The notes under the pieces: generated by a model | The model's input: only the letters and a program-made list of their open reading frames with translations | The model's database searches: none | Told to the model about the DNA's origin: nothing | Program-made: the position numbers and the translations under genes | In this document: in pieces, positions 1 to 64,000 of the stretch | Position numbering within the stretch: position 1 is the first letter of the stretch | Layout: each line of letters opens with the position of its first letter | NCBI RefSeq assembly: GCF_028583425.1 | Contig: NC_072806.1 | Location: 35,076,001 to 35,140,000 of the forward strand | Source of the DNA: Eublepharis macularius | Taxonomy: Eukaryota; Chordata; Lepidosauria; Squamata; Eublepharidae | Direction of reading: 5' to 3' | Length of the DNA stretch: 64,000 nucleotides

Positions 1-107
1 TGCCTTGGTTGGAGCACAGGAAGACAGCAGCACTGTGTGCAGAACCTCCAGAAGCAGCCCCCGTTCCTGATTCGGGAAAGGGTGCCAAGAGCTTGGTGGA
101 ACTTCTT
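1..107 (+). CDS. GGNBP2: GGNBP2, penultimate coding exon (partial at window edge)
   Basis: The open frame through positions 3-107 reads into PDSGKGAKSLVELL and stops at a GTAAGT donor at 108. Joined in phase 0 to the exon at 840 it gives SLVELL-DESECTSDEE, the C-terminal part of gametogenetin-binding protein 2 as I know it from mammals. The family has roles in spermatogenesis and placental development. The left border lies outside the window, or possibly at a CAG near position 19, so the true exon start is not known. The SINE in the following 732-bp intron is listed separately. Confidence 0.85.
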
Positions 108-282
108 GTAAGTAATGGAGAGGACTTTTCCTCTTCCTTCTCCCCTAACCTGCAGGCTCTGTCTGGTCACCTGGCAGGGCTTTTGTCTTGGAAGACCTTG
201 TAGGATGTTCAGATGCAATTTGGCCACTACTTTGTATTGGAATGGGCTTACTCCATAGGGAAGAAATTCAACTCTTCACAAT

Positions 283-445
283 GTGGTATTGTCTGCTCTG
301 ACTGGCAGCTGCTCTCCAGGGTCTTAGGCAGCAGAGGTCTTTCCTATCACTTACTACTTGTTCCTTTTAACTGGAGACACTAGGGATTGAACCTGGGCCC
401 TTCTGCCTGGAAGGTGTAGATGCTCTACTACTTACTGCCTTAGAA
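283..445 (-). repeat. tRNA-derived SINE (family S1), intron of GGNBP2
   Basis: On the minus strand this carries a tRNA-like head with a degraded A box and the B box GGTTCAATCCC, followed by the body shared with copies at 8876, 9480, 16155, 42675 and 55783 (AACTGGAGACA..., CTGCCTAAGACCCTGGAGAGC, GACAATACC on one strand or the other). The tRNA-like head with a diverse tail is the usual design of a reptile SINE. Confidence 0.7.
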
Positions 446-839
446 CCTCCGTATACGGAGGCAGTCTACTTGATCACCAGATGCCAGGGACGAATGGGAG
501 ACCTTCATGTGGTGAAGTGGTTGAAGACCTGGTTTCAGGCCATGAAAGTCCTCAGGTGATCTTAGGTTTGTCACTTTCTGGCAGCCAAGCCTACATCATA
601 GGATTATTAGGATAAAGTGAGGCTGGGGAAAACCTTGGATACCACCATGGAGGATGGATGGAGTAAAAGTGTGATAAGTTTGATTTTTCAGATGCTGCCA
701 GAATAACTGTTCCCAAGGATGTTAAATGGGAAGGACTTGGAGGCTAGGGTTTGGGAGAAGGATACGTGATGGCAGACTTGCTGACATTTTCATCTCTCCT
801 TCTCCTCCCCTCTTTACTTCTCCCTTGTTTTATTTTCAG

Positions 840-1043
840 GATGAATCTGAATGCACTTCAGATGAGGAAATCTTTATCTCTCAAGATGAGATCCAGTCCT
901 TCATGGCAAACAACAAGTCCTTCTACAGCAATAGAGAACAATACCGGCAGCATCTGAAGGAGAAATTCAACAAATACTGCCGCTTGAATGATCACAAAAG
1001 GCCAGTTTGTAGCAGCTGGCTGACAGCAGCCGGAGCGAACTAA
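840..1043 (+). CDS. GGNBP2: GGNBP2, last coding exon
   Basis: After a pyrimidine-rich tract ending in TTTTCAG, 67 codons run from DESECTSDEE to a TAA at 1041-1043. They include the strongly conserved stretches IFISQDEIQSFMANN and HLKEKFNKYC and the terminal WLTAAGAN, which match the vertebrate GGNBP2 C-terminus almost residue for residue. No catalytic domain lies in this part; it is acidic at its start and basic afterwards. DHRS11 follows on the same strand, as in human. The identification is secure; only the final two exons are visible. Confidence 0.95.
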   Translation, partial: DESECTSDEEIFISQDEIQSFMANNKSFYSNREQYRQHLKEKFNKYCRLNDHKRPVCSSWLTAAGAN

Positions 1044-1047
1044 ACCC

Positions 1048-1053
1048 AATAAA
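1048..1053 (+). terminator. AATAAA polyadenylation signal, GGNBP2 proximal
   Basis: AATAAA lies five bases after the GGNBP2 stop codon, which is unusually close. Two more AATAAA hexamers lie downstream at 1542-1547 and 3351-3356, in AT-rich sequence without recognised repeats, so the main 3' end is probably one of those. Which site is used cannot be decided from sequence. Confidence 0.4.
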
Positions 1054-3360
1054 ATTAGCTCTGTCTTTGAACGAAACTCTTGCGATGACTACTGCGCCTT
1101 TCTCCTTTTTTTTTCAAAAGCATTTTCTTAGTGACCTAACAATCTTACCCTTTAAAATCAACGTGGCTTTTCTTTTTTGTTTCTCCCTCCCCACCCTGCC
1201 CCCTTTATTTCCTGCACAGGAGGCTGGTGGAGGCGGTATCTTTAATTTCTGATCGTCTTTTTTTCTTCAAGATTGGATTTTTTTTTAGTTTTGACTAGAT
1301 TGGGGAACGCCTAGAATCTTTATAATTTAAGCCATCTCTCTCTCTCTTCATTCGGTGTTTCTCTTAACTGTGACACATAACAACAAAAATAAGCAACTTA
1401 TAGTGGCAAAAGTAATGTTGTACTTATAATTCTGTACAGAAATGACAATGAACTCGATATAAAGATTTTTTCAGAGTTAGACATCCATTTGCAAAAATGT
1501 TCAGGATGTAATATGCTGAAGCGCAATGTGCAAAAATTTAAAATAAAGAATATTTATTAATATGCATAGTAAACAAAGAGGAAAAGACTTGCATGTTTCT
1601 AAGAGTGGCGTGGTGATCATTTTCCAAAAGGTCCTAAAACATCTCTAAAACCAGGTGTGGTTTCCAGTAGTCAGCATACAATATCTAACCATGTAGTTAA
1701 GAACATTTAATTACCCTTACATTTTATTAAAAAGGAGCAGCGCAGATTCTCCCCTCACCCTGGCATGATGTTTCTGAGGAACTGCTGCCTCCCCTCCAGG
1801 AACAAAATTTCAGGGGCGGGGAGGTGGCTCGTGGAATGCAACCAGAGAAGGAAATTGGCAGAAATCGCCACCCCCTCCTAAGAGAAGTCAAGGGCACTTA
1901 AGTTTTTGTAACTTCATGGATTGGTGCAGACACGATACATAAATAAGCATGCATGGGGAGGGACTGAATTGCAGTCTATAAAAATTATTTGCTCATAGAA
2001 GAGGTGCAGTGTCGATTGACAATGGGTTGCATACCTGCTAGATCTCTCTGGTTCAGCAGTGAGGTGCCCCATTGCCCAGATCATACGTAGTAGCCTGGAT
2101 CACAGGTAGCCTGACTTGGTTTAGTGTCTGCTGGTGCTCTGTGGTTGGTCTCTTTCTTCTTGTTAGTACCACACCACAGCTGCCAGCTTCCTTCTGCAGA
2201 ACCCTTTGGATGAGAGAAGGCGCTGCTGCTTACGGAGTTGTTGCCCCTTGGGCTGCCATCTATTCTTAGCTAAATTAAGAGGGTTTTACTGTAAAGTTAC
2301 TAATTCCTTTCTAAAAATTCACATAAATGGGGGAAGGAAGGAAGATTTAATTTAAAAAGATGCCCCCCCCCAATTTACCATTTGCTGCTAAGAAAACTCA
2401 TTAAAGTGTTCTTTCCTACCACTTCCCCCAACCATAAAGTGTTCTAAGAGACAAAAATGTTTGCCTAGACCAGGGACTTTGAAAACGAGGTTGGAGACAC
2501 AAAGATTTACAGTGATTTTGGATGATTAATAAACCTGCGCAGCGTTAACCAATCCATTTAAGCAATGCATATTATCAGAGACTGACTGGGTGAGAAGATG
2601 TCAGGAAGTGTTTGGAAAATTTCTATGCAATTTAAAGCTTGATTAGTTTGACTTCTGAGCTAACGGAATTATTAGGGTAGATGCACCTTAGAATTCTCAA
2701 ATAATGCAAGGCGCTTGCTTGTCCCCAGAGTGAAGGAGGGTGTACACCAGACTCAAAATTGGGGTTTGAGATTTTGGTAGAGACTGGCTTTCAAGATAGG
2801 AAGATGTTTTATAAAAATCAATTTTATAACCAGATGTTGCATGGCAAGTGGAAATGGGCAGGCCCCATTTCAATCTCCCTCTAAAATGTTTGGAGGTTAA
2901 ATTAAACAAAACTCGTAAGTAGACAAAAGGTTGCGGAACAAGCTTTCCCTTTGCTGAAGGTAGCAAGATGTCAGTTCAGATTGATGGAGATAAAAGAGCA
3001 GAAGACCGGCTGGGGAACAAGCCCCTGTTTAGTGAAGGTTTCCTGCCTCTTCTAGGGACCAGCTGGTATTTTTTTACCATCAAGAGGTCTTAAGGGTTAG
3101 AGAGAACCTCTGCCCTTACAGCAAGATGAGATTTTGGTATTTGTTGAGGGGTGGGTAGGAAGGAGGTAAACAGTATGGTGGGGAACGAGAGACAAGGAGA
3201 AATCTGGAACTGCTGTTAATTCTTGGAAGGGGGGATTTTAGGCCTGGGGGAGAAGTACATGAAGGCTGTTGAACACAACTATATCTTGTGGGCGTAACTG
3301 AAATGTCCTCTTTCAGAAGTACCAGAAACACTGTTCTGTTTCAGTCTGCCAATAAAACTG
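1054..3360 (+). other. Probable GGNBP2 3' untranslated region / unique sequence
   Basis: About 2.3 kb of AT-rich sequence without any repeat family that I recognise elsewhere in the window. It ends with an AATAAA at 3351-3356. The lack of interspersed repeats in an otherwise saturated window fits an extended 3' untranslated region, but transcript evidence is needed. No open frame looks coding. Confidence 0.4.
1542..1547 (+). terminator. AATAAA polyadenylation signal, candidate for GGNBP2
   Basis: AATAAA sits in an AT-rich context about 500 bases after the GGNBP2 stop. It would give a 3' untranslated region of ordinary length. Confidence 0.4.
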
Positions 3361-4014
3361 ATTTCAGTTAACGCACAGTTGCTCGTTGCTGGCTGCTGCC
3401 AGGAGGAAAGGTCATCCATCCAGACCCCTGCAGCAATTCCCAATTGTGCTCTCTAAGCTATAAAGCCCTGCATCACCTGTAGTACAAAAGTCCCAGTAGA
3501 CTGATATTTATGCTCCCTCTGAGACAGGCACGAAGCTGCTTCAAGAGAAAATGCAAGATGGTTCTCTGCCCCAAAGCTCGCTGGGTGACCCTAGCTCCAT
3601 CACTTGGCCTACACCACAGGGTGGTGTTGAGAGTAAAATAGAAGAACAGAGTCCTGTTTTGTAAACTGCTTTTGGGTCCCTTGGAGGAATGGCGGGATTA
3701 AAACGTACTGGGTGGAAGGATTTGAACCCTACTCCCTCAGGTGAAAACAAGGCCAGCAGAAGACCTGCCTGTGATCCACAGAGCCACGTTGTGTGTGTCC
3801 ACTCGGAGGAAAATTTTAATACAATCTGATTTGAGATAATATGTATGGTAGACCCGCATCTCTAATACACTCAGTTCTGCAGGCAGCAAACTGGCAATGG
3901 GCCAGTTGTAAAAAAAACTTGTAACGCCCGTGGAGAACTAGGAGGAAGATATTCAGTATCTTATTTATTTCTCTGCCCATCTTCCCTTGGGCTGGAGGGA
4001 AGATTTCCTGGGAT

Positions 4015-4135
4015 ACCAGAGCCAGTGTGTAGCATAAGAGTACCAGACAGAGCTCTGGGAGACCCAGGTTTGAATCTCTGGATGCTTGCTAGGTGACTGG
4101 GGCAGTCACATTTAGCCTAACCTACCTCATTTAGC
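4015..4135 (+). repeat. tRNA-derived SINE (family S2), partial
   Basis: The head AGCCAGTGTG...GGGAGACCCAGGTTTGAATC matches family S2, with a B box-like GGTTTGAATCT. The 3' part is missing because the next SINE begins at about 4136. Confidence 0.65.
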
Positions 4136-4325
4136 CCTGACGTGGATAGCCCAGGAGAGCCTGATCTCAGAAGCTAAGCAAGGTCAGCCTTGGTCAGTAA
4201 TTGGATAGGAGACCTCTAGGGAAGACCAGGGTTGCAGAAGCAGGCAACGGCAACCCCCCGTTATTCTCTTGCCATGAAAACCCCAGCAGGGGTCGCCATA
4301 AGTCAACTATGACTTGAGGGCAGGA
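4136..4325 (+). repeat. 5S rRNA-derived SINE
   Basis: The segment CTGATCTCAGAAGCTAAGCA, followed by TTGGATAGGAGACC, reproduces the internal promoter region of vertebrate 5S rRNA (A box, intermediate element and C box area). A non-5S body follows (GCAGGCAACGGCAA, CTCTTGCCATGAAAA, GACTTGAGGGCA), shared with copies at 4351, 7979, 25093 and 51862. A 5S head plus an unrelated tail marks a SINE3-type element, not a 5S gene. Confidence 0.8.
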
Positions 4326-4350
4326 TTCGTTCATTCTACACACTTAACCC

Positions 4351-4535
4351 AAGCTTGTCAGAGCTGGGAAGCTAAGCAGAGTCAGGCCTTGTCAGTACTT
4401 GCATGGGAGACCACCAATGAAGGCCAGGGTTACTATGCAGAGGCAGGCAATGACAAACCACCTCTGTAAGTCTCTTGCTAGGAAAACCCCTCTAGGGGTC
4501 ACCATAGGTCAGCTACGACTTGAGGGCAGTGCCCA
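4351..4535 (+). repeat. 5S rRNA-derived SINE, second tandem copy
   Basis: GAAGCTAAGCAGAGTCAGG and TACTTGCATGGGAGACC again mirror 5S rRNA. The same tail follows as in the copy directly upstream. The 5' end is more decayed than in that neighbour. Confidence 0.75.
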
Positions 4536-4559
4536 CTCCACCCTATTGTGTTACCGATC

Positions 4560-4655
4560 AGATGTCCCTGCTGTGGATCATTGCCTTAGGCTGCGTGATT
4601 CACCTCGAGTCTCAGTGAAAGAGGCGGACATAAATAGATCAAGTTGTGAATTCGG
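4560..4655 (+). repeat. LINE 3' end (CR1/L2-like), short fragment
   Basis: The string CACCTCGAGTCTCAGTGAAA, followed by GAGGCGGACATAAATAGATC, is nearly the same as the 3' end of the longer LINE at 49200-50095 (CTGCCTCGAGTCTCAATGAG, then GGCGGAC and an AAATAA tail). Confidence 0.6.
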
Positions 4656-4680
4656 TGTAACGCTCCCTGATCCACAGGAG

Positions 4681-4915
4681 CAGGGATTTTTTTCAGCTGG
4701 AATGTGGTGGAATGGCGTTCTGGCACCTCTTGAAAATGGTCACATGGCCGGTGGCTCCGCCCCCTGATCTCCAGACAGAGAGGAGTTTATATCGCCCTCT
4801 GCAATTTAAACTTTAACACCCCTCCTTGTTCCAGCTGACCCAAAGGGACATCATTGTGTGGTCCTGAGTTCCACCACTGAGTCCCACCATCTCTTTTCCC
4901 AGAAAAAAAGCCCTG
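4681..4915. mobile_element. hAT-type MITE, family b (CAGGG... termini)
   Basis: The element begins CAGGGATTTTTTTCAGC and ends GAAAAAAAGCCCTG. An exact 8-bp direct repeat CACAGGAG flanks it at 4673-4680 and 4916-4923. CAGGG termini with an 8-bp target duplication are the hallmark of hAT elements. It has no coding capacity. Confidence 0.85.
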
Positions 4916-5136
4916 CACAGGAGCTTTGCCTCCCAAAAGCTTACTCTCAAACAAATTACAAATCTCAAAGGTTATATATTTAATATATATATAATATATA
5001 GACGGCAATGGTCAGTCGGCTCCTTCATTTTCCAGGAAATGAGTGTGGTGGTGTTGGAGTGATTTGTATGTTGATTTGAGCCTTTGAAAAACACATTGTC
5101 AACATGGGAAAGCAGGCTGGGGACACCCGTCAGGCT

Positions 5137-5413
5137 CGTACAGCCCAATTTTTGGATGGTTTCAGCTGTAACCACTAGGAAATGTTGTCGTTTGAAGATA
5201 TTCCATACAGCTATGAACAGTTCTGAAACTTCAAACAGATATTAACAGCTTTGAAACAGCACAAAGAACAAGCTAATACAGGCTTTCATAGCCCAATTTT
5301 GGAGAGTTTCAGCTGTAACCACTGGGCAATGTTATGATCTGAGGATACTCCACACAGATATTCATAGCTTTCAAGCTCCACACAGATATTAACAGCTTTG
5401 AAACAGAACAAGA
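5137..5413 (+). repeat. Two-copy imperfect tandem duplication (period about 150 bp)
   Basis: GTTTCAGCTGTAACCACT occurs at about 5159 and again at about 5309. Both are followed by related text with GATATTCC/GATACTCC and by AGATATTAACAGCTTTGAAA. The two copies differ by scattered substitutions and small indels, so the duplication is not recent. Confidence 0.7.
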
Positions 5414-5427
5414 ACAAAGAAAATACA

Positions 5428-5662
5428 TGGTTGTTGGGGGTTTTCCGGGCTGTCTTGCCGTGGTCTTGGCATTGTAGTTCCTGACGTTTCGCCAGCAGCT
5501 GTGGCTGGCATCTTCAGAGGTGTAGCACTGGTGCTACACCTCTGAAGATGCCAGCCACAGCTGCTGGCGAAACGTCAGGAACTACAATGCCAAGACCACG
5601 GCAAGACAGCCCGGAAAACCCCCAACAACCATCGTTCTCCGGCCGTGAAAGCCTTCGACAAT
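5428..5662. mobile_element. Head-to-head paired Penelope-like terminal repeat (family P1)
   Basis: Two nearly perfect complementary arms meet at about 5530. The right arm continues to TATTGT-type ends near 5660. An exact 14-bp direct repeat ACAAAGAAAATACA flanks it at 5414-5427 and 5663-5676. Each arm contains a hammerhead-like core. Target duplications of this length and inverted paired copies fit Penelope-like elements or LINE-mobilised short elements, not a cut-and-paste transposon. The second copy in this window is at 56385-56851. Confidence 0.65.
5539..5579 (+). ncRNA. Hammerhead-ribozyme-like motif, P1 right arm
   Basis: In order: stem I strand CCT (5539), the core CTGAAGA (5542-5548), one extra T, stem II strands GCCAGC (5550-5555) and GCTGGC (5563-5568), the core GAAA (5569-5572), a loopless short stem III of ACGT type, C at the expected cleavage position (5576), then AGG pairing back to CCT. 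A mirror copy lies in the left arm at about 5480-5520 on the minus strand. The short stem III is typical of minimal hammerheads, which often act as dimers. Activity is inferred only. Confidence 0.6.
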
Positions 5663-5925
5663 ACAAAGAAAATACAGTTTACAACTCTGGAAATTGGAAT
5701 TGATCTTTCAAAGTGGACTGAAAGGATTGGACGCTTGATGAATATTTATGAATATTTATTCGTTGTAGATTTTAGATATTTATTGTAGAATATTTATCAC
5801 ATTTGAGCACTTGCACTTTTGTATGAATTAAAAATATAAAAATTTACAACATATATTAAATATATAAATATAACCTTCGAGGTTTGTAATTTGAGAGTGT
5901 TCTACACTCGGAGGGCCCCTCTCAT

Positions 5926-6010
5926 TTGGCTCCCGAAAGCTTACACCTGGCAATCTTGTTGGTCTCGCATGAGCTGCAGGATTCGAACCTGGCTCCGTTG
6001 CAGATGCCAC
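5926..6010 (-). repeat. Decayed dispersed-repeat fragment beside the DHRS11 promoter
   Basis: The text GAAAGCTTA...CTTGTTGGTCT...GATTCGAACCTGG resembles the GAAAGCTTAT / GTTAGTCT / GCTACTGGACTC layout of the hammerhead-bearing retroelements of this window. It contains a tRNA-like B box (GGTTCGAATCC on the minus strand) but no cloverleaf could be built, so I do not call a tRNA gene. Confidence 0.35.
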
Positions 6011-7050
6011 TGGAAGGCGCCGGCATGGGAGGGCCTCGGCAGGCGCCCCAAGACCTCCCGGCCTGCCCTGCTGCCTTGCCAGACAGCCGCTTCGCCCCGC
6101 AGGTCCGCGGGCAGCCTTTCCCCACAAGCGTCGGGGTCCCCTCCTCGCCGCTCGGCCTGTCCCGCTTGCGCGCTCGCCGGCCCGCCCCAGCGCAGGTTCC
6201 GGGCGGCAGAGGCCGGCCTTGGAGGAGGAGGAGACGGAGCCGGAGGAGGGCCCGGGCGGCCCTTTCCCCTCCTCCTCCTCCTCCTCGCCGCGCCGGGGTC
6301 TTGCGCCTGCAAGAGGCGGCGGCGGCGGCCGGGCTGCGTGTTCGCTGCGCTCCGCCGGGCGGCCGGAGGGGAGGCGGCCGTGGCGCGGCTGGTGCGCCAT
6401 GGAGCGCTGGAAGGACCGGGTGGCGCTGGTGACGGGCGCCTCGGTGGGCATCGGCGCGGCCGTGGCGCGGGCGCTGGTGCAGCAGGGCATGAAGGTGGTG
6501 GGCTGCGCCCGGAGCGTGGACAAGATCGAGGTGAGAGGAAAGGGGCGAAGGAGCGCGCAAGAAACATGGCAGGCGCGGGGAAAGGCGCGCAGGAGGCGGC
6601 GGCGGACCGCTCGGCGCTGAGCCGGGGCGCGCCTTGGAATCGTCGCCAGGAGCCGGAGAAGGGGCGGCGGACGGGGCAGGTGGAGGAAGGGCACGGAGCG
6701 AGCGGCCGGCGGTCCCCGTCCCTTCCTTGGGAGGAGAAGCGCCGAGCGCCTTTGGAGCGCCTCCGCCTCGCCCGTTCATTCATTCATTCATTCCGCAGAC
6801 AATGCGCGGAACGCCTCGTGGTGGGCGCGCCGTGGCGGCGCTGGCGCTGGCCGGGAGGGACGCGCGCCTCGGGGCGGCGGGTGGGGAAGCGGCCGAGAAG
6901 GGCGGGGGAGCCACAGCACGTGCCTCCGGGCTGGGGGGCGCGGCCCCCTTTTCTCTTTGTCTGGGCGAGGCGGGGAGGGGGAGACGCCCCCGCCAGACGC
7001 CGCTCCTCTTGTCCTTCTCCGCGGTCAGAGCGATCCCCACCCGCGGCAAA
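5990..7050. promoter_or_regulatory. CpG island, DHRS11 promoter and exon 1
   Basis: About 1 kb of very GC-rich sequence, dense in CpG and in GGGCGG-like boxes, surrounds the DHRS11 start codon at 6399. It is the only such island in the window. It holds long spurious open frames on both strands, as expected for low-stop GC-rich DNA. It points to a broadly active CpG promoter; no TATA box stands out. The MRM1 start has no comparable island in this window. Confidence 0.8.
6399..6530 (+). CDS. DHRS11: DHRS11 exon 1 (coding part)
   Basis: 44 codons from ATG to GAG, followed by GTGAGAG. It encodes the first strand, the glycine-rich NADP-binding loop (T12, G13, G17, G19) and the arginine-containing CARSVDKIE region, which in this family favours NADPH. 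It ends in phase 0. Confidence 0.95.
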
Positions 7051-7408
7051 CCCTCAGCGAGCTCATTTGAAAAAAGGGGCTGATCCCCAAAGGAGCCTGT
7101 AAAAACTTTAATTTTCCTTGTGTTTGCTTTTGTGTTGCGGGCCGGTGGCAGAGGGATTCTTACATACAGGGTCAACCTGCTGCAGCTTTGTGGCATCTTG
7201 AGGACTAAGAAGATGTGTCCCAATGTAAACTTTTATGGGAAGGAGCTCCCTTAAAAGTGCTCTGTCCCCCAAAAGTTGGTGCGGGAATTAAATGTTAGTC
7301 TTTCAGGGGCCAGAAGACGCCTGCTGCGACCAACTTGCAGGTTACCCTTCTTAAGTACAGAAGGATGCCATCCGGGGACAGAGGTGTATTTCTTGCCAGA
7401 GCATCAAG

Positions 7409-7442
<34 letters not shown>

Positions 7443-10400
7443 CTTCCCTTCCCTTCCCTTCCCTTTTTTTTCTGCGGGCCTTTCCCCTCATATAGATCTC
7501 TTCATTAGCTTTCTCTCTTGTGCTCTTTAAGGAGCCACATCTGTGGAGCGAGCAAGGCAGTGACCGTAGAGATACTGGGTCAGAGTGGCTCGTTCTTTAC
7601 CCCCTGTCCGCATTGTGCTTCTCAAATGATGTCTTTACATTAAGTAGCAGAAGTTGAGAGACCTGGGTAATAATAATAGTAACACTAACAGCATTTGGTT
7701 TATATACCATCCTTCAGGACAACTTAATGCCCACTCAGAGCTGTTTACAAAGTGTGTTGTTATTATCCTCACGACAATCACCTTGTGAGATGAGTGGCAC
7801 TGAGAGCTCTGAGGAGCTGTGACTGGCCCAAGGTCACCCAGCTGGCTTGAAGCGGAGGAGTGGGGAATCAAACCTGGCTCTCCAGATTAAAGTCCTGCCA
7901 CTCTTAACCACTACACCAAACTGGCTCTCAATCTGGGTAATCTTTCCTTAACTCTTTCAGTCTTCCTTTTCTCCGGTAGCCTGACCTGGATAACCCAGGT
8001 GAGCCTGATCTCATCAGATCTCAGACACTAAGTAGGGTTGACCTTGGTTAGTAATTGGATGGGAGACCTCCAAGGAAGGCCAGGGTTGCAGAGGCAGGCA
8101 ATGGCAAACCACCTCTGTTAGTCTGTTGCCAGGTGTCATGGCATCAGCTGTGACTTGAGAGCATTCTCCTCCTCCTCTCAGTACCTCTGCTTCCAAATTA
8201 CCCTCCACCGCCCATCCTGGTACATCACCATATCATCAATTGTCCTTGCTATGTGTGAGACTGGCTTTGCCATACAATTGGTCTATGCATCTATCAGGGG
8301 GGGGGGTGCAGTTGAACAGGTGCCCTATTGGCATGGTGCCCCCAACATAGTTGCCCTGATACAAGATTTGGTGATGCCCTCTGGCTTTGAAATGGGATCA
8401 GACAGTTTCACAAAGGAAGAAGAGAGAGGTCTGTCAGCATGATAGCTAGATGGAAACTCCATGTACAAAGGCAGTATACCTCTGAATACCTAATACTGGG
8501 GCCAGAAAGCAGGAAGGTCTGTTTATTTGTGTACCTTGTTCATGGGCTTCCATGAAACTTCTAGCTGGCCACCCTTGGAAGCAGAAGACTGAACCAGGAT
8601 GGACTTTCATTTTATCCCGCAGGGCTCCTCTTAAAATGCAACCTCAGAATCCTCTTATAGTGGTGCTGGGAGCCTGGAACATGCTCACATTTGCCATGCG
8701 GATGGCCTCTCCCTGTGTGGAGGAAGGGGAATCGTTAGTATTGCTAAACGTTTATGTAGTTCTGGTAATCTTTACAACAATCTTGTACAGTAGGCCAGTT
8801 TCACCAGCATGTTGCAATGGTGTGGGGAGGGAGGAGGCTGACGCTGAGGGATCCTCAACAGACAGGCATGAACAGACATGAAAGTGCCTTATAGCGAATC
8901 AGACCCTTGGTCCATCAGGGTCAATGCTGTTTGTTCAGACTGGCACTGGCTCTCCAGGGTTTCACATGGAGGTCTTTCCCCTTATCTAAGGCCTAATCCT
9001 TAACTGAAGATACCAAGGACTGAACCTTCTGCATGCAAAGCAGATACTCTACCGCTGAGCCACGGCTCTCCAAACGCATAGATGGACTTACTTAGCAGTG
9101 AGAATATTGCTACCCTCACCTTTCCCCTATTGCAGGCCTTGAAGGAGGCTGTAGGAGGGGAGAGTTTTAGCAGGGAGATTAGATTGAGGTCCATGTAATC
9201 CCTTTGAACAATCAGAATGGCCTTTGAGACAAAGTTTGCCAAGGAGCGAAAGGTTTGTGGGCTTCTTTATTGGCCTTCCAAGGCAGTGGCCAAGATAACA
9301 GGGAAGAATCATGACACAAGCAAATTCTGGGATTTCCATGATCTGTAGCTCTTCACACATAAAACTGAGATTTTTCAACATCTAAATCGTTTTTCTTCCC
9401 AATAAATGTCTGTAGCGTGTTTTTAAGAAATGGTTTGTTCACAGGCTTATGATTAAGAGAGAGGTACTGGGACTGGCCTATTTTATATGATACTGCCGTA
9501 CCAGGCCAGACCATGGCTCGGAATTGCCCGTTTGATAGTTTAATTGGCTCTCCCAAGTCTCTTTTGGTCTCTCCCACACTTGAGATCCTTTTAACTAGAG
9601 ATGTCAGGGTTTGAACCTGGGACGATCTACATGCAAAACGTGTGCTTTACCACAGAGCTGTGGTGTGTGGATCCCTCCCTAGATGAAGCTGTTTTATATG
9701 TTGTCAGATGGTTACTCCATCCAGCTCAGCTACGTCTAATCTGACAAGGCTTCACATAGAGCTCTTTCTCAGCCATGCTGCCTGGAATTATTTTAGTAGT
9801 GGATGCTGAGCTTGAAAACGATGCGAATAAGCCATATTCCATGTCCAAAATGGGTCCACCCAAGCTTGTCTCGTCGGTCTGGCAACAGCAGAGAAAGATT
9901 TTTCCTAGTACTTGGAGTTCTTTAACAGGAGACGCCAGGGATCGAAGCTGGGACTTTGTGTGTATCCTCCTTAGCTGTAAAGATTTTAAGAAATCTTTTT
10001 ACTCTTCCAGAAATGAGAGAATTTATGATCTGATAACATCAGATTGCTGTAACTCGGTAGTGTAAAGGCACTGGCCTGTCGCTCGTACTTCGGGGCTGTG
10101 TGTTCTATGAGAATGGAGGAGAAAATTTAATTTATGCAAGATGGTGCTTGCGGTACTGAGATGAACAGAACAATGTAGCCTGCTTTGGGGTTTGAGAATG
10201 CACTTGACGTTGCTTCATGGTCTTCTTACCGGGTGGCGAGAACAGCCAGTGGCAAAGTGTGACGGGATAATATTAATTGAACCAGGCCTGTTGTTGAGGA
10301 AATTTGACCATTTTTGTTTATTAAAAACTCACAGCAGTAGGACTCTGTTTGAGAAGTAGTGCAGGCCAGGAGATTCTCTGGCACGGGGTTCCATTTTCCT

Positions 10401-13400
10401 CGACTTTATCTGTGTAGGTATTCCCACCCTACTTTTCTGTCCCATGACGACCGCAAGTGGATTACAACAACATTCTCCCTTCCTCCATTTTCCCCTCACA
10501 ATAACAACTTGTGTGGTAGGCTAGACTGAGAGATGGTAGCTAGTCCAGTGTCATTCGATAGCTTCCATGGCAAAGTGGGGATTCAAACCTGTGTCTCTGA
10601 GCTCCTAGTCTAACACTCTAACCATGATGGTCTACTGGCTCTTACATAATAATTTAAAGCTGCCTATGATCTGCCATCATAAGCCATATTTGTGTTGTGT
10701 GAAGAATCTTGTTGCCTGTTACCAGGGCTCATTTCGAGGGGGAACGCACCGGAATGCCGTTCTGGCAGTTCCCCCAACCGTCAGGTGGCCCTGCCCACCT
10801 GACTTTTGGCCATTTTGGGCTGTTTCAGCTTTGATTGGGGCTGAAATGGCCCGGATCGGGTGCCGGGCCGTTTTGGGCCCGGTCTGGGCCGTTTTGGGCC
10901 CGATCCAGGCCAAAATGTTTCCAAAATGGCCATTTTGGGCCTGTTTCGGCCTGGATTGGGGCCCAAACAGCCCTGATCGGGCCACTGCCAGGTGGGGGAA
11001 CACTCCCCTGTCTGGCAGCAGCCAAATCCCGGCCATTTCGGCCTGATCAAAGGGTGTGGCATATGCTAATTATTTATGCTAATGAGTTCCTGCAGCTCTT
11101 TTTCTACGAAATGACCCCTGCCTGTTACCAAGGTTCAAACTAAACGTGTAGGTTTTGAGTCCAGGTTTCCTAAACCCAACTCGGGTTTCCCACAGCCTCA
11201 CAGCAGCTGTGGGGAATAGCTGTTAAAAATGAAGGACAGCCCAGAGGGCCTTAGAATGTCGTCATGGAGAGAGGAAGGACCCCTCAAGCCGTTTTCCAAA
11301 ATAAGCAAGCAGGGGATGTCTGTAATCTTGCTCCTCCATGTCTTCTTTTCTGCTGTTGATCTTATCTTGCAAAGAGCTTGTTCTGGGAACCAGAAACCTG
11401 TCCTTCACCCCCATTCCCACTGGAGCTGGAGGAAGGGACAGTCTCATCCAGATGATCTGTCCATCTCTGCCCGTCTCACAAAAGAAATCAAGATAGTCAA
11501 AGAAAATGACACCCAAAGAAGATGGCACACAAATTCTCAACATCTTCTGTTTTTTGTTCCTCTCCAAGCCCTGTTTTATATATGGGCAGTGAACAAATGA
11601 GAGCTCAAAAACTGTAAGTGGGTTCTGCGTAGAATTCACGTATAGTATTTAATTTCAGCCTTCGTACCACATGCACTCCAGTAATACTCAAATCTGAAAA
11701 CAGAAAGGTATGTGTGTGAAAGGGCACAGGGAATGAGAAAAAGGTGTTAATGATAAGTTGTCGATCGAAGGTGATGTTTATGATCCTCGAAGGCCACTGC
11801 CCAGTTTGGAGCTTGTGTGTGAAAAAAGATTGTAGGAATTAAGTGGCATCATGTCAGTATATTGTGGAGATCTGGGCGGAGAATGTAGCCCCACGTATGT
11901 ATGTTGTCAAAAAAAGGCATCACTGCTTCCAGGTAAAGATTGAAATCTTTTTAAGAATCAGGAAATTTCTGAGTTAAAATAAAAATGAGCGGCCAAGGGT
12001 TTCCCCTCCCCCTGAAAAAGTGACCCCCAATTCAGAGTTTGTGTTTTGTACACTGAGAGTCCCAGGCCAAACATCTGGCTTCTCCAGATGCAAGGATCTC
12101 CGGTATTGGGCTAGGAAAGACCTCTCCCCAAGATAGAAGGGAGATCCTGCCAATCAGATTACACAATACTGGGCTCACTGGACCAATGGACTAACTTGAT
12201 ATAAGGCCACCTCTGTATGGTCTCTCAGGGGGAATTCAGAAGCTTAATGGGGTTGTTTTAGACCATAGCGGCATCTACAAGCCGTTGGCTATTTTACTTC
12301 CGTTGTGCTGTAGTAGGAGTCCCCTATCATGCGGAGCATGTGGGTGCCATTAAATAAATAAATTTAAAATGTTTACATTGCCCTGATACTTAAATTGAGA
12401 ATTACCAGGCTGTGTTGGGACATGGTTGTGTGCTGCTCAACAACCAGTTAGCATACTGGGGGAAATCACATAAGTCCAAAGTTGCTACTCGTGCGGAGGC
12501 TGCCTGCTGTTTCTCAGCATGCTTTACTGTCCTGCTGTTATCGTTTCCCAGGCAACTTCTGCCAGGAAAATGGGGTTGATTCTCCCACCTCTGTGCCTTG
12601 GGTGAGATTGGATCACCCAACTCCTCGAGATACAGAGGCACAGCAGAACTAATTCACACTCTGCAGAGGCTGCCTGCTGCATCTCTGCATGCATGGACCA
12701 CTGCTTTGAGCCCCAATCAATGTCTCTTTCAGAAAACAAGGCCTAGGCTCCTTGTCCATTACACTCTGTAAAAGTAAACCTTAAGGGAGCCAGATGGAAG
12801 CGTGCCTCCAATTTCTAACTGAGAGAAGAAATAAATTTGAGCTGGTAAAACTGACTTGGCAGGGGGCTTTGCCTTGTAGATCTTTTCCTTTGTTAACCTG
12901 TTTTGCGCCACATGGCCTAAGCAGGAACAATCCCCAGAATAGCACGGGGCATGCCTGTCTTCCAGTTCAGTGTCCAGTTTATATTTAGCACACAGATCAC
13001 ACACCCAAGCAGTCATAAGGTGTTATCAGGTGGTGCTGTAATCCTGCTGCTCAAGGTAAATCACCCTGGGTCTGGGCCAGACCTTGTGGAGGAGATAGGA
13101 AGTCCAGGAGAACAACAATACTGGTGAGTCAGAAACAAAACGGTGCCAGCCCGAGTCAGTGCCTTTGCGTGTGGTGCAGAACTTGGAACGAATTTGCGAG
13201 CCTGTGTGCCTGGCTGAGGGTCAGAGTTCATCGGCGGTTGTTAACCCTGATAGCTGAGAATGGAACGTCCAGGTTTGGAGGCTGTCTATCTCAGAGTGCC
13301 CGATGCAGATGGTTGCAATTTCGTTTTGCCCCTGTGCTTTCTTTAACCTTATGGGGCTGCCTTCATGCAGTTTGGATCTTTGGTCCTTCTTGCAGAGTGT

Positions 13401-16400
13401 TGTCTACTCTGATCTACAGTGGCCCTTCAAGGTCTCAGGGTGGAGAAGTATTTCTCCTAGCAGCTGCTGGGCATCAAACCCTCGGCAGTCCCTTGAGCAG
13501 CGCCCTCTGCAGGAAAAAGGTAAAGGTGCAAGCACCAAGTCATTACTGACCCATGCGGGGGACGACACATCACAACGTTTTCTTGGCAGACTTTTTATGA
13601 GGTGGTTTGACATTGCTTTCCCCAGTGATCTACACTTTACCCCCAGGAAACTGGGCATTCATTTTACTGACCTCGGAAGGATGGAAGGCTGAGTCCGCCA
13701 GGATCGAACTCAGGTCGTGAGCAGAGCTTGGGCTGCAGTAGGAAAGACCCTTCTGTTTCAAGAGTCACTGCTACTCAACGTCAACCATAGCGATAAGGAC
13801 AGACCAGTGGTCTGATTTGGCACGAGGCAGCTTCATAGGTTTGGGAGGATGTTAGTTCTTTCTCTGTAAACATAGAATCATAGGGTTAGAAGAGACATCT
13901 AGGGTCATCTAGTCCAATCCCCTGCACAATGCAGGAAATTCACAAATATCTCCCTCCCCGCAGTGGCCCCTGCTCCATGCCCAGAAGATGGCAAAACACC
14001 ATCAGGATCCCTCGCCAAACTGGCCTGGGGAGAATTGCTACCTGACCCCCAGGTGTTGATTGGCATCACCCTGGGCATGGGAGAAGGGGCCACAAGAACT
14101 AAGCACTGATGTAACCCTTCCTGCCCTCCCTCTCATGATCTGCCCAGGTTCATAGAATCAGCATTGCTGTCAGATGGCCATCTAGCCTCTGCTTAAAAAC
14201 CTCCAAAGAAGGAGAGCCCACCGCCTCCCGAGGAAGCCTGTTGCACTGAGAGACTGCTCTAACTGTCAGGAAGTTCTTCCTAATGTTTAGCCAAAATCTC
14301 TCTTGATTTAATTTCAATCTGTTGGTTCTGGTCCAGCCTTCTGGGGCAGCAGAAAACTATCCCACGCCATCCTCTATAGGGCAGCTCTTCAAGTACTTGA
14401 AGATGGTTATATCTTTGCAGTCGTCTCCTATTCAGGCTAAACATACCATAAGAAAACAACCCTTCTATGTATGCTAGCCAAATTAGATTATGGTGATCAC
14501 GTCACATGGGACACACTGAGTCAAGCTGTTGGTCCCTCAAGGTCCGTATTGTCTGCTTTGACTGGCAGCGGCTCCCCAGGGCCATCAACTTTTCCAGTTA
14601 AGGATCCAAACGAGATCAACAAAGGGCCTGTATAAGCAAGTCCTCTTGAATTAACTGAGAACTATATAGCTTGTAGATAAGTGGCATGTTGATGCATAAA
14701 GCTTTAGCAAACCGCAAAACTAGTTTTTGCAAGTCCTTTATCAGGAGCTGGCACACACAAGGTCTCATAGATCAGGATGAGTAGCCGAATTTGTCTGTAG
14801 CAGTAGAAAAGAGCAAGAGTCCAGTAGCACCTAGAAGACTTCTTGTTAGTGACGGGCCATTTAGTTGAAAAAGAGCTGGATGAACTCATTAGCACAACTC
14901 ATTAGCATATGTCATGCCCCTTGACATCACCGGAAGTGTGTCATTAACATAACTGATTTGCATATGTCACGCTCCCTGACATCACCTATCCTGGCTGTTT
15001 TGGACCCAATCCTGGCCATTCAGGGCCCAAAATGGCCAAAAGTGGCTGAAAATGGCCAAAAAGGGCCCCCAAATGGTCAGGATCGGGCCACTGATGACCA
15101 GGAGAGTGATCCACCACCTGTCAGAGGCCTGATCCAGGCTGTTTTGACCCCAATCCAGGCCGAAACGGGCCCAAAATGGCCAAGTCAGGTGGGTGGGGCC
15201 ACCTGACGTGACCTCTTTGGGGAACTGCCAGAACTGCGTTCTTGTGCGTTCCCCCTCGAAATGAGCCCTGGTTAGTGATAGGATATGATAGAATTTTGTT
15301 AGTGATAGGATATGAGCTTTCGTGAGCTACAGCTCACTTCTTCAGATATACCTAGAATGTACATCCATCTGTCCTTATGCCTTGGAGAGTGGAGTGATTG
15401 CAGAAGCCGAATGATAATAGCCAGTGAATGACAATGGCAGGCGTGATTGAATAGGGTGGGGTATGCAGAGGGGTAGTAGGTGTGGAGAAATGAGCAGTAT
15501 TTCAGCAGTGTTTCTGTGTTTGGATTTATGCTGTTTTCAAGTTTCTACCACCCTTATACCTATTTGTTCTACAACCCTTATACCTATTTGTTCATTGAAC
15601 GTCCTAGCTGTTGATTCATTGACTTGGAATGTGTAAACCATGAATGAATGGTACCCCTCTGCATACCCCACCCTATTCAATCACGCCTGCCATTGTCATT
15701 CACCAGCTATTATAATTCGGCTTCTTCAACCACTCCTCTCTCTAAGATACAAGGATAGATGGATTCACATTCTAGTGGTATCTGAAGAAGTGAGCTGTGA
15801 CTCACGAAAACTCATACCCTACCACAAATTTTGTTAGTCTTATAGGTGCTACTGGACTCTTGCTCTTTTCTACAAGGTCTCATAGTGAGTAATACACACA
15901 AGAGGGCCCTGGCCTATTGCTTTACTGAACTGGCATAAATCTGCACATGGTTCACGCTTGGACTACTGGCAACTTTCCCTCTCTATCATTTCCCTGTCTG
16001 TAAAGCATCTCTCAATGTGCCCATAACAATGTTGGCATGCCATTCTGTTCACGTACTGGTTATTCTAGCATTCCACTTACCCTTCCAGTGTACCTTAAAT
16101 ATATCATTTTCTTTTAAGTGCCATATTTGGTTCCATACGGAGCCACGTTTGGTTCTGGAACCATAGGTTGCAACAGAGACCTCCGCTCCATGGTCTCAGG
16201 CAGTGGATTTTCCTATCATGTAATATCTTTTATCTGGAGATGCTAGGGTTTGAACTTGGGACCATTCGGCAAGCAAAACAGAAGCTCTGCCATTGAGCCA
16301 CACTCCCATAATTGTGTGCGTGCGTAGAGATAGGGCCTGCACATTGTAAAGTGTTGAGAGGAACATTGTGTGCGCACACCCTATTGAAACCCCTGTCGAT

Positions 16401-19400
16401 GGCAGCTAGACCATCCAGACATAGGGGCAAATTTTGCACATGCTGCGATAAAGTCCCCCCCCCCCCCAATCTAGTCAATGCTTCCCTTCATACTGTGGGA
16501 GACAGCATCTATGAGCAGTTGTCTTAGAGAGAAATTTACTGGCAGAGGAGAAAATAAATGGTTGCATTTAGAGCTTCCTGGGGACCCAAGTAAGAGAACT
16601 CGACCTGGGCTTGTCCAACTCTGTCCATGTTTGGGTTTTGCTTTTTGATGTGCCAGAGGAGTGGGGGCAGATTTTTATGTGAGCGTACGCCCTTGTTGAC
16701 TTCCAGCAGGGCTGGTTGAGCCCTTTCTCAAAATGATTAAGCGAGTTTCAGGCATAGACTGTGAGTATAATTAATCACCGTGATGATTTCTTCCAAATCC
16801 GGTGTTACGAAGTGGCAGCAAGTAAGCATTGCCAAAGCATCACTTCCATTCCAGGAGGCTCATAAATCAAACGGCTTTGGGCTGCCGAGACAGCTGGTGC
16901 CTGCCTTTTCTGCGAAAAGAGGGCTTGCTTGGCTCAGAAACTTGCTCTGATGAAGGCAGGGCTGTGTTTTTGTCTTGATGGCTCAGTGGGCGTTTTGGAA
17001 CAAAGCTTGTCGGGCTGTTCAGGCACTGGAAACAGTGCTCCTGGCTATTTGGGGGTTCCATGGAAGCTCACGGAGGGGTTCTCAAGGAAAAGACCACTAA
17101 TTCTGGCCGTTGTCTAGTGGGGTTGGTTGTCTGGCTGAGTCTTGGCTGCTGAATGGGGTGGTGGTGGTGCCGATACACGACAGGAACCCAGCTTGCCCTG
17201 CTGATCAATGGCATAGGAAGGGGCTGGAATCCCCTTTTGGGACTGTGCTTAATAAAAATCTGTCTATATGAAAGGGAAACCGTTTTCCCGACGACACACT
17301 TTTAATCCTGGTGCGCCTGCGCAGGAGCACCAGCATAAAAAGTGTGTCCTGGCCAGTGTGGCTTCCAGAGGGAGCCACTGCTGCGGGATAGTCAGGCAAG
17401 CCTGCCTGCCTCTCTGGAGGGAGCCACCGTTGTGGGATGGCCGGGCAAGCCCACCCTCCTCTCCAGAGGGAGCCACCACCACGGGAAGCCCAGCATTCCT
17501 GAGTTTTCTAGGGCCCGTTTTTTAAAAAACAGACTCTGTTGATAGTAATAATAATAACATTCAATTTATATCCCGCCCTTCAGGACAACTTAACACCCAC
17601 TCAGATTGGTTTACAAAGTATGCCATTATTATCTCCACAACAATCACCCTGTGAGGTGGGTGGGGCTGAGAGAGCTCCGAGAGAGCTGAGACTGACCCCA
17701 GGTCACCCAGCTGGCTTCAAGCGGGGGAGTGGGGAATCAAACCCGGTTTTACAGATTACAATCCTGCCGCTATTAAGTGACTGACCCAAGGTCACCCAGC
17801 TGGCTTCAAGCGGAGGAGTGGGGAATCAAACCCGGTTTTACAGATTACAATCCTGCCGCTATTAAGTGACTGACCCAAGGTCACCCAGCTGGCTTCAAGC
17901 GGAGGAGTGGGGAATCAAACCCGGTTTTACAGATTACAATCCTGCCGCTATTAAGTGACTGACCCAAGGTCACCCAGCTGGCTTCAAGCGGAGGAGTGGG
18001 GAATCAAACCCGGTTTTACAGATTACAATCCTGCCGCTATTAAGTGACTGACCCAAGGTCACCCAGCTGGCTTCAAGCGGGGGAGTGGGGAATCAAACCC
18101 GGTTTTACAGATTACAATCCTGCCGCTATTAAGTGACTGACCCAAGGTCACCCAGCTGGCTTCAAGCGGGGGAGTGGGGAATCAAACCCGGTTTTACAGA
18201 TTACAATCCTGCCGCTATTAAGTGACTGACCCAAGGTCACCCAGCTGGCTTCAAGCGGAGGAGTGGGGAATCAAACCCGGTTTTACAGATTACAATCCTG
18301 CCGCTATTAAGTGACTGACCCAAGGTCACCCAGCTGGCTTCAAGCGGAGGAGTGGGGAATCAAACCCGGTTTTACAGATTACAATCCTGCCGCTATTAAG
18401 TGACTGACCCCAGGTCACCCAGCTGGCTTCAAGCGGGGGAGTGGGGAATCAAACCCGGTTTTACAGATTACAATCCTGCCGCTATTAAGTGACTGACCCA
18501 AGGTCACCCAGCTGGCTTCAAGCGGAGGAGTGGGGAATCAAACCCGGCTCTCCAGATTAGAGTCCTGCTGCTCTTAACCACTGCACCAAACTGGCTCTCA
18601 CGTTGTATAAAACAATTCAAATAAAACAAAGGGTGACAAGCACCATTTCCCGTTTCATTCCAGTTCGAAAGGCCTTCCAGAAAAGCAAGTTTTCAGTCCG
18701 GGCTTTTATTCACCCAGGCATTTAAATGGGCCGGATGCTCTCTGCCCCCTCCTTTCTTAGACAGGCACACGCCTGTGGAAAGAGTCTCTGCTCAAAGTCC
18801 AAGGTCTGAAAAGGGGGGTGTTTTTTTTTGACCAAATAGCGCACAGCTGCAGTCCAAGATGCTCTTTTGGCCTTGGATATTAGTCTATATTGGAGGGACT
18901 TTGCTATAATGAGACAAGTCTCGATGCTTCCATGTGAACTAGAAGGCTAGGTAGGGAGTACCTGGGGATGCAGAGATCTTTTGAGAAGGGTTAGAGTAGG
19001 GGAAGCTGGCGAAGGTGCTGGGCTAAAACACATTGGAGTGGGAAGATTGATTGGTTCTTTAAAATCATTAACTGACATTTTAAATAACAGTTGCAAGTTC
19101 CCTTAGGCACGCATCTTTTTTTTTTTTTTAATTTAAAGCCAGTTTGATTCTCTTCTGACATGTTGCATTTGCCTTTTTCTAGCTTCATTTCTCAAGATCC
19201 CTTTCTCTTTTGCTTTCATAATGGTGAAAAACAACTACCCTATAAGGCAGGCCAGCATTTTCATTCATGCATGGATTATACATTGCAAGTCAATGAATCA
19301 GCTGCTAGGACATTCAGTGAACAAATACAGTAAGGTACGGGTTGTAGAAATTTGAAAATAGCATAAATCTAAACACAGAGATGAAACACTGCTGATTTCT

Positions 19401-22400
19401 CCACAGCTACTACCCCTCTGCATATCCCACCTAATTCAATCACGCCTGCTTTGTCATTCACCGGCTATTGTCATTTACCTGCTATTGTCATTCGGCATCT
19501 GAAATCACTCCACTCTCCCAAGATATAAGGACAGATGGACTTGCATTCTAGCTGTATCTGAAGAATTGAGCTGTGACTCTTGAAAGCTCATATCCTACCA
19601 CAAATGTTGTTAGTCTTCTAGGTGCTACTGGACTCTTGCTCTTTTCTGGTGCTACAGACAGACTAACACAGCTATCCACCTTGCTGAAGAAAGCTTAAGT
19701 AATTAAACATGACATCTTTAACAATGCAGAAACTCCCCAGTAGGATTATATCTACATCAACAGACAGCACCCAGTAGAATAGTCTACAGTCCCTGTTGTG
19801 AATGGCTGAGAGAGTGGCTTTCTGGGATCATTAAGCAATCTAATGGCAGAGGTGAGGTTTGAACTGGGTTCTTCCTGGATCCTAGCTTGTTCACTCAGCC
19901 ACTATATGACCCTAGTTCTCTAAGGGTCAAACTAAATGTGCAGGTTTTTAAAGAGTTGGATGCAGGTTTCCCAGACACAACTCAGGTTCGCCACACAGCA
20001 GCTGTGGGGAATGGCTATTAAAAAATAAAGCAGAGCCCACATGGCCTCAGAACGTCGCTGGAGGGGGGGGGAGAGGAAGGGCTTTTGCCTCCCCCCCCCC
20101 AAGCTGTTTCCTGTGTCAAAATAGCAAGGGGGAAGGTATTTCTCTGTTTCTATTGCACAGAGTACACCATACGGAGCAGCAAAAGCAGAGACACTCCCAG
20201 TTGGCTATTTTGGAAAACAGTTTAAGGAGGAAGGGGAGGAGGGGAACCCAAGCTGGGTCTGGGGAACTTGAACTCGACTCTTTAAAAACCTGCATGTTTA
20301 GTTTGACCGTAAGCTCCTTGGAGGCAAGAGGCCAGTCATCTTTTCCTCGTGAAGCTAAGCTGTCCTTTAAAAGCGGCAGTAAATGGTCTGAGAGCTTCTG
20401 ATACTGCTGCGTTGCCAAAACTTTGCAGGAGCAGATTAGAACTTGGGTTAGGGCTTTTCTAGTTGTGGCTCTGTAGAATCATCTGTTTGAGACCCGACCA
20501 TGTACAGGCAATATGTTTTGCTTAAAGATGCTTTTAAAGTGTAGCTGAGAAGGTTCTCGCTATTTAGAGGACATGAGAGGACGGAGGCCTCCATGGGGCA
20601 TGTGTGACTGGCTGTTCGCAGTTTGAAGTGTCGCAGTCCGGTGTGTGGCAGGTGTTACCAAGTTGAAGGCAAGGAGGGGTCTGTGACAGAACTTGAATCA
20701 AAATGTCGGGTTTGAGTTGCTAAAGTTGGGAACAGCTGTTTATTTACTTCCTTCTTTCCTTTAGACCATACTTTTCTCCCTGATAGAGACCCAAAGTGGC
20801 TTACACTGATCTCCTCTTCATTTTATCTTTGCAACAACCTTGTGAGGTAGGTCAGGCCGAGAGTGTGTGATGGTCCAAGGTCATCCAGTAAGCTTCCATG
20901 GCTGCGTGGGGATTTGAATCTGGGTCTCCCAGATTCTAATGTGACAATCTACCCGCTAACACTATGCTAACACTGACATGTCTATATTTGATTTCCACCC
21001 TATCTTTCAAACCAGAAGAATCCCTCCACGGTTACTGATATAGAAGAGTAAAATGCCCATCCTTTCTGACATAGCGTGGCATCCTAGGGAAGCCCCAGTT
21101 CTCAGTTTCTGTCACCTGTCCATAGATAGAAAGGATAGAACGGGATGTGAATCAAAACGGGATGTAATGCGGGTACATTGTCGCATTAGAATCTGGGAGA
21201 CCCAGATTCAAATCCCCACTTAGCCATGGAAGCTTACTGGGTGATCTTGGACCATCACACACTCTCGGCCTGACCTACCTCACAAGGTTGTTGTAAGGAT
21301 AAAATGAAGAAGAGGAGATCAGTGTAAGCCACTTTGGGTCTCTATCAGGGAGGAAAGTATGGTCTATTATAATAATAATAAACATAAAAATAACACCAAC
21401 AACATTGGATTTTTATACTGTCCTTCAGGATGACATAACACCCCCTCGGAGCGGTTTACAAAGTATGTCATTATTATCCCCACAACAAAACACCCTGTGA
21501 GATAGGTGGGGCTGAGAGAGCTAGAAGCTGTGACTGACCCAAGGTCACCCAGCTGGCTTCAAGCGGACGAGTGGGGAATCAAACCGGGTTCTCCAGATTA
21601 GAGTCCCGTGCTCTTAACCACTACACCAAACTGGCTCTCCAGTTCAGAAGTTCTTGACTAGTGAACAGCGCGAGTGGTGAATTAATTTTCTTGTTTCGTC
21701 AGTGAGGCAGATCCTGGAATTCTGCTTCTCTTCTCCACTCCCCCTCCAGGCTGTGGGTCCAGACACCATGTGATTCTTCCTCTCTGGCTAGAAGTCCGTT
21801 GCACGTTCTGAGGCTGACATGTCTGAGACAGGGTTGTTTGTTCTTGTTAGTGTCAAACCACCAAAGCCCAGCAGCAGAGTGGAAGGAAAGCTTCCTCAGG
21901 GTTGTGGAGCTGGCTGAATGATCTCTTAAAGCCAGTCTTGGAGTATCTGCCCCCCCCCCTACATTTAGCATCATTTGATTAGGACAGGAGGATGTTTCAT
22001 CATAACGGGCAGGCAAGCCAGTTCTCAGAAGGGCAGAATTGCAAATTTATTTGTGTAAGAAAATATTTCCCTCCGGTCTTCAGCCACTACAGCATTCGGG
22101 TTATTGGCAAAACGTAAAAGCCATTTCCAGGAAATGAATGGCGGTTACAATCCACGGATCTGGTAGTACAACACAGCGGTAATAAAAAGCAAGATGTGCA
22201 ATCCAAAGAGCGAATTAAAAGGCCAGAAATAAACTGAAATTAGCAGCTGTAGGTATGAACCCATCCGATTATGAAAGCTGAAATATGAGAGAGAAGGAAG
22301 ACACTAAAATCTCCGTTCGGCACTGCTAATCTTCCAGCGGGGTTTGATCCAACTGCTGCTGGAAGCCCTCCAGAAAAGCACAGTTTTTACCCTCCCTAGG

Positions 22401-25400
22401 AAGTTGAAAAAGAACATTGATTTGCACAGTTATGAGATGTTTTGTTGGGGGAAAAAACTCAGCAAGGCAAATCTACTTTGGTAAAGGAACAGGCTTTATA
22501 TGTCAATTGCCGGACTGCAAAAAATAATGAGGCAGACCTAAGCATTCTGTCAGTTTTCTTCCAGTAATCAGGGATCAAAGGATACACAAAACGGTGTTGA
22601 CAAGAAAAGGTTTTGCCTGTTGTTTATTATTATACTTATTTCTTTAGATTATTTGATGCTTCTCCAGAAAACTGCTTGAGACGGCTTGTGACGATTCCAA
22701 ATAAAATAAATGAAAATTTAGAAAACTATTGATAATATAAACCATCACACAAAAGGCACAAAAACCAGGCAGATCCAAAGCATCCATTGACACCGGCAGA
22801 GAATGGTAACAGTCTGTCCAAGCATCTTATGAAACCAGCACAAAATCCAAACAGCAGGGCCAGTTCCCAGAGATAGACGCAGATAAAAGAGTGTCAGGGC
22901 CAAACTACAAGTGACGTCTTACACAGGTTGGACACTTGTCAGCTTCCCTCAAGTTTTGATGGGAAATGTAGGCATCCTGGTCTTGCAGCTGTAATGGAGA
23001 ACCAAGCTGTAAAACCAGGACGCCTACATTTCCCATCAAAACTTGAGGGAAGCTGACAAGTGTCCAACCTGTGTAAGACGTCACTTGTAGTTTGGCCCTC
23101 AGAGTGGGACCTGGGGAAGTCTGGTTCAGTTCCCGCTCTGCCAGCAGTGGCAGAATGAAAGAGTCGTGTGGAAGAGGGGGAGATGACAAGCTTGTGGGGT
23201 GAACGGCATATGGTTCCTCAGAACCTGGATCCGGCCCTGCCTGGCCCCCTAGAAGCCAGCGTTCTTCGCTGTTAGTGACCTTGCTAATAGTTATTGACAA
23301 GCCTGGCTTGATGAATCCATAGCCTTCAAAATAACTTCTCACTAATTCAGGGCTGCATTGCTGACTCGTTTGCTTTCAGATAGTTGACTTCAAAAGTCCG
23401 AGATCAAACATCCTGCATTTGCCCCCCCCCCTTCCCATCAATACGATTATGGGGGGCGGGGTGGATCTCAATTTGCTCTGGAGTGCTTTGCTGAATCTGT
23501 GCCAGGACATTTAGCATCTCAGTGTGAGAGATTAAACATTCACAGGGGAATAATACTCATAATTCCCTAAACAAAGCTGTGGTACTCACGGTCCTCCTGG
23601 TTGGTGGTTGATTGCTCTGGGACTGTTTTGCTTCCCAGGGGTTGCTCTTGGGCATTAAAAAAAAAGTAAATGAAGCTTTCAAGATTCCTTTATGTGAGGA
23701 AGCTCTAATAAGACTTGGTAACGTTGCACACCTTTACTTGCATCCAGGGCTTTTTTTCTGGGAAAAGAGGTGGTGGAACTCAGTGGGTTGCCCTTGGAGA
23801 AAATGGTCACATGGCTGGTGGCCCCGCCCCCTGATCTCCAGACAGAGGGGAGTTGAGATTGCCCTCCGCACCGCTCAGTGGCGCGGAGGGCAATCTCAAC
23901 TCCCCTCTGTCTGGAGATCAGGGGGCGGGGCCACCAGCCATGTGACCATTTTCAAGAGGTTCTACAACTCCGTTCCCCCACGTTCCCCCTGAAAAAAAGC
24001 CCTGCTTGCATCCCTCTTCTAGTTTTCAACCGGTAGCAGAATAATACTGACTCTGCTTCTGTTGGTGGAAATGGGCACCCGCACTTGAGTTACGTCTCGC
24101 TCTTGACAAAGATTTCTGTGTAAATGGAAATGCTTGCATATTCTGTTGCTGGTAAAGTGAAAAATATTGTTGTAACCATATTACAATTTTCATTCCTCTG
24201 GCCACAGAGACTGTCGTTGTCCCTTGTGGGAACCAATGGCAAGAGGAGAGAAAATGGACCTCCTTCATCCTGTGCCTTTTTCTGTCCTAACTTGGATGCT
24301 TTATCTTGTTGGCCTCCTGTTTCCATGGCCCTGTTACAGGAATTGTTTCTTATAAGAATGCCAGCTATTTTCACTGCATGAAAGCTTTCTAGGTGGTGTC
24401 TGACACCTGACATGCAGAACTATCACAGTTTGGTAGTTTTTGGTCTAGAGCAGTTTAATAATATTTCTTAATTATATTTTAATTTTATGTTTGTACATGT
24501 GCACTCGCACACACATTCATCCTGGTTTTCTGTCCAAATTGGCTCCTGAAGGGACTTGCACGAATCAAAGCTCAAGTACGGAGGACAATTAAAACTGAAT
24601 ATAAGTTTCTTAGCAAGAGGCGGGACGAATGAGCGCTCTTCATCTGTCAACCAGACCCCATCCGTGATGGTTGCCTGTTTTGTTTATTTGTTTGGGAGGT
24701 CTATAGGCTGCCTTTCCAAAGATCAGCTCAAGGCAGCTAACAAAGTAAAAACAAAACAATAGAAAATATAATAATCAGGTATAAAATTGGTGCTAAACCT
24801 TAGTACCGTTTGAGAAATTAGAAGGTCATAAAACACCTGTATGCAACTGGCACAAAAAGGATGAGATTAAAACATCAATTAAAAGCTTGGTAAAGGGATA
24901 TTAACAGTAGGGTAGGCTCCAGGCAAGTCTTAGGGGCAGGGAGTGCTGTCCAAAGATGAGGCGCCCCAACTGAAAGCTCTGTTTCTGGTCACCACCTTCC
25001 TCTCCTCTAAAACCAGGGGCACAGAAAGCAGGGTGTAGGGAGAGGCATTTAACTTGTGGCCAAGATGGTATATTCAGTAGTAGTACTTGCAGTGTACCCT
25101 GACTGGGATGGTCCAGGTGAGCCTGATCTTGTCAGATCTCAGAAGCTAAGCAGGGTCGGCCTTGGTTAGTAATTGGATGAGAGACCTCCAACAAACACCA
25201 GGATTGCAGAGACAGGCAATAGCAAACCCCCTCTATTAGTCTCTTGCCATGAAACTTCCGCTAGGGGTCACCATGAGTCAACCATGACTGTAGGGCACTC
25301 TCCACCACACCACACTTGCAGTGTAGGAATGAATGTGTGACACCACCTGAAGGTGACATGTGGTAATTAACACTCTCTGACAGGTTCTTGCCAAATGTTC

Positions 25401-28400
25401 ACATTGAATAATTTGGTAGTTCTAAAGAGGGCTTTTGAGGGGGCAGAACAACTCGATTCCCTTTTTAAGGACATCCCTTCTTTGCACTTCGAATTTGCTG
25501 CTTCTCTGGCATCATTTTCCAGTTTTCTTCAGGGTCTTTTCCTTCAGTCCATGATCCCACCCTGTTTGACAGTTTATGACAGGGGTCATTTTGTAGAAAA
25601 AGAGCTGGAGTAACTCATTAGCATAACTCATTAGCATATGCCACGCCTCTTGCCATGGGCCCAAAATGGCAAAAAGGGGCTGAAAATGGCCGAAAAGGGG
25701 CCCAAAATGGTCAGGACGGGGCCGCTGCTGAGCGGGAGAGTGATCCACCACCTGTCAGAGGCCCGATCCGGGCTGTTTCAGCCCCAATCCAGGCCGAAAG
25801 ACCCAAAATCGCCGAGAGTCAGGTGGGCGGGGACACCTGTCATGTCACCTCTTTGGGGAACTGCCGGAACTGCGTTCCGGCGCGTTCCCCCTCAAAATGA
25901 GCCTGGTTTATGGTGAATGTCATGATGCCGCTTAGCGAATCAGGATAGTTACCTGATGGCATAGCTGAGGGAAAGCAAAGGCAAATATAGTGCCCTTGCT
26001 CTGAAAGGATGTCAGGGGGCAGGAATGTGGATTCAACACTGAGGTAAATGGATCAATGCTCCATGTTTTATTTATTTTTAATTATATATATATAAAATAT
26101 TTTTGTCCTGTGCTCTTTAAGTTTTTTTTTTTTTTTAAAAATAACCTGACTCTTATGACTCAGGATTTCTTCATGATAATTTCTTCATGAGAAATGTTGA
26201 GAAAATGTGGATGCTCAACCAGTATTACCTATTGATGATGGTTTAGGTAAATACGATGTAGGTTTTAGCTGGTTGCCGGCTTTGAGCACCCATGAATTTG
26301 GCTAAGTCTCTTAAAACTCTCCAAGCTACTGGCTGTTGTTATATCTTACGGCAGTGAGTTTCACAGCTTAACTGGACATAATGTGAAGAAGACCTTCTTT
26401 GGTACATTTCAGAGGATGGTTGTGAGGATAAAATGTAGTGTGGGGGGGGAACCATGTATGGCACCCTGAGCTCCTTAGAGAAAGGGGAAGATAAAAATGT
26501 GATTCTTGAGGGGGAGGTCATGGGCTGGGGGTATAAGTTGCCTTGGTAACAGAGCGGCCTTAGCATCCCACCAGACCCATCTCTGCATTGGAGTCTCACA
26601 CTTTCTCAAGCCCACCCTATGAAAAATGATTGAGGGGGGACTTCCTCAGGGAGTGAAAAGTTTGCCACTTTCACCACGTCTCCTATTTCACAGCTAGCTA
26701 TTTTAATTTGATATTCTGTTAATGTTGTTCCAATCACTTAAAACATGGATTTTAAGGTCAGAGTTCAATTCCGAAACCTGTGTCCTGAAATTGCTTTTTT
26801 ATCCCCCAAGGATTTCCAAATTTTGTGAGCTACTGTGGAATATTGGCTACAGATTAAGACTGGCAAGTACTGGGTTCAAAACCCCACTCAGCCGTGAAGT
26901 ATCCTTGAGCAGGTCACTCTCTGTGCCTGACCTACTTTTTAGAGCTGTTGTGAAGCTAAAATGGAGGTTGAGAGGAAGCATGCTTTCTTCTGAGCTCTTC
27001 CCAAGGACAGCAGGACCGAGTACAAGAGACAGTGAGAGAGATTTGAAAAGCTGCAAATTTATTTGGAGGGTTTTTTTGCAAGGAGAGGAAGGAGAACCAA
27101 GAGGTAAAGGAAGGAGAAGGTTTTTTTGGTGTGGACTGAACTCTCTCTTTGGTTTGAAATAGCCAGCCTGATCTTTGCCTGCCGGTCCTTTCTTAAACCT
27201 GTGTTTTTAAAATACAGTTCTTTAACTGCCAGTGCCCATCACTACAGTGGTGTAGAGTATCAGACTGACTGAGAGACCCAGGTTCAAATCCTCGCTGCCA
27301 TGTAAGCTCACTGGGTGACATTGAGTCAGTCACATGCTCTCAGCCTAACCTTCTTCACAGGGTTGTTAGGAGAATAAAATGGAGAACAATGTAAGCCACT
27401 GAGGAGAAAAGCAAGGTATATATCAGGGGTGGCCGGAGCCACATGTGGCTCTTCTAGGCATACTGGCTCCCAGAGGTCTCAGAGTATCGCTGTGGCCATA
27501 CATTTTAGTTTAGTTTATTTCTCTCCCTTTCCTTCTTTCTTTCCGCGTCTTTCCCTCCCTTTTCCTTTTTTCCTTCCTTCTTTCTTTCCATGTCTTTCAT
27601 ATTTTCAGTAAAAATGTTGAGGTTGCTAGGCCTGACTCAGAATATACCTGGGGACTTTGGGGGTGAAGCCTAGCGAGGATGTGACATCACTTTTGTGTTG
27701 TCACTTCCAAGTCAAAGGTCAGGTGATGGCTGTTCCCAAGTTCCACCCCTTCCGATGATGTCACTTCCAGCACACTAGAGCAACCCCCCACCCCTTCCTG
27801 TGACGTCCCTTTGAGGACACTGCCTCTTCATCTGAAGTCACTTCAATGCATCGTGTCTTGCGGCTCTCAAACATCTGACGTTTATTCTATGTGGTTCTTA
27901 CATTAAGCAAGTTTGGCCACCCCTGGTCTATATGAAGCAAATAAATTAATATCAGCCAGCGTGTTTGAAAAATGCTCCGCTGTCTTGAATTCCCCAAACC
28001 GGGCTATATTCTGATCCATTTCCTCATCCCATTTCTCCTTTTTTCTTTTCCTTCAAGAAATTGGCAGCGGAGTGTCAGAGTGCTGGATTCCCGGGCACCC
28101 TCATTCCATACAAGTGCGACCTCTCCGTGGAAGAGGAGATCCTCTCCATGTTCTCTGCCATCAAGACGCTCCACCAGGGGGTTGACGTCTGCATCAACAA
28201 CGCTGGACTGGCTCGCCCGGAGCCCTTGCTGTCTGGCAAGACGGAGGGCTGGAGGACAATGCTTGACGTGAGTAGGAGAGAAATGTGATTTTTAGGAGAA
28301 ACCGAGTCGATCCAAAACAAGTCTGAGATGAGAGAGAGGCCTCTTTCTCGCAGAAATGTGTGCTGTTTTGCTTCAGGGAGCTTACATGGCACACTCCTCT

Positions 28401-31400
28401 GTATAGAAAAATTTCCCTCCACATAGAAAATCGACCTGTCAGGGAGAATGTTAGGAGACTGTAGTTTTTTCTATGTGAGGGGATTTTTGGAAGACGTATT
28501 GTGTGAATTTTTTATCTGCAGTCTGAAGCGGTACAACTCAGATGCAGTTTATTATCTTAGTGAGAACTAGGTCTGGGCTGCAGACAGCATGTAGGGTATC
28601 ACATGATTTTTCTGTCCAGAAAACCCCTCCCTGCATGCAGAAAATTGGCATTTCAAGGATACGGGTTGACTAAAAGGCTCAAGCAAAGGCTCTGTGCAGT
28701 CCAGAACTGTTTTTCTAAGAGCAGTCAAGTGAATGTTCCTGTGAAGGCAGCAAGCAGGGCCTGACAGCAATGGCTCTCGTCTGCTATTGCCCCATCTAGT
28801 AGAGGCCAATCCATGAAATTCAGCATATAGCCTTGGAAGTCATACAGCGGGCTGATGTTGGCTAATGTTGTTGGGAGCTGGCACAGTGAGGGGGGGGGGC
28901 GTGTCCACTAAAGGTTCAGCTGAGCCCAAGCCATTACCGGCAATTGCGTAAAATCATGTCATTCTATGATTTTAATTAATAGATCTTTTAGTCCTTCAGT
29001 CTGTGATAGAGAATAGTGATAATACCAGAGAAGAATCTTAAAATGTGCCCTGAAATGAGGTAGGCAGCCCAATGGCCCCTGCTGTCTCAAGGAGTTCTCA
29101 CTTCCCCCCCACCCCTGCAAGGCCTTGGTTCCCAAGGACCCCTGCTGTATCCCATTTTACACCTTTGCCATTTTCTCTCTGACTTGAGCAAAGGCCTCTC
29201 TAACCCTTCTTTCCCCCTTCTGTTCTGCAACTCTGGCCCTTGCATCAAGATGCGGGCCAAGGACTCCTTAACCCCTTTGTAGCCTTCATGGAAAGCAGTG
29301 GAGCCTTAGTTACCACTTTGGTGAGCCGTGCTAAAGGCAAAAGAAAGGCACTAATGAGGAATATAAGGGGAGAAATTGGCCAAAGCCTCGGTGGTTGTTT
29401 TTTCTGGGAAGGAAGGGGTTAAGGAGCCCTTTGCCTTATGGAAGTCAGTGGGTGGGGTCAGCATTGCCAGCTGTTACTCAGTTCAATAGCCCCTGTTAAA
29501 AATTAGCAGGCATTGTGCCTCTACTCCACTTCCTCTTTGACCCCTGTTCCTTTATGGTGTTGAGGCCTGAAAATCCTGGGCAAAGTCCCTTCAGGAACTC
29601 CCGTGCATGATGTGTTTACCCTTTTTAGCTGCTGCTTGGTGAATGATTCCTTACTCATCAACCACGCTGTTTGCATGTAGAGATTTGTGGTGATAGTTTG
29701 TACACACCTCATTCATAATATTGAATCATGGCTGGTTTTTGGAGAACCCCCCTCAGATAAAATAAACATTTTCTGTGTCCTGAATCTACTGCCCCTCAGC
29801 TTCATCTTGTCTCTCCAAGTCATCTGTCCGATTTCTTTGTATAGTATATAACCCTCTCCTGCGTACCCCCCCCCAACAGTTGCTTTTTTTCAAAACCTAA
29901 CCATCCCTAAACTCCCCCCCATGCACTCCCTTTGGGACTTATGGGCCATCTTCCTCTTAACCCCAACCAGATCCAACAGGTAATCCCTAGAAAAGCTTCC
30001 AAATGAGAAGCTTTGGTGTCCAGGTATGCCTCTCAATTAAGCGCTGTCTGAAAGAAAGGTGGCCAGGGTGAGGTAGATGGAAGTTGAGATGAATAGATGC
30101 CCTTAGCACATTCCATTCCATTATTATTGTTGTTGTTTGTTTGTTTATTGGGCTTATAGTCTGCTCTCCCCACAAAGCTGGCTCAGAGAGGATCACAACC
30201 CGATTAAGATGCAATACAATATACAATAAATAATATATAGCTAAAAACAATTTAAAACTGGCAGCAAAATTTAAACAGACAGCGGATTTCACAGTCCTGC
30301 AAGATCACTGGGTCTGCGGAGGCTAATATACAGCAATGAGCTAAAAACCAGGAGGGGGGTCTCCCCCTGCCCCTCAGTAGGACGCCGAGAGGAGACCCGC
30401 CCTCCTCAAGCACCAAAAGTCTGGCGGAACATCTCTGTCTTACAGGCCCGGTGGAATGCTAAAAGATCCCGCTGGGCCCGAGTTGTCTCAGACAGAGAGT
30501 TCCACCAGGTTGGGGCCAGGGCCGAGAAGGCCCGGGCCCTGGTCGAGGCAAGATGGATCTCCTTGGGGCCGGGGATCTCCAGAAGATGTTTCCCTTCTGA
30601 GTGAAGTGCCCTCCGGGGTATATAGGGTGAGAGGCTTGGCCCATTTTCATACCTTTGAAAATTTCTAAAACTTAGAATTGGCATAACCTGCTGTAGTTTT
30701 CAGATTGTTTCTTCCCTTTTTCTTTGCAGTGTGCCTGAGTGCAGTGGTTAGAACAAAGTGCAGTAATATTCTCCTTTTGTGCTGAGTTTAATCAGTGTGA
30801 ATTGAATTAAGTCGCAGCATGGAAAGGAACTTGGATGCAATTATGTCAAAAGTCTTTGCTGTTCCGCACATTAATTAATGCATCTATGTGTTGAAGCACG
30901 TGGTTAATGTGAATTGAAAACAATCACAGACAGGACACAAACAGCAGCCTGAACAGAGTTTCGACATCTAGAAGTTCACTGGTGCGTTGGTGCTGCTTGG
31001 GAACTAAGATCAAATAATTTGGAATACCAAAATTCAGGGAGAAGTTTGGAGGAGTATTTTGAACACCTTCATAGCCAACTGGATGGACGGGATCCCTCTT
31101 CTTGCCGCCCCATTCTAGTCTCCATCTCTCCTGTTTGCAAGCTGGCTCTTAGAGGGAAACTCCATGAGAGCCAAGCTACAAGTGAGGAATGACACTTGCC
31201 TGGCAAGTGAACAGACTCACGTGTAATCCTCCCTGTTCACTTGCCCTCCACTTGCGCTCCACTTGATCACGTAGTGATCAAGTGGAGAGCAAGTGAATGG
31301 CAAGTGAACAGGGAGGAATACACGTGAGTCTGTTCACTTGCCAGGCAAGTGTCATTCCTCACTTGTAGCTTGGCTCTGAGACGAGTTATCTGAGTTTGTG

Positions 31401-34400
31401 CAAGTGAACAAACTTACATGTGTTTTCCTATTATTCTTCTGTGCGCTTGCTCATGCAGTCACACACCTGTCGATCCCGTGGATAGACGGGCATGAGTTTC
31501 ATTCCAGGTCCTCCGAGACAGGGGGTGGGGGCATTCAATTCCATGTTCGCCTTGTCTTTGCTCATGTGGATGATAAGGGAAGGGCGGCTGGCTCAGTCCT
31601 CCAGGCACAGCCACACTGGGGCTTCTTTACCAGAAGGGCAGCTTGAAATTTTGAGCTTTTGCAACAATTATTGGTGTGTGTGTGGGGGGGGGGTGGTAGT
31701 ATAAAAGAAACAGGGAAAGGATGGCTGTAATACATCATTTAAACACGTTCATGTCTTCTAGAAAAGCAGTATGTAAAATCCTTGTTAGGGGATTTTTTAA
31801 TGCTCAGAAGAAGGAAAGGGGAGAAATGCCTCAGTTGCCATAATTTCAACCAAGTAATGCAAAGTGGTAAGCTGCAGTACTGCAGTCCAATCTCTGCTCA
31901 CGACCTGAGTTCAATCCTGGCGGAAGCTGGGTTCAAGTAGTTGGCTCAAGGTTGACTCAGGGCCAAGCTACACATGACGAATGACACTTGAATGGCAAGT
32001 GGATTGAGTGGAGGGCAAGTGAACAGGGAGAAATACACTTGTTGTTCAAGTGTCATTCGTCATGTGTAGCTTGGCCCTCAGCCTTCCATCCTTCCGAGGT
32101 TGGTAAAATGAGTACCCAGTTTCCTGGGGGTAAAGTGTAGATGACTGGGGAAGGCAATGGCAAACCACCCCGTAAAAAGTCTGCCAAGAAAATATCATGA
32201 TGCAACGTCCCCCCATGGGTCAGTAATGACTCAGTGCTTGCACAGGGGACTACCTTTACCTTTTAACTTGACTTTTACAAAAAGCATCCTGCCAAGCAAA
32301 GGGTTAAACCAGCCACATCATGCAGTCTTGGATCACGCTCTCCATCCCAACAACAACCAAGTGAGGGATAACAGATGAAAGAGGCGGCGGCGATCAAGCA
32401 TGGAATTGCAGAGCTTTTAAAAATCATGAAAAAGAAAGTTCATGTTAGAAAACAAAATGAAAGTGGTTTGTGGCCACTACAGCTTTTAACAGAACAGGGA
32501 GGATACGCTAGAGAAGCAATGGCGAAACAAGTTAATTGGAGCAATTGCACCACCCTGTTCCCAACAAGAATGAAAAGAACGACACAAACACTGTGGGAGA
32601 GAGAGCAGAAACGGAGCAAAACGGATGCTCTGCGCTAGTGACTCTATAGTTGCGAGCCCAAACACTTGCAAATGCAACCACACACCCAGAGATTCCATGA
32701 AATTAGCCGACACGTGTTCTGCTTGGGGGAAAGCCCGCACATGAATGTAAGACCACACACAAATTTGTACACTGGCACAAACTCAGGTAATTTGTGTTGT
32801 GTAGTTCCCCTCTTAGAAAATCTTTTTGACGGCTGAACTTTCCAAAAATGTTAAGGCCTTGTTTTCAGTTAGACTTCACAGAGTAAGGGTGCCCCCTGCC
32901 TGCAGCAGTTTGTTAAAACAGGTGTCAACAGCAAACATCCAGGCAGCACTCAACTCGTGTGTGTGTGTCTTTGTTTCTCGGAGTCCTGCCGTAGTCCTTC
33001 TGTCAATACCACAACAGTGTATCTTGTGGCACTGTAAAAATGCAACACACAATGGCCATTTATTCTGTTGAGAGCTGCTAAGTAAATCAGGATAAGATTG
33101 CACTGTAAGATTCCCAGTGGTTGAGCGCGCATACACCTCCCCCACGGTCAGCAAAATCAAATTAATGGACCATTTTTCTGTATTACCTGTCATTGGCAAA
33201 GCTGTCCAAAGAATGAAGCATCCAGGCATTCTCCATTGTGCTTGGCTCTAGGTCCAGCTGACCGCTCCTCTCCTCAAATTTTAGTATCAGACTTCAGTTA
33301 CCCCTTGTATTCAATTCTGATGCCTACAAGCAACTTTAGAAGCAAAAGTTGGGATGAGAAAAAAGGTTTTAAAAATGCAAACAAACCAATTCATCAAGGA
33401 AGCCTGCTGAACTTATTTTTATTTGGACCAACATGTGGTCTTTGCAGTGATGAGGGCTAGCAGCTTGCCTTGATTTTAAATGAAAGGTGAGATTAACACA
33501 GCATTGAATCCCTGTACCCAGATATTTTCAGAGAACATGTTCCAGATAATGTCAGCATCAACAGTGCCTAAGATCAGAAATGGTGCACCTTAAGCTACAA
33601 GTGAAGGCAAAACCATTTTTATTCTGGAAAGGGGCTCTATTTGCATAACTGAGCGTTGGAAATGAATGGGAGGCCTGCTGATCTGTACCACTAGAACAGG
33701 CTCCAGAATCTCACTCTTTCTGATTGGATTGTTTTAAAGAAAATGGACATAGAAAGGGTCATGGTCAGGAATAGAACCTCCATATTCAGGAACAATCTAC
33801 CTCCCAAGTACCAGGTTCTGGGCTCAAGCAATTAAGATGGAGTAAAGGCTTTCATGCTGTTGCATGAGGCTTTCCAGAGTGCTCTACTGCAAACAGAATA
33901 GGGCCTCCAAATTCAGAGGCAATCTGCATTTAAATTCCAGGTTCCTGGGTAAAACATAAAGGGAAGGGCTGCTGACTTCATTGCATGTGGGCAGGATTCC
34001 TAGAGGCATCTTGCTGGCCACTGTTGGAAAGAAGATACTGGGCTCAGATGGATCTTTGGTCTGACCCAGATTTTTATGTTCTTAACTTAGCACTCTGTAT
34101 GAATGTTAAGCCCCATCAAGCGGCTTCTGACTTATGATGACCCTATGAATGAATGACGTCAAAATGTCCTGTCATTGACAGCCTTGCTCAGGGCTTGCAG
34201 ACTGGAGGCCGTGGCTTCCCTTATTGAGTCAAACCGTCTCATGTTGGGGTTTTCTCATTTCCTACGGCCTCATTGTCTTTTCCAGAGAGTCTAGTCTTCT
34301 CCTGATGTGACCCAAGTATGCAGGCCTCAGTTTAGTCATTTGAGCTTCTAGGGAGAATTCAGGCTTGATTTAAACTAGAACCTACTTATTTGTCTTTTTT

Positions 34401-37400
34401 ATTTATTTTATTTATTTGTTTCAATTTCTATTCCGCCCTCCCTGCACCAGCAGGCTCAGAGCAGATTACATTCCATGAAAACATTACAATAAAACCTACA
34501 TTTAACAATTTAAAACAACAATATCAAACAGTACAACAGGCCTTGACCAGGGCCAGGGCCTTTTCGGTCCTGGCCCCAACCTGGTGGAACTCTCTGTCTG
34601 AGGACACCCGGGCCCATTGGGATGTTCTATCATTTCGGCGGGTCTGTAAGACGGAGATGTCCCACCAGGCCACTAAGGATTCAACCCCACTAACCCCACT
34701 AAGTGTGGGGTTATACAGTGTCCACCGGCCGGCTGCCCAACATATGGGTACAGCACGGGGCTATGTAGTGCCCATTCGTTTGCTAACCCACGTATGGGTT
34801 GCAGCACATTATCTGTCCGCTTCCCTCCTCCTGTATGCTGATGGGCAGGAATCTGGAATTGACCGCATCTTGGGACAGTAATGATCTGTTTGTTGATTTT
34901 ATGATAAACTGTTGTTTTATGAATTGTTTTAATATTTGTATTATATTTTTTAACTGTTGTACCTCGCCCTGAGCCTGCTCGTGGGAAGGGCGAGTTAGAA
35001 ATGTAATACATTAATAATAACAACGACAACAACAACGACAACAACAACAACAATAATAATAATACAAAAAGCAGCACAGAAATAATCAATCAATCTGCTA
35101 CCCAACCGTCACTTAAAAAGTTACTTAAAAAGTTAGATGGTGGATGCCTCTAGTAGGGAGGAACCCATTCTCCTCTGTTCGGCCGGTGGGGGCCCAGCTC
35201 AGCCTCAGCCATACACCTGGTGGAACAGCTCCGTCTTACAGGCTCGGTGGAAAGATAACAAATCCTGCCAGGCCCTGGTCTCATTGGACACACTGTTCCA
35301 CCAGGTTGGAGCCACGACTGAAAAGGCCCTGGCTCTGGTCGAAGCTAGGCGGGCCTCCCTGGGGCCAGGGACCACTAATAGATGCTGATCAAAGCATCCT
35401 CTGGGGCACATATGGGGAGAGAAGGTCCCAAAGATACGCAGGTCCCAATCCACTTAGGGCTTTATAGGTTAATACCAAATCCTTGAATTTGATTCAGTAC
35501 TCCACTGGTAACCAATGCAGCTGGTGCAGTACTGGTGTACTATGTGCATTTCTCGGCACTCTGGTGATGACATGAGCCGCTGCGTTTTGGACCAGCTGCA
35601 ACCACCAGATCAGACTCAAGGGAAGCCCTGCGTAGAGTGTGTTACAGTAATCTAACCTAGAGGTGACCATTGCCTGAATCACTGTAGTTAAATCACAGGG
35701 CAAAAGATAGGGGGCAAGCTGCCTGGTCTGCTGAAGATGGAAAAAAGAAGACCTGGCAACCGCTGCAACCTGGGCCTCCCATTTTCAAGGAGGCATCTAG
35801 GATCGCCCCCAGGCTCCTGACTCTCGGAACTGGCGTGAGCAGTGCCCCATCGAGGGCCAGAAGCTGGAGCCCCGAATCCACACACCCGTGACTCAAGTAC
35901 AGGATCTCTGTCTTCGTGGGGTTTAATTTCAGCCGATTCTGCTCCAACCATCCAGTCACAGCTTCAAAAGCCCGCTCCAGGACATCTGGGGCTGAGCCAG
36001 GCCAGCCGTCCATCAACAGATATAACTGGGCATCAGTCCATGGTATCTGTAAAACTCTCTTCCCACACTACCTTTTCAATAAATCAGTTTTGTTCCTGTC
36101 CTCTTTCTTCATTTTCCAACTTTGACATCCATACAATAGCACTCTATATGATGTTTTAAAAACAGAACAGAACCCTCCCACAAGCTTCCACGCATAAGTA
36201 AGTAGAAGATAATTCTCCCCATATGAACCCTGGAGGACTCTTCGCTCGAGCGATAAACATCTATTAAAGATCCCTGGCCCTAGGGAGGCCCGCCTGGCAT
36301 CGACCAGGGTCAGGGCTTTTTCAGTCCTGGCCCCAGCCTGGTGGAACGCTCTGTCTTATGAGACCAGGGCCCGGCGAGATTCATTAGCATTTCGCCGGGC
36401 CTGTAGGACGGAGCTGTTCTGCCAGGCATATGGTTGATACTAGGCAGTGCCCCCGCCCCCCAGCCAGGGGGAAGAAAGTATATGCCCTCCCTTCCTGTGA
36501 CACCTTCCGTCTCCCACATATCTTCCTGGTCTCCAAAAATGCTTTGGGGATGGCGAAAAGGTGGCCATCCAGATTTTGTGCTGCTATGTTTTTGTTTCTG
36601 TATTTATATAGATACGGTATTTTAAACTACAGTATGTAAGTATTTTATGCTTTTAATGGTCTTAATGGCCTGAACTGTGAAATGTGTTTTTAAGCTTTGT
36701 TGTGATCCACCCTGAGCCTGCTGGTGTGGGGAGGGTGGAGTATAAATTGAATATAAATAAATAAATCAATAAAAGCCATTAAGAGAATAATATTGTACTT
36801 CCCTGGGCCCTGAATATTTACCTCCCCCCCCCCCAAATGTTCTAGCGCTTCTGAGATGTTCTAGCTGCCCCTTCCTATCTTCTCTTTCAGGTCAACGTGA
36901 TGGCTGTGAGCATCTGCACCCGAGAAGCGTACCAGTCCATGAAGGAGCGAGACATTGACGATGGCCATATCATTAACATTAATAGGTGGGGGAGATGAAT
37001 GGCAATTCTCTTTTGCTCCCAGTGGGAAATGCTCCATGGGCAGAAGGTCCATTTGTGAGCAAGAAACACCTTATGGTCCTGGGTGGCAACTAATTTTGAG
37101 CAAGGGCCATTTCTTGAATTAAGCAAGGGCCAGATTGACCCCCGAATTATTCCTGTGTAAACAGAGATATAGGCATAGGGCTCTTTTGCTTCCCTGTCTG
37201 AAGAGGAGCAGCTTTGTCAGGATTCTCCAGTTAACGTATCTCAGCCACCCACTCCCGTTTGGGTTGTTGAATGGGACTCAGCAGCTAAAGTACATGATTA
37301 GGAGATAACTTGGTTCATTCTGGAGAGAAGGTTGAAGAGCCCTTTGCCTGTATATGAGAACAAGCGAGGCAGGCAAAGGGCTCTACTGAGCACACAAGAG

Positions 37401-40400
37401 AGGCAAGCCCTTTGCCTGTGCATCGTTCTGCGTGGTAGAAAGGAGTGGAGGAGGATGATCAAGGGAAGTTCTTGGTAGAAGGTTGTATTGGAGGCCAGTT
37501 GAGAAATTCCTGCAGGTTTCTTGACCCTTATCGTTCCCATGACACACACAAACACACATATACACCACCTAGAAGGAGGTAAAGACTGCATCTCTCACAG
37601 CAGAAGTGGCAGTGAGACAAGAAACTGTGCAGCCTCAAAGAAGGACATGGCCTGGTTGCTGAGGCAGTGGGGACATGGCTGCTTTTTTGCTGAGAGCCAG
37701 ACATTGTAGGCGAGGCTGGAGGAGGTAGAGTTTGCAAGCAGATGTTGGACAGAAGGAAGGAGGTAAACACATAGGATCAAGTCCACAGCTCTATGCCAAC
37801 AGCTGATTCAAGTGTGGAGAACAGGAAGAGGAAATGGATGCTAAGACAAGCCCCTTCATCTGTGCACCCGAGCCTTTGGGCAGGCAATGGAGGGGCCAGA
37901 AGCCAGCAGGCTCTCCAGTCCTGCATGAGGACCAAAGCAACCCCTAGCCACCAGCTTCCACGCTCTGGCAAATCAGATATCGTGAAACCTTCATTGGATC
38001 CTGTGCTGCGAGAGAAAGAGCCTGGCCACAAAAGCTCAAGATGGTGTAGTGGATTTCTCCTTTTGATTGGTGTCATTTTCAGGAGTTTCTTGGGCTTTGG
38101 ATCTGTGCTTTTGGGGTGTTTCTGTTATTTTCCTCTTTCTCTCTTTTCTGGTTCCTCTACAGCATGAACGGCCATAGCGTGGTCCCTCAGTCTGTGGTGC
38201 ATTTTTACAGTGCCACAAAATATGCCGTCACAGCATTGACAGAAGGGCTACGGCAGGAACTCCGAGAAGCAAAGACACACATACGAGCCACGGTGAGCTT
38301 AGCTTGGAGTTACTTGGCAGTTTGTGAAAACAAGTCTAGGGAATACAGGCCGGTAGGATTCTACACAACATGTACCCCAAAAAACAGATCTGTTAATAGG
38401 GTGCCTCAAGAATTCTTCAACTGCTCATAGAGATGACACTCTCCCAACCCTGAATTAAAATTGCAGGTGTACTTTGCTTTTGCTCCTAACAAGGTAGGGA
38501 AGGGTAAGAATGAGCCTCTTTTGTCTCTACACGAGTGGCTGTTTGAGATGTAAAAACCCAGCACATTGGTTTATGCAGAAGTGCAACAGCCTTCCTCCCT
38601 GGAGGGCAAAGTCTCTACCAATTGGATAGAGGGAGCCAGTGTGGTGTAGCGACTACAGTGTTGGATTAGGATCTGGGAGAACCAGGTTTGAATCCTCTGT
38701 TGAAAAAGATCCAGAGGAGTTAGCCGTGTTAGTCTGTAGTAGCAAAATAGTAAAGAGTCTAGTAGCACCTTTAAGACTATCCAACTTTACTGTAGCATAA
38801 GCTTTCGAGAATCACAGTTCTCTTCATCAGATGTGTCATGCATCTGATGAAGAGAACTGTGATTCTCAAAAGCTTATGCTACAGTAAAGTTGGTTAGTCT
38901 TAAAGGTGCTACTGGACTCTTTTCTCTGTTGAAAAAGTAAGTTACAAACCCTGTTAGGATGTTGCTTTTTTGTTCTCTCTCTCTTCTTAGTGCATATCGC
39001 CGGGACTGGTAGAGACTGGATTTGCTTTTAAACTCCATGATAACGATCCCGAGAGAGCTGCAGCAACGTACGAGAGCATTCGTGTAAGTGACCGAGCGAA
39101 CAAATGTGGTGGGGAAAACAAAGACTGATTTGAATCCTTTCGGTCTACCGATGAAGACTATGAACTCCATCTGTGGATGAAGTGATTTCATCCATTGGTG
39201 GTGGGGAGAAGGCTTCTTAAAACCTTTTGGCATCTGTGTGCATTAAGACAGGCTCCTCAAAAATGTCCTGGTCTTTGTGGAAACTGGGTCAGCGGGAGGT
39301 TTGGGGAGGGGGGTGCTGGAAAGGGACAAGCTTGGAACAAGAGTTGGAGCAAAGACAAAGGTGCCACCCCTCAGTCACCTGCTCCCCGTTTTCACTGCCT
39401 TGACCCGTGAGGGCAGCTGTCTCTCCAGTGTGGGAAAGGATTCCTCTCTTCTCCAAAAATTCAAACTGCCGCTCGCATCAGCCAGTCAGAGTTCTGGCAG
39501 TTTGCTTCAGGGGCAACCATGGTTGCCTAGTGGAGTGTTACAGTGTTTGAATTTCCAGCTGCCTTTGAAGCCAGTTTGGCTCAAAAGAAGCAAAGTATGA
39601 ATCTAATGAGTCAGTAAGAACAGGCGGTCATGAATGCTGCTCTGCTGGGTTACCTCAGATGTCTGGTTTGCCCCGAGTTGTGACAGAGGCAGACCTATCA
39701 GCTGGCAGGGCTCTGCGTGAGCCGGTGTGGCGTAGTGGTGGGAGGATTGGCCTCGGGCTTCGGATGCCTGGGTTCAAATCCTCACTTGGCCCCGAGCCAC
39801 GTTGGGTGGTCTTGGGCCCATCGTTCCTTCTCGGTCTGACCTCCCTCATCAGGGTATTGTAGGCTGTGAGTGGCAGGTGGCATGCATGCACACCATCCTA
39901 AGCTCCTTTTGAGAAAGGGTGGAATAAAAATGGATAGAGGGGGACCTGAAAGCAGTGGAGGGAAGATGGGTTGAAATTCAGAGACAGCGTGGAGAGGTCA
40001 CGCCACTTCCAGACGTGCCAAGTAGGCCATGGGAAACCCCAGATAAGCAGGCGTGAGGGACCCCAGATAAGTAGGCAGGGAAACAGTCTTGGTTGCCTGG
40101 ACTGAAGGAGTATGGCTGGCCTCAACGCTGATAGTAGGCAGGAGCAGAAGATTGGCTATTGCTTACCTCTCAGCAGGGCTTTTTTTCAGCAGGAACGCGG
40201 GGGAACGGAGTTCCGGAACCTCTTGAAAATGGTCACATGGCTGGTGGCCCCGCCTCCTGATCTCCAGACAGAGGGGAGTTGAGATTGCCCTCTGCACCAT
40301 GCGGCGCGGAGGGCAATCTCAACTCCCCTCTGTCTGGAGATCAGGGGGGCGGGGCCACCAGCCATGTGACCATTTTCTCCGAGGGCAAGCCACTGAGTTC

Positions 40401-43022
40401 CACCACCTCTTTTCCCAGAAAAAAAGCCCCACCTCTCAGTATCAGGAGGATGTCTGTTCTGTAGTGTCCGTATCTGGGCTTGGACTGCTCCTCCAGTCAG
40501 ATGAGGATACAGGGATTTGTTCCGGGTCCAAGTTGAAGCCCCTAGCTCCTAAGACTGACAGAACGGTCCTGGGAAATTCACAGCAGGGCATGATGGGAGT
40601 ATCCCTCACCCCCATGCTGGAGAAGAGATAACACCTTGAGAGCCTGGGTGATGTAATTGACAAAAGTGTCAGACTAGAATTATTTAGACCTGGGTTCAAA
40701 TTCCCTCTCTGCCATGGAAGCTCTCTGAGTGACTTTGGACCAGTCACACATGCTCAACCTAACCTACCTCACAAGGTTGTTGTGATGATAAAATGCGGGA
40801 GGGGGCATAACCTTGTGCACCACGTTGACCTCTTTGGAAGAAGGCTGGGATCAAATTTGATAGAGGAAAGCTTGAGGGTCTGTCTTTAAAAGTGAGGGTT
40901 AATCATGAATACAGAGGAGGGACAGTGGAAGTCTTATCTCTGTCCTGCCTTCATGACACAAGTGCCAACTCTCGTTTTTCTCTCTTCAGTGTCTGAAAGC
41001 AGAGGATATGGCCAATGCTGTCATATACGTCCTCAGTGCTCCACCTCATGTACAGGTAGGCCTTTGTGAAAGCGTGCCTCTTGTTTTCTGTACTTCAAGA
41101 CTGAAAGAGGAAGGAACATCTTTCCCTCCGCTAGGCCGCACATCTGCTAACAGTGCCTCTAAGCTTCTGCCTTAGATGTGTCCTCAGCCATAGGGACTAT
41201 CTTCACCTGAGTTGATGTGCTCCTCTGGCTGGCTCCTGTACACCCCCCTGCCCCGAAAACATGTGCATATATATCTATTGGTCATGTTTAGTGACCAAAA
41301 CCCTTGTCACCTTGGAATGACATGTAAAAGGGATTTAAATGTAAGAACATAGAAGAGCCCTTCAGGAACAGACCAGAAGTCCACATCGCCCAGCATCCTG
41401 TTTCTAAAAGGGGCTAGCCGGAGAGAGGGGTAGAAATCAAGCAAGGCATGAAAGCACTCCCTGTTTGCCACCCAACAGTTGGTATTCAAAGGTACATTGC
41501 TTCCGAACGTGGGATTTAGTTACCATGGCCTAGTAACCAGGGGTCATTTTGTAGAAAAAGAGTGGCAGGAACTCATTAGCATAAATCATTAGCATATGCC
41601 ACGCCCCTTGATTGGGCCAAAATGGCCGGGATTCGGCTGCTGGCAGACAGGGGAGTGTTCCCCCACCTGGCAGTGGCCCAATCAGGGCCGTTTTGGCCCC
41701 AATCCAGGCCAAAATGGGCTCAAAATGGCCATTTGGGGCACGTTTTGGCCTGGATCGGGCCCAAAACGGCCTGGATCAGGTAGGTGCCAGGCAGGGGAGG
41801 CTTCTTCCACCCGGCAGTGACCCGATCCGGGCCGTTTTGGCCCCAATCGAGGCCTAAACAACCCCAAATATCCAAAAGTCAGGTGGGTGGGGTCACCTGA
41901 CGGTTGGGGGAACTGCTGGAACGCCGTTTCGGCGCATCCCTCCTGGAAATGAGCCCTGCTAGTAACCATCCCGACATGAATTGTCTCTTAAAGCCATCTA
42001 AGCCATTGGCTTGTCACCACCCCTTTTGGCAAGGTGCCCCACAATTTTAACTATATGTTGTGCGAAGAACAGCCGTCTTTCTTTCTATCCTGAATCTACT
42101 GCTCATTAATTTCTTTGGTGAAACCCAAGATCTGGGATGAACAGCACGAGAGGAAAGGGGCAGTATTGGAACAATGCCTTGTGGGGGCCGCCAAATACCT
42201 TTGAGTAGTAGCTGAGGCTTTCTGCGATCGGGAACTCAAGGGATGGTTGGCGGAGATTTTTCACCAGGTTCAACACGTTCTCTTCCAAGAGATTTGCCAG
42301 GAGATGTCTCCTTAGACTCCCTTTCCAGTGGTTTCATGGGCACTGAAACATCTGGAAGAGGGAGGCATGGCAGCTGTGTTCTGTAGTGGTTAGTGACAGG
42401 GCTGGAGCAGTGCGGAGGGCAATCTAAACTCCCCTCTGTCTGGAGACCAGGGGGCGGGGCCACCAGCCATGTGAACATTTTCAAGAGGTTCCGGAACTCC
42501 GTTCCACCACATTCCAGCTGAAAAAAAGCCCTGGTTAGCGATATTATGACTGGGGAGCCCTGGATTCAGCTGTGAACCTCACTAGATGACTTTAGATCAG
42601 TCATCTTAAACTACTTGACTGGGCTGTTGTGGTGATGAAACATTTGTATCCAAGCAGCTGCTGGGTCAGGGGGTTGGTCTGTCCAGGTCAAGATTGTGAA
42701 CTGTGACTGGCAGGTCTCCGGCAGAGGTGTTTCACATCAGCTGCTACCTGATCCTTTTAATTAAAGATCACGGAGACTGAGATCATCTGCATGCCAAGCA
42801 GATGCTCTACCGCTGAACCATGGCCCCTCCAGCCATAAACTCTTGGAAGATGAGAAAGGGAGGTTTTCTGAAAAGGAATTTCAGCAAGGGGAGATGTCAG
42901 TCACCAGAGGAAGCATAAATCGACAGAAACGCCTCATTCATCTTGCTGCACTGACTGTTTTGAAAACTCTTTTCTTCCAGATTGGGGATATTCAGATGAG
43001 GCCTACTGAGCAAGTCTCCTAG
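6399..43022 (+). CDS. DHRS11: DHRS11, dehydrogenase/reductase SDR family member 11 (complete gene, 7 exons)
   Basis: Coding exons 6399-6530, 28058-28267, 36891-36985, 38163-38292, 38991-39083, 40990-41055 and 42981-43022 join in frame with GT/AG borders to a 255-residue protein. This is close to the human 260 residues, which start with five extra residues. It is a classical short-chain dehydrogenase/reductase: cofactor motif TGASVGIG at residues 12-19, NNAG at 91-94, catalytic Ser146, Tyr161 and Lys165 (YSATK), and a PG motif after strand 6. The family enzyme uses NADPH to reduce 3- and 17-ketosteroids and alpha-dicarbonyls and is thought to be cytosolic; no signal or membrane segment is seen. 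The start was chosen as the ATG giving MERWKDRVALVTG. An in-frame ATG at 6219 would add a 60-residue low-complexity leader and is judged untranslated. Confidence 0.96.
7409..7467 (+). repeat. Pyrimidine microsatellite (CTTT)n then (CCCTT)n
   Basis: A run of CTTT units passes into a run of CCCTT units in DHRS11 intron 1. Confidence 0.95.
7660..7930 (-). repeat. tRNA-derived SINE (family S3)
   Basis: On the minus strand it reads GAGAGCCAGTTTGGTGTAGTGGTTAAGAG, with an A box-like region and a B box-like GGTTTGATTCC, then the body GAAGCCAGCTGGGTGACC and a tail ending at a row of TATTAT units. The same family occurs at 17545, 21366 and 52490. Confidence 0.8.
7979..8165 (+). repeat. 5S rRNA-derived SINE
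   Basis: CTGATCTCATCAGATCTCAG followed by TTGGATGGGAGACC matches the internal part of 5S rRNA. The shared tail GCAGAGGCAGGCAATGGC then follows. Confidence 0.8.
8876..9075 (-). repeat. tRNA-derived SINE (family S1), long copy
   Basis: The minus strand starts with GAGCCGTGGCTCAGCGGTAG (A box) and CTTTGCATGCAGAAGG, then the body with CTGGAGAGCCAGTGCC, ending in the diagnostic GGACCAAGGGTCTGATTC. It is the most complete S1 copy here. Confidence 0.8.
9480..9670 (-). repeat. tRNA-derived SINE (family S1), diverged
   Basis: B box-like GGTTCAAACCC and a tRNA-like head lie on the minus strand, with a diverged body. A further S1 scrap lies at about 9890-9965. Confidence 0.6.
10395..10625 (-). repeat. 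tRNA-derived SINE (family S2)
   Basis: The minus strand carries AGAGTGTTAGACTAGGAGCT, the B box area GGTTTGAATCC, and the S2 body with the GTTGTTGTGAGG-like and AAAATGGAGGA strings. Confidence 0.7.
10723..11120. mobile_element. hAT-type MITE, family a
   Basis: CAGGGCTCATTTCGAGG at one end, and CGAAATGACCCCTG at the other, form the terminal inverted repeats. The exact 8-bp duplication CCTGTTAC flanks it at 10715-10722 and 11121-11128. The interior is a string of GGCCATTTTGGGCC-like GC/AT palindromic units. Seven copies lie in the window. Confidence 0.9.
11131..11345 (+). mobile_element. PIF/Harbinger-like element, left half only
   Basis: GGTTCAAACTAAACGTGTAGG and the next 200 bases match the left half of the intact element at 19924-20309. 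The right half is absent. It abuts the hAT element that ends at 11120. Confidence 0.55.
11346..13500. other. DHRS11 intron 1, mostly unrecognised sequence
   Basis: I see only a decayed forward S1 SINE tail near 12100-12235, and CTTTGAG/CTGCAGAGGCTGCCTGCTG-like local repeats near 12500 and 12665. No convincing gene or RNA. Confidence 0.4.
13510..13740 (-). repeat. tRNA-derived SINE (family S4)
   Basis: The minus strand reads CTCACGACCTGAGTTCGATCC (B box), then CCTTCCATCCTTCCGAGGTC and GGGGTAAAGTGTAGATCACT. It pairs with the forward copy at 31863-32265. Confidence 0.75.
13868..14470 (-). mobile_element. CR1 LINE 3' region
   Basis: Read on the minus strand, the segment ends ...CTATGATTCTATG, the typical CR1 3' end. 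It also contains CR1 strings such as AGGAAGAACTTCCTGACAG and CAACCATCTTCAAGTACTTG-like text. Only the 3' end of the element is present, as is usual for 5'-truncated CR1. Confidence 0.8.
14515..14585 (-). repeat. SINE S1 tail fragment
   Basis: CAAGGTCCGTATTGTCTGC followed by GACTGGCAGCGGCTCCCCAG matches the S1 body. Confidence 0.55.
14853..15270. mobile_element. hAT-type MITE, family a, nested
   Basis: Degenerate family-a termini, with the exact 8-bp duplication GTTAGTGA at 14845-14852 and 15271-15278. It is inserted into the left arm of the P2 retroelement, so it is the younger of the two. Confidence 0.85.
15777..15818 (+). ncRNA. Hammerhead-ribozyme-like motif, P2 right arm
   Basis: Stem I GGTAT (15777-15781) pairs with ATACC (15814-15818). 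Between them are CTGAAGA (15782-15788), an extra A, stem II GTGAG (15790-15794) with CTCAC (15801-15805), GAAA (15806-15809), a very short stem III, and C at 15813 as the expected cleavage position. Activity is inferred only. Confidence 0.6.
16155..16308 (-). repeat. tRNA-derived SINE (family S1)
   Basis: The minus strand carries GTGTGGCTCAATGGCAGAGC, the B box region GGTTCAAACCC, and the S1 body. Confidence 0.7.
17545..18600 (-). repeat. SINE S3 with internal tandem expansion
   Basis: The flanks are an ordinary S3 copy in minus orientation: the tail starts at about 17545 and the head GAGAGCCAGTTTGGTGCAG ends at 18599. Between them the middle segment is repeated; see the array entry. S3 copies elsewhere in the window (7660, 21366, 52490) have one such segment each. 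Confidence 0.85.
17684..18585. repeat. 89-bp tandem array, about 10 copies
   Basis: ATCCTGCCGCTATTAAGTGA-type landmarks recur at 17761, 17850, 17939, 18028, 18117, 18206, 18295, 18384 and 18473, exactly 89 bases apart. Each unit contains the S3 B box (GGTTTGATTCC on the minus strand) and the GAAGCCAGCTGGGTGACC body. Units differ at only a few sites (GGAGGAG versus GGGGGAG, CCAAGG versus CCCAGG), so the expansion looks recent. Confidence 0.95.
19240..19690 (+). mobile_element. Hammerhead-bearing retroelement, single arm (family P2)
   Basis: It matches the complement of the left arm of the 14771-15871 element, including CAAGTCAATGAATCAGCTGC, the CTGCATATCCCACCTAATTC region, and the 3' part with GTTAGTCTTCTAGGTGCTAC. 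The hammerhead core is diverged. Confidence 0.6.
19924..20309. mobile_element. PIF/Harbinger-like MITE
   Basis: The termini GGGTCAAACTAAATGTGCAGG's first 20 bases and their complement CCTGCATGTTTAGTTTGACC enclose 386 bp, flanked by TAA at 19921-19923 and 20310-20312. A 3-bp TAA/TTA duplication with GGG-starting inverted repeats is typical of PIF/Harbinger. Confidence 0.7.
20753..20975 (-). repeat. tRNA-derived SINE (family S2)
   Basis: Minus-strand S2 copy with GGTTTGAATCC-like B box (read as GATTTGAATC...CCCAGATTC on the plus strand). It is nearly the exact complement of the copy at 21175-21365. Confidence 0.75.
21175..21365 (+). repeat. tRNA-derived SINE (family S2)
   Basis: CTGGGAGACCCAGATTCAAA then CCATGGAAGCTTACTGGGTG and CACAAGGTTGTTGTAAGGAT. 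It forms an inverted pair with the copy at 20753-20975. Confidence 0.75.
21366..21640 (-). repeat. tRNA-derived SINE (family S3)
   Basis: Single-unit S3 copy in minus orientation, from the TATTAT tail to the head GAGAGCCAGTTTGGTGTAG. Confidence 0.8.
21641..22890. other. DHRS11 intron 1, no recognised feature
   Basis: Mostly AT-rich single-copy-looking sequence. I see no gene, RNA or repeat family with confidence. Confidence 0.4.
22897..23098. mobile_element. Foldback MITE (GGGCCAAACTACAAGTGAC termini)
   Basis: Almost the whole 202 bp is one large palindrome with a short AACCAAGCTG-type centre. TCA lies on both sides (22894-22896 and 23099-23101). Related foldbacks are at 31168-31376 and 31960-32077. 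Confidence 0.75.
23745..24004. mobile_element. hAT-type MITE, family b, full palindromic copy
   Basis: CAGGGCTTTTTTTCTGGG to GAAAAAAAGCCCTG, with a long inner palindrome (GGAGTTGAGATTGCCCTCCG and its complement). Exact 8-bp duplication CTTGCATC at 23737-23744 and 24005-24012. Confidence 0.9.
25093..25315 (+). repeat. 5S rRNA-derived SINE, best-preserved head
   Basis: CTGATCTTGTCAGATCTCAG, GAAGCTAAGCAGGGTCGGCC and TTGGTTAGTAATTGGATGAG follow vertebrate 5S rRNA closely through its internal promoter. The common tail of this family then follows. Confidence 0.85.
25580..25905. mobile_element. hAT-type MITE, family a, shortened
   Basis: CAGGGGTCATTTTGTAG and CTCAAAATGAGCCTG termini. Near-exact 8-bp duplication GTTTATGA / GTTTATGG at 25572-25579 and 25906-25913. 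Confidence 0.85.
26840..26965 (+). repeat. SINE S2 fragment
   Basis: GTACTGGGTTCAAAACCCC (B box region) and CCTGACCTACTTTTTAGAGC match the S2 middle part. Confidence 0.55.
27240..27423 (+). repeat. tRNA-derived SINE (family S2), interrupted
   Basis: AGTGGTGTAGAGTATCAGAC, the B box GGTTCAAATCC and the S2 body run to GCAAGGTATATAT. The element resumes after the hAT insertion at 27934 (GAAGCAAATAAATTAAT). Confidence 0.75.
27424..27925. mobile_element. hAT-type nonautonomous element, family d
   Basis: The termini CAGGGGTGGCC and GGCCACCCCTG are perfect inverted repeats. The 8-bp duplication GTATATAT / GTCTATAT lies at 27416-27423 and 27926-27933. It is inserted in the S2 SINE tail. The interior has a pyrimidine-rich tract and no transposase. 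Confidence 0.85.
28058..28267 (+). CDS. DHRS11: DHRS11 exon 2
   Basis: 70 codons between the acceptor CTTCAAG and the donor GTGAGT. It encodes KLAAECQSAG through GWRTMLD and includes CDLS (adenine-ring contact) and NNAGLARPEPLL. Phase 0 on both sides. A 21.5 kb intron precedes it. Confidence 0.95.
28268..30120. other. DHRS11 intron 2, start; little recognised
   Basis: Possible CR1-type 3' text near 29740-29830 (CTGAATCTACTGCCCCTCAGC and neighbours). Otherwise no supported feature. Confidence 0.35.
30130..30690 (-). mobile_element. CR1/L2-like LINE, 3' end
   Basis: Minus-strand frame reads ARAFSALAPTWWNSLSETTR and AFHRACKTEMFRQ, the C-terminal end of a LINE ORF2. Its 3' untranslated part (AGCCCAATAAACAAACAAAC on that strand) follows. 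Related C-terminal ends lie at 34526, 35120 and 36200. Confidence 0.7.
31168..31376. mobile_element. Foldback MITE (GAGCCAAGCTACAAGTGA termini)
   Basis: One almost complete palindrome centred near 31275 (GATCACGTAGTGATC). TGA flanks both sides (31165-31167 and 31377-31379). Confidence 0.75.
31863..32265 (+). repeat. tRNA-derived SINE (family S4), interrupted by a MITE
   Basis: CTCACGACCTGAGTTCAATCC's B box region, GGTTGACTCA, then after the insertion CAGCCTTCCATCCTTCCGAG and GGGGTAAAGTGTAGATGACT to a pyrimidine-rich end. The uninterrupted family copy at 13510-13740 shows what the unoccupied site looks like. Confidence 0.8.
31960..32077. mobile_element. Short foldback MITE inside a SINE
   Basis: GGGCCAAGCTACACATGACG and its complement form the ends. 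TCA is present on both sides (31957-31959 and 32078-32080). The host SINE has a single GACTCAGCC at this point, which proves the 3-bp duplication. Confidence 0.85.
32270..33700. other. DHRS11 intron 2, otherwise unrecognised
   Basis: Apart from the exon-4 copy I see no supported gene or repeat here. Confidence 0.35.
32954..33064 (-). pseudogene. Inverted, decayed copy of DHRS11 exon 4 in intron 2
   Basis: The complement of this stretch matches DHRS11 exon 4: GGCCAT, TGCATTTTTACAGTGCCACA, ATTGACAGAAGG, CTACGGCAGGA and CTCCGAGAA all recur in order. About 85 percent of some 93 aligned bases agree, counted by eye. The encoded remnant keeps HFYSAT and LTEGLRQ. A 15-base gap near the start removes five codons, and a one-base loss in the GGAACTCC region breaks the frame, so it is not a usable exon. 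An acceptor-like CTCTCAACAG precedes it. No copies of neighbouring exons were found. It arose from DNA, because intron-side sequence appears to be included. Confidence 0.85.
33700..34085 (+). repeat. Two decayed LINE/SINE 3' tails
   Basis: CAATCTACCTCCCAAGTACC and CAATCTGCATTTAAATTCCA begin two similar passages, and the second ends with GGATCTTTGGTCTGACCCAG, a common CR1/L2-type 3' string. The inverse of this string occurs at 41340. Confidence 0.5.
34085..34401 (-). mobile_element. Older non-LTR LINE ORF2 C-terminus, first part
   Basis: The minus strand reads, with interruptions, LRPAYLGHIRRRLDS-like text and ends with ...HKSEAA upstream of the 3' tail; on the plus strand GCCGTGGCTTCCCTTATTGAG and CTAGGGAGAATTCAGGCTTG are diagnostic of this family. 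The element resumes at 36034. It is an R4/RTE-like or related clade; the exact clade is not certain. Confidence 0.55.
34390..35090 (+). mobile_element. CR1/L2-like LINE 3' end, with inverted 3' scrap
   Basis: 34403-34525 is a minus-oriented scrap of the 3' untranslated region (TTCCGCCCTCCCTGCACCAG). From 34526 the plus strand reads RARAFSVLAPTWWNSLSEDT and FRRVCKTEMSHQ, then a 3' untranslated region with GCCCTGAGCCTGCTCGTGGG and an AACAACG/AAT-rich tail to 35075. The head-to-head layout suggests twin priming or two insertions. Confidence 0.65.
35120..36015 (-). mobile_element. CR1/L2-like LINE ORF2, C-terminal reverse transcriptase part
   Basis: Minus-strand frames read WLEQNRLKLNPTKTEILYLS, VTSRLDYCNTLYAGLPLSL, LVQNAAAHVITRVPR, LHQLHWLPVEY and finally TRARAFSVVAPTWWNSVSNE. 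These blocks, in this order, are the C-terminal third of a Jockey-superfamily (CR1/L2 type) ORF2. The frame is broken in several places, so it is not active. Confidence 0.8.
36034..36165 (-). mobile_element. Older non-LTR LINE ORF2, second part
   Basis: AGTCCATGGTATCTGTAAAA, then CTCTCTTCCC and TGACATCCATACAATAG, continue the family seen at 34085-34401. The two parts were one element, split by the 34402-36033 block. Confidence 0.55.
36200..36775 (+). mobile_element. CR1/L2-like LINE, intact 3' end
   Basis: The plus strand reads PGPREARLASTRVRAFSVLA, then APAWWNALSYETRARRDSLA and RTELFCQAYG followed by a stop near 36437. Its 3' untranslated region ends at an AAATAAATAAATCAATAAAA tail at about 36775, just upstream of DHRS11 exon 3. 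Confidence 0.75.
36891..36985 (+). CDS. DHRS11: DHRS11 exon 3
   Basis: After the acceptor TCTCTTTCAG, the exon encodes VNVMAVSICTREAYQSMKER and GHIININ, then the first two bases of the codon for catalytic Ser146. The donor is GTGGGG, which is weaker than the others. Asn116 is the structural and catalytic Asn of SDR enzymes. Confidence 0.94.
38163..38292 (+). CDS. DHRS11: DHRS11 exon 4 (active site)
   Basis: One base completes Ser146, then 43 codons run to the donor GTGAGC. It holds the catalytic YSATK (Tyr161, Lys165) and ALTEGLRQELRE. Human has SMSGH where this sequence has SMNGH; the changed position is not the catalytic serine. An inverted, decayed copy of this exon lies in intron 2 at 32954-33064. 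Confidence 0.95.
38630..38700 (+). repeat. SINE S2 head fragment
   Basis: GAGCCAGTGTGGTGTAGCGA (A box region) and CCAGGTTTGAATCCTCTGT (B box region). The SINE is cut by the retroelement at 38709. Confidence 0.65.
38709..38923. mobile_element. Paired-arm hammerhead-bearing retroelement (family P3), intron 4
   Basis: The left arm starts ATCCAGAGGAGTTAGCCGTG. The arms meet near 38836 and the right arm ends GGTGCTACTGGACTC. An exact 14-bp direct repeat CTCTGTTGAAAAAG flanks it at 38695-38708 and 38924-38937. It lies in DHRS11 intron 4, with its right end 67 bases before exon 5. Confidence 0.75.
38795..38834 (-). ncRNA. Hammerhead-ribozyme-like motif, P3 left arm
   Basis: On the minus strand: ACAT, the canonical core CTGATGA, an extra A, stem II GAGAA and TTCTC around CTGTGA, the core GAAA, the short AGCT stem III, T at the expected cleavage position, then ATGC closing stem I. 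An extra A at this point is known from at least one viroid hammerhead. The right arm holds a diverged mirror copy. Confidence 0.65.
38991..39083 (+). CDS. DHRS11: DHRS11 exon 5
   Basis: 31 codons, CISPGLVETGFAFKLHDN onward, between the acceptor CTTCTTAG and the donor GTAAGT. SPG-VET is the SDR segment that contacts the nicotinamide ribose side. Phase 0. Confidence 0.95.
39716..39940 (+). repeat. tRNA-derived SINE (family S2)
   Basis: GAGCCGGTGTGGCGTAGTGG (A box), GGTTCAAATCC (B box), then the S2 body to AAGGGTGGAATAAAAATGG. Confidence 0.75.
40174..40431. mobile_element. hAT-type MITE, family b
   Basis: CAGGGCTTTTTTTCAGC start. Exact 8-bp duplication CCTCTCAG at 40166-40173 and 40432-40439. 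Large inner palindrome as in the copy at 23745. Confidence 0.9.
40640..40860 (+). repeat. tRNA-derived SINE (family S2)
   Basis: B box GGTTCAAATTCC, then GCCATGGAAGCTCTCTGAGT and CACAAGGTTGTTGTGATGAT. Confidence 0.7.
40990..41055 (+). CDS. DHRS11: DHRS11 exon 6
   Basis: 22 codons, CLKAEDMANAVIYVLSAPPH then VQ, between the acceptor TCTTCAG and the donor GTAGG. This matches the human CLKPEDVAEAVIYVLS segment. Phase 0. Confidence 0.95.
41340..41520 (-). repeat. CR1/L2-type 3' tail
   Basis: GTAAGAACATAGAAGAGCCC and CAGCATCCTGTTTC, with GTTGGTATTCAAAGGTACAT, is the complement of a common LINE-related tail (compare 33960-34080). Confidence 0.55.
41538..41958. mobile_element. hAT-type MITE, family a
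   Basis: CAGGGGTCATTTTGTAG and GGAAATGAGCCCTG termini. Exact 8-bp duplication CTAGTAAC at 41530-41537 and 41959-41966. Confidence 0.9.
42397..42533. mobile_element. hAT-type MITE, family b, internally deleted
   Basis: Only 137 bp: one terminus plus one half of the palindrome. Near-exact duplication GTTAGTGA / GTTAGCGA at 42389-42396 and 42534-42541. Confidence 0.8.
42675..42830 (-). repeat. tRNA-derived SINE (family S1)
   Basis: Minus strand GCCATGGTTCAGCGGTAGAG, CATCTGCTTGGCATGCAGAT, then the S1 body. Confidence 0.75.
42981..43022 (+). CDS. DHRS11: DHRS11 exon 7 and stop
   Basis: 13 codons IGDIQMRPTEQVS plus TAG after the acceptor TTTCTTCCAG. This nearly equals the human C-terminus IGDIQMRPTEQVT. 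Confidence 0.95.
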   Translation: MGDIQMRPTEQVS

Positions 43023-43900
43023 CAAAACAAGATTTGCTCTCGGCGCAACGCAGGGAGGGCAGCCTCCATCCACTTAGGCATTTTCCTCTGCTGGCTGGTG
43101 ACATTTTAGGGCCGGATACAAAGAGTTTCTTCCCTCATTTTTCTCCTTTTTGAGCTGTTGTCAGGTCTGCGGAAACTAAAACGAAGAGCTTTGGTTGGTT
43201 GTGGATCTTCCCCTCTGTCCCCAACGTGCTGCACTCCTTAAATGCCTGAAATCAATTTGAGTGCACCTGAAGAAGCTAGTCCCTATGATACTGAATTTGC
43301 TTTTTTGAGGGAGCAGTGATCCTCAGAGGTTCCAGGTGAGTTTAGGTGACACTGGAGGAGAAAATTGCTAGCTTCAACAGCATGGATCTATCGCCAGTGT
43401 GTATCCCACTTCCTGATGGTCGTAATGAAATTAAATGCCACATGGACTATTGTTTCATTTTTGGCTGGCCAAACCATCATAAACGGCCAAACAACCGGTT
43501 TCTGCATCTCTCCTCTTCAGCCAGGATTACAGATGGGACCATGAAGAAAATTCCCCCTTGGGATCCCATTGCCGAGGAGTTGCCTTAAAATCCATGCAAC
43601 AGAACTGTTGGTTGAATGTCAGTTGTCCATCTGCTTCTGTAACCTACACTACAAACTCTTAAAGTGGTTTCGTTCCACTTTTTCCTGTCGTAGCATCCCC
43701 CAAAGAATCTTGGGGAGTTGCTGTTAGAACTGATGGGCTGAGAATTCTGGGTAAGCGATCCCTTAAGTCTTTTCCCAACAAAAGCCAAACTTGGCAAGGT
43801 GTTAATTTGCGATCTTGCTTTGAATATTGGTGAAGCATCATTGGGAGGAGGCGGAGAAGGTTTTTAACTCTTTCCTTTCATCCCTCATCTGCTATTTAAC
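43023..43900 (+). other. DHRS11 3' untranslated region and flank
   Basis: No recognised repeats until about 43906. An ATTAAA hexamer at 43430-43435, about 410 bases after the stop, is the best visible polyadenylation signal; no canonical AATAAA follows nearby. The 3' end is therefore uncertain. Confidence 0.45.
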
Positions 43901-43905
43901 ATGCT

Positions 43906-44163
43906 CAGGGCTTTTTTTCTGGGAAAAGTGGTGGTGGAACTCAGTGGGTTGCCCTCAGAGAAAATGGTCACATGGCTGGTGGCCCCGCCCCCTGACCTCC
44001 AGACAGAGGGGAGTTGAGATTGCCCTACGCACCGCTTGGCGGCACGGATGGCAATCTAAACCCCCCTCTGTCTGGAGATCGGGGTGGGGCCACCAGCCAT
44101 GTGACCATGTTCAAGAGGTTCCAGAATTCCGTTCCCCCGTGTTCCCCCTGGAAAAAAGCCCTG
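43906..44163. mobile_element. hAT-type MITE, family b
   Basis: CAGGGCTTTTTTTCTGGG to GGAAAAAAGCCCTG with the inner palindrome. Near-exact duplication AACATGCT / AACATGCC at 43898-43905 and 44164-44171. Confidence 0.9.
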
Positions 44164-44171
44164 AACATGCC

Positions 44172-45585
44172 CCTGTGAAGCTGCAAGAAACTCAGCAAAG
44201 GGGGAAAAGATAGGTACCTGCTCCTGACCTTGTCTTGCCTCACTCCCCTGGCTCACTGCAGCTCTGGAGTTTCAAATCATAGCCTAGGAAGAAAAGGTTC
44301 AATGCCTTTCCACCCAGTGAGTCTGCTGAGATCTTCAGTGCAATTCCATCTTCAATTGTGGATCTTTCACGGCTCATCTACTTGAGTCATCTAGAACAAT
44401 GATTCCTAGGATTTCGTAAGAAGGAACAGCTATTCAATTTCTAATATAGATTGACCCCTCTCCCCTGTGCGTACACTTTCCATGTTTTAGCCGTAGCGCA
44501 AGAGAACCATCATTTGGTAATAATGTCCTATCCAGTTGATGTGGATTTGGGCCGAGGAGTAATTGTATTGTTGTGGGGAGATGGTTGTGTGTGTATGAGG
44601 TTTTAAAGCTGCTGTTTCCTGCTTTAAAAAGAAACGAAATGTTTGCAGCTGTGTATATCTGTAGAAAGGGAGACCTGGCATTACGCAGCAGAAAGAGGTG
44701 ATCGAATATAAGGTGAAGGAATTTCAAATCTGCAGGCACGATTGCAATTCTGACGCAAAGTTGTGAGTGCAACCACAAAATGGCCATCGTAGCAGATGGA
44801 GCCAACCACAAAATGTCAGGGAGTGAATTTATTCATAACTCTAATAGTAACACTTCAGTTTTTCAGTCAGAAGCTCTGCTTAACCAAAGGAGTTTTAAAA
44901 TAAGCATATTGTTTAAAAACACTTTCTTGCACACATACATGGTAACAGTTGAAAAAGTGGTGTCATCGTGGTGAAACCCTTTACAAAAATGGCAGCACGC
45001 TCCTTTGATTTCAGTCTTTACGCCCCAAAACCTATGGGCATGCCATATTAGTCGGGAATCAGCCAGCGGTTTATTGGTCGCCTGTGTTCTCTCCACCCCA
45101 GACTTAAGGTTCCAAATACGCTTTAATCTCTGTTGAATGTCATGAGCTGATTTTGGTCCGCGTTCCAATTTCAGTGTTCACTCCTCCACGTTCTTTGATT
45201 TGTTCTACGCTGGTGTTTTAGTTTGTCATCTGCTGCCTATTGCTTTTGGAACTTTGGACTGATTAATTTCCTTAAAGCGGCCGACCCCTCCGCTGTCTGC
45301 CTTTGGTTGACTTTGCACTTTGCACCAGCTTCTTGGAACGATAGTATTCTGGCATCTCTACTAAAAACAACCAAGAGCCATGTGTATTTCCTTTTTGAAA
45401 ACAGATCCTCAAGAGTGCATGACGGCAATAAGAGGAACGGTGTACATTATCAATAGGTTTCTTAACTGTGAATTGTATAATTAAAAAAAGGAAAATACTG
45501 TTTCTGTTATACATTTTTTATGCCTAAATGAATATTAGGGCATATGTAAAAACAAGGACATATTGAGTTCATAGCATTGCTAATA
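44172..45585. other. Intergenic, no recognised feature
   Basis: About 1.4 kb of moderately AT-rich sequence between DHRS11 and MRM1 without a repeat family or gene that I can support. Confidence 0.4.
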
Positions 45586-45587
45586 GA

Positions 45588-45805
45588 TAGTTGCCAACAA
45601 TCTGGGAAGAAAAGTCCTGTCTCTTTATAGAGGCTGAATGTGTGGAAATTTGCAGGCATCATGGCATCAAGGTAAATACATCCCATTAAGCCTCTTTTGT
45701 TTGTTTATTTACAGTATTTATAGTCTGCCTTTCTCCCTGAGACTCAAGGCAGATTACACTATGTGAAGGGGCTTTTCCTCCAGGCAGTTGGCAACCCTAC
45801 CAATA
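45588..45805. mobile_element. MITE with GTTGCCAAC termini, family e
   Basis: GTTGCCAACAATCTGGGAAG at the left, and the complement TTTTCCTCCAGGCAGTTGGC at the right. It encloses an S2-like 3' scrap (TATAGTCTGCCTTTCTCCCT). A second copy is at 46861-47011. Confidence 0.6.
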
Positions 45806-46352
45806 GAATGCAAAAATGCTGCCTGTACATGTATTTCCATAATCTGTACAATAATCATGTGAGGTAGATTCAACAGCAAAAGCCATGTAATACTGTATAT
45901 TATGACCAACCAACATAACAAAACGGAGTGCAAGCGTTTGAATTCTATCAGAACTGTTCCTCAGCCTGTATATAAAAAACAAAAAAGATATTTCAGGTTC
46001 TGATCTGAGGTTTCTTAGGTAAGCTGCCAGGCAGACTAGAATACGTGGGGTGTTGGGGGGTGCTGGTATCAAGTTCGATAAGGTCTCATTTTTAGTTTTC
46101 TTTGGAATGATACGGATGCTTGTAACCTTTCTAAGGTGGGAGAGTATTTTTATGCCAGTACTGCTGACAGAAAACATGCCTAAGGCAACAACGTGACATA
46201 CAAATCAAAATGAGTGATGGGCAGATTATATTTCTTCCATTTCCTGTCTTCTTTTGACCCCCCATTTTTTCCTTCTAAGCCCGTATCGGTACATATAATC
46301 CCATGCTGTCCACCCTTTCACAGGTGAAAAGAGGGGACATGCTTGTTACACC

Positions 46353-46784
46353 CAGGGCTCATTTCGAGGGGGAACGCGCCGTAACGCAGTTCCGGCAGTT
46401 CCCCAAAGAGGTCACAAGTCAGGTGGCCTCGCCCACCAGACTCTCGGCCATTTTGGGCCCGTTTCAGCCTGGATTGGGGCCGAAACGGCCTGGATTGGGC
46501 CTCTGACGGGTGGTGGATCACTCTCCTGCTCAGCAGCGTCCCAGTCCTGACCATTTTGGGCTCCTTTTCACCCATTTTCAGCCCCTTTTTGCCATTTTGG
46601 GCCCAATTTCGGCCCTGAATGTCCAGGACTGGGTCCGAAACAGCCAGGATAGGTGATGTCAGGGGGTGTGGCATATGCAAATCAGTTATCCTAATACACT
46701 TCCAGTGATGGCAAGGGGTGTGGTATATGCTAATGAGTTACGCTAATGAGTCCCTCCAGCTCTTTTTCTACGAAATGACCCCTG
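46353..46784. mobile_element. hAT-type MITE, family a, full length
   Basis: CAGGGCTCATTTCGAGG to CGAAATGACCCCTG. Exact 8-bp duplication GTTACACC at 46345-46352 and 46785-46792. Confidence 0.9.
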
Positions 46785-46860
46785 GTTACACCTAAATTGT
46801 CAGTCCAGTTATCAAGCCCTCCTGCCCCTTTCATGATAACTTACTGAAGGTGCTGAGTCT

Positions 46861-47011
46861 GGGTTGCCAACAGTCCTGGAGAAAAATGTCCTGTTCCTTT
46901 AATGGAGGCTTAATATGAGGAAATGGGCCGTGAAGCTTTTTACCATGTGGAACATTCCAGTAAGCCTGTATTATAAAGGAACAGGACATTTTTCCTTCAG
47001 GCAATTGGCAG
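46861..47011. mobile_element. MITE with GTTGCCAAC termini, family e
   Basis: GGGTTGCCAACAGTCCTGGA and AAATGTCCTGTTCCTTTAAT at the left are mirrored at the right (TAAAGGAACAGGACATTTTT, GGCAATTGGCAGC). Confidence 0.65.
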
Positions 47012-47583
47012 CTAATTCTGATCTATCTGCTGCATACTGTTTACCTTACAATAACCGAGACTCCATTATTTTAAAAGCCAAGGGAGGTGTGGATGTTTTT
47101 TGGGCTTCCAATGTAATTAGCAAGATAGAAGGGTCCCCCAGTATGTGATGAATGTGTCCAAACAGCAGCTTCAGGGAATGAAATGGCAGGCTGCGCACGG
47201 ACTGATTGTTCATGTACAAACTTTTATATGTGTGGGCACCCAAGCACCAGATGAATCTCTTCAGGGAGTGGCAACCTTCTAAACCCCTTGATTTCAACAA
47301 AGAGAGGTGTGACTGGCTTAGGATCGCGGAGAACTTGAAGGGGGAGTGGAAGCCTGAAGGACGACTGCCCCTCAAGGCACTCAAGCCAAAACAAGTAGCC
47401 GGAGAAAGGCAAGACTGCAATAATGAAAGAACAAAACAAAAATCATGGTTTTGTTGTTGTTGTTATGGGCTGTTAAATGGAGAATTTATTTCATTTTCAC
47501 ATTCAATACACATCTACCATATACAGTACGTTTATTAGTCAGAGCTAGTGCTTTAAATTGTGCCCAGGATAATGTAGGATGGC

Positions 47584-48007
47584 CAGGGCTCATTTTGAGG
47601 GGGAACGCGCAGGAACGCAGTTCCCTAAAGAGGTCACATGTCAGGTGGCCCTGCCCACCTGACTCGGCCATTTTGGGCCCGTTTCAGCCTGGATTGGGGC
47701 TGAAACGGCCCGGATCGGGCCTCTGACAGGTGGTGAATCACTCTCCCGCTCAGCAGCGGCCTGATCCTGACCATTTTGGGCCCCTTTTCAGCCATTTTCA
47801 GCTCCTTTTTGCCATTTTGGGCCCAATTTTGGCCCTGAATGGTCAGGACTGGGTCCAAAACAGCCAGGATAGGTGATGTCAGGGGGTGTGGCATATGCAA
47901 ATCAGTCATGCTAATGAACCACTTCCGGTGATGGCAAGAGGCGTAGCATATGCTAATGAGTTATGTTAATGAGTTCCTCCAGCTCTTTTTCTACAAAATG
48001 ACCCCTG
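47584..48007. mobile_element. hAT-type MITE, family a
   Basis: Family-a termini. Partly decayed duplication AGGATGGC / AGGATGAA at 47576-47583 and 48008-48015. Confidence 0.85.
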
Positions 48008-48034
48008 AGGATGAATGACTATACAGACCCTTGA

Positions 48035-48238
48035 GAGCCGGTGTGGTATAGTGGTTAAAGCATCAGTCTAGAATCACAGAGGCCTAGCGTGACCTTGGGC
48101 CACTAACACATACTCATCCTAACCTATCTCGCAGGGTTTTTGTGAGGCTAAAATGAGGAAGAGGAGGATGATATAAGCTGCTTTGTGTCCCCATTGAAGA
48201 GAGAGGTGTATAAATGAATAAAGAGATAAAATAAATAT
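48035..48238 (+). repeat. tRNA-derived SINE (family S2)
   Basis: GAGCCGGTGTGGTATAGTGG (A box region), and the S2 body to TGTATAAATGAATAAAGAG. The B box region is deleted. Confidence 0.75.
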
Positions 48239-48239
48239 T

Positions 48240-49195
48240 TTAAGCAGCTGACCCCTAAAGGTCCACACATTGACAGTGATTTATCACATAGCTAGAGGGA
48301 CTAGAAGAAAACAGGGACCCTTCTTGGTAAACACAGCTGGAGCATATACAACTGCCCCTCGGAAGATCTCGCTCAATAAATCTGATGCACTGGGTTCCAG
48401 TCCAGGAAACTCGCCAGCCCATAATACATCTATTCAGTTTTTATTTGTTTTTACATGACATGACCCTTTTATCAAACATGATCTTTAGGGTGGCTTGTGG
48501 AGTCCATGCAGTAATCCACCAATGAAAACAGTAACAACAACAAATAGTGAAAATTCTTTAATTAGATAGGGCAAGAGGGAAAAATTGAAACAAGGAGCCA
48601 TAACATAAAAGAGTGTAGAATAATATTAATTTAGTACCATCAAGTGGCAATTCAGAGTCTCTATACAAGACATCGTACACAGGGATGCTCAAGTGACTTA
48701 CTTTCTCTGTGGTCTTATATTCAAGTGTCCTCTGTCTCCCTAGCAGTGCATGTGTATCCACAATGGGAGAACAAGTGTAAGATTTCTCACTTAAGTGTCC
48801 CTGTGTAACATGTCTTGTGTAGGTAGGTAAATTTATTGTATATGCTCTTTGCAAAACAAAACATAGATAGCAAATTACAACAATTTTTTAAAAAAATTAA
48901 AATTACAGACGACGTTAAAATTATTCGTATCACAAGCAAGATCCAGATTTACGGCTCAGACCGATGAGATGCTTTCTTGGGTACCACATCTGCTCTTATT
49001 TTCCTAGCGGCCAAGGCAATGGGAGTACAAGCGGAAGATCTTTCACTTGAGTGTCCCTACGTAAGGTGTCTTGTGTAGAGCGACCCTAACTTGCTGAGCT
49101 AAGTGGAGGAGGGATCTTAAGTAATCAAGATAATTGCGGGGAGGGGGAAAGTTCTTCCTCTGGCTGCTCTAATCCCCCCCCCCACACACACACTT
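48240..49195. other. Intergenic, no recognised feature
   Basis: A local imperfect duplication (TTGTGTAGGTAGG... at 48820 and TTGTGTAGAGCG... at 49070, each after CACTT(A/G)AGTGTCCCT) is the only structure seen. Confidence 0.4.
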
Positions 49196-49199
49196 CCCC

Positions 49200-50095
49200 C
49201 CCACTTGCTGCTTTTGCCAGCATGATTGAGCAACCCTTACAAGTCTGTAACCAGTCAAGGCATTTTTGCAACTCGTATTACAATCTACATGATCAAACTG
49301 GTCCCAATGCTTTTTATTTCTTTTTGGAAAGCAGCCAACACAAGTTCCTCTTACCTCAACATGACCGACCTAGCCACCTGGATCCATGCTATCGTAACAT
49401 CAAGACTTGACTATTGTAAAGTATTATACATAGATAGGTCTCCCTTCCAAGCTAACTAAGAGACTCCAATTGGTGCAAAACGCTGCGGCTCTCAGGAGCG
49501 AGCAGGAACATGAATATCACTCCCATTCTGCAGTCATTCCATTGGCTACCCATTAGTTACTGTGCTTAGTTCAAAGCTGAGCACAGCCTTGGTCCGGCAT
49601 ACCTACGGGACCACCTCCCTCCCTATGCTCCTCCATGGCAGCTTTGCTCTTCTGAACAGGGTCTCCTGCAGGTGCCAGCCTGCACATTGGCAAAATCGTC
49701 AGCAGTCCATACACAGGCTTTTTCTGTGGTGGCCCCCACCCTGTGGAATGGCCTGCCTGAGGAGGTCAGGAGAGCCCCCACTCTCCTGGCTTTCCGCAAC
49801 CTATGCAAAACCAAATTATTCAAAAAGGCTTTTTACTCATATAAGAGTACTGTATATTGTAGGGAGGGGATCTCAGATGATCCGCTAATGAGTTAGGAAC
49901 CATAGACTTCACCACTGTGTTGTACTGGATTCCTGCTAATGCTATGTCTTTGTGAACTTGTATCTATTTGCCCTATGGCATTGTTTATGAAAATGTTCCT
50001 GATATTGACTGTACTAATCTCAGACTGTGTAACCTGCCTCGAGTCTCAATGAGAAAGGCGGACAAAAATAAAATAAATAAATCAAACTCATGGCT
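49200..50095 (+). mobile_element. CR1/L2-like LINE, ORF2 C-terminus and 3' end
   Basis: The plus strand reads LATWIHAIVTSRLDYCKVLY, then LVQNAAALR-type text, HWLPIS, and finally AFSVVAPTLWNGLPEEVRRA and FRNLCKTKLFKKAFY. The 3' end GTAACCTGCCTCGAGTCTCA, then GGCGGAC and an AAATAA tail, matches the scrap at 4560. Frames are broken; 5'-truncated. Confidence 0.8.
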
Positions 50096-50119
50096 ATGCT
50101 TCATCACGTTTTGAAGAGC

Positions 50120-50245
50120 AATAGATGAGCAGAGGTGGCTTGCCATTGCGTTTCTCTGCAAAGCGTCCCTGGTCTTAATTAGTGGTCTCCCATCCAAATA
50201 CTGACCAGGGCTGCCCCTGCTTAGCTTCCGAGCTCAAACTTGGGC
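50120..50245 (-). repeat. 5S rRNA-derived SINE, minus copy
   Basis: On the minus strand GAAGCTAAGCAGGGGCAGCC and TATTTGGATGGGAGACC follow 5S rRNA. The tail GGCAAGCCACCTC is shared. Confidence 0.7.
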
Positions 50246-50249
50246 TAAA

Positions 50250-51540
50250 TGTGCAAAACACCGGAGGAAAATTGAATGAAGATATTTTTTTGTGGACAGC
50301 AGGTGGCGCTGTAGAATAACGTCGCCTCTCCTCCCCAGCCTGTCTCTATGGCTGGTGGAACTTCCCTGTCAGATGAGACCCTGGAAGCAGAAAGTGGTGC
50401 ACGTGGGTGGCAAGGTAGGTTTTGCTTCTGCAATAATTTTGAGGATGTAGCGTGGAGCCTCTGGAGTGTGAGGATGGGGGCTGCAGATCCCTCGGCTTGA
50501 TGGGCGTCTTATTGTAAAGATCCCCTAAACAGCAGCAAGCGGGGGGGGGGGGGGTTAGATCAACCAAAATGTCACAAAAGCAACGAGCAAGATTTGAGTG
50601 GCACAGAATTCTTCATCATTAATGTTAAATACAGAGCGGGAGGAGGGGGAGAAAATGCTTCAGGGCAGGTGAAAAGCCCCGACACCGATCTGTAGCCCTC
50701 GGGCAATGGAGACTAGAAGGATTTGCCGATAAAATTTGGGTCTAGATTAGGATCTGAGACTGGCACCATTAAAAGTTACTGAGATGGCAAAACAAAGCAA
50801 AGACCCCTCTTTGAAAATGTAAAAGTCAGAAAGTAGTGATGGGACCCCTATGTAATGCAGAGGGGGGAAGTGTGGTAGGCTTTGTGACAATGTGAGCCCA
50901 ATTAAAAGGTATTTGTGCTACTTGGGGGTTGTTTTTAATGGACCCACAGTCCCTTTAAAAAAATTATGTAGGGGAATTATCTGCAGAGTTCATTATCTGC
51001 TTTGAGTTATCAGCCCCGCTCCCACGCATGCTTGGGGACACTGTGCTTTTTGCAGCTGTGTGAACAAGTGAAGCCTCTTTCCACCACATCTCCTGACCCT
51101 GAATGGGGGAAAATAGGCTGGGCTGCCCCTCTCTCTTTGGGGCTGTCAAACATAACTGGAAGTTATCTTCTTACTCTGTATTGCCTTCTTTACTCCTTGC
51201 AGCCATTTCAGAGGCCTGGTTGCTAATAGTGCCCATCACATTTTTTAAAGGTCTGTTTTTGATTTCACATTTTGGTTCTGGTTGCACTTCCCTGTGCAGT
51301 TCCAGGAAACAGAGAGGAAGTCGTGAGCTGGCCAGGCACTTGATGTCCATCAGTCCAGAGTCAAGATGCCGCTCTCTCTGCCTCCTCCCTTTGTGATTTA
51401 ACTCGTCAAACCTCAGGAAGGAGGTCCGAAAGGTGAAGCACATGGCTTACGTTTCAGTGGGCACTACAGGGAAAAAACTGAGGCGTGTTCAACTTCAGAG
51501 AGTGAACAGAAAGCTGGGACTGTCCCTGGTAAATAAGAAT
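50250..51540. other. Intergenic, no recognised feature
   Basis: A possible S-family scrap near 50236 (TCAAACTTGGGCTAAATG) resembles the PIF-like terminus. A 13-base G run lies at about 50540. No gene is supported. Confidence 0.35.
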
Positions 51541-51545
51541 AGGAG

Positions 51546-51803
51546 CAGGGCTTTTTTTCAGCTGGAACGCAGTGGAACAGAGTTCTGGAACCTCTTGAAA
51601 ACGGTCACATGGCCGGTGGCCCCGCCCCCTGATCTCCAGACTGAGGGGAGTTTAGATTGCCCTCCGCGCCACTCAGTGGCGGAGGGCAATCTCAACTCCC
51701 CTCTGTCTGGAGATCAGGGGGCGGGGCCACTGGCCATGTGACCATTTTCTCCGAGGGCAACCCACTGAGTTCCACCACCTCCTTTCCCAGAAAAAAAGCC
51801 CTG
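51546..51803. mobile_element. hAT-type MITE, family b
   Basis: CAGGGCTTTTTTTCAGC to GAAAAAAAGCCCTG with the inner palindrome. The flanking duplication is not clean. Confidence 0.8.
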
Positions 51804-51861
51804 TGGGAGTATATATTCAATACATGCTGATACAGTGTTGTTATCATTATCTATCTGTTGT

Positions 51862-52070
51862 CCTGAACTGGATGGCTTAGGCTATCCTGCTCTTGTCAGC
51901 TCTGAGAAGCTAAGCAGGGTTGGTTCTGGTTACTACGTGGATGAGAGACCGGGAAGACGGAAGTTGCTATGTGGAGGTAGTGAATGGCAAACCACTTCTA
52001 AATGGCACTTTGCCTTGAAAATCCTACAGGATTGCCAGAAATTGCCTGCTACATGATGGCGCTTTCCGCC
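51862..52070 (+). repeat. 5S rRNA-derived SINE, diverged
   Basis: GAGAAGCTAAGCAGGGTTGG and GTGGATGAGAGACC keep the 5S signature. The tail is a different, longer variant. Confidence 0.7.
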
Positions 52071-52489
52071 CCCAGTACTTTATTATTCTCCCCCTTCCCT
52101 TCTGTCAGGATAGCATACATGGTTCTCCCTTCACCATTTTGTCCTCAAAACAACCCTGTGAAGTAGGTTTGGCTAAGAGTGCACACCTGGCTCTCGTTTA
52201 CTCAGCATCAATGTGCATGTATTTCTGTATGAAGAAATTTTTATGCGCTGCCTCTTAAGAGACCTGCCCAAGGCGGCTCAATAAGTAAAACATGATTAAA
52301 AAGCAATAAAAGCATCATATAAAATTAACAAACTGTGAAAAGAATCTCTGGCAATGGTGCTTTAGAGTCCCAGAAAATGGATCTTTCACTTTTCTTTCAA
52401 ACATATTTTTATGATCATAAGAACTAGAAACCTGTCTTTTAAAAAATTGAAATTTGAGGTTCTTGGCATGCTCAGTTCTGAGTCCTGCA

Positions 52490-52745
52490 CCATAATAACA
52501 TTAACAACATTTGATTTATATACCGCCTTTCAGGACAACGTAACATCCGCTCAGAGAGGTTTACAAAGTATGTTATTATTATCCCCACAACGCTCACCCT
52601 GTGAGGTGGGTGGGGCTGAGAGAGCTCTGAGAGAGCTGTGACTGACCCCAGGTCACCCAGCTGGCTTCAAGCGGAAGAATGGGGAATCAAACCCGGTTCT
52701 CCAGATTAGAGCCCTGCCATTCTTGACCATGACACCAAACTGTTT
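52490..52745 (-). repeat. tRNA-derived SINE (family S3), single unit
   Basis: Minus S3 copy with one middle segment, a useful comparison for the tandem array at 17684. Confidence 0.8.
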
Positions 52746-52795
52746 TTTAAAAAAACATCTTTTGTGGCTTTTCTTTCTTCTTACACATTTATGGC

Positions 52796-52878
52796 ATTAG
52801 AAAAGAGCAAGAGTCCAGCAGCACCTATAAGACTAACAAAACGTGTTAGCTCACTTCTTCAGCTACCCATCTTGATTT
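52796..52878. mobile_element. Truncated hammerhead-family retroelement upstream of MRM1
   Basis: GAAAAGAGCAAGAGTCCAGC... is the left-arm start of family P2, cut short after 83 bases. An exact 11-bp direct repeat ACATTTATGGC flanks it at 52785-52795 and 52879-52889. Confidence 0.7.
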
Positions 52879-52887
52879 ACATTTATG

Positions 52888-52935
52888 GCGTGTGTGTGTG
52901 TGTGTGCTTTTGCATTCTCTCTCTCTTTCACACAC

Positions 52936-52971
<36 letters not shown>
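52888..52971 (+). repeat. (TG)n and (GA)n microsatellites in the MRM1 5' region
   Basis: A TG run at about 52888-52905 and a GA run at about 52940-52971, some 160-240 bases upstream of the MRM1 start codon. Confidence 0.95.
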
Positions 52972-52973
<2 letters not shown>

Positions 52974-53131
52974 GTTTTGCCCAAATGGAAACTCTGGTCA
53001 GTCTAAGGGCCAAACATGTAGGCCTCATCAAAAAACATTCTATAGTTGGGCCCTCGGTAATGGCTCCTCTTGATCTACCGCTTGCTGCTTCTTGTTTCTT
53101 AAGGCTGAGACGAAGAGACGCCAGACCCTCA

Positions 53132-53949
53132 ATGGAGTCCTTCCAGCCCTTTAAATTTTGCTTCCGGAGTGCTGTGAGACGGAGGCTTGCTACTGGTCGC
53201 AGCCCCTCTTCCCAGGCCGCCCGCGGTTTCTCAGTATGGGAGGAACAGCCGCTGCCAGAAAACGGGTCCCCCAGCAGGGCTGGCCACAAAGAAGTTTCTC
53301 GCCTGCGCTCTGACTCTCATCTGGATGGGGCCGAAAATGGGGAAGCTGACCAGCCAAACATAAAACCATTGCTAGCTGGCAAACCCAACAGAGACCGCAT
53401 GCGTCAGATTCGGTACGCTGACCGTCGGAAGCTGCCTGCCAAAAGTGCACCCGCCAGTGGGGAGGAATTCTGGAACCTGAGAAATGACGACTTCTCCAAA
53501 AAGAAGGGACAATCACAGCAAAAATCTTTGTCTGTTGTAAGGACGAAAGGCTCAGAGTTCTTGTTTGGGATTGCACCCTGCTCCTTAGCACTGGCAAGGT
53601 CTAAGAGGGACTTCTTCAGGCTCTTCCTCAAGTCCGGCAGCACCAGCTCCCGGCCTGTGATGGAGGAATTCTCCCGGCAAGCTGAGGCCCGTGGGATCCC
53701 TGTGCAACTGGTTCCACAAAAGGTCCTGAATGGCCTTTGTAAGGGAGGGGTCCACCAGGGTGTTTGCCTGGAGGCCACTCCCCTTCACCCCATTCTGTGG
53801 CAGCAAGAGCTTGAGGGAGCTGCCAGTGAGGGGTCTCAGCTCCTCTGGCTGGCCTTGGAAGAAATATTAGACCCCATGAACCTGGGGGCAGTTCTGCGGT
53901 CTGCTCATTTTTTGGGTGTCGATGGGATCGTGATGAGTCAAAGGAACAG
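53132..53949 (+). CDS. MRM1: MRM1 exon 1 (coding part)
   Basis: 272 codons plus two bases, ending ...MSQRN-AG before GTGAGTT. It encodes the targeting region, the linker, the substrate-binding domain and SPOUT motif 1. The in-frame ATG at 53060 would add 24 residues. Confidence 0.92.
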
Positions 53950-56900
53950 GTGAGTTATTCAGATGCATAATTATTATTTCCTTCTTTCAAGCAGCTCAGC
54001 ATGGCAGATGAGAAGGTTCCCATTTTATCCTCACAACAACCTTGTAAGCTAGGAGAGGCTAGAGAGAGAGAATTACCGGCCAGCACTTAAGCTGTGAACT
54101 TCATGACCAACAGGGCTTGGAGCCCAGATCTTCTTAGTCCAACTCCAACATGGACTTAAATCCCATCCTCTCGTGGAGGTTCGGTGCAGGCAATTGTACA
54201 GCCGTCCACACAGACCTACAAAAGTTACTAGTCCTCAATGGTTTTAATTTGCCTGCTTGCCTAAACAGACAATCCAACTTTAACCCTCCCTGCATGAGAT
54301 CAAGATGGGTAGCCATATTAGTCTGTCTGTAGTAGTAGGAAAGAGCAAGAGTCCAGTAGCACCTATAAGACTAACAAAATTTGTGGCAGGGTGTGAGCTT
54401 TCGTGAGCCACAGCTCACTTCTTCAGATACTGAAGAAGATATCAGAAGAAGTGAGCTGTGGCTCACGGAAGCTCATACCCAACCACAAATTTTGTTATTA
54501 TAGGTGCTACTGGACTCTTGCGCCTCCCTGCATGGTGAGGCAGCGTGGAGAAAGGTCATCTGCACAGGACTACAATCTTTCAGTCAGGGTGGATAAAAAT
54601 CAATAATTTTTTAAATTTTTTTTTAAAAAATCAGATTTTTTTTATTTAAATCGGATTTTTTTGATTTAAATCGGATTTTTTAAAATAAAATGCTTTTTGA
54701 GGAAAATATATTACCATCCAAAGGTTATTCCATCATGAAATAAAGATTAGTTTTTAATTATGTAGAATAAGGCTGTATATGTTTAATATTTTTGGTAAAT
54801 AAATTCCATTAATCCATTCACAATGTCATGCTCTTCCAGAGGTTTTTGTAAGATTATTGGGCAGTTTCTCTGCCTACAAGATATTATCACAGATGCTTGG
54901 TTTTGCAGTTCTCAAAACTGAATTTGTGTCAGCTCAGCAGAGTTCACATGCCTCTTCTTCACAGCAAAAATGTTATAACGTGAACAGAGTTGAGAAAAAG
55001 ACCTTAATCCTATTGTTCTACAAACCTATGAAGACAGAATCAACCCCTCCAGTGCTAAGTTTCAAGAAGTTCAGTGAATAGAAACAATATTTTTCTGATT
55101 GTTTGGAGTGGAATAGATCTGCACAAGAAGAAACTAAGTGTGAGGAGGGAGGGGCAAGCAGTACAAAATGAAAGTGAAACTTTTTGAGCACAATACTGCA
55201 CAAGTCTTTGGATCTTTTGTGTGTATGACCCGAGGTTTATCACATTCTTTCCTTGGGGGAAAAAACCTGTAATGGCAGCAGGCCGTAAAAGAGACCCAGT
55301 TTGGGAATACTTTAATGAAGTTCCTTTACCTACTGGTAAGGCAGGCATCTACTTGCATATTAGAGTTATACCAGCAAGAATTAGTCTTTATGTAGAAAAC
55401 TATGATTTAAATCAAGCCTTACTGACTAGTGATTTAAATCAAATCCACCCTGCTTTCAGTGCAATCTTAAGCAGAGTTACTCCAGTGGAATCAATGGCCT
55501 TAGACTGGAGTAACTCTGCTTAGGATCCAGAGGAGTTAGCCGTGTTAGTCTGTAGTAGCAAAATCGAAAAGAGTCCAGTAGCACCTTTAAGACTAACCAA
55601 CTTTACTGTAGCATAAGCTTTCGAGAATCACAGTTCTCTTCCTCAGATGCATGGAGGGTCCCTCCACACATCTGATGAAGAGAACTGTGATTCTCGAAAG
55701 CTTATGCTACAGTAAAGTTGGTTAGTCTTAAAGGTGCTACTGTACTCTTTTTGATACTTCTTAGGATTGCAGTGTTAGTCTGTTAAGGTCAGTATTGTCT
55801 ATGCTGAGCGGCAGCCGCTCTTCCGGAAGTCAAACAGAGGTCTTTGGCATGCCCTGCAGCTTTGATCACTTACCTGGAAATGCTGGGAATTGAACCTGCA
55901 GCCTTCTGATGGAAAGCAGATGCTCCGCCGCAGAGCCACAGCCCCTCCCCAGTTTGGAAACCTGTATTAATGTATTAATAATGTATTATTGATACATTAA
56001 TGGGATAATGTATTAATAATATAACCCCCTCCCCCAAAGCAGCCACATAAATTTTAAACATGCCTCTTTCTGCTTCTCCTTATTTCACAACAATCTTAAA
56101 TGTACCATTTAATTCCCAAATTGTTCCATGGTATGTTGAATTTAAATACAAATCACAGGCTCCATTTAGGAATAAATCTTTTGCTTTGCGTTGGTCGATT
56201 ACTGACCATTTAATAATGCTCTCAGTCTGAAGATAATACTTTCCATTTTCCTTTGTATACAAATGTTCATGATAAGATCCATCTGTTTAGAAAATTATAC
56301 CTTGAGGCCATTATTAATATCTCTATATTATTAATGCCTATTTTTTGGCATACTTCTTTTTTTTAATAAACGTTTTCATGTTTTATGTATTGTCAAAGGC
56401 TTTCACGGCCGGAAAACAATGGTTGTTGTGGATTTTCCGGGCTGTATTGCCGTGGTCTTGGCATTGTAGTTCCTGACGTTTCGCCAGCAGCTGTGGCTGG
56501 CATCTTCAGAGGTGTAGCACCAAAAGACAGATCTCTCAGTGTCACAGTGTGGAAAAGGTGTTGGCAGGTAATTTTTATCTACTCAGGAAGGTGGGGTTGG
56601 GCTGAGTCATCCTGTAAGAGTTTCCCAGGCTGTGGAATGCTAATGGAGGGAGGCTTCACTGTATCCTGAGGAGGTTCTTTTGCATATGGATTGGTGCTTG
56701 ATATGCTAATCTTATCTGCAGGGCTATTGTAGGGTATAGAGTCTTTCTGAATTCCTTATTGGAATTCAATTCAATCAGCTGCTGGCGAAACGTCAGGAAC
56801 TACAATGCCAAGACCACGGCTATACAGCCTGGAAAATCCACAACAACCACAGTTTTCATGTTTTGTTTGGGTTTCATCTTCTGTTTTAAAACTATGATAA

Positions 56901-59900
56901 AGTGGGTGTTTGTAAGTGGGGGGCATGAAGGAGAGCAAGTGACAAAATGGAATTTTGCCCTTGGAGGAGGGAATTATTAATGGGGAGTTCTCAGCTGATG
57001 TTGAAATCTCAAATAATGTTTCTTCCCCCCCCCCTGGACTTTTCCGCTTGCAGTTGCCCTCTGACACCTGTCGTCAGCAAAGCTAGCGCTGGGGCCATGG
57101 AAGTCTTGGATGTGTTTGGCACGGACAATCTCCAGAGCTTTCTCCAGGTAAAATAAATAAATAATTTTTTTTTAGAAAAGATATTGGGTAGGCAGTTCCC
57201 GGCACACGGTGCTGAACAGCTACTCGGTAGGCCATTTTGCACAGCGCGTAGAGTCGGTTCTTCACTTGAGTGAGCAGACTGAGCCCGTGGTTTGAGGTTC
57301 TGGAAGACTGGGATTGCATCCGCTTTGTTCGTCCTTGCATGGTAGACAATCATAGTAAACATTTTGGTATCACATTTCACAAAATTATTAATATATGCCA
57401 GTTGGCAACGTCAATAAGATATTAGTGCTTTATAAGTAGACCACATTTGGAATTGATAGGTTCATTGGTTCATTATCAATAAGGAATTCAGGTACAGGTA
57501 ACCATTGATAGAAAAAGTTATCATTATATCTTGCCATTTCTAAGTGTGTTTTATGGTTTGCTAGCTTTTCCATTATAAAATACTCCCATGGATGGCTGTA
57601 CCATGTTGTGATTGATGGTGGGTTGTTGGATATACAGTTAGAAGCAATAACGGACTTGGCTATAGACAACAGTATTGAGATAAGATTTTTCCTAATCTTT
57701 GGGATTGATGGCTCCTTCCAATAATTCAATAGCACGGTTTCCGTTGTCATTGGTTCCCTTTAACCCGTAATAGCCTTTATTGTTGTTTTCCAAAAATTTT
57801 GTGAATGCTTACAATCCCATCAACAGTGAATATAGTTTCCTATTTCCCCCAGCATTTAAGTGTTGGAGGAGTTTTTTTTAAAAAAATCTGCCCTATCCTG
57901 TAGTGCTTAACTGTATGAAATTTCCAGGATTGTCTGTCACGTGTAACATGACACAATTTAAAAACACCAACAGAAACCAAACCCACCACTATCCGTGGAT
58001 CTCTGTCTTTCCTTCTGAGTGTTTGTTGCTTTTTCAGGTTGGTTCGGCTTTGGTTGCTTCTTATTTTGGAGATTCTTTTACAGCTTTTTTTTAGTTTGAT
58101 TTTAATACTGCAGTTTCTGAGCATGTATTGGTTTTGATTGTGTTTTATCTATTGGGCACTGCCTACATTTAAATCATACTAAATCCACGTCATTTTATTC
58201 TATGTAGATCTCATTATATCCAGGGCTTTTTTTGAGGGGGAATGCTCTGGAACGGCGTTCCAGCAGCTTTAGAATCTGCCCACGTGATTCCTTCCTCCTT
58301 TGGCCCTGCTGGCTCTGCAGTGGAGGCTAAGCCGCTTGGAGTTCATTCTGCTCTCTTGAGTGAGAGCGTAAGCAGATGCTGCTCAGGCCTGGTGCTGGCT
58401 CTGCAGAGGAGGTTTAGCTGCTTTGAGTTCATTCTGCTTTGTTTTCATTCCTCTGTGAGTGAGAGAGAGAGCAAGTGAGCTGGGGCCCAGTGCGGGCTTT
58501 GCAGAGGAGGGTTAAGCTGCTTTGAGTTCATTCTGTTTTATTTTCATTGGGGGAGTGGGTGGGTGGGGCTGTGTGTGTATGTGTGCTGCTTTGAGTTCAT
58601 TCTGCTTTCTTTTCGGGGGTGGGGCAGGGCTCTGTGTGTGTGTGTGCTGTTTTGAGTTCATTCTGCTTTCATTTCATTTAGGAGTTTCTGTATGTGTGTG
58701 CTGCTTTGAGTTCATTCTGTTTTAGTTTCATTTGGGGGTGGGTGGGGCGGTGTGTGTATGTGTGCTGCTTTGAGTTCATCCTGCTTTCTTTTCATGGGGT
58801 GGTTCGGACTATGCATGTGTTTGTGTGTGTGTTGCTTTCATTCTTTTGTTGACTGAAATTGACATTGTTATGGTTCCCACAGCTTTTGAATGCAGATTGG
58901 TTCTGTGTTAGTTAAATATATCAGTTATGGTTATTTGTATTAGTTAAAATATCAGTTATGGTTATTCCAGTTTAATGCTAGGAATGGATAGCTGTGTCCA
59001 AGTCACAGAAGGCTTTCATCAATATATTCATCAGCATATAGGAGTTCTTATGTCTTAATAGCTGTAACTCAAATGGTTCTCCCCACCCTCAGCTGATTAA
59101 CATCACTGAAATTGCAGTGGACATATGGGTATTTTTATGAATATTGTTTGTCTGGGACATTGGAATATTTATGAGCATTTCACAATGTCACCAACAACTT
59201 AGCCATTTTTTTTTCTACGCTGGCAGAGGGAATCTGTTAGAATTTAGATTTGTGAGATGGGTTTTGGATTTTTAGAGGTCCCCTCTTTCTTGCATATTTT
59301 AAAATATTATTCTAAAGAAATGAAATGTTTGGGAAAGGGAATGGAAGATTGCACTTTTTGTAGAGGATACAGAAAGGAAAAAAAAACCCGTTTCTCATAA
59401 TAGTGTAGTTCCCCAAGCTTACTAACAATTATCTTGTCGTAATGCATTGTGCTGGGTTCTGGGAAGCGGCGTCACTTCCGGGAGTGACGTCATCATGCAT
59501 TTCCAGGAGCGCACGCATGCTTTCTGCACACTCTTTTCCTAGAAAAAAAGCCCTGATTATATCCCATACTTTTAAGTCATCGGGGTCTATTTGGACCCCA
59601 ATAATATATTCATAAAGTTCAGAAAGATTTATTTCACAGGAACATTTTTAACGTGCCTTTCTCTGTGACCATTTTCAAGGTGTGTTACTATGATCCTGAA
59701 ACTAAATGACAATTTAAAAGATACCCTCCACAAAAGACTGTCTAGTGATAACTGCAAAACGTCTTGAACCCATTTAGCAGCATTCTGCTCACTTCCTTTT
59801 CTTTGACGAACAAGTTTAGATATTTCTTCTTTTCCCCAAGAGATGTGTTGTGCTGTGCTTGGTCTCATGATGGCAGCATTGCACAAGGTTTAAAAATTGC

Positions 59901-62884
59901 GAGCGGCGGTGCGGGGGGGGGGAGGGTTTCAAGAGTAAGGAAGTTCTGGGTGAATGGAGATCGAGAGACAGGACGGAGCTTGTCGGATGGGGTCATGTCA
60001 AATGAATTTGGATTCCTGCACTCCGTAGGGGAGACCCAAGACAAGAGAAATGGTGGGAGGTCTCTCAGCACTCATAGACGGTGCTTATGCAGCATATACA
60101 CTGGCAAGTGCCTGTCTTACCTTCTTCTCCTTCCCTTTGGCTTGTTTCAGAGTCTCGTCCGAGCACCGATCCTTGCCAGCAACCCTTTCCAACTGATATA
60201 AAAAGCCTGTAAAAAAGTGTTGATGCTTAATTGAAACATCTGGGGGAATTAGTTTCTTTAGTATAAAGTGCAATTTATGAACATGCAGGGCGTCACGGTG
60301 ATCTCTTTAATTGGGTCCTCATTGGCCAGCCTAACCTTCGTTGCTGGGCATGCATAAATTTCGATACTCTTATTGCCTGGAAACTGCCGATTTTTCAAAA
60401 AATGAGGCCAGAGGGAAGCGCTCCCCCACCCTCCGCTTTTACTAAAATGAATTTTGTAGTTAATTGGGTGCTCTTCTTTCTATGTCAAGGAATGCAATGA
60501 AAAGGTGAACTTGTGCCAAATTTTGCTGGATCTAATTGAAATCCATCTAACCCGTTCAATGATTATATCTGAAGGACTGCCAGCTTTCTTACAAACTTAA
60601 CTGTCAATTAAGACCCACTGGTGGGCTGTTGTTTGACTGCCCCTGCTTTTTGAGGTGCGGTAAATGGGTAGTCAGTGAAACGAGGGCCTCTTCTGTGGTG
60701 GCACCCCAATTGTGGATTACTCTCCAGAATGGAACACAGCCAGTGCCTTCTTGGTTGGCGCTCAGTTGCTGGGTGGATATTATTCTGTGTTCCTGAGTGC
60801 TGGGTGGCTATTACCTCTGTGCTCCTGAGATTTTAATTAATTTTAATTGGTGTTTAATTAGATAATGGTTGCTGGTTCCTGCTTCTTTTTGAACCGCTTG
60901 CCCCCCTTTAATGTCAGTAGGTTGTTTTTTTGTTATGGCGGGAGTTTTGCATAAGCAATAGAAATATTTAAAATAAATACCCTGCATGGCTTTTTGCTTG
61001 CCTTACTTATCTGTGAAATGACAACATGCAGGGCTCCATTTTTGAGGGATATACTTAAAAATGGTAACAAATGTAATTCATTAGTTTCCCTTTCTCCAGT
61101 CTTTCCTATCCAGTTTCCCACTTTTCCATCTATAACAGTTCTGCAAGACATTTTAAGGCCAAGACAGGACTTGAGAAATCCCAGGCACCAGGTAGCCATG
61201 GTGCCTAGAAACTTCATTGTGGTGCCAGGTATTTTGTCTGGTAGCAATAATTAGAAAATTCGATCGTACCGTAACCCTGAAGGCTGAAATATGAGTCTGA
61301 CTTCTAATGTTTTGTGCTGGCTTCTAGAGCCAAAGAAAATTTATCAAGGACTAGGCTAAGAGATGGCAGAAGGCCCAGGGTCATCCCGGAAGCTTCAGTA
61401 ATGAATAGGGATTTGAACCCATGGCTGCCAGTTCAAGTCCAGTAGCACCTTTAAGACTAACTTTATTGTACTAACCTCATTCAGTCCAGTAGCACCTTTA
61501 AGACTAACCAACTTTATTGTAGCATAAGCATCTGACGTCAGATGCATCTGACGAAGAGAGCTGTGGTTCTCGAAAGCATATGCTACAATAAAGTTGCATC
61601 TGATGAAGAGAGCTGTGGTTCTCAAAAGCTTATGCTACAATAAAGTTGGTTAGTCTTAAAGGTGCTACTGGACTCTACTATTTGGCGACTACAGACTAAC
61701 TTGGCTGACTCCTCTAGTTCAAGTCCAGTGTGCAATCCACAACACCACACTTCCTCTGACCTATGCCACCATAGTAGAGGTGGACGTAGACCATACATAT
61801 GCCTCTGACCTGGTAAGAAATCCTCACCTGTCTAGGCTCAGAAACATTCTTTTGTGATGAGTCCCCCGTCACTCATTCACAATGATCAATTGGCCAAAAT
61901 ACCTCCTGGATTTTTTTTTAATGATAGTTTGTTTATGGATTACCAAAAACCTCTTGGAGAACTTTGTGATGACAAAATAGTGTGTTCGTTTGTTTATTAA
62001 TTTTTTTATCCTGCTTTTCGACCACAAATTCATTCTCAAAGTGGCTTAGAAGAATTAAGACATACAAGCAGGGCTCATTTCAAGGGGGAACACACAGGAA
62101 CGCAGTTCCGGCAGTTCCCCCAAAAGGTCACATGTCAGGTGGCCCCGCCCACCTGACTCTCGGCCATTTTGGGCCCGTTTCAGCCTGGATTGGGGCTGAA
62201 ACGGCCCAGATCGGGCCTCTGGCGGGTGGTGGATCGCTCTCCCGCTCATCAGTGGCCCGATCCTGACCATTTTGGGCCCCTTTTGGCCATTTTCAGCCCC
62301 TTTTTGCCATTTTGGGCCCAATTTCGGCCCTGAATAGCCAGGATTGGGTCCAAAACAGGCAGAATAGGGGATGTCGGGGTGAGGCATATGCAAATCAGTT
62401 ATACTAATGATACACTTCTGGTGATGGTAAGAGGCGTGGCATATGCTAATGAGATATGCTAATGAGTTATGCTAATGAGTTCCTCCAGCTCTTTTTCTAC
62501 GAAATGACCCCTGCATACAAGTGATATTAAAATGCATTGTAAATCATCTTTGGGAAAATAATTTTCGGTTGGAGCTGGATCCTGGCTTGGCGGAGGGGCA
62601 CTTGGCTGCACCCAACCATCCCTTGCACGCTCCAGTTGGTTTAGTTGGGACTGGGAGGTGGAGGAGGCTCTCAGCTAAGCTGGATCCAAGCATGCTGGAA
62701 GGGGGTAGATTTGTGCCTCTCCACTTCTTCCACTTCTCTTCCTGACTTCTTTACTTCTTGCAGGCAAAATCTGAACAAGGTTGGGATATCGTTGGGACAG
62801 TTGGCCACTGCGAAACCCAGAATGACATCCCCGTTGAGAGCTGCTTAGATTTCCACTGGATGAAGCCCACCGTCTTGTTACTAG
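53132..62884 (+). CDS. MRM1: MRM1, mitochondrial rRNA methyltransferase 1 (exons 1-3; continues beyond window)
   Basis: Exons 53132-53949, 57054-57147 and 62764-62884 join in frame with GT/AG borders to 344 residues plus one base. MRM1 is a SpoU/TrmH (SPOUT) enzyme that 2'-O-methylates one guanosine of the mitochondrial large rRNA (G1145 of human 16S), using S-adenosylmethionine, in the matrix. Seen here: an Arg-rich N-terminus with RGFS, fitting a mitochondrial targeting peptide; a weakly conserved linker about 100 residues longer than in human; the substrate-binding domain from [11 protein letters not shown] at about residue 144; and SPOUT motif 1, with Asn250 and Arg256 in [16 protein letters not shown]. 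Motifs 2 and 3 (knot and cofactor loop) lie in exons beyond the window; only the G of the LVLG-type strand is reached. Two starts are possible, 53060 and 53132. A good acceptor at 53102 (TTCTTGTTTCTTAAG) favours 53132. Confidence 0.93.
53965..54130 (-). repeat. SINE S2, 3' part
   Basis: Plus-strand text CATTTTATCCTCACAACAACC then TTGTAAGCTAGGAGAGGCTA matches the complement of the S2 body. Confidence 0.6.
54297..54522. mobile_element. Paired-arm hammerhead-bearing retroelement (family P2), MRM1 intron 1
   Basis: GGGTAGCCATATTAGTCTG start; two complementary arms meet near 54437. Exact 12-bp direct repeat CCTCCCTGCATG at 54285-54296 and 54523-54534. Confidence 0.75.
54585..55452 (+). mobile_element. 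hAT transposon, internally deleted, with BED-finger start
   Basis: CAGGGTGGAT at one end and ATCCACCCTG at the other, with ATTTAAATC repeats inside both ends. Exact 8-bp duplication CTTTCAGT at 54577-54584 and 55453-55460. From 55272 the plus strand reads [20 protein letters not shown], the start of a BED-type zinc finger as found at the N-terminus of hAT transposases. Almost all of the transposase after this is missing, so the copy is nonautonomous. The upstream 690 bases would be its 5' leader. Confidence 0.85.
55527..55759. mobile_element. Paired-arm hammerhead-bearing retroelement (family P3)
   Basis: CCAGAGGAGTTAGCCGTG start, arms meeting near 55660, right arm ending in a T run. Direct repeat CTTAGGAT at 55519-55526 and 55760-55767. 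Confidence 0.75.
55668..55707 (+). ncRNA. Hammerhead-ribozyme-like motif, P3 right arm
   Basis: CTGATGA (55672-55678), an extra A, stem II GAGAA/TTCTC, GAAA (55696-55699), short AGCT stem III, T at 55703, then ATGC (55704-55707) pairing with ACAT/GCAT at 55668-55671 except for one end base. The left arm holds its mirror at about 55612-55651 on the minus strand. Confidence 0.65.
55783..55945 (-). repeat. tRNA-derived SINE (family S1)
   Basis: Minus strand GGCTGTGGCTCTGCGGCGGA, GCATCTGCTTTCCATCAGAA, GGTTCAATTCC (B box), then the S1 body to GACAATACTGACC. Confidence 0.8.
56385..56851. mobile_element. Penelope-like terminal repeat with internal segment (family P1)
   Basis: Starts TATTGTCAAAGGCTTTCACGG-like (56388 onward), then the P1 arm, then about 250 bp of internal sequence (CAGTGTCACAGTGTGGAAAA, GGATTGGTGCTTGATATGC), and closes with an inverted part of the P1 arm from about 56777. 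Exact 13-bp direct repeat GTTTTCATGTTTT at 56372-56384 and 56852-56864. It shows that the arm belongs to a larger retroelement. Confidence 0.7.
57054..57147 (+). CDS. MRM1: MRM1 exon 2
   Basis: After CTTGCAG, one base completes Ser273, then [20 protein letters not shown] and [11 protein letters not shown] before GTAAAA. Nearly equal to human [20 protein letters not shown]. Confidence 0.95.
57390..57860 (-). mobile_element. L1-like LINE, ORF2 C-terminal remnant
   Basis: The minus strand reads [16 protein letters not shown] and then [20 protein letters not shown] with WLPVPEFL, the spacing and residue style of the L1 ORF2 C-terminal region. No catalytic reverse transcriptase part is present. 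MRM1 intron 2. Confidence 0.5.
58221..59555. mobile_element. 1.3 kb hAT-type element with internal minisatellite (family c)
   Basis: CAGGGCTTTTTTTGAGG to GAAAAAAAGCCCTG. Exact 8-bp duplication ATTATATC at 58213-58220 and 59556-59563. The terminal modules resemble families a and b. The interior holds repeated GCTGCTTTGAGTTCATTCTG units and a long AT-rich part. No transposase frame was seen. Confidence 0.85.
58330..58810 (+). repeat. Minisatellite inside the family c element
   Basis: The core GAGTTCATTCTG recurs about seven times, at irregular spacing of roughly 60-110 bases, separated by GT-rich and G-rich spacers (GGGTGGGTGGGG, GTGTGTGTATGTGTGCTGCT). Confidence 0.85.
59564..61320. other. MRM1 intron 2, little recognised
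   Basis: Mostly unrecognised sequence. The 8-bp flank of the family c element shows the unoccupied site continued here. Open frames on either strand look random. Confidence 0.35.
61330..61755 (-). repeat. tRNA-derived SINE (family S2), interrupted
   Basis: GATTTGAACCC, CAGGGTCATCCCGGAAGCTTC and, after the insertion at 61444-61715, GTGTGCAATCCACAACACCA are the minus-oriented S2 head and body. Confidence 0.65.
61444..61715. mobile_element. Hammerhead-bearing retroelement (family P3), complex copy
   Basis: One left arm and two tandem right-arm hammerhead units (at about 61544 and 61587). Exact 14-bp direct repeat AGTTCAAGTCCAGT at 61430-61443 and 61716-61729, in the S2 SINE. Confidence 0.75.
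62069..62513. mobile_element. hAT-type MITE, family a, full length
   Basis: CAGGGCTCATTTCAAGG to CGAAATGACCCCTG. Exact 8-bp duplication CATACAAG at 62061-62068 and 62514-62521. It ends 250 bases before MRM1 exon 3. Confidence 0.9.
62764..62884 (+). CDS. MRM1: MRM1 exon 3
   Basis: [14 protein letters not shown] through [15 protein letters not shown] and the first base of a Gly codon, before GTACGT. It matches human AQQGWLVAGTVG...SCLEFLWERPTLLVLG. The next exon, expected to start NEGSGLS, was not found before 64000. Confidence 0.92.
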
Positions 62885-62918
62885 GTACGTAATATCTTGG
62901 TATTTAAACCATGGTGTA

Positions 62919-63120
62919 AAATCAAAAAGAGTCCAGGTTGCATCTGACAAAGAGAGCTGTGGTTCTCGAAAGCTTGTGCTACAATAAAGTTGCATCTGAC
63001 TAAGAGAGCTGTGGTTCTCAAAAGCTTATGCTACAGTAAAGTTGGTTAGTCTTAAAGGTGCTACTGGACTCTTTTTGATTTTGCTACTACAGACTAACAC
63101 GGCTAACTCCTCTGGATCTA
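62919..63120 (+). mobile_element. Hammerhead-bearing retroelement (family P3), two tandem units
   Basis: Two direct copies of the hammerhead unit (about 62943 and 62990), then GGTGCTACTGGACTC...CTACTACAGACTAACACGGC. Exact 13-bp direct repeat AAACCATGGTGTA at 62906-62918 and 63121-63133. It lies 35 bases after MRM1 exon 3. Confidence 0.75.
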
Positions 63121-63492
63121 AAACCATGGTGTATAATTGTGGTGGAAGGTCAGTGCCCACAGTGCAGTTTGCTTTTGTTTAGTACTTTGTTGTTTTATTA
63201 ATAAGCATAAAATTGCAGTTTGCTATTGAAGGCTGAGAAGTGCAATAGGATAAAGCTGAAGTTTTCCATTTGGAAATGGGGATTTGCAAGGAGGGTATGA
63301 CCGAAGAAAGAAGTGAAGGAGACTGGTAATGAATTCACTCAGAGTCAGCTAGTTTTATAGACAGTGCGTATGAAATACATCAGCAGTCAAAGCAAATGGA
63401 ATCTTTCAGAAGTTCTCCCTTCTCCACCAGGGAAGGGCCCGGGGTGGAGGCGCACATGGCTGTGAAAGCACAAGTTGGATGCTTACAAGATG

Positions 63493-63590
63493 GATCTGAA
63501 GAAGTGAGCTGTGGCTCACGAAAGCTCATACCCTACCACTAATTTTGCTAGTCTTACTGGTGCTACTGGACTATCGCTTTTTTCCACTGC
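63493..63590 (+). mobile_element. Hammerhead-bearing retroelement (family P2), single short arm
   Basis: GATCTGAAGAAGTGAGCTGTG's first part, then GGCTCACGAAAGCTCATACC and GGTGCTACTGGAC. Direct repeat TACAAGATG at 63484-63492 and 63591-63599. The hammerhead core reads CTGAAGA...GAAA. Confidence 0.7.
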
Positions 63591-63716
63591 TACAAGATGA
63601 ATGTACATGATAGGGGAGCAGAACGATATTGCTATATGCATACAACTGGGTGGCTTAGGTGGGTTATCAATACCTCCGACTGCAGTAATGGACCAATCGA
63701 GTTCTAAAGGAAAGTT

Positions 63717-63995
63717 TCATATCCTGTCTCCTCGTTGGAGTGAGTTCTGGGTAGGGTAAATGGAACACTGCAGGCAGAAGTTTGGGTACCATCGCTGCCT
63801 GTTACGTCTTTCCTGCTGGATCCCTTTTCTCCATGCTATGGGGGCGTTGTCCATTATCTCGTTGGTATCGGAGAGAACTTTTCCATCTCTCTGATTTTCA
63901 CCTTCGTAATATGCCTTCTTTGGCACTGTAATGGCTGAAGCTACCGCAAGTAAGGTAACAAGGGGTTTGGTGAGGGTGTTAGCAGGGTGAGGGGG
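63717..63995 (-). other. Unidentified open frame at the window edge
   Basis: The minus strand is open for about 90 codons, with a hydrophobic stretch (LVTLLAVASAI) followed by charged and Cys-containing text (RWYPNFCLQCSIYP). I recognise no family. It could be a fragment of a transposable element in MRM1 intron 3 or chance. There is no evidence that it is a host gene. Confidence 0.25.
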
Positions 63996-64000
63996 TCAGG

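Follow-up and report, generated by a model that had tools for sequence, protein, structure and literature searches.

The question raised by this locus is whether the hammerhead-like motifs in its repeats are ribozymes, and to which elements the repeats belong. We analysed a window of 64,000 nucleotides from Eublepharis macularius (NC_072806.1, positions 35,076,001 to 35,140,000 of the forward strand), in which an earlier note had placed such cores in three dispersed families, P1, P2 and P3. We found the cores where that note had put them and with the layout it described: CTGANGA, one extra base, a perfect stem II, GAAA and a loopless 4-base stem III. A strict descriptor, composed with the finding already in hand and permitting an optional extra base and either no stem III loop or one of 3-6, matched 7 cores in the window (3 P1 and 4 P2/P3) and none in 60 dinucleotide shuffles. 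Individual hammerheads are the following.

5539-5579, plus strand: P1 hammerhead; stem I CCT/AGG, CTGAAGA, extra T5549, stem II GCCAGC/GCTGGC, GAAA, stem III palindrome ACGT; predicted cleavage after C5576
5480-5520, minus strand: P1 hammerhead of the inverted arm (descriptor)
56472-56512, minus strand: P1 hammerhead (descriptor)
15310-15349, minus strand: strictly matching P2 hammerhead with AGCT as stem III; cleavage predicted after C
15774-15822, plus strand: P2 hammerhead with altered, non-palindromic stem III (AACT) (covariance model)
55611-55650, minus strand: P3 hammerhead with GCAT/ATGC as stem I; cleavage predicted after T
55669-55706, plus strand: P3 hammerhead (descriptor)

All seven strict cores have the features that define a hammerhead: CUGANGA, GAAA, the A15.1-U16.1 pair and a cleavage position (H17) that is C or T and never G. 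In all seven, one extra base follows CUGANGA and stem III is a loopless palindrome. The extra residue departs from the canonical core, in which stem II begins directly after A9, and we counted it against a ribozyme reading. Within one molecule stem III does not close, being 2 pairs without a loop; it is sterically possible only as a 4-bp palindrome common to two units of a dimer. We know of no extra base in the double hammerheads of newt satellite 2 or ASBVd. Those resemble the present cores in that a weak stem III is replaced by a longer one common to two units, and are reported from satellite and viroid contexts unlike the PLE (Penelope-like element) repeats considered here (PMC6155905, PMC6466107). 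The extra base had been likened to that of one viroid, and the likeness holds: the plus-strand hammerhead of CChMVd carries one extra residue between A9 and 10.1, where A is reported to lower trans-cleavage moderately and U to raise it 3-4-fold, although it is a viroid ribozyme with another helix arrangement and loop-loop contacts (PMC3705267).

A covariance model built from 16 P2/P3 cores, several of them window cores, identified 14 sites in the window at E < 2e-12. Of these, only 4 satisfy the strict descriptor; the remaining 10 are decayed or cut in stem I, in stem III, in GAAA or in the CTGANGA box. The model did not pick up the P1 cores. The Rfam hammerhead models, run without a positive control, gave no match in the window at E<=1 or in three short stretches at E<=10; this is one of three outcomes that the earlier note had said would speak against it.

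The similarity between P2 and P3 extends well outside the core (P3 against P2, E = 2.6e-17 and 1.1e-15), and there are therefore two lineages rather than three. The claim that the families share no obvious overall sequence survives for P1, a separate lineage without detected homology to P2/P3, and fails for P2 against P3. The compensating changes put forward in favour of selection on structure fared likewise: they stand between P2 and P3, and lose their meaning between P1 and P2/P3, where homology was undetected. In P2/P3, both sides change in 5 of 10 pairs, and the number of double-change cells, 21 against 9.1 in shuffles, is reached by none of 500. Three of five measures of covariation in stems I and II beat all 500 shuffles, in a sample whose stem II was partly pre-selected for pairing (15 of 16 rows), and slid versions score lower. 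The other two are weak, the number of double-change pairs being reached by 20 of 500 shuffles and the pair types by 405 of 500. The first of two uncompensated stem II hybrids occurs 76 times in the genome, a count that is uninformative because dead copies mutate singly.

The repeats amount to eleven copies or fragments, listed here with the strand where one was assigned; pLTR denotes the terminal repeat.

5428-5662: P1 copy formed by a head-to-head pair of P1 pLTR ends whose arms are 99% identical; flanking 14-bp TSD ACAAAGAAAATACA
56385-56851: P1 copy in which the upstream part of the pLTR is longer; the minus arm has a tail and the plus arm begins within the hammerhead; TSD GTTTTCATGTTTTAT/GT
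14771-15871: P2 copy, an inverted pair enclosing an unrelated repeat (about 14854-15273); TSD ACAAGGTCTCATAG
19240-19690, plus strand: P2 copy, decayed core at 19550-19598
52796-52878, minus strand: P2 tail fragment without hammerhead core
54297-54522: P2 inverted pair, cores 54386-54434 (minus) and 54435-54483 (plus, CAGA in place of CTGA); TSD CCTCCCTGCATG
63493-63590, plus strand: P2 copy beginning at the hammerhead, core in 63488-63536
38709-38923: P3 inverted pair; the core on the minus strand (38796-38833) is strict, that on the plus strand has AAAA in place of GAAA; TSD CTCTGTTGAAAAAG
55527-55759: P3 inverted pair, both cores strict (descriptor)
61444-61715: P3 copy, two same-strand cores 52 nt apart (61540-61588, 61592-61640), both imperfect, plus a minus arm; TSD AGTTCAAGTCCAGT
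62919-63120, plus strand: P3 copy carrying two decayed cores (CTGACAA, CTGACTA) on one strand, 52 nt apart; TSD AAACCATGGTGTAAAAT/TAAT

Seven of these 11 copies are head-to-head pairs, and in 9 of 11 we observed TSDs of 12-17 bp (at most 1 mismatch) at or just outside the previously marked borders. Single TSDs are weak evidence, because random controls matched the score in 0-23 of 300 draws for those nine copies. The TSD search found none at 19240-19690 and only an internal match at 55527-55759, which by eye is flanked by the 8-bp CTTAGGAT. The same arrangement recurs in wider samples: within the first 100 entries of the P1 listing, 17 of 17 neighbours less than 1 kb apart have the head-to-head orientation, and P3 tails are present in 11 of 14. 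Head-to-head inverted pLTRs, an optional 30-40-bp tail and a TSD are the marks of PLE pLTRs.

The search of the genome for parents with reverse transcriptase (RT) and GIY-YIG domains, which the earlier note had suggested, was successful. At E<=0.001, GIY-YIG was matched 78 times, with 150 of the 3593 candidates scored, and RVT_1 and GIY-YIG occur together in 2 of 5 frames scanned. PLE RT/GIY-YIG coding sequence lies just upstream, on the same strand, of four P1 loci (L015, L021, L024, L026), and PLE coding matches lie likewise upstream of P3 loci L049 and L060. The frame with telomerase-like RT and GIY-YIG that adjoins a PLE pLTR is thus represented by coding matches beside both P1 and P3 repeats, which bears out the earlier attribution of hammerheads with very short stem III to PLE terminal repeats. 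Among the copies read, none combines an intact frame with both pLTRs. Two candidates were set aside: L123, examined as the possible 5' end of the L015 parent, is unrelated sequence, and L125, a candidate tandem P3 parent, proved on reading not to be one.

At the level of sequence, the core, the extra base, the loopless palindromic stem III, the neighbouring PLE coding and the overlap with the P1 start codon are established. These are new members of an already known kind of PLE hammerhead. The minimal hammerheads of PLEs and Terminons have reportedly been treated by Cervera & de la Pena 2014 and by Lunse et al. 2017. The association of hammerheads with PLEs has been published (PMC11167929, PMC7761336, PMC6155905), and the minimal type I hammerheads described for PLEs/Terminons resemble ours in having almost no stem III, lying in pLTRs and occurring in many genomic copies; they may act as dimers (PMC7761336).

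For P1, the extra base has an explanation. An open frame runs from A9 of the hammerhead (5548-5661, plus strand, ATG at 5548-5550). In the tandem P1 copy L124 the ribozyme AUG opens a frame into RT-like sequence, past one in-frame stop (codon 39), and we therefore read the extra base as the U of the start codon. The RT assignment of L124 is by tblastn to L071 and L088 (E 1e-12, 2e-7); Pfam on the part examined gave no RT, and a solved-structure search nothing relevant. An anomalous core base can thus be explained by a start codon overlapping a ribozyme; the extra A of P2/P3 is not accounted for in this way. The closest parallel is Poseidon of Anolis carolinensis (PAc), whose hammerhead lies at the pLTR/ORF junction, with the frame beginning at stem II, a cut 26 bp past the start codon and RT start 111-118 nt into the frame (PMC11167929). 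P1 shares the junction position, the frame from stem II, the GIY-YIG and RT family and the optional tail, and its cut (26) and copy end (115) match; from these coordinates alone (start codon, cut site, tail positions) we infer that P1 is homologous to PAc. The P3 parent seen differs, in that its frame does not begin within the ribozyme.

Taking structure and mechanism as one joint reading, we consider it highly probable that the repeats are pLTRs and 5'-truncated copies of two endonuclease-bearing PLE lineages, with a minimal type I hammerhead in each pLTR that works as follows. Two units would pair through the 4-nt palindrome into a double hammerhead, or PLE protein might aid folding; minimal type I hammerheads should cleave only when dimeric or assisted by protein, and in PAc HHR cleavage is reported only with protein (PMC11167929). 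A cut after C/U would divide tandem transcripts into unit RNAs, and the P1 extra base would be kept because it is part of the AUG. The PLE protein would then start reverse transcription at the tail, which lies about 115 nt into the P1 frame. Insertion of the copy would often proceed from the two sides of a staggered break and so produce head-to-head pairs. By nearest-neighbour energies the double hammerhead is not favoured over a pair of monomers (-24.3 vs -23.8, -20.1 vs -21.0, -14.1 vs -15.2 and -16.3 vs -17.4 kcal/mol), and it differs from the fold that a free dimer adopts (-22.1 to -36.5 kcal/mol). Also against this reading, the PAc authors did not find RNA-seq ends at the cut site, and HHR mutants still inserted (PMC11167929).

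The last step has a serious competitor. That the pairs are fold-back (self-primed) cDNA, rather than two-sided target-primed insertions, has a little under an even chance. The arms are single-source, with two subfamily-marking sites disagreeing in 2/40 and 1/40 pairs against 18.9 and 19.6 expected; two rare variants are common to both arms of P1 locus L034, and self-priming has been proposed for rotifer Penelope (PMC3846280). On the other hand, linked core sites distinguish the two arms in L007, L104 and L115, and PAc cuts and extends both strands in vitro (PMC11167929). A weaker objection is that N7 disagrees in 11/41 pairs with 4 transversions, against a total of 24 at the remaining 77 sites (Poisson probability about 0.02 after multiplication by 78 sites). 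This argument is weakened by sites 6, 25 and 13, which disagree almost as often (9, 8 and 7), and by site 11, which has 3 transversions. The many head-to-head insertions are records of how these elements insert.

It is unlikely, though worth weighing, that the motif is kept for something other than ribozyme action, P1 being coding and protein-binding RNA and P2/P3 reflecting recent multiplication of source copies. The P1 core does sit within a frame, and sequence common to dead copies is shared by descent. In PAc, the template required is the first 172 nt of its own frame, and HHR mutants still inserted (PMC11167929). Against this stand the compensatory changes from P2 to P3 in stems I and II, and the retention in both lineages of all core bases, a palindromic stem III and H17 other than G. 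Furthermore, 11 of 25 tail-sampled copies are core-intact, all 11 with AGCT and H17 not G.

The palindrome might instead be foremost a dimer-initiation site, a joint proposal to which we give little credence. Same-source sister RNAs would kiss via ACGU/AGCU, be carried by a dimeric PLE protein and be reverse-transcribed one per break side, giving head-to-head arms of the same lineage; cleavage would be a dimerisation-gated side branch, overlapping the start codon in P1, so that cutting P1 RNA would also end its use as messenger. The role of Penelope hammerheads has been called a mystery in a review (PMC7761336). The E. macularius genome holds 27,077 letter-perfect P1 ribozymes, together with 12,946 P3-type and 1,642 P2-type cores (reversed patterns gave zero), and thereby offers a very-high-copy natural system for testing this role.

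We regard it as very improbable that the repeats are non-autonomous retrozymes (circular-RNA retroelements) and not parts of PLEs. The copies are short and a few hold hammerhead units repeated in tandem at distances of 38-52 nt (in the window at 61543-61648 and 62937-63044; L012, L020), but PLE RT/EN coding adjoins repeats of both lineages, and PLE-like tails and head-to-head pLTRs are present. Animal retrozymes are described as 150-450-bp tandem arrays (PMC7229834), and none of the window's hammerheads is part of one; tandem units occur there only as two 52-bp doublets. The ...GAAAGCT|GACGATGC... junctions of L012 and L020 show CT microhomology with the next core, and we do not claim them as cleavage footprints. 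That the hairpins are microRNA precursors is hardly credible: Rfam miRNA models do match at 38732-38944 and 5494-5565, but all such matches score below the family gathering score, and both of these coincide with pLTR pairs in inverted orientation, whose arms fold into long hairpins.

We scanned both strands of the window with a strict descriptor, drawn up with the finding already known, that demanded CTGANGA, 0 or 1 extra base, a perfect stem II of 4-6 bp, GAAA, a stem III ending in T, a predicted cleavage position (H17) other than G and three or more base pairs in stem I. This returned seven cores, against none in 60 dinucleotide-preserving shuffles, and all seven carried one extra base and a loopless two-pair stem III. 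The looser pattern CTGANGA..GAAA gave 20 matches compared to 6.4 expected (maximum 13 in 100 shuffles). The core layout described in the earlier note was recovered, and that observation stands with corrections. Minimal type I hammerheads lacking helix III or most of it are described in Penelope-like elements (PLEs); in the passages cited, they may self-cleave as dimers and their role is called unknown (PMC6155905, PMC7229834, PMC7761336). Judged by sequence, the P1, P2 and P3 cores are predicted ribozymes and a well-marked case of this known association. A loopless two-pair stem III cannot close without a loop. Since it is palindromic (ACGT in P1, AGCT in P2 and P3), a 4-bp stem III can be common to two RNAs. 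The modeled double hammerhead is nested and pair-consistent, although its computed energy does not improve on two separate monomers; we infer that two RNAs may pair through this common stem.

P1, P2 and P3 had been presented as three families without obvious overall likeness. Instead, blastn aligned P2 and P3 in the core, in the TTAGTCTT..AGGTGCTACTGGACTC stretch downstream of it and at the far end, and left P1 separate; there are therefore two lineages. A covariance model built from 16 P2/P3 cores found 14 window sites at E < 2e-12, four of which pass the strict descriptor, and did not match the P1 cores of the window. In the 49-column P2/P3 alignment, pair 6-43 switches between C-G and U-A and pair 21-28 between G-C and A-U, both with U-G or G-U forms too, while pair 18-31 switches between A-U and U-A. 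Compensating changes within P2/P3 were supported on three of five measures, which no shuffle of 500 reached: paired cells over the whole structure (91.3% vs 82.7% shuffled), double-change cells (21 vs 9.1) and the covariation score; stem II cells are biased upwards here, because 15 of the 16 rows, picked by the analyst from 25 types, came from a scan demanding five stem II pairs, and no selection was applied to stem I pairing. The five double-change pairs and nine pair types were reached by 20 and 405 of the 500 shuffles, respectively. Among 25 distinct copies sampled by tails rather than cores, all from one stretch of contig C1, 11 had an intact core; in every one of these stem III read AGCT, H17 was an allowed base and three or more of the four stem I pairs were present.

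The window lies on contig C17 of a 2.24-Gb genome that, judging by its repeats, is probably that of a squamate. Exact counts over both strands of this genome gave 49,500 copies of the P2/P3 tail 27-mer, 27,077 of the P1 41-nt ribozyme, 12,946 of the P3-type 32-nt core (a count that excludes the most recent P3 subfamily, whose loop is shorter) and 1,642 of the P2-type core; the backward-read control pattern gave 0 for each. Parents with reverse transcriptase (RT) and GIY-YIG domains, sought at the suggestion of the earlier note, were found. At least 78 matches to PF01541 were obtained at E <= 0.001 (150 of 3593 candidates scored), in frames of up to 722 aa. Of five frames searched with Pfam, two contained RVT_1 and GIY-YIG, one RVT_1 below cut-off, one GIY-YIG, and one returned nothing. 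By tblastn with four of these proteins, PLE coding sequence adjoins P1 repeats at loci L015, L021, L024 and L026 and P2/P3 repeats at L049/L050, L059 and L060; at L063/L066 it lies beside P2/P3 repeats in the other orientation. In L060, the GIY-YIG match lies in an open segment ending at 1121, with a P3 hammerhead farther along the same strand, at 1453. L059 and L060, spaced ~60 nt apart, appear to form a single ~3.1-kb copy whose 5' end carries an inverted repeat. In the element 3' region of L040/L041, L049, L059 and L060, the strand opposite to the P3 core also bears a decayed hammerhead-like motif, placed 235-245 nt upstream of that core.

Contig C1 holds two same-strand P1 cores 2,669 nt apart. 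In the 5' core region (L124), a frame opens at the AUG of CTGAAG-AUG-CC, has a single stop at codon 39 and past it matches PLE proteins L071 (E = 1e-12) and L088 (2e-7). In P1, A9 thus supplies the A of this start codon, the extra base supplies the U, and the opening base of stem II supplies the G.

P1 features in the window
5548-5550: ATG
after 5576: predicted cut, 26 nt past the start codon
5662: end of the P1 copy, nt 115 of the frame

In the passages cited for PAc, the Poseidon element of Anolis carolinensis, the frame starts at stem II, the cut site lies 26 bp after the start codon and reverse transcription begins at nt 111-118 of the frame (PMC11167929); by coordinates, P1 agrees in both its predicted cut and its end. 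The overlap explains half of the extra-base anomaly and agrees with the published element. In the P3 parent examined, the frame does not start within the core, so the extra A of P3 needs another reason. As the earlier note stated, one viroid hammerhead, that of CChMVd, has an extra base; according to the cited passage, this A causes a moderate drop in trans-cleavage, and replacing it with U gives a three- to fourfold rise (PMC3705267).

Seven of the 11 window copies have arms in both orientations. P1 neighbors within 1 kb were minus-then-plus in 17/17 cases among the first 100 P1 cores listed, as were 11/14 P3 tail neighbors among the matches listed, a list inflated by local duplications. The PAc protein is described as cutting and extending both strands, and the element's hammerhead as cleaving only with protein (PMC11167929). 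Instead of two-sided target-primed insertion, the pairs might each be a single folded-back, self-primed cDNA, which we consider plausible but tentative. Self-priming has been proposed for rotifer elements (PMC3846280), and the two arms of P1 locus L034 have two rare variants in common, as fold-back predicts; a single folded-back cDNA does not predict the differences at linked core sites between the arms of L007, L104 and L115. We compared arms in 41 P3 pairs (the best 40 matches to an inverted query, which itself favors the head-to-head form, plus one window copy). At two subfamily-marking columns the arms disagreed in 2/40 and 1/40 pairs vs ~19 expected, and both arms therefore come from one source lineage. 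Disagreement was most frequent at N7 (11/41, with four transversions, also the most; ~0.02 allowing for 78 sites), which speaks weakly against fold-back since sites 6, 25 and 13 follow closely (9, 8 and 7 pairs).

Within P3 copies, same-strand cores recur every 38-52 nt, like tiny tandem arrays.

Same-strand core repeats
window 61543-61648 and 62937-63044
L012 2648-2778
L020 2256-2340
contig C2 7190862-7191222, spacing in multiples of 47 nt

Other window features
52985-53953 (+): frame of 322 aa encoding a SpoU substrate-binding domain and part of a methylase domain; it is probably an exon of a gene for an RlmB-like rRNA 2'-O-methyltransferase, such as MRM1
7979-8096 (+), 25101-25212, 4109-4241, 4323-4439: 5S-rRNA-like stretches, possibly 5S-derived SINEs; only the first exceeds the Rfam cut-off (42 bits)
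31229-31315, 23839-23913, 40265-40336: short near-perfect hairpins outside the PLE terminal-repeat copies, with sub-threshold miRNA matches
14854-15273, 46352-46781, 47583-48004, 62066-62510, 25583-25908: separate repeat family (82-86% identity), one copy lying within P2 copy 14771-15871
17690-18577: 89-bp unit in ten tandem copies (98% identity)
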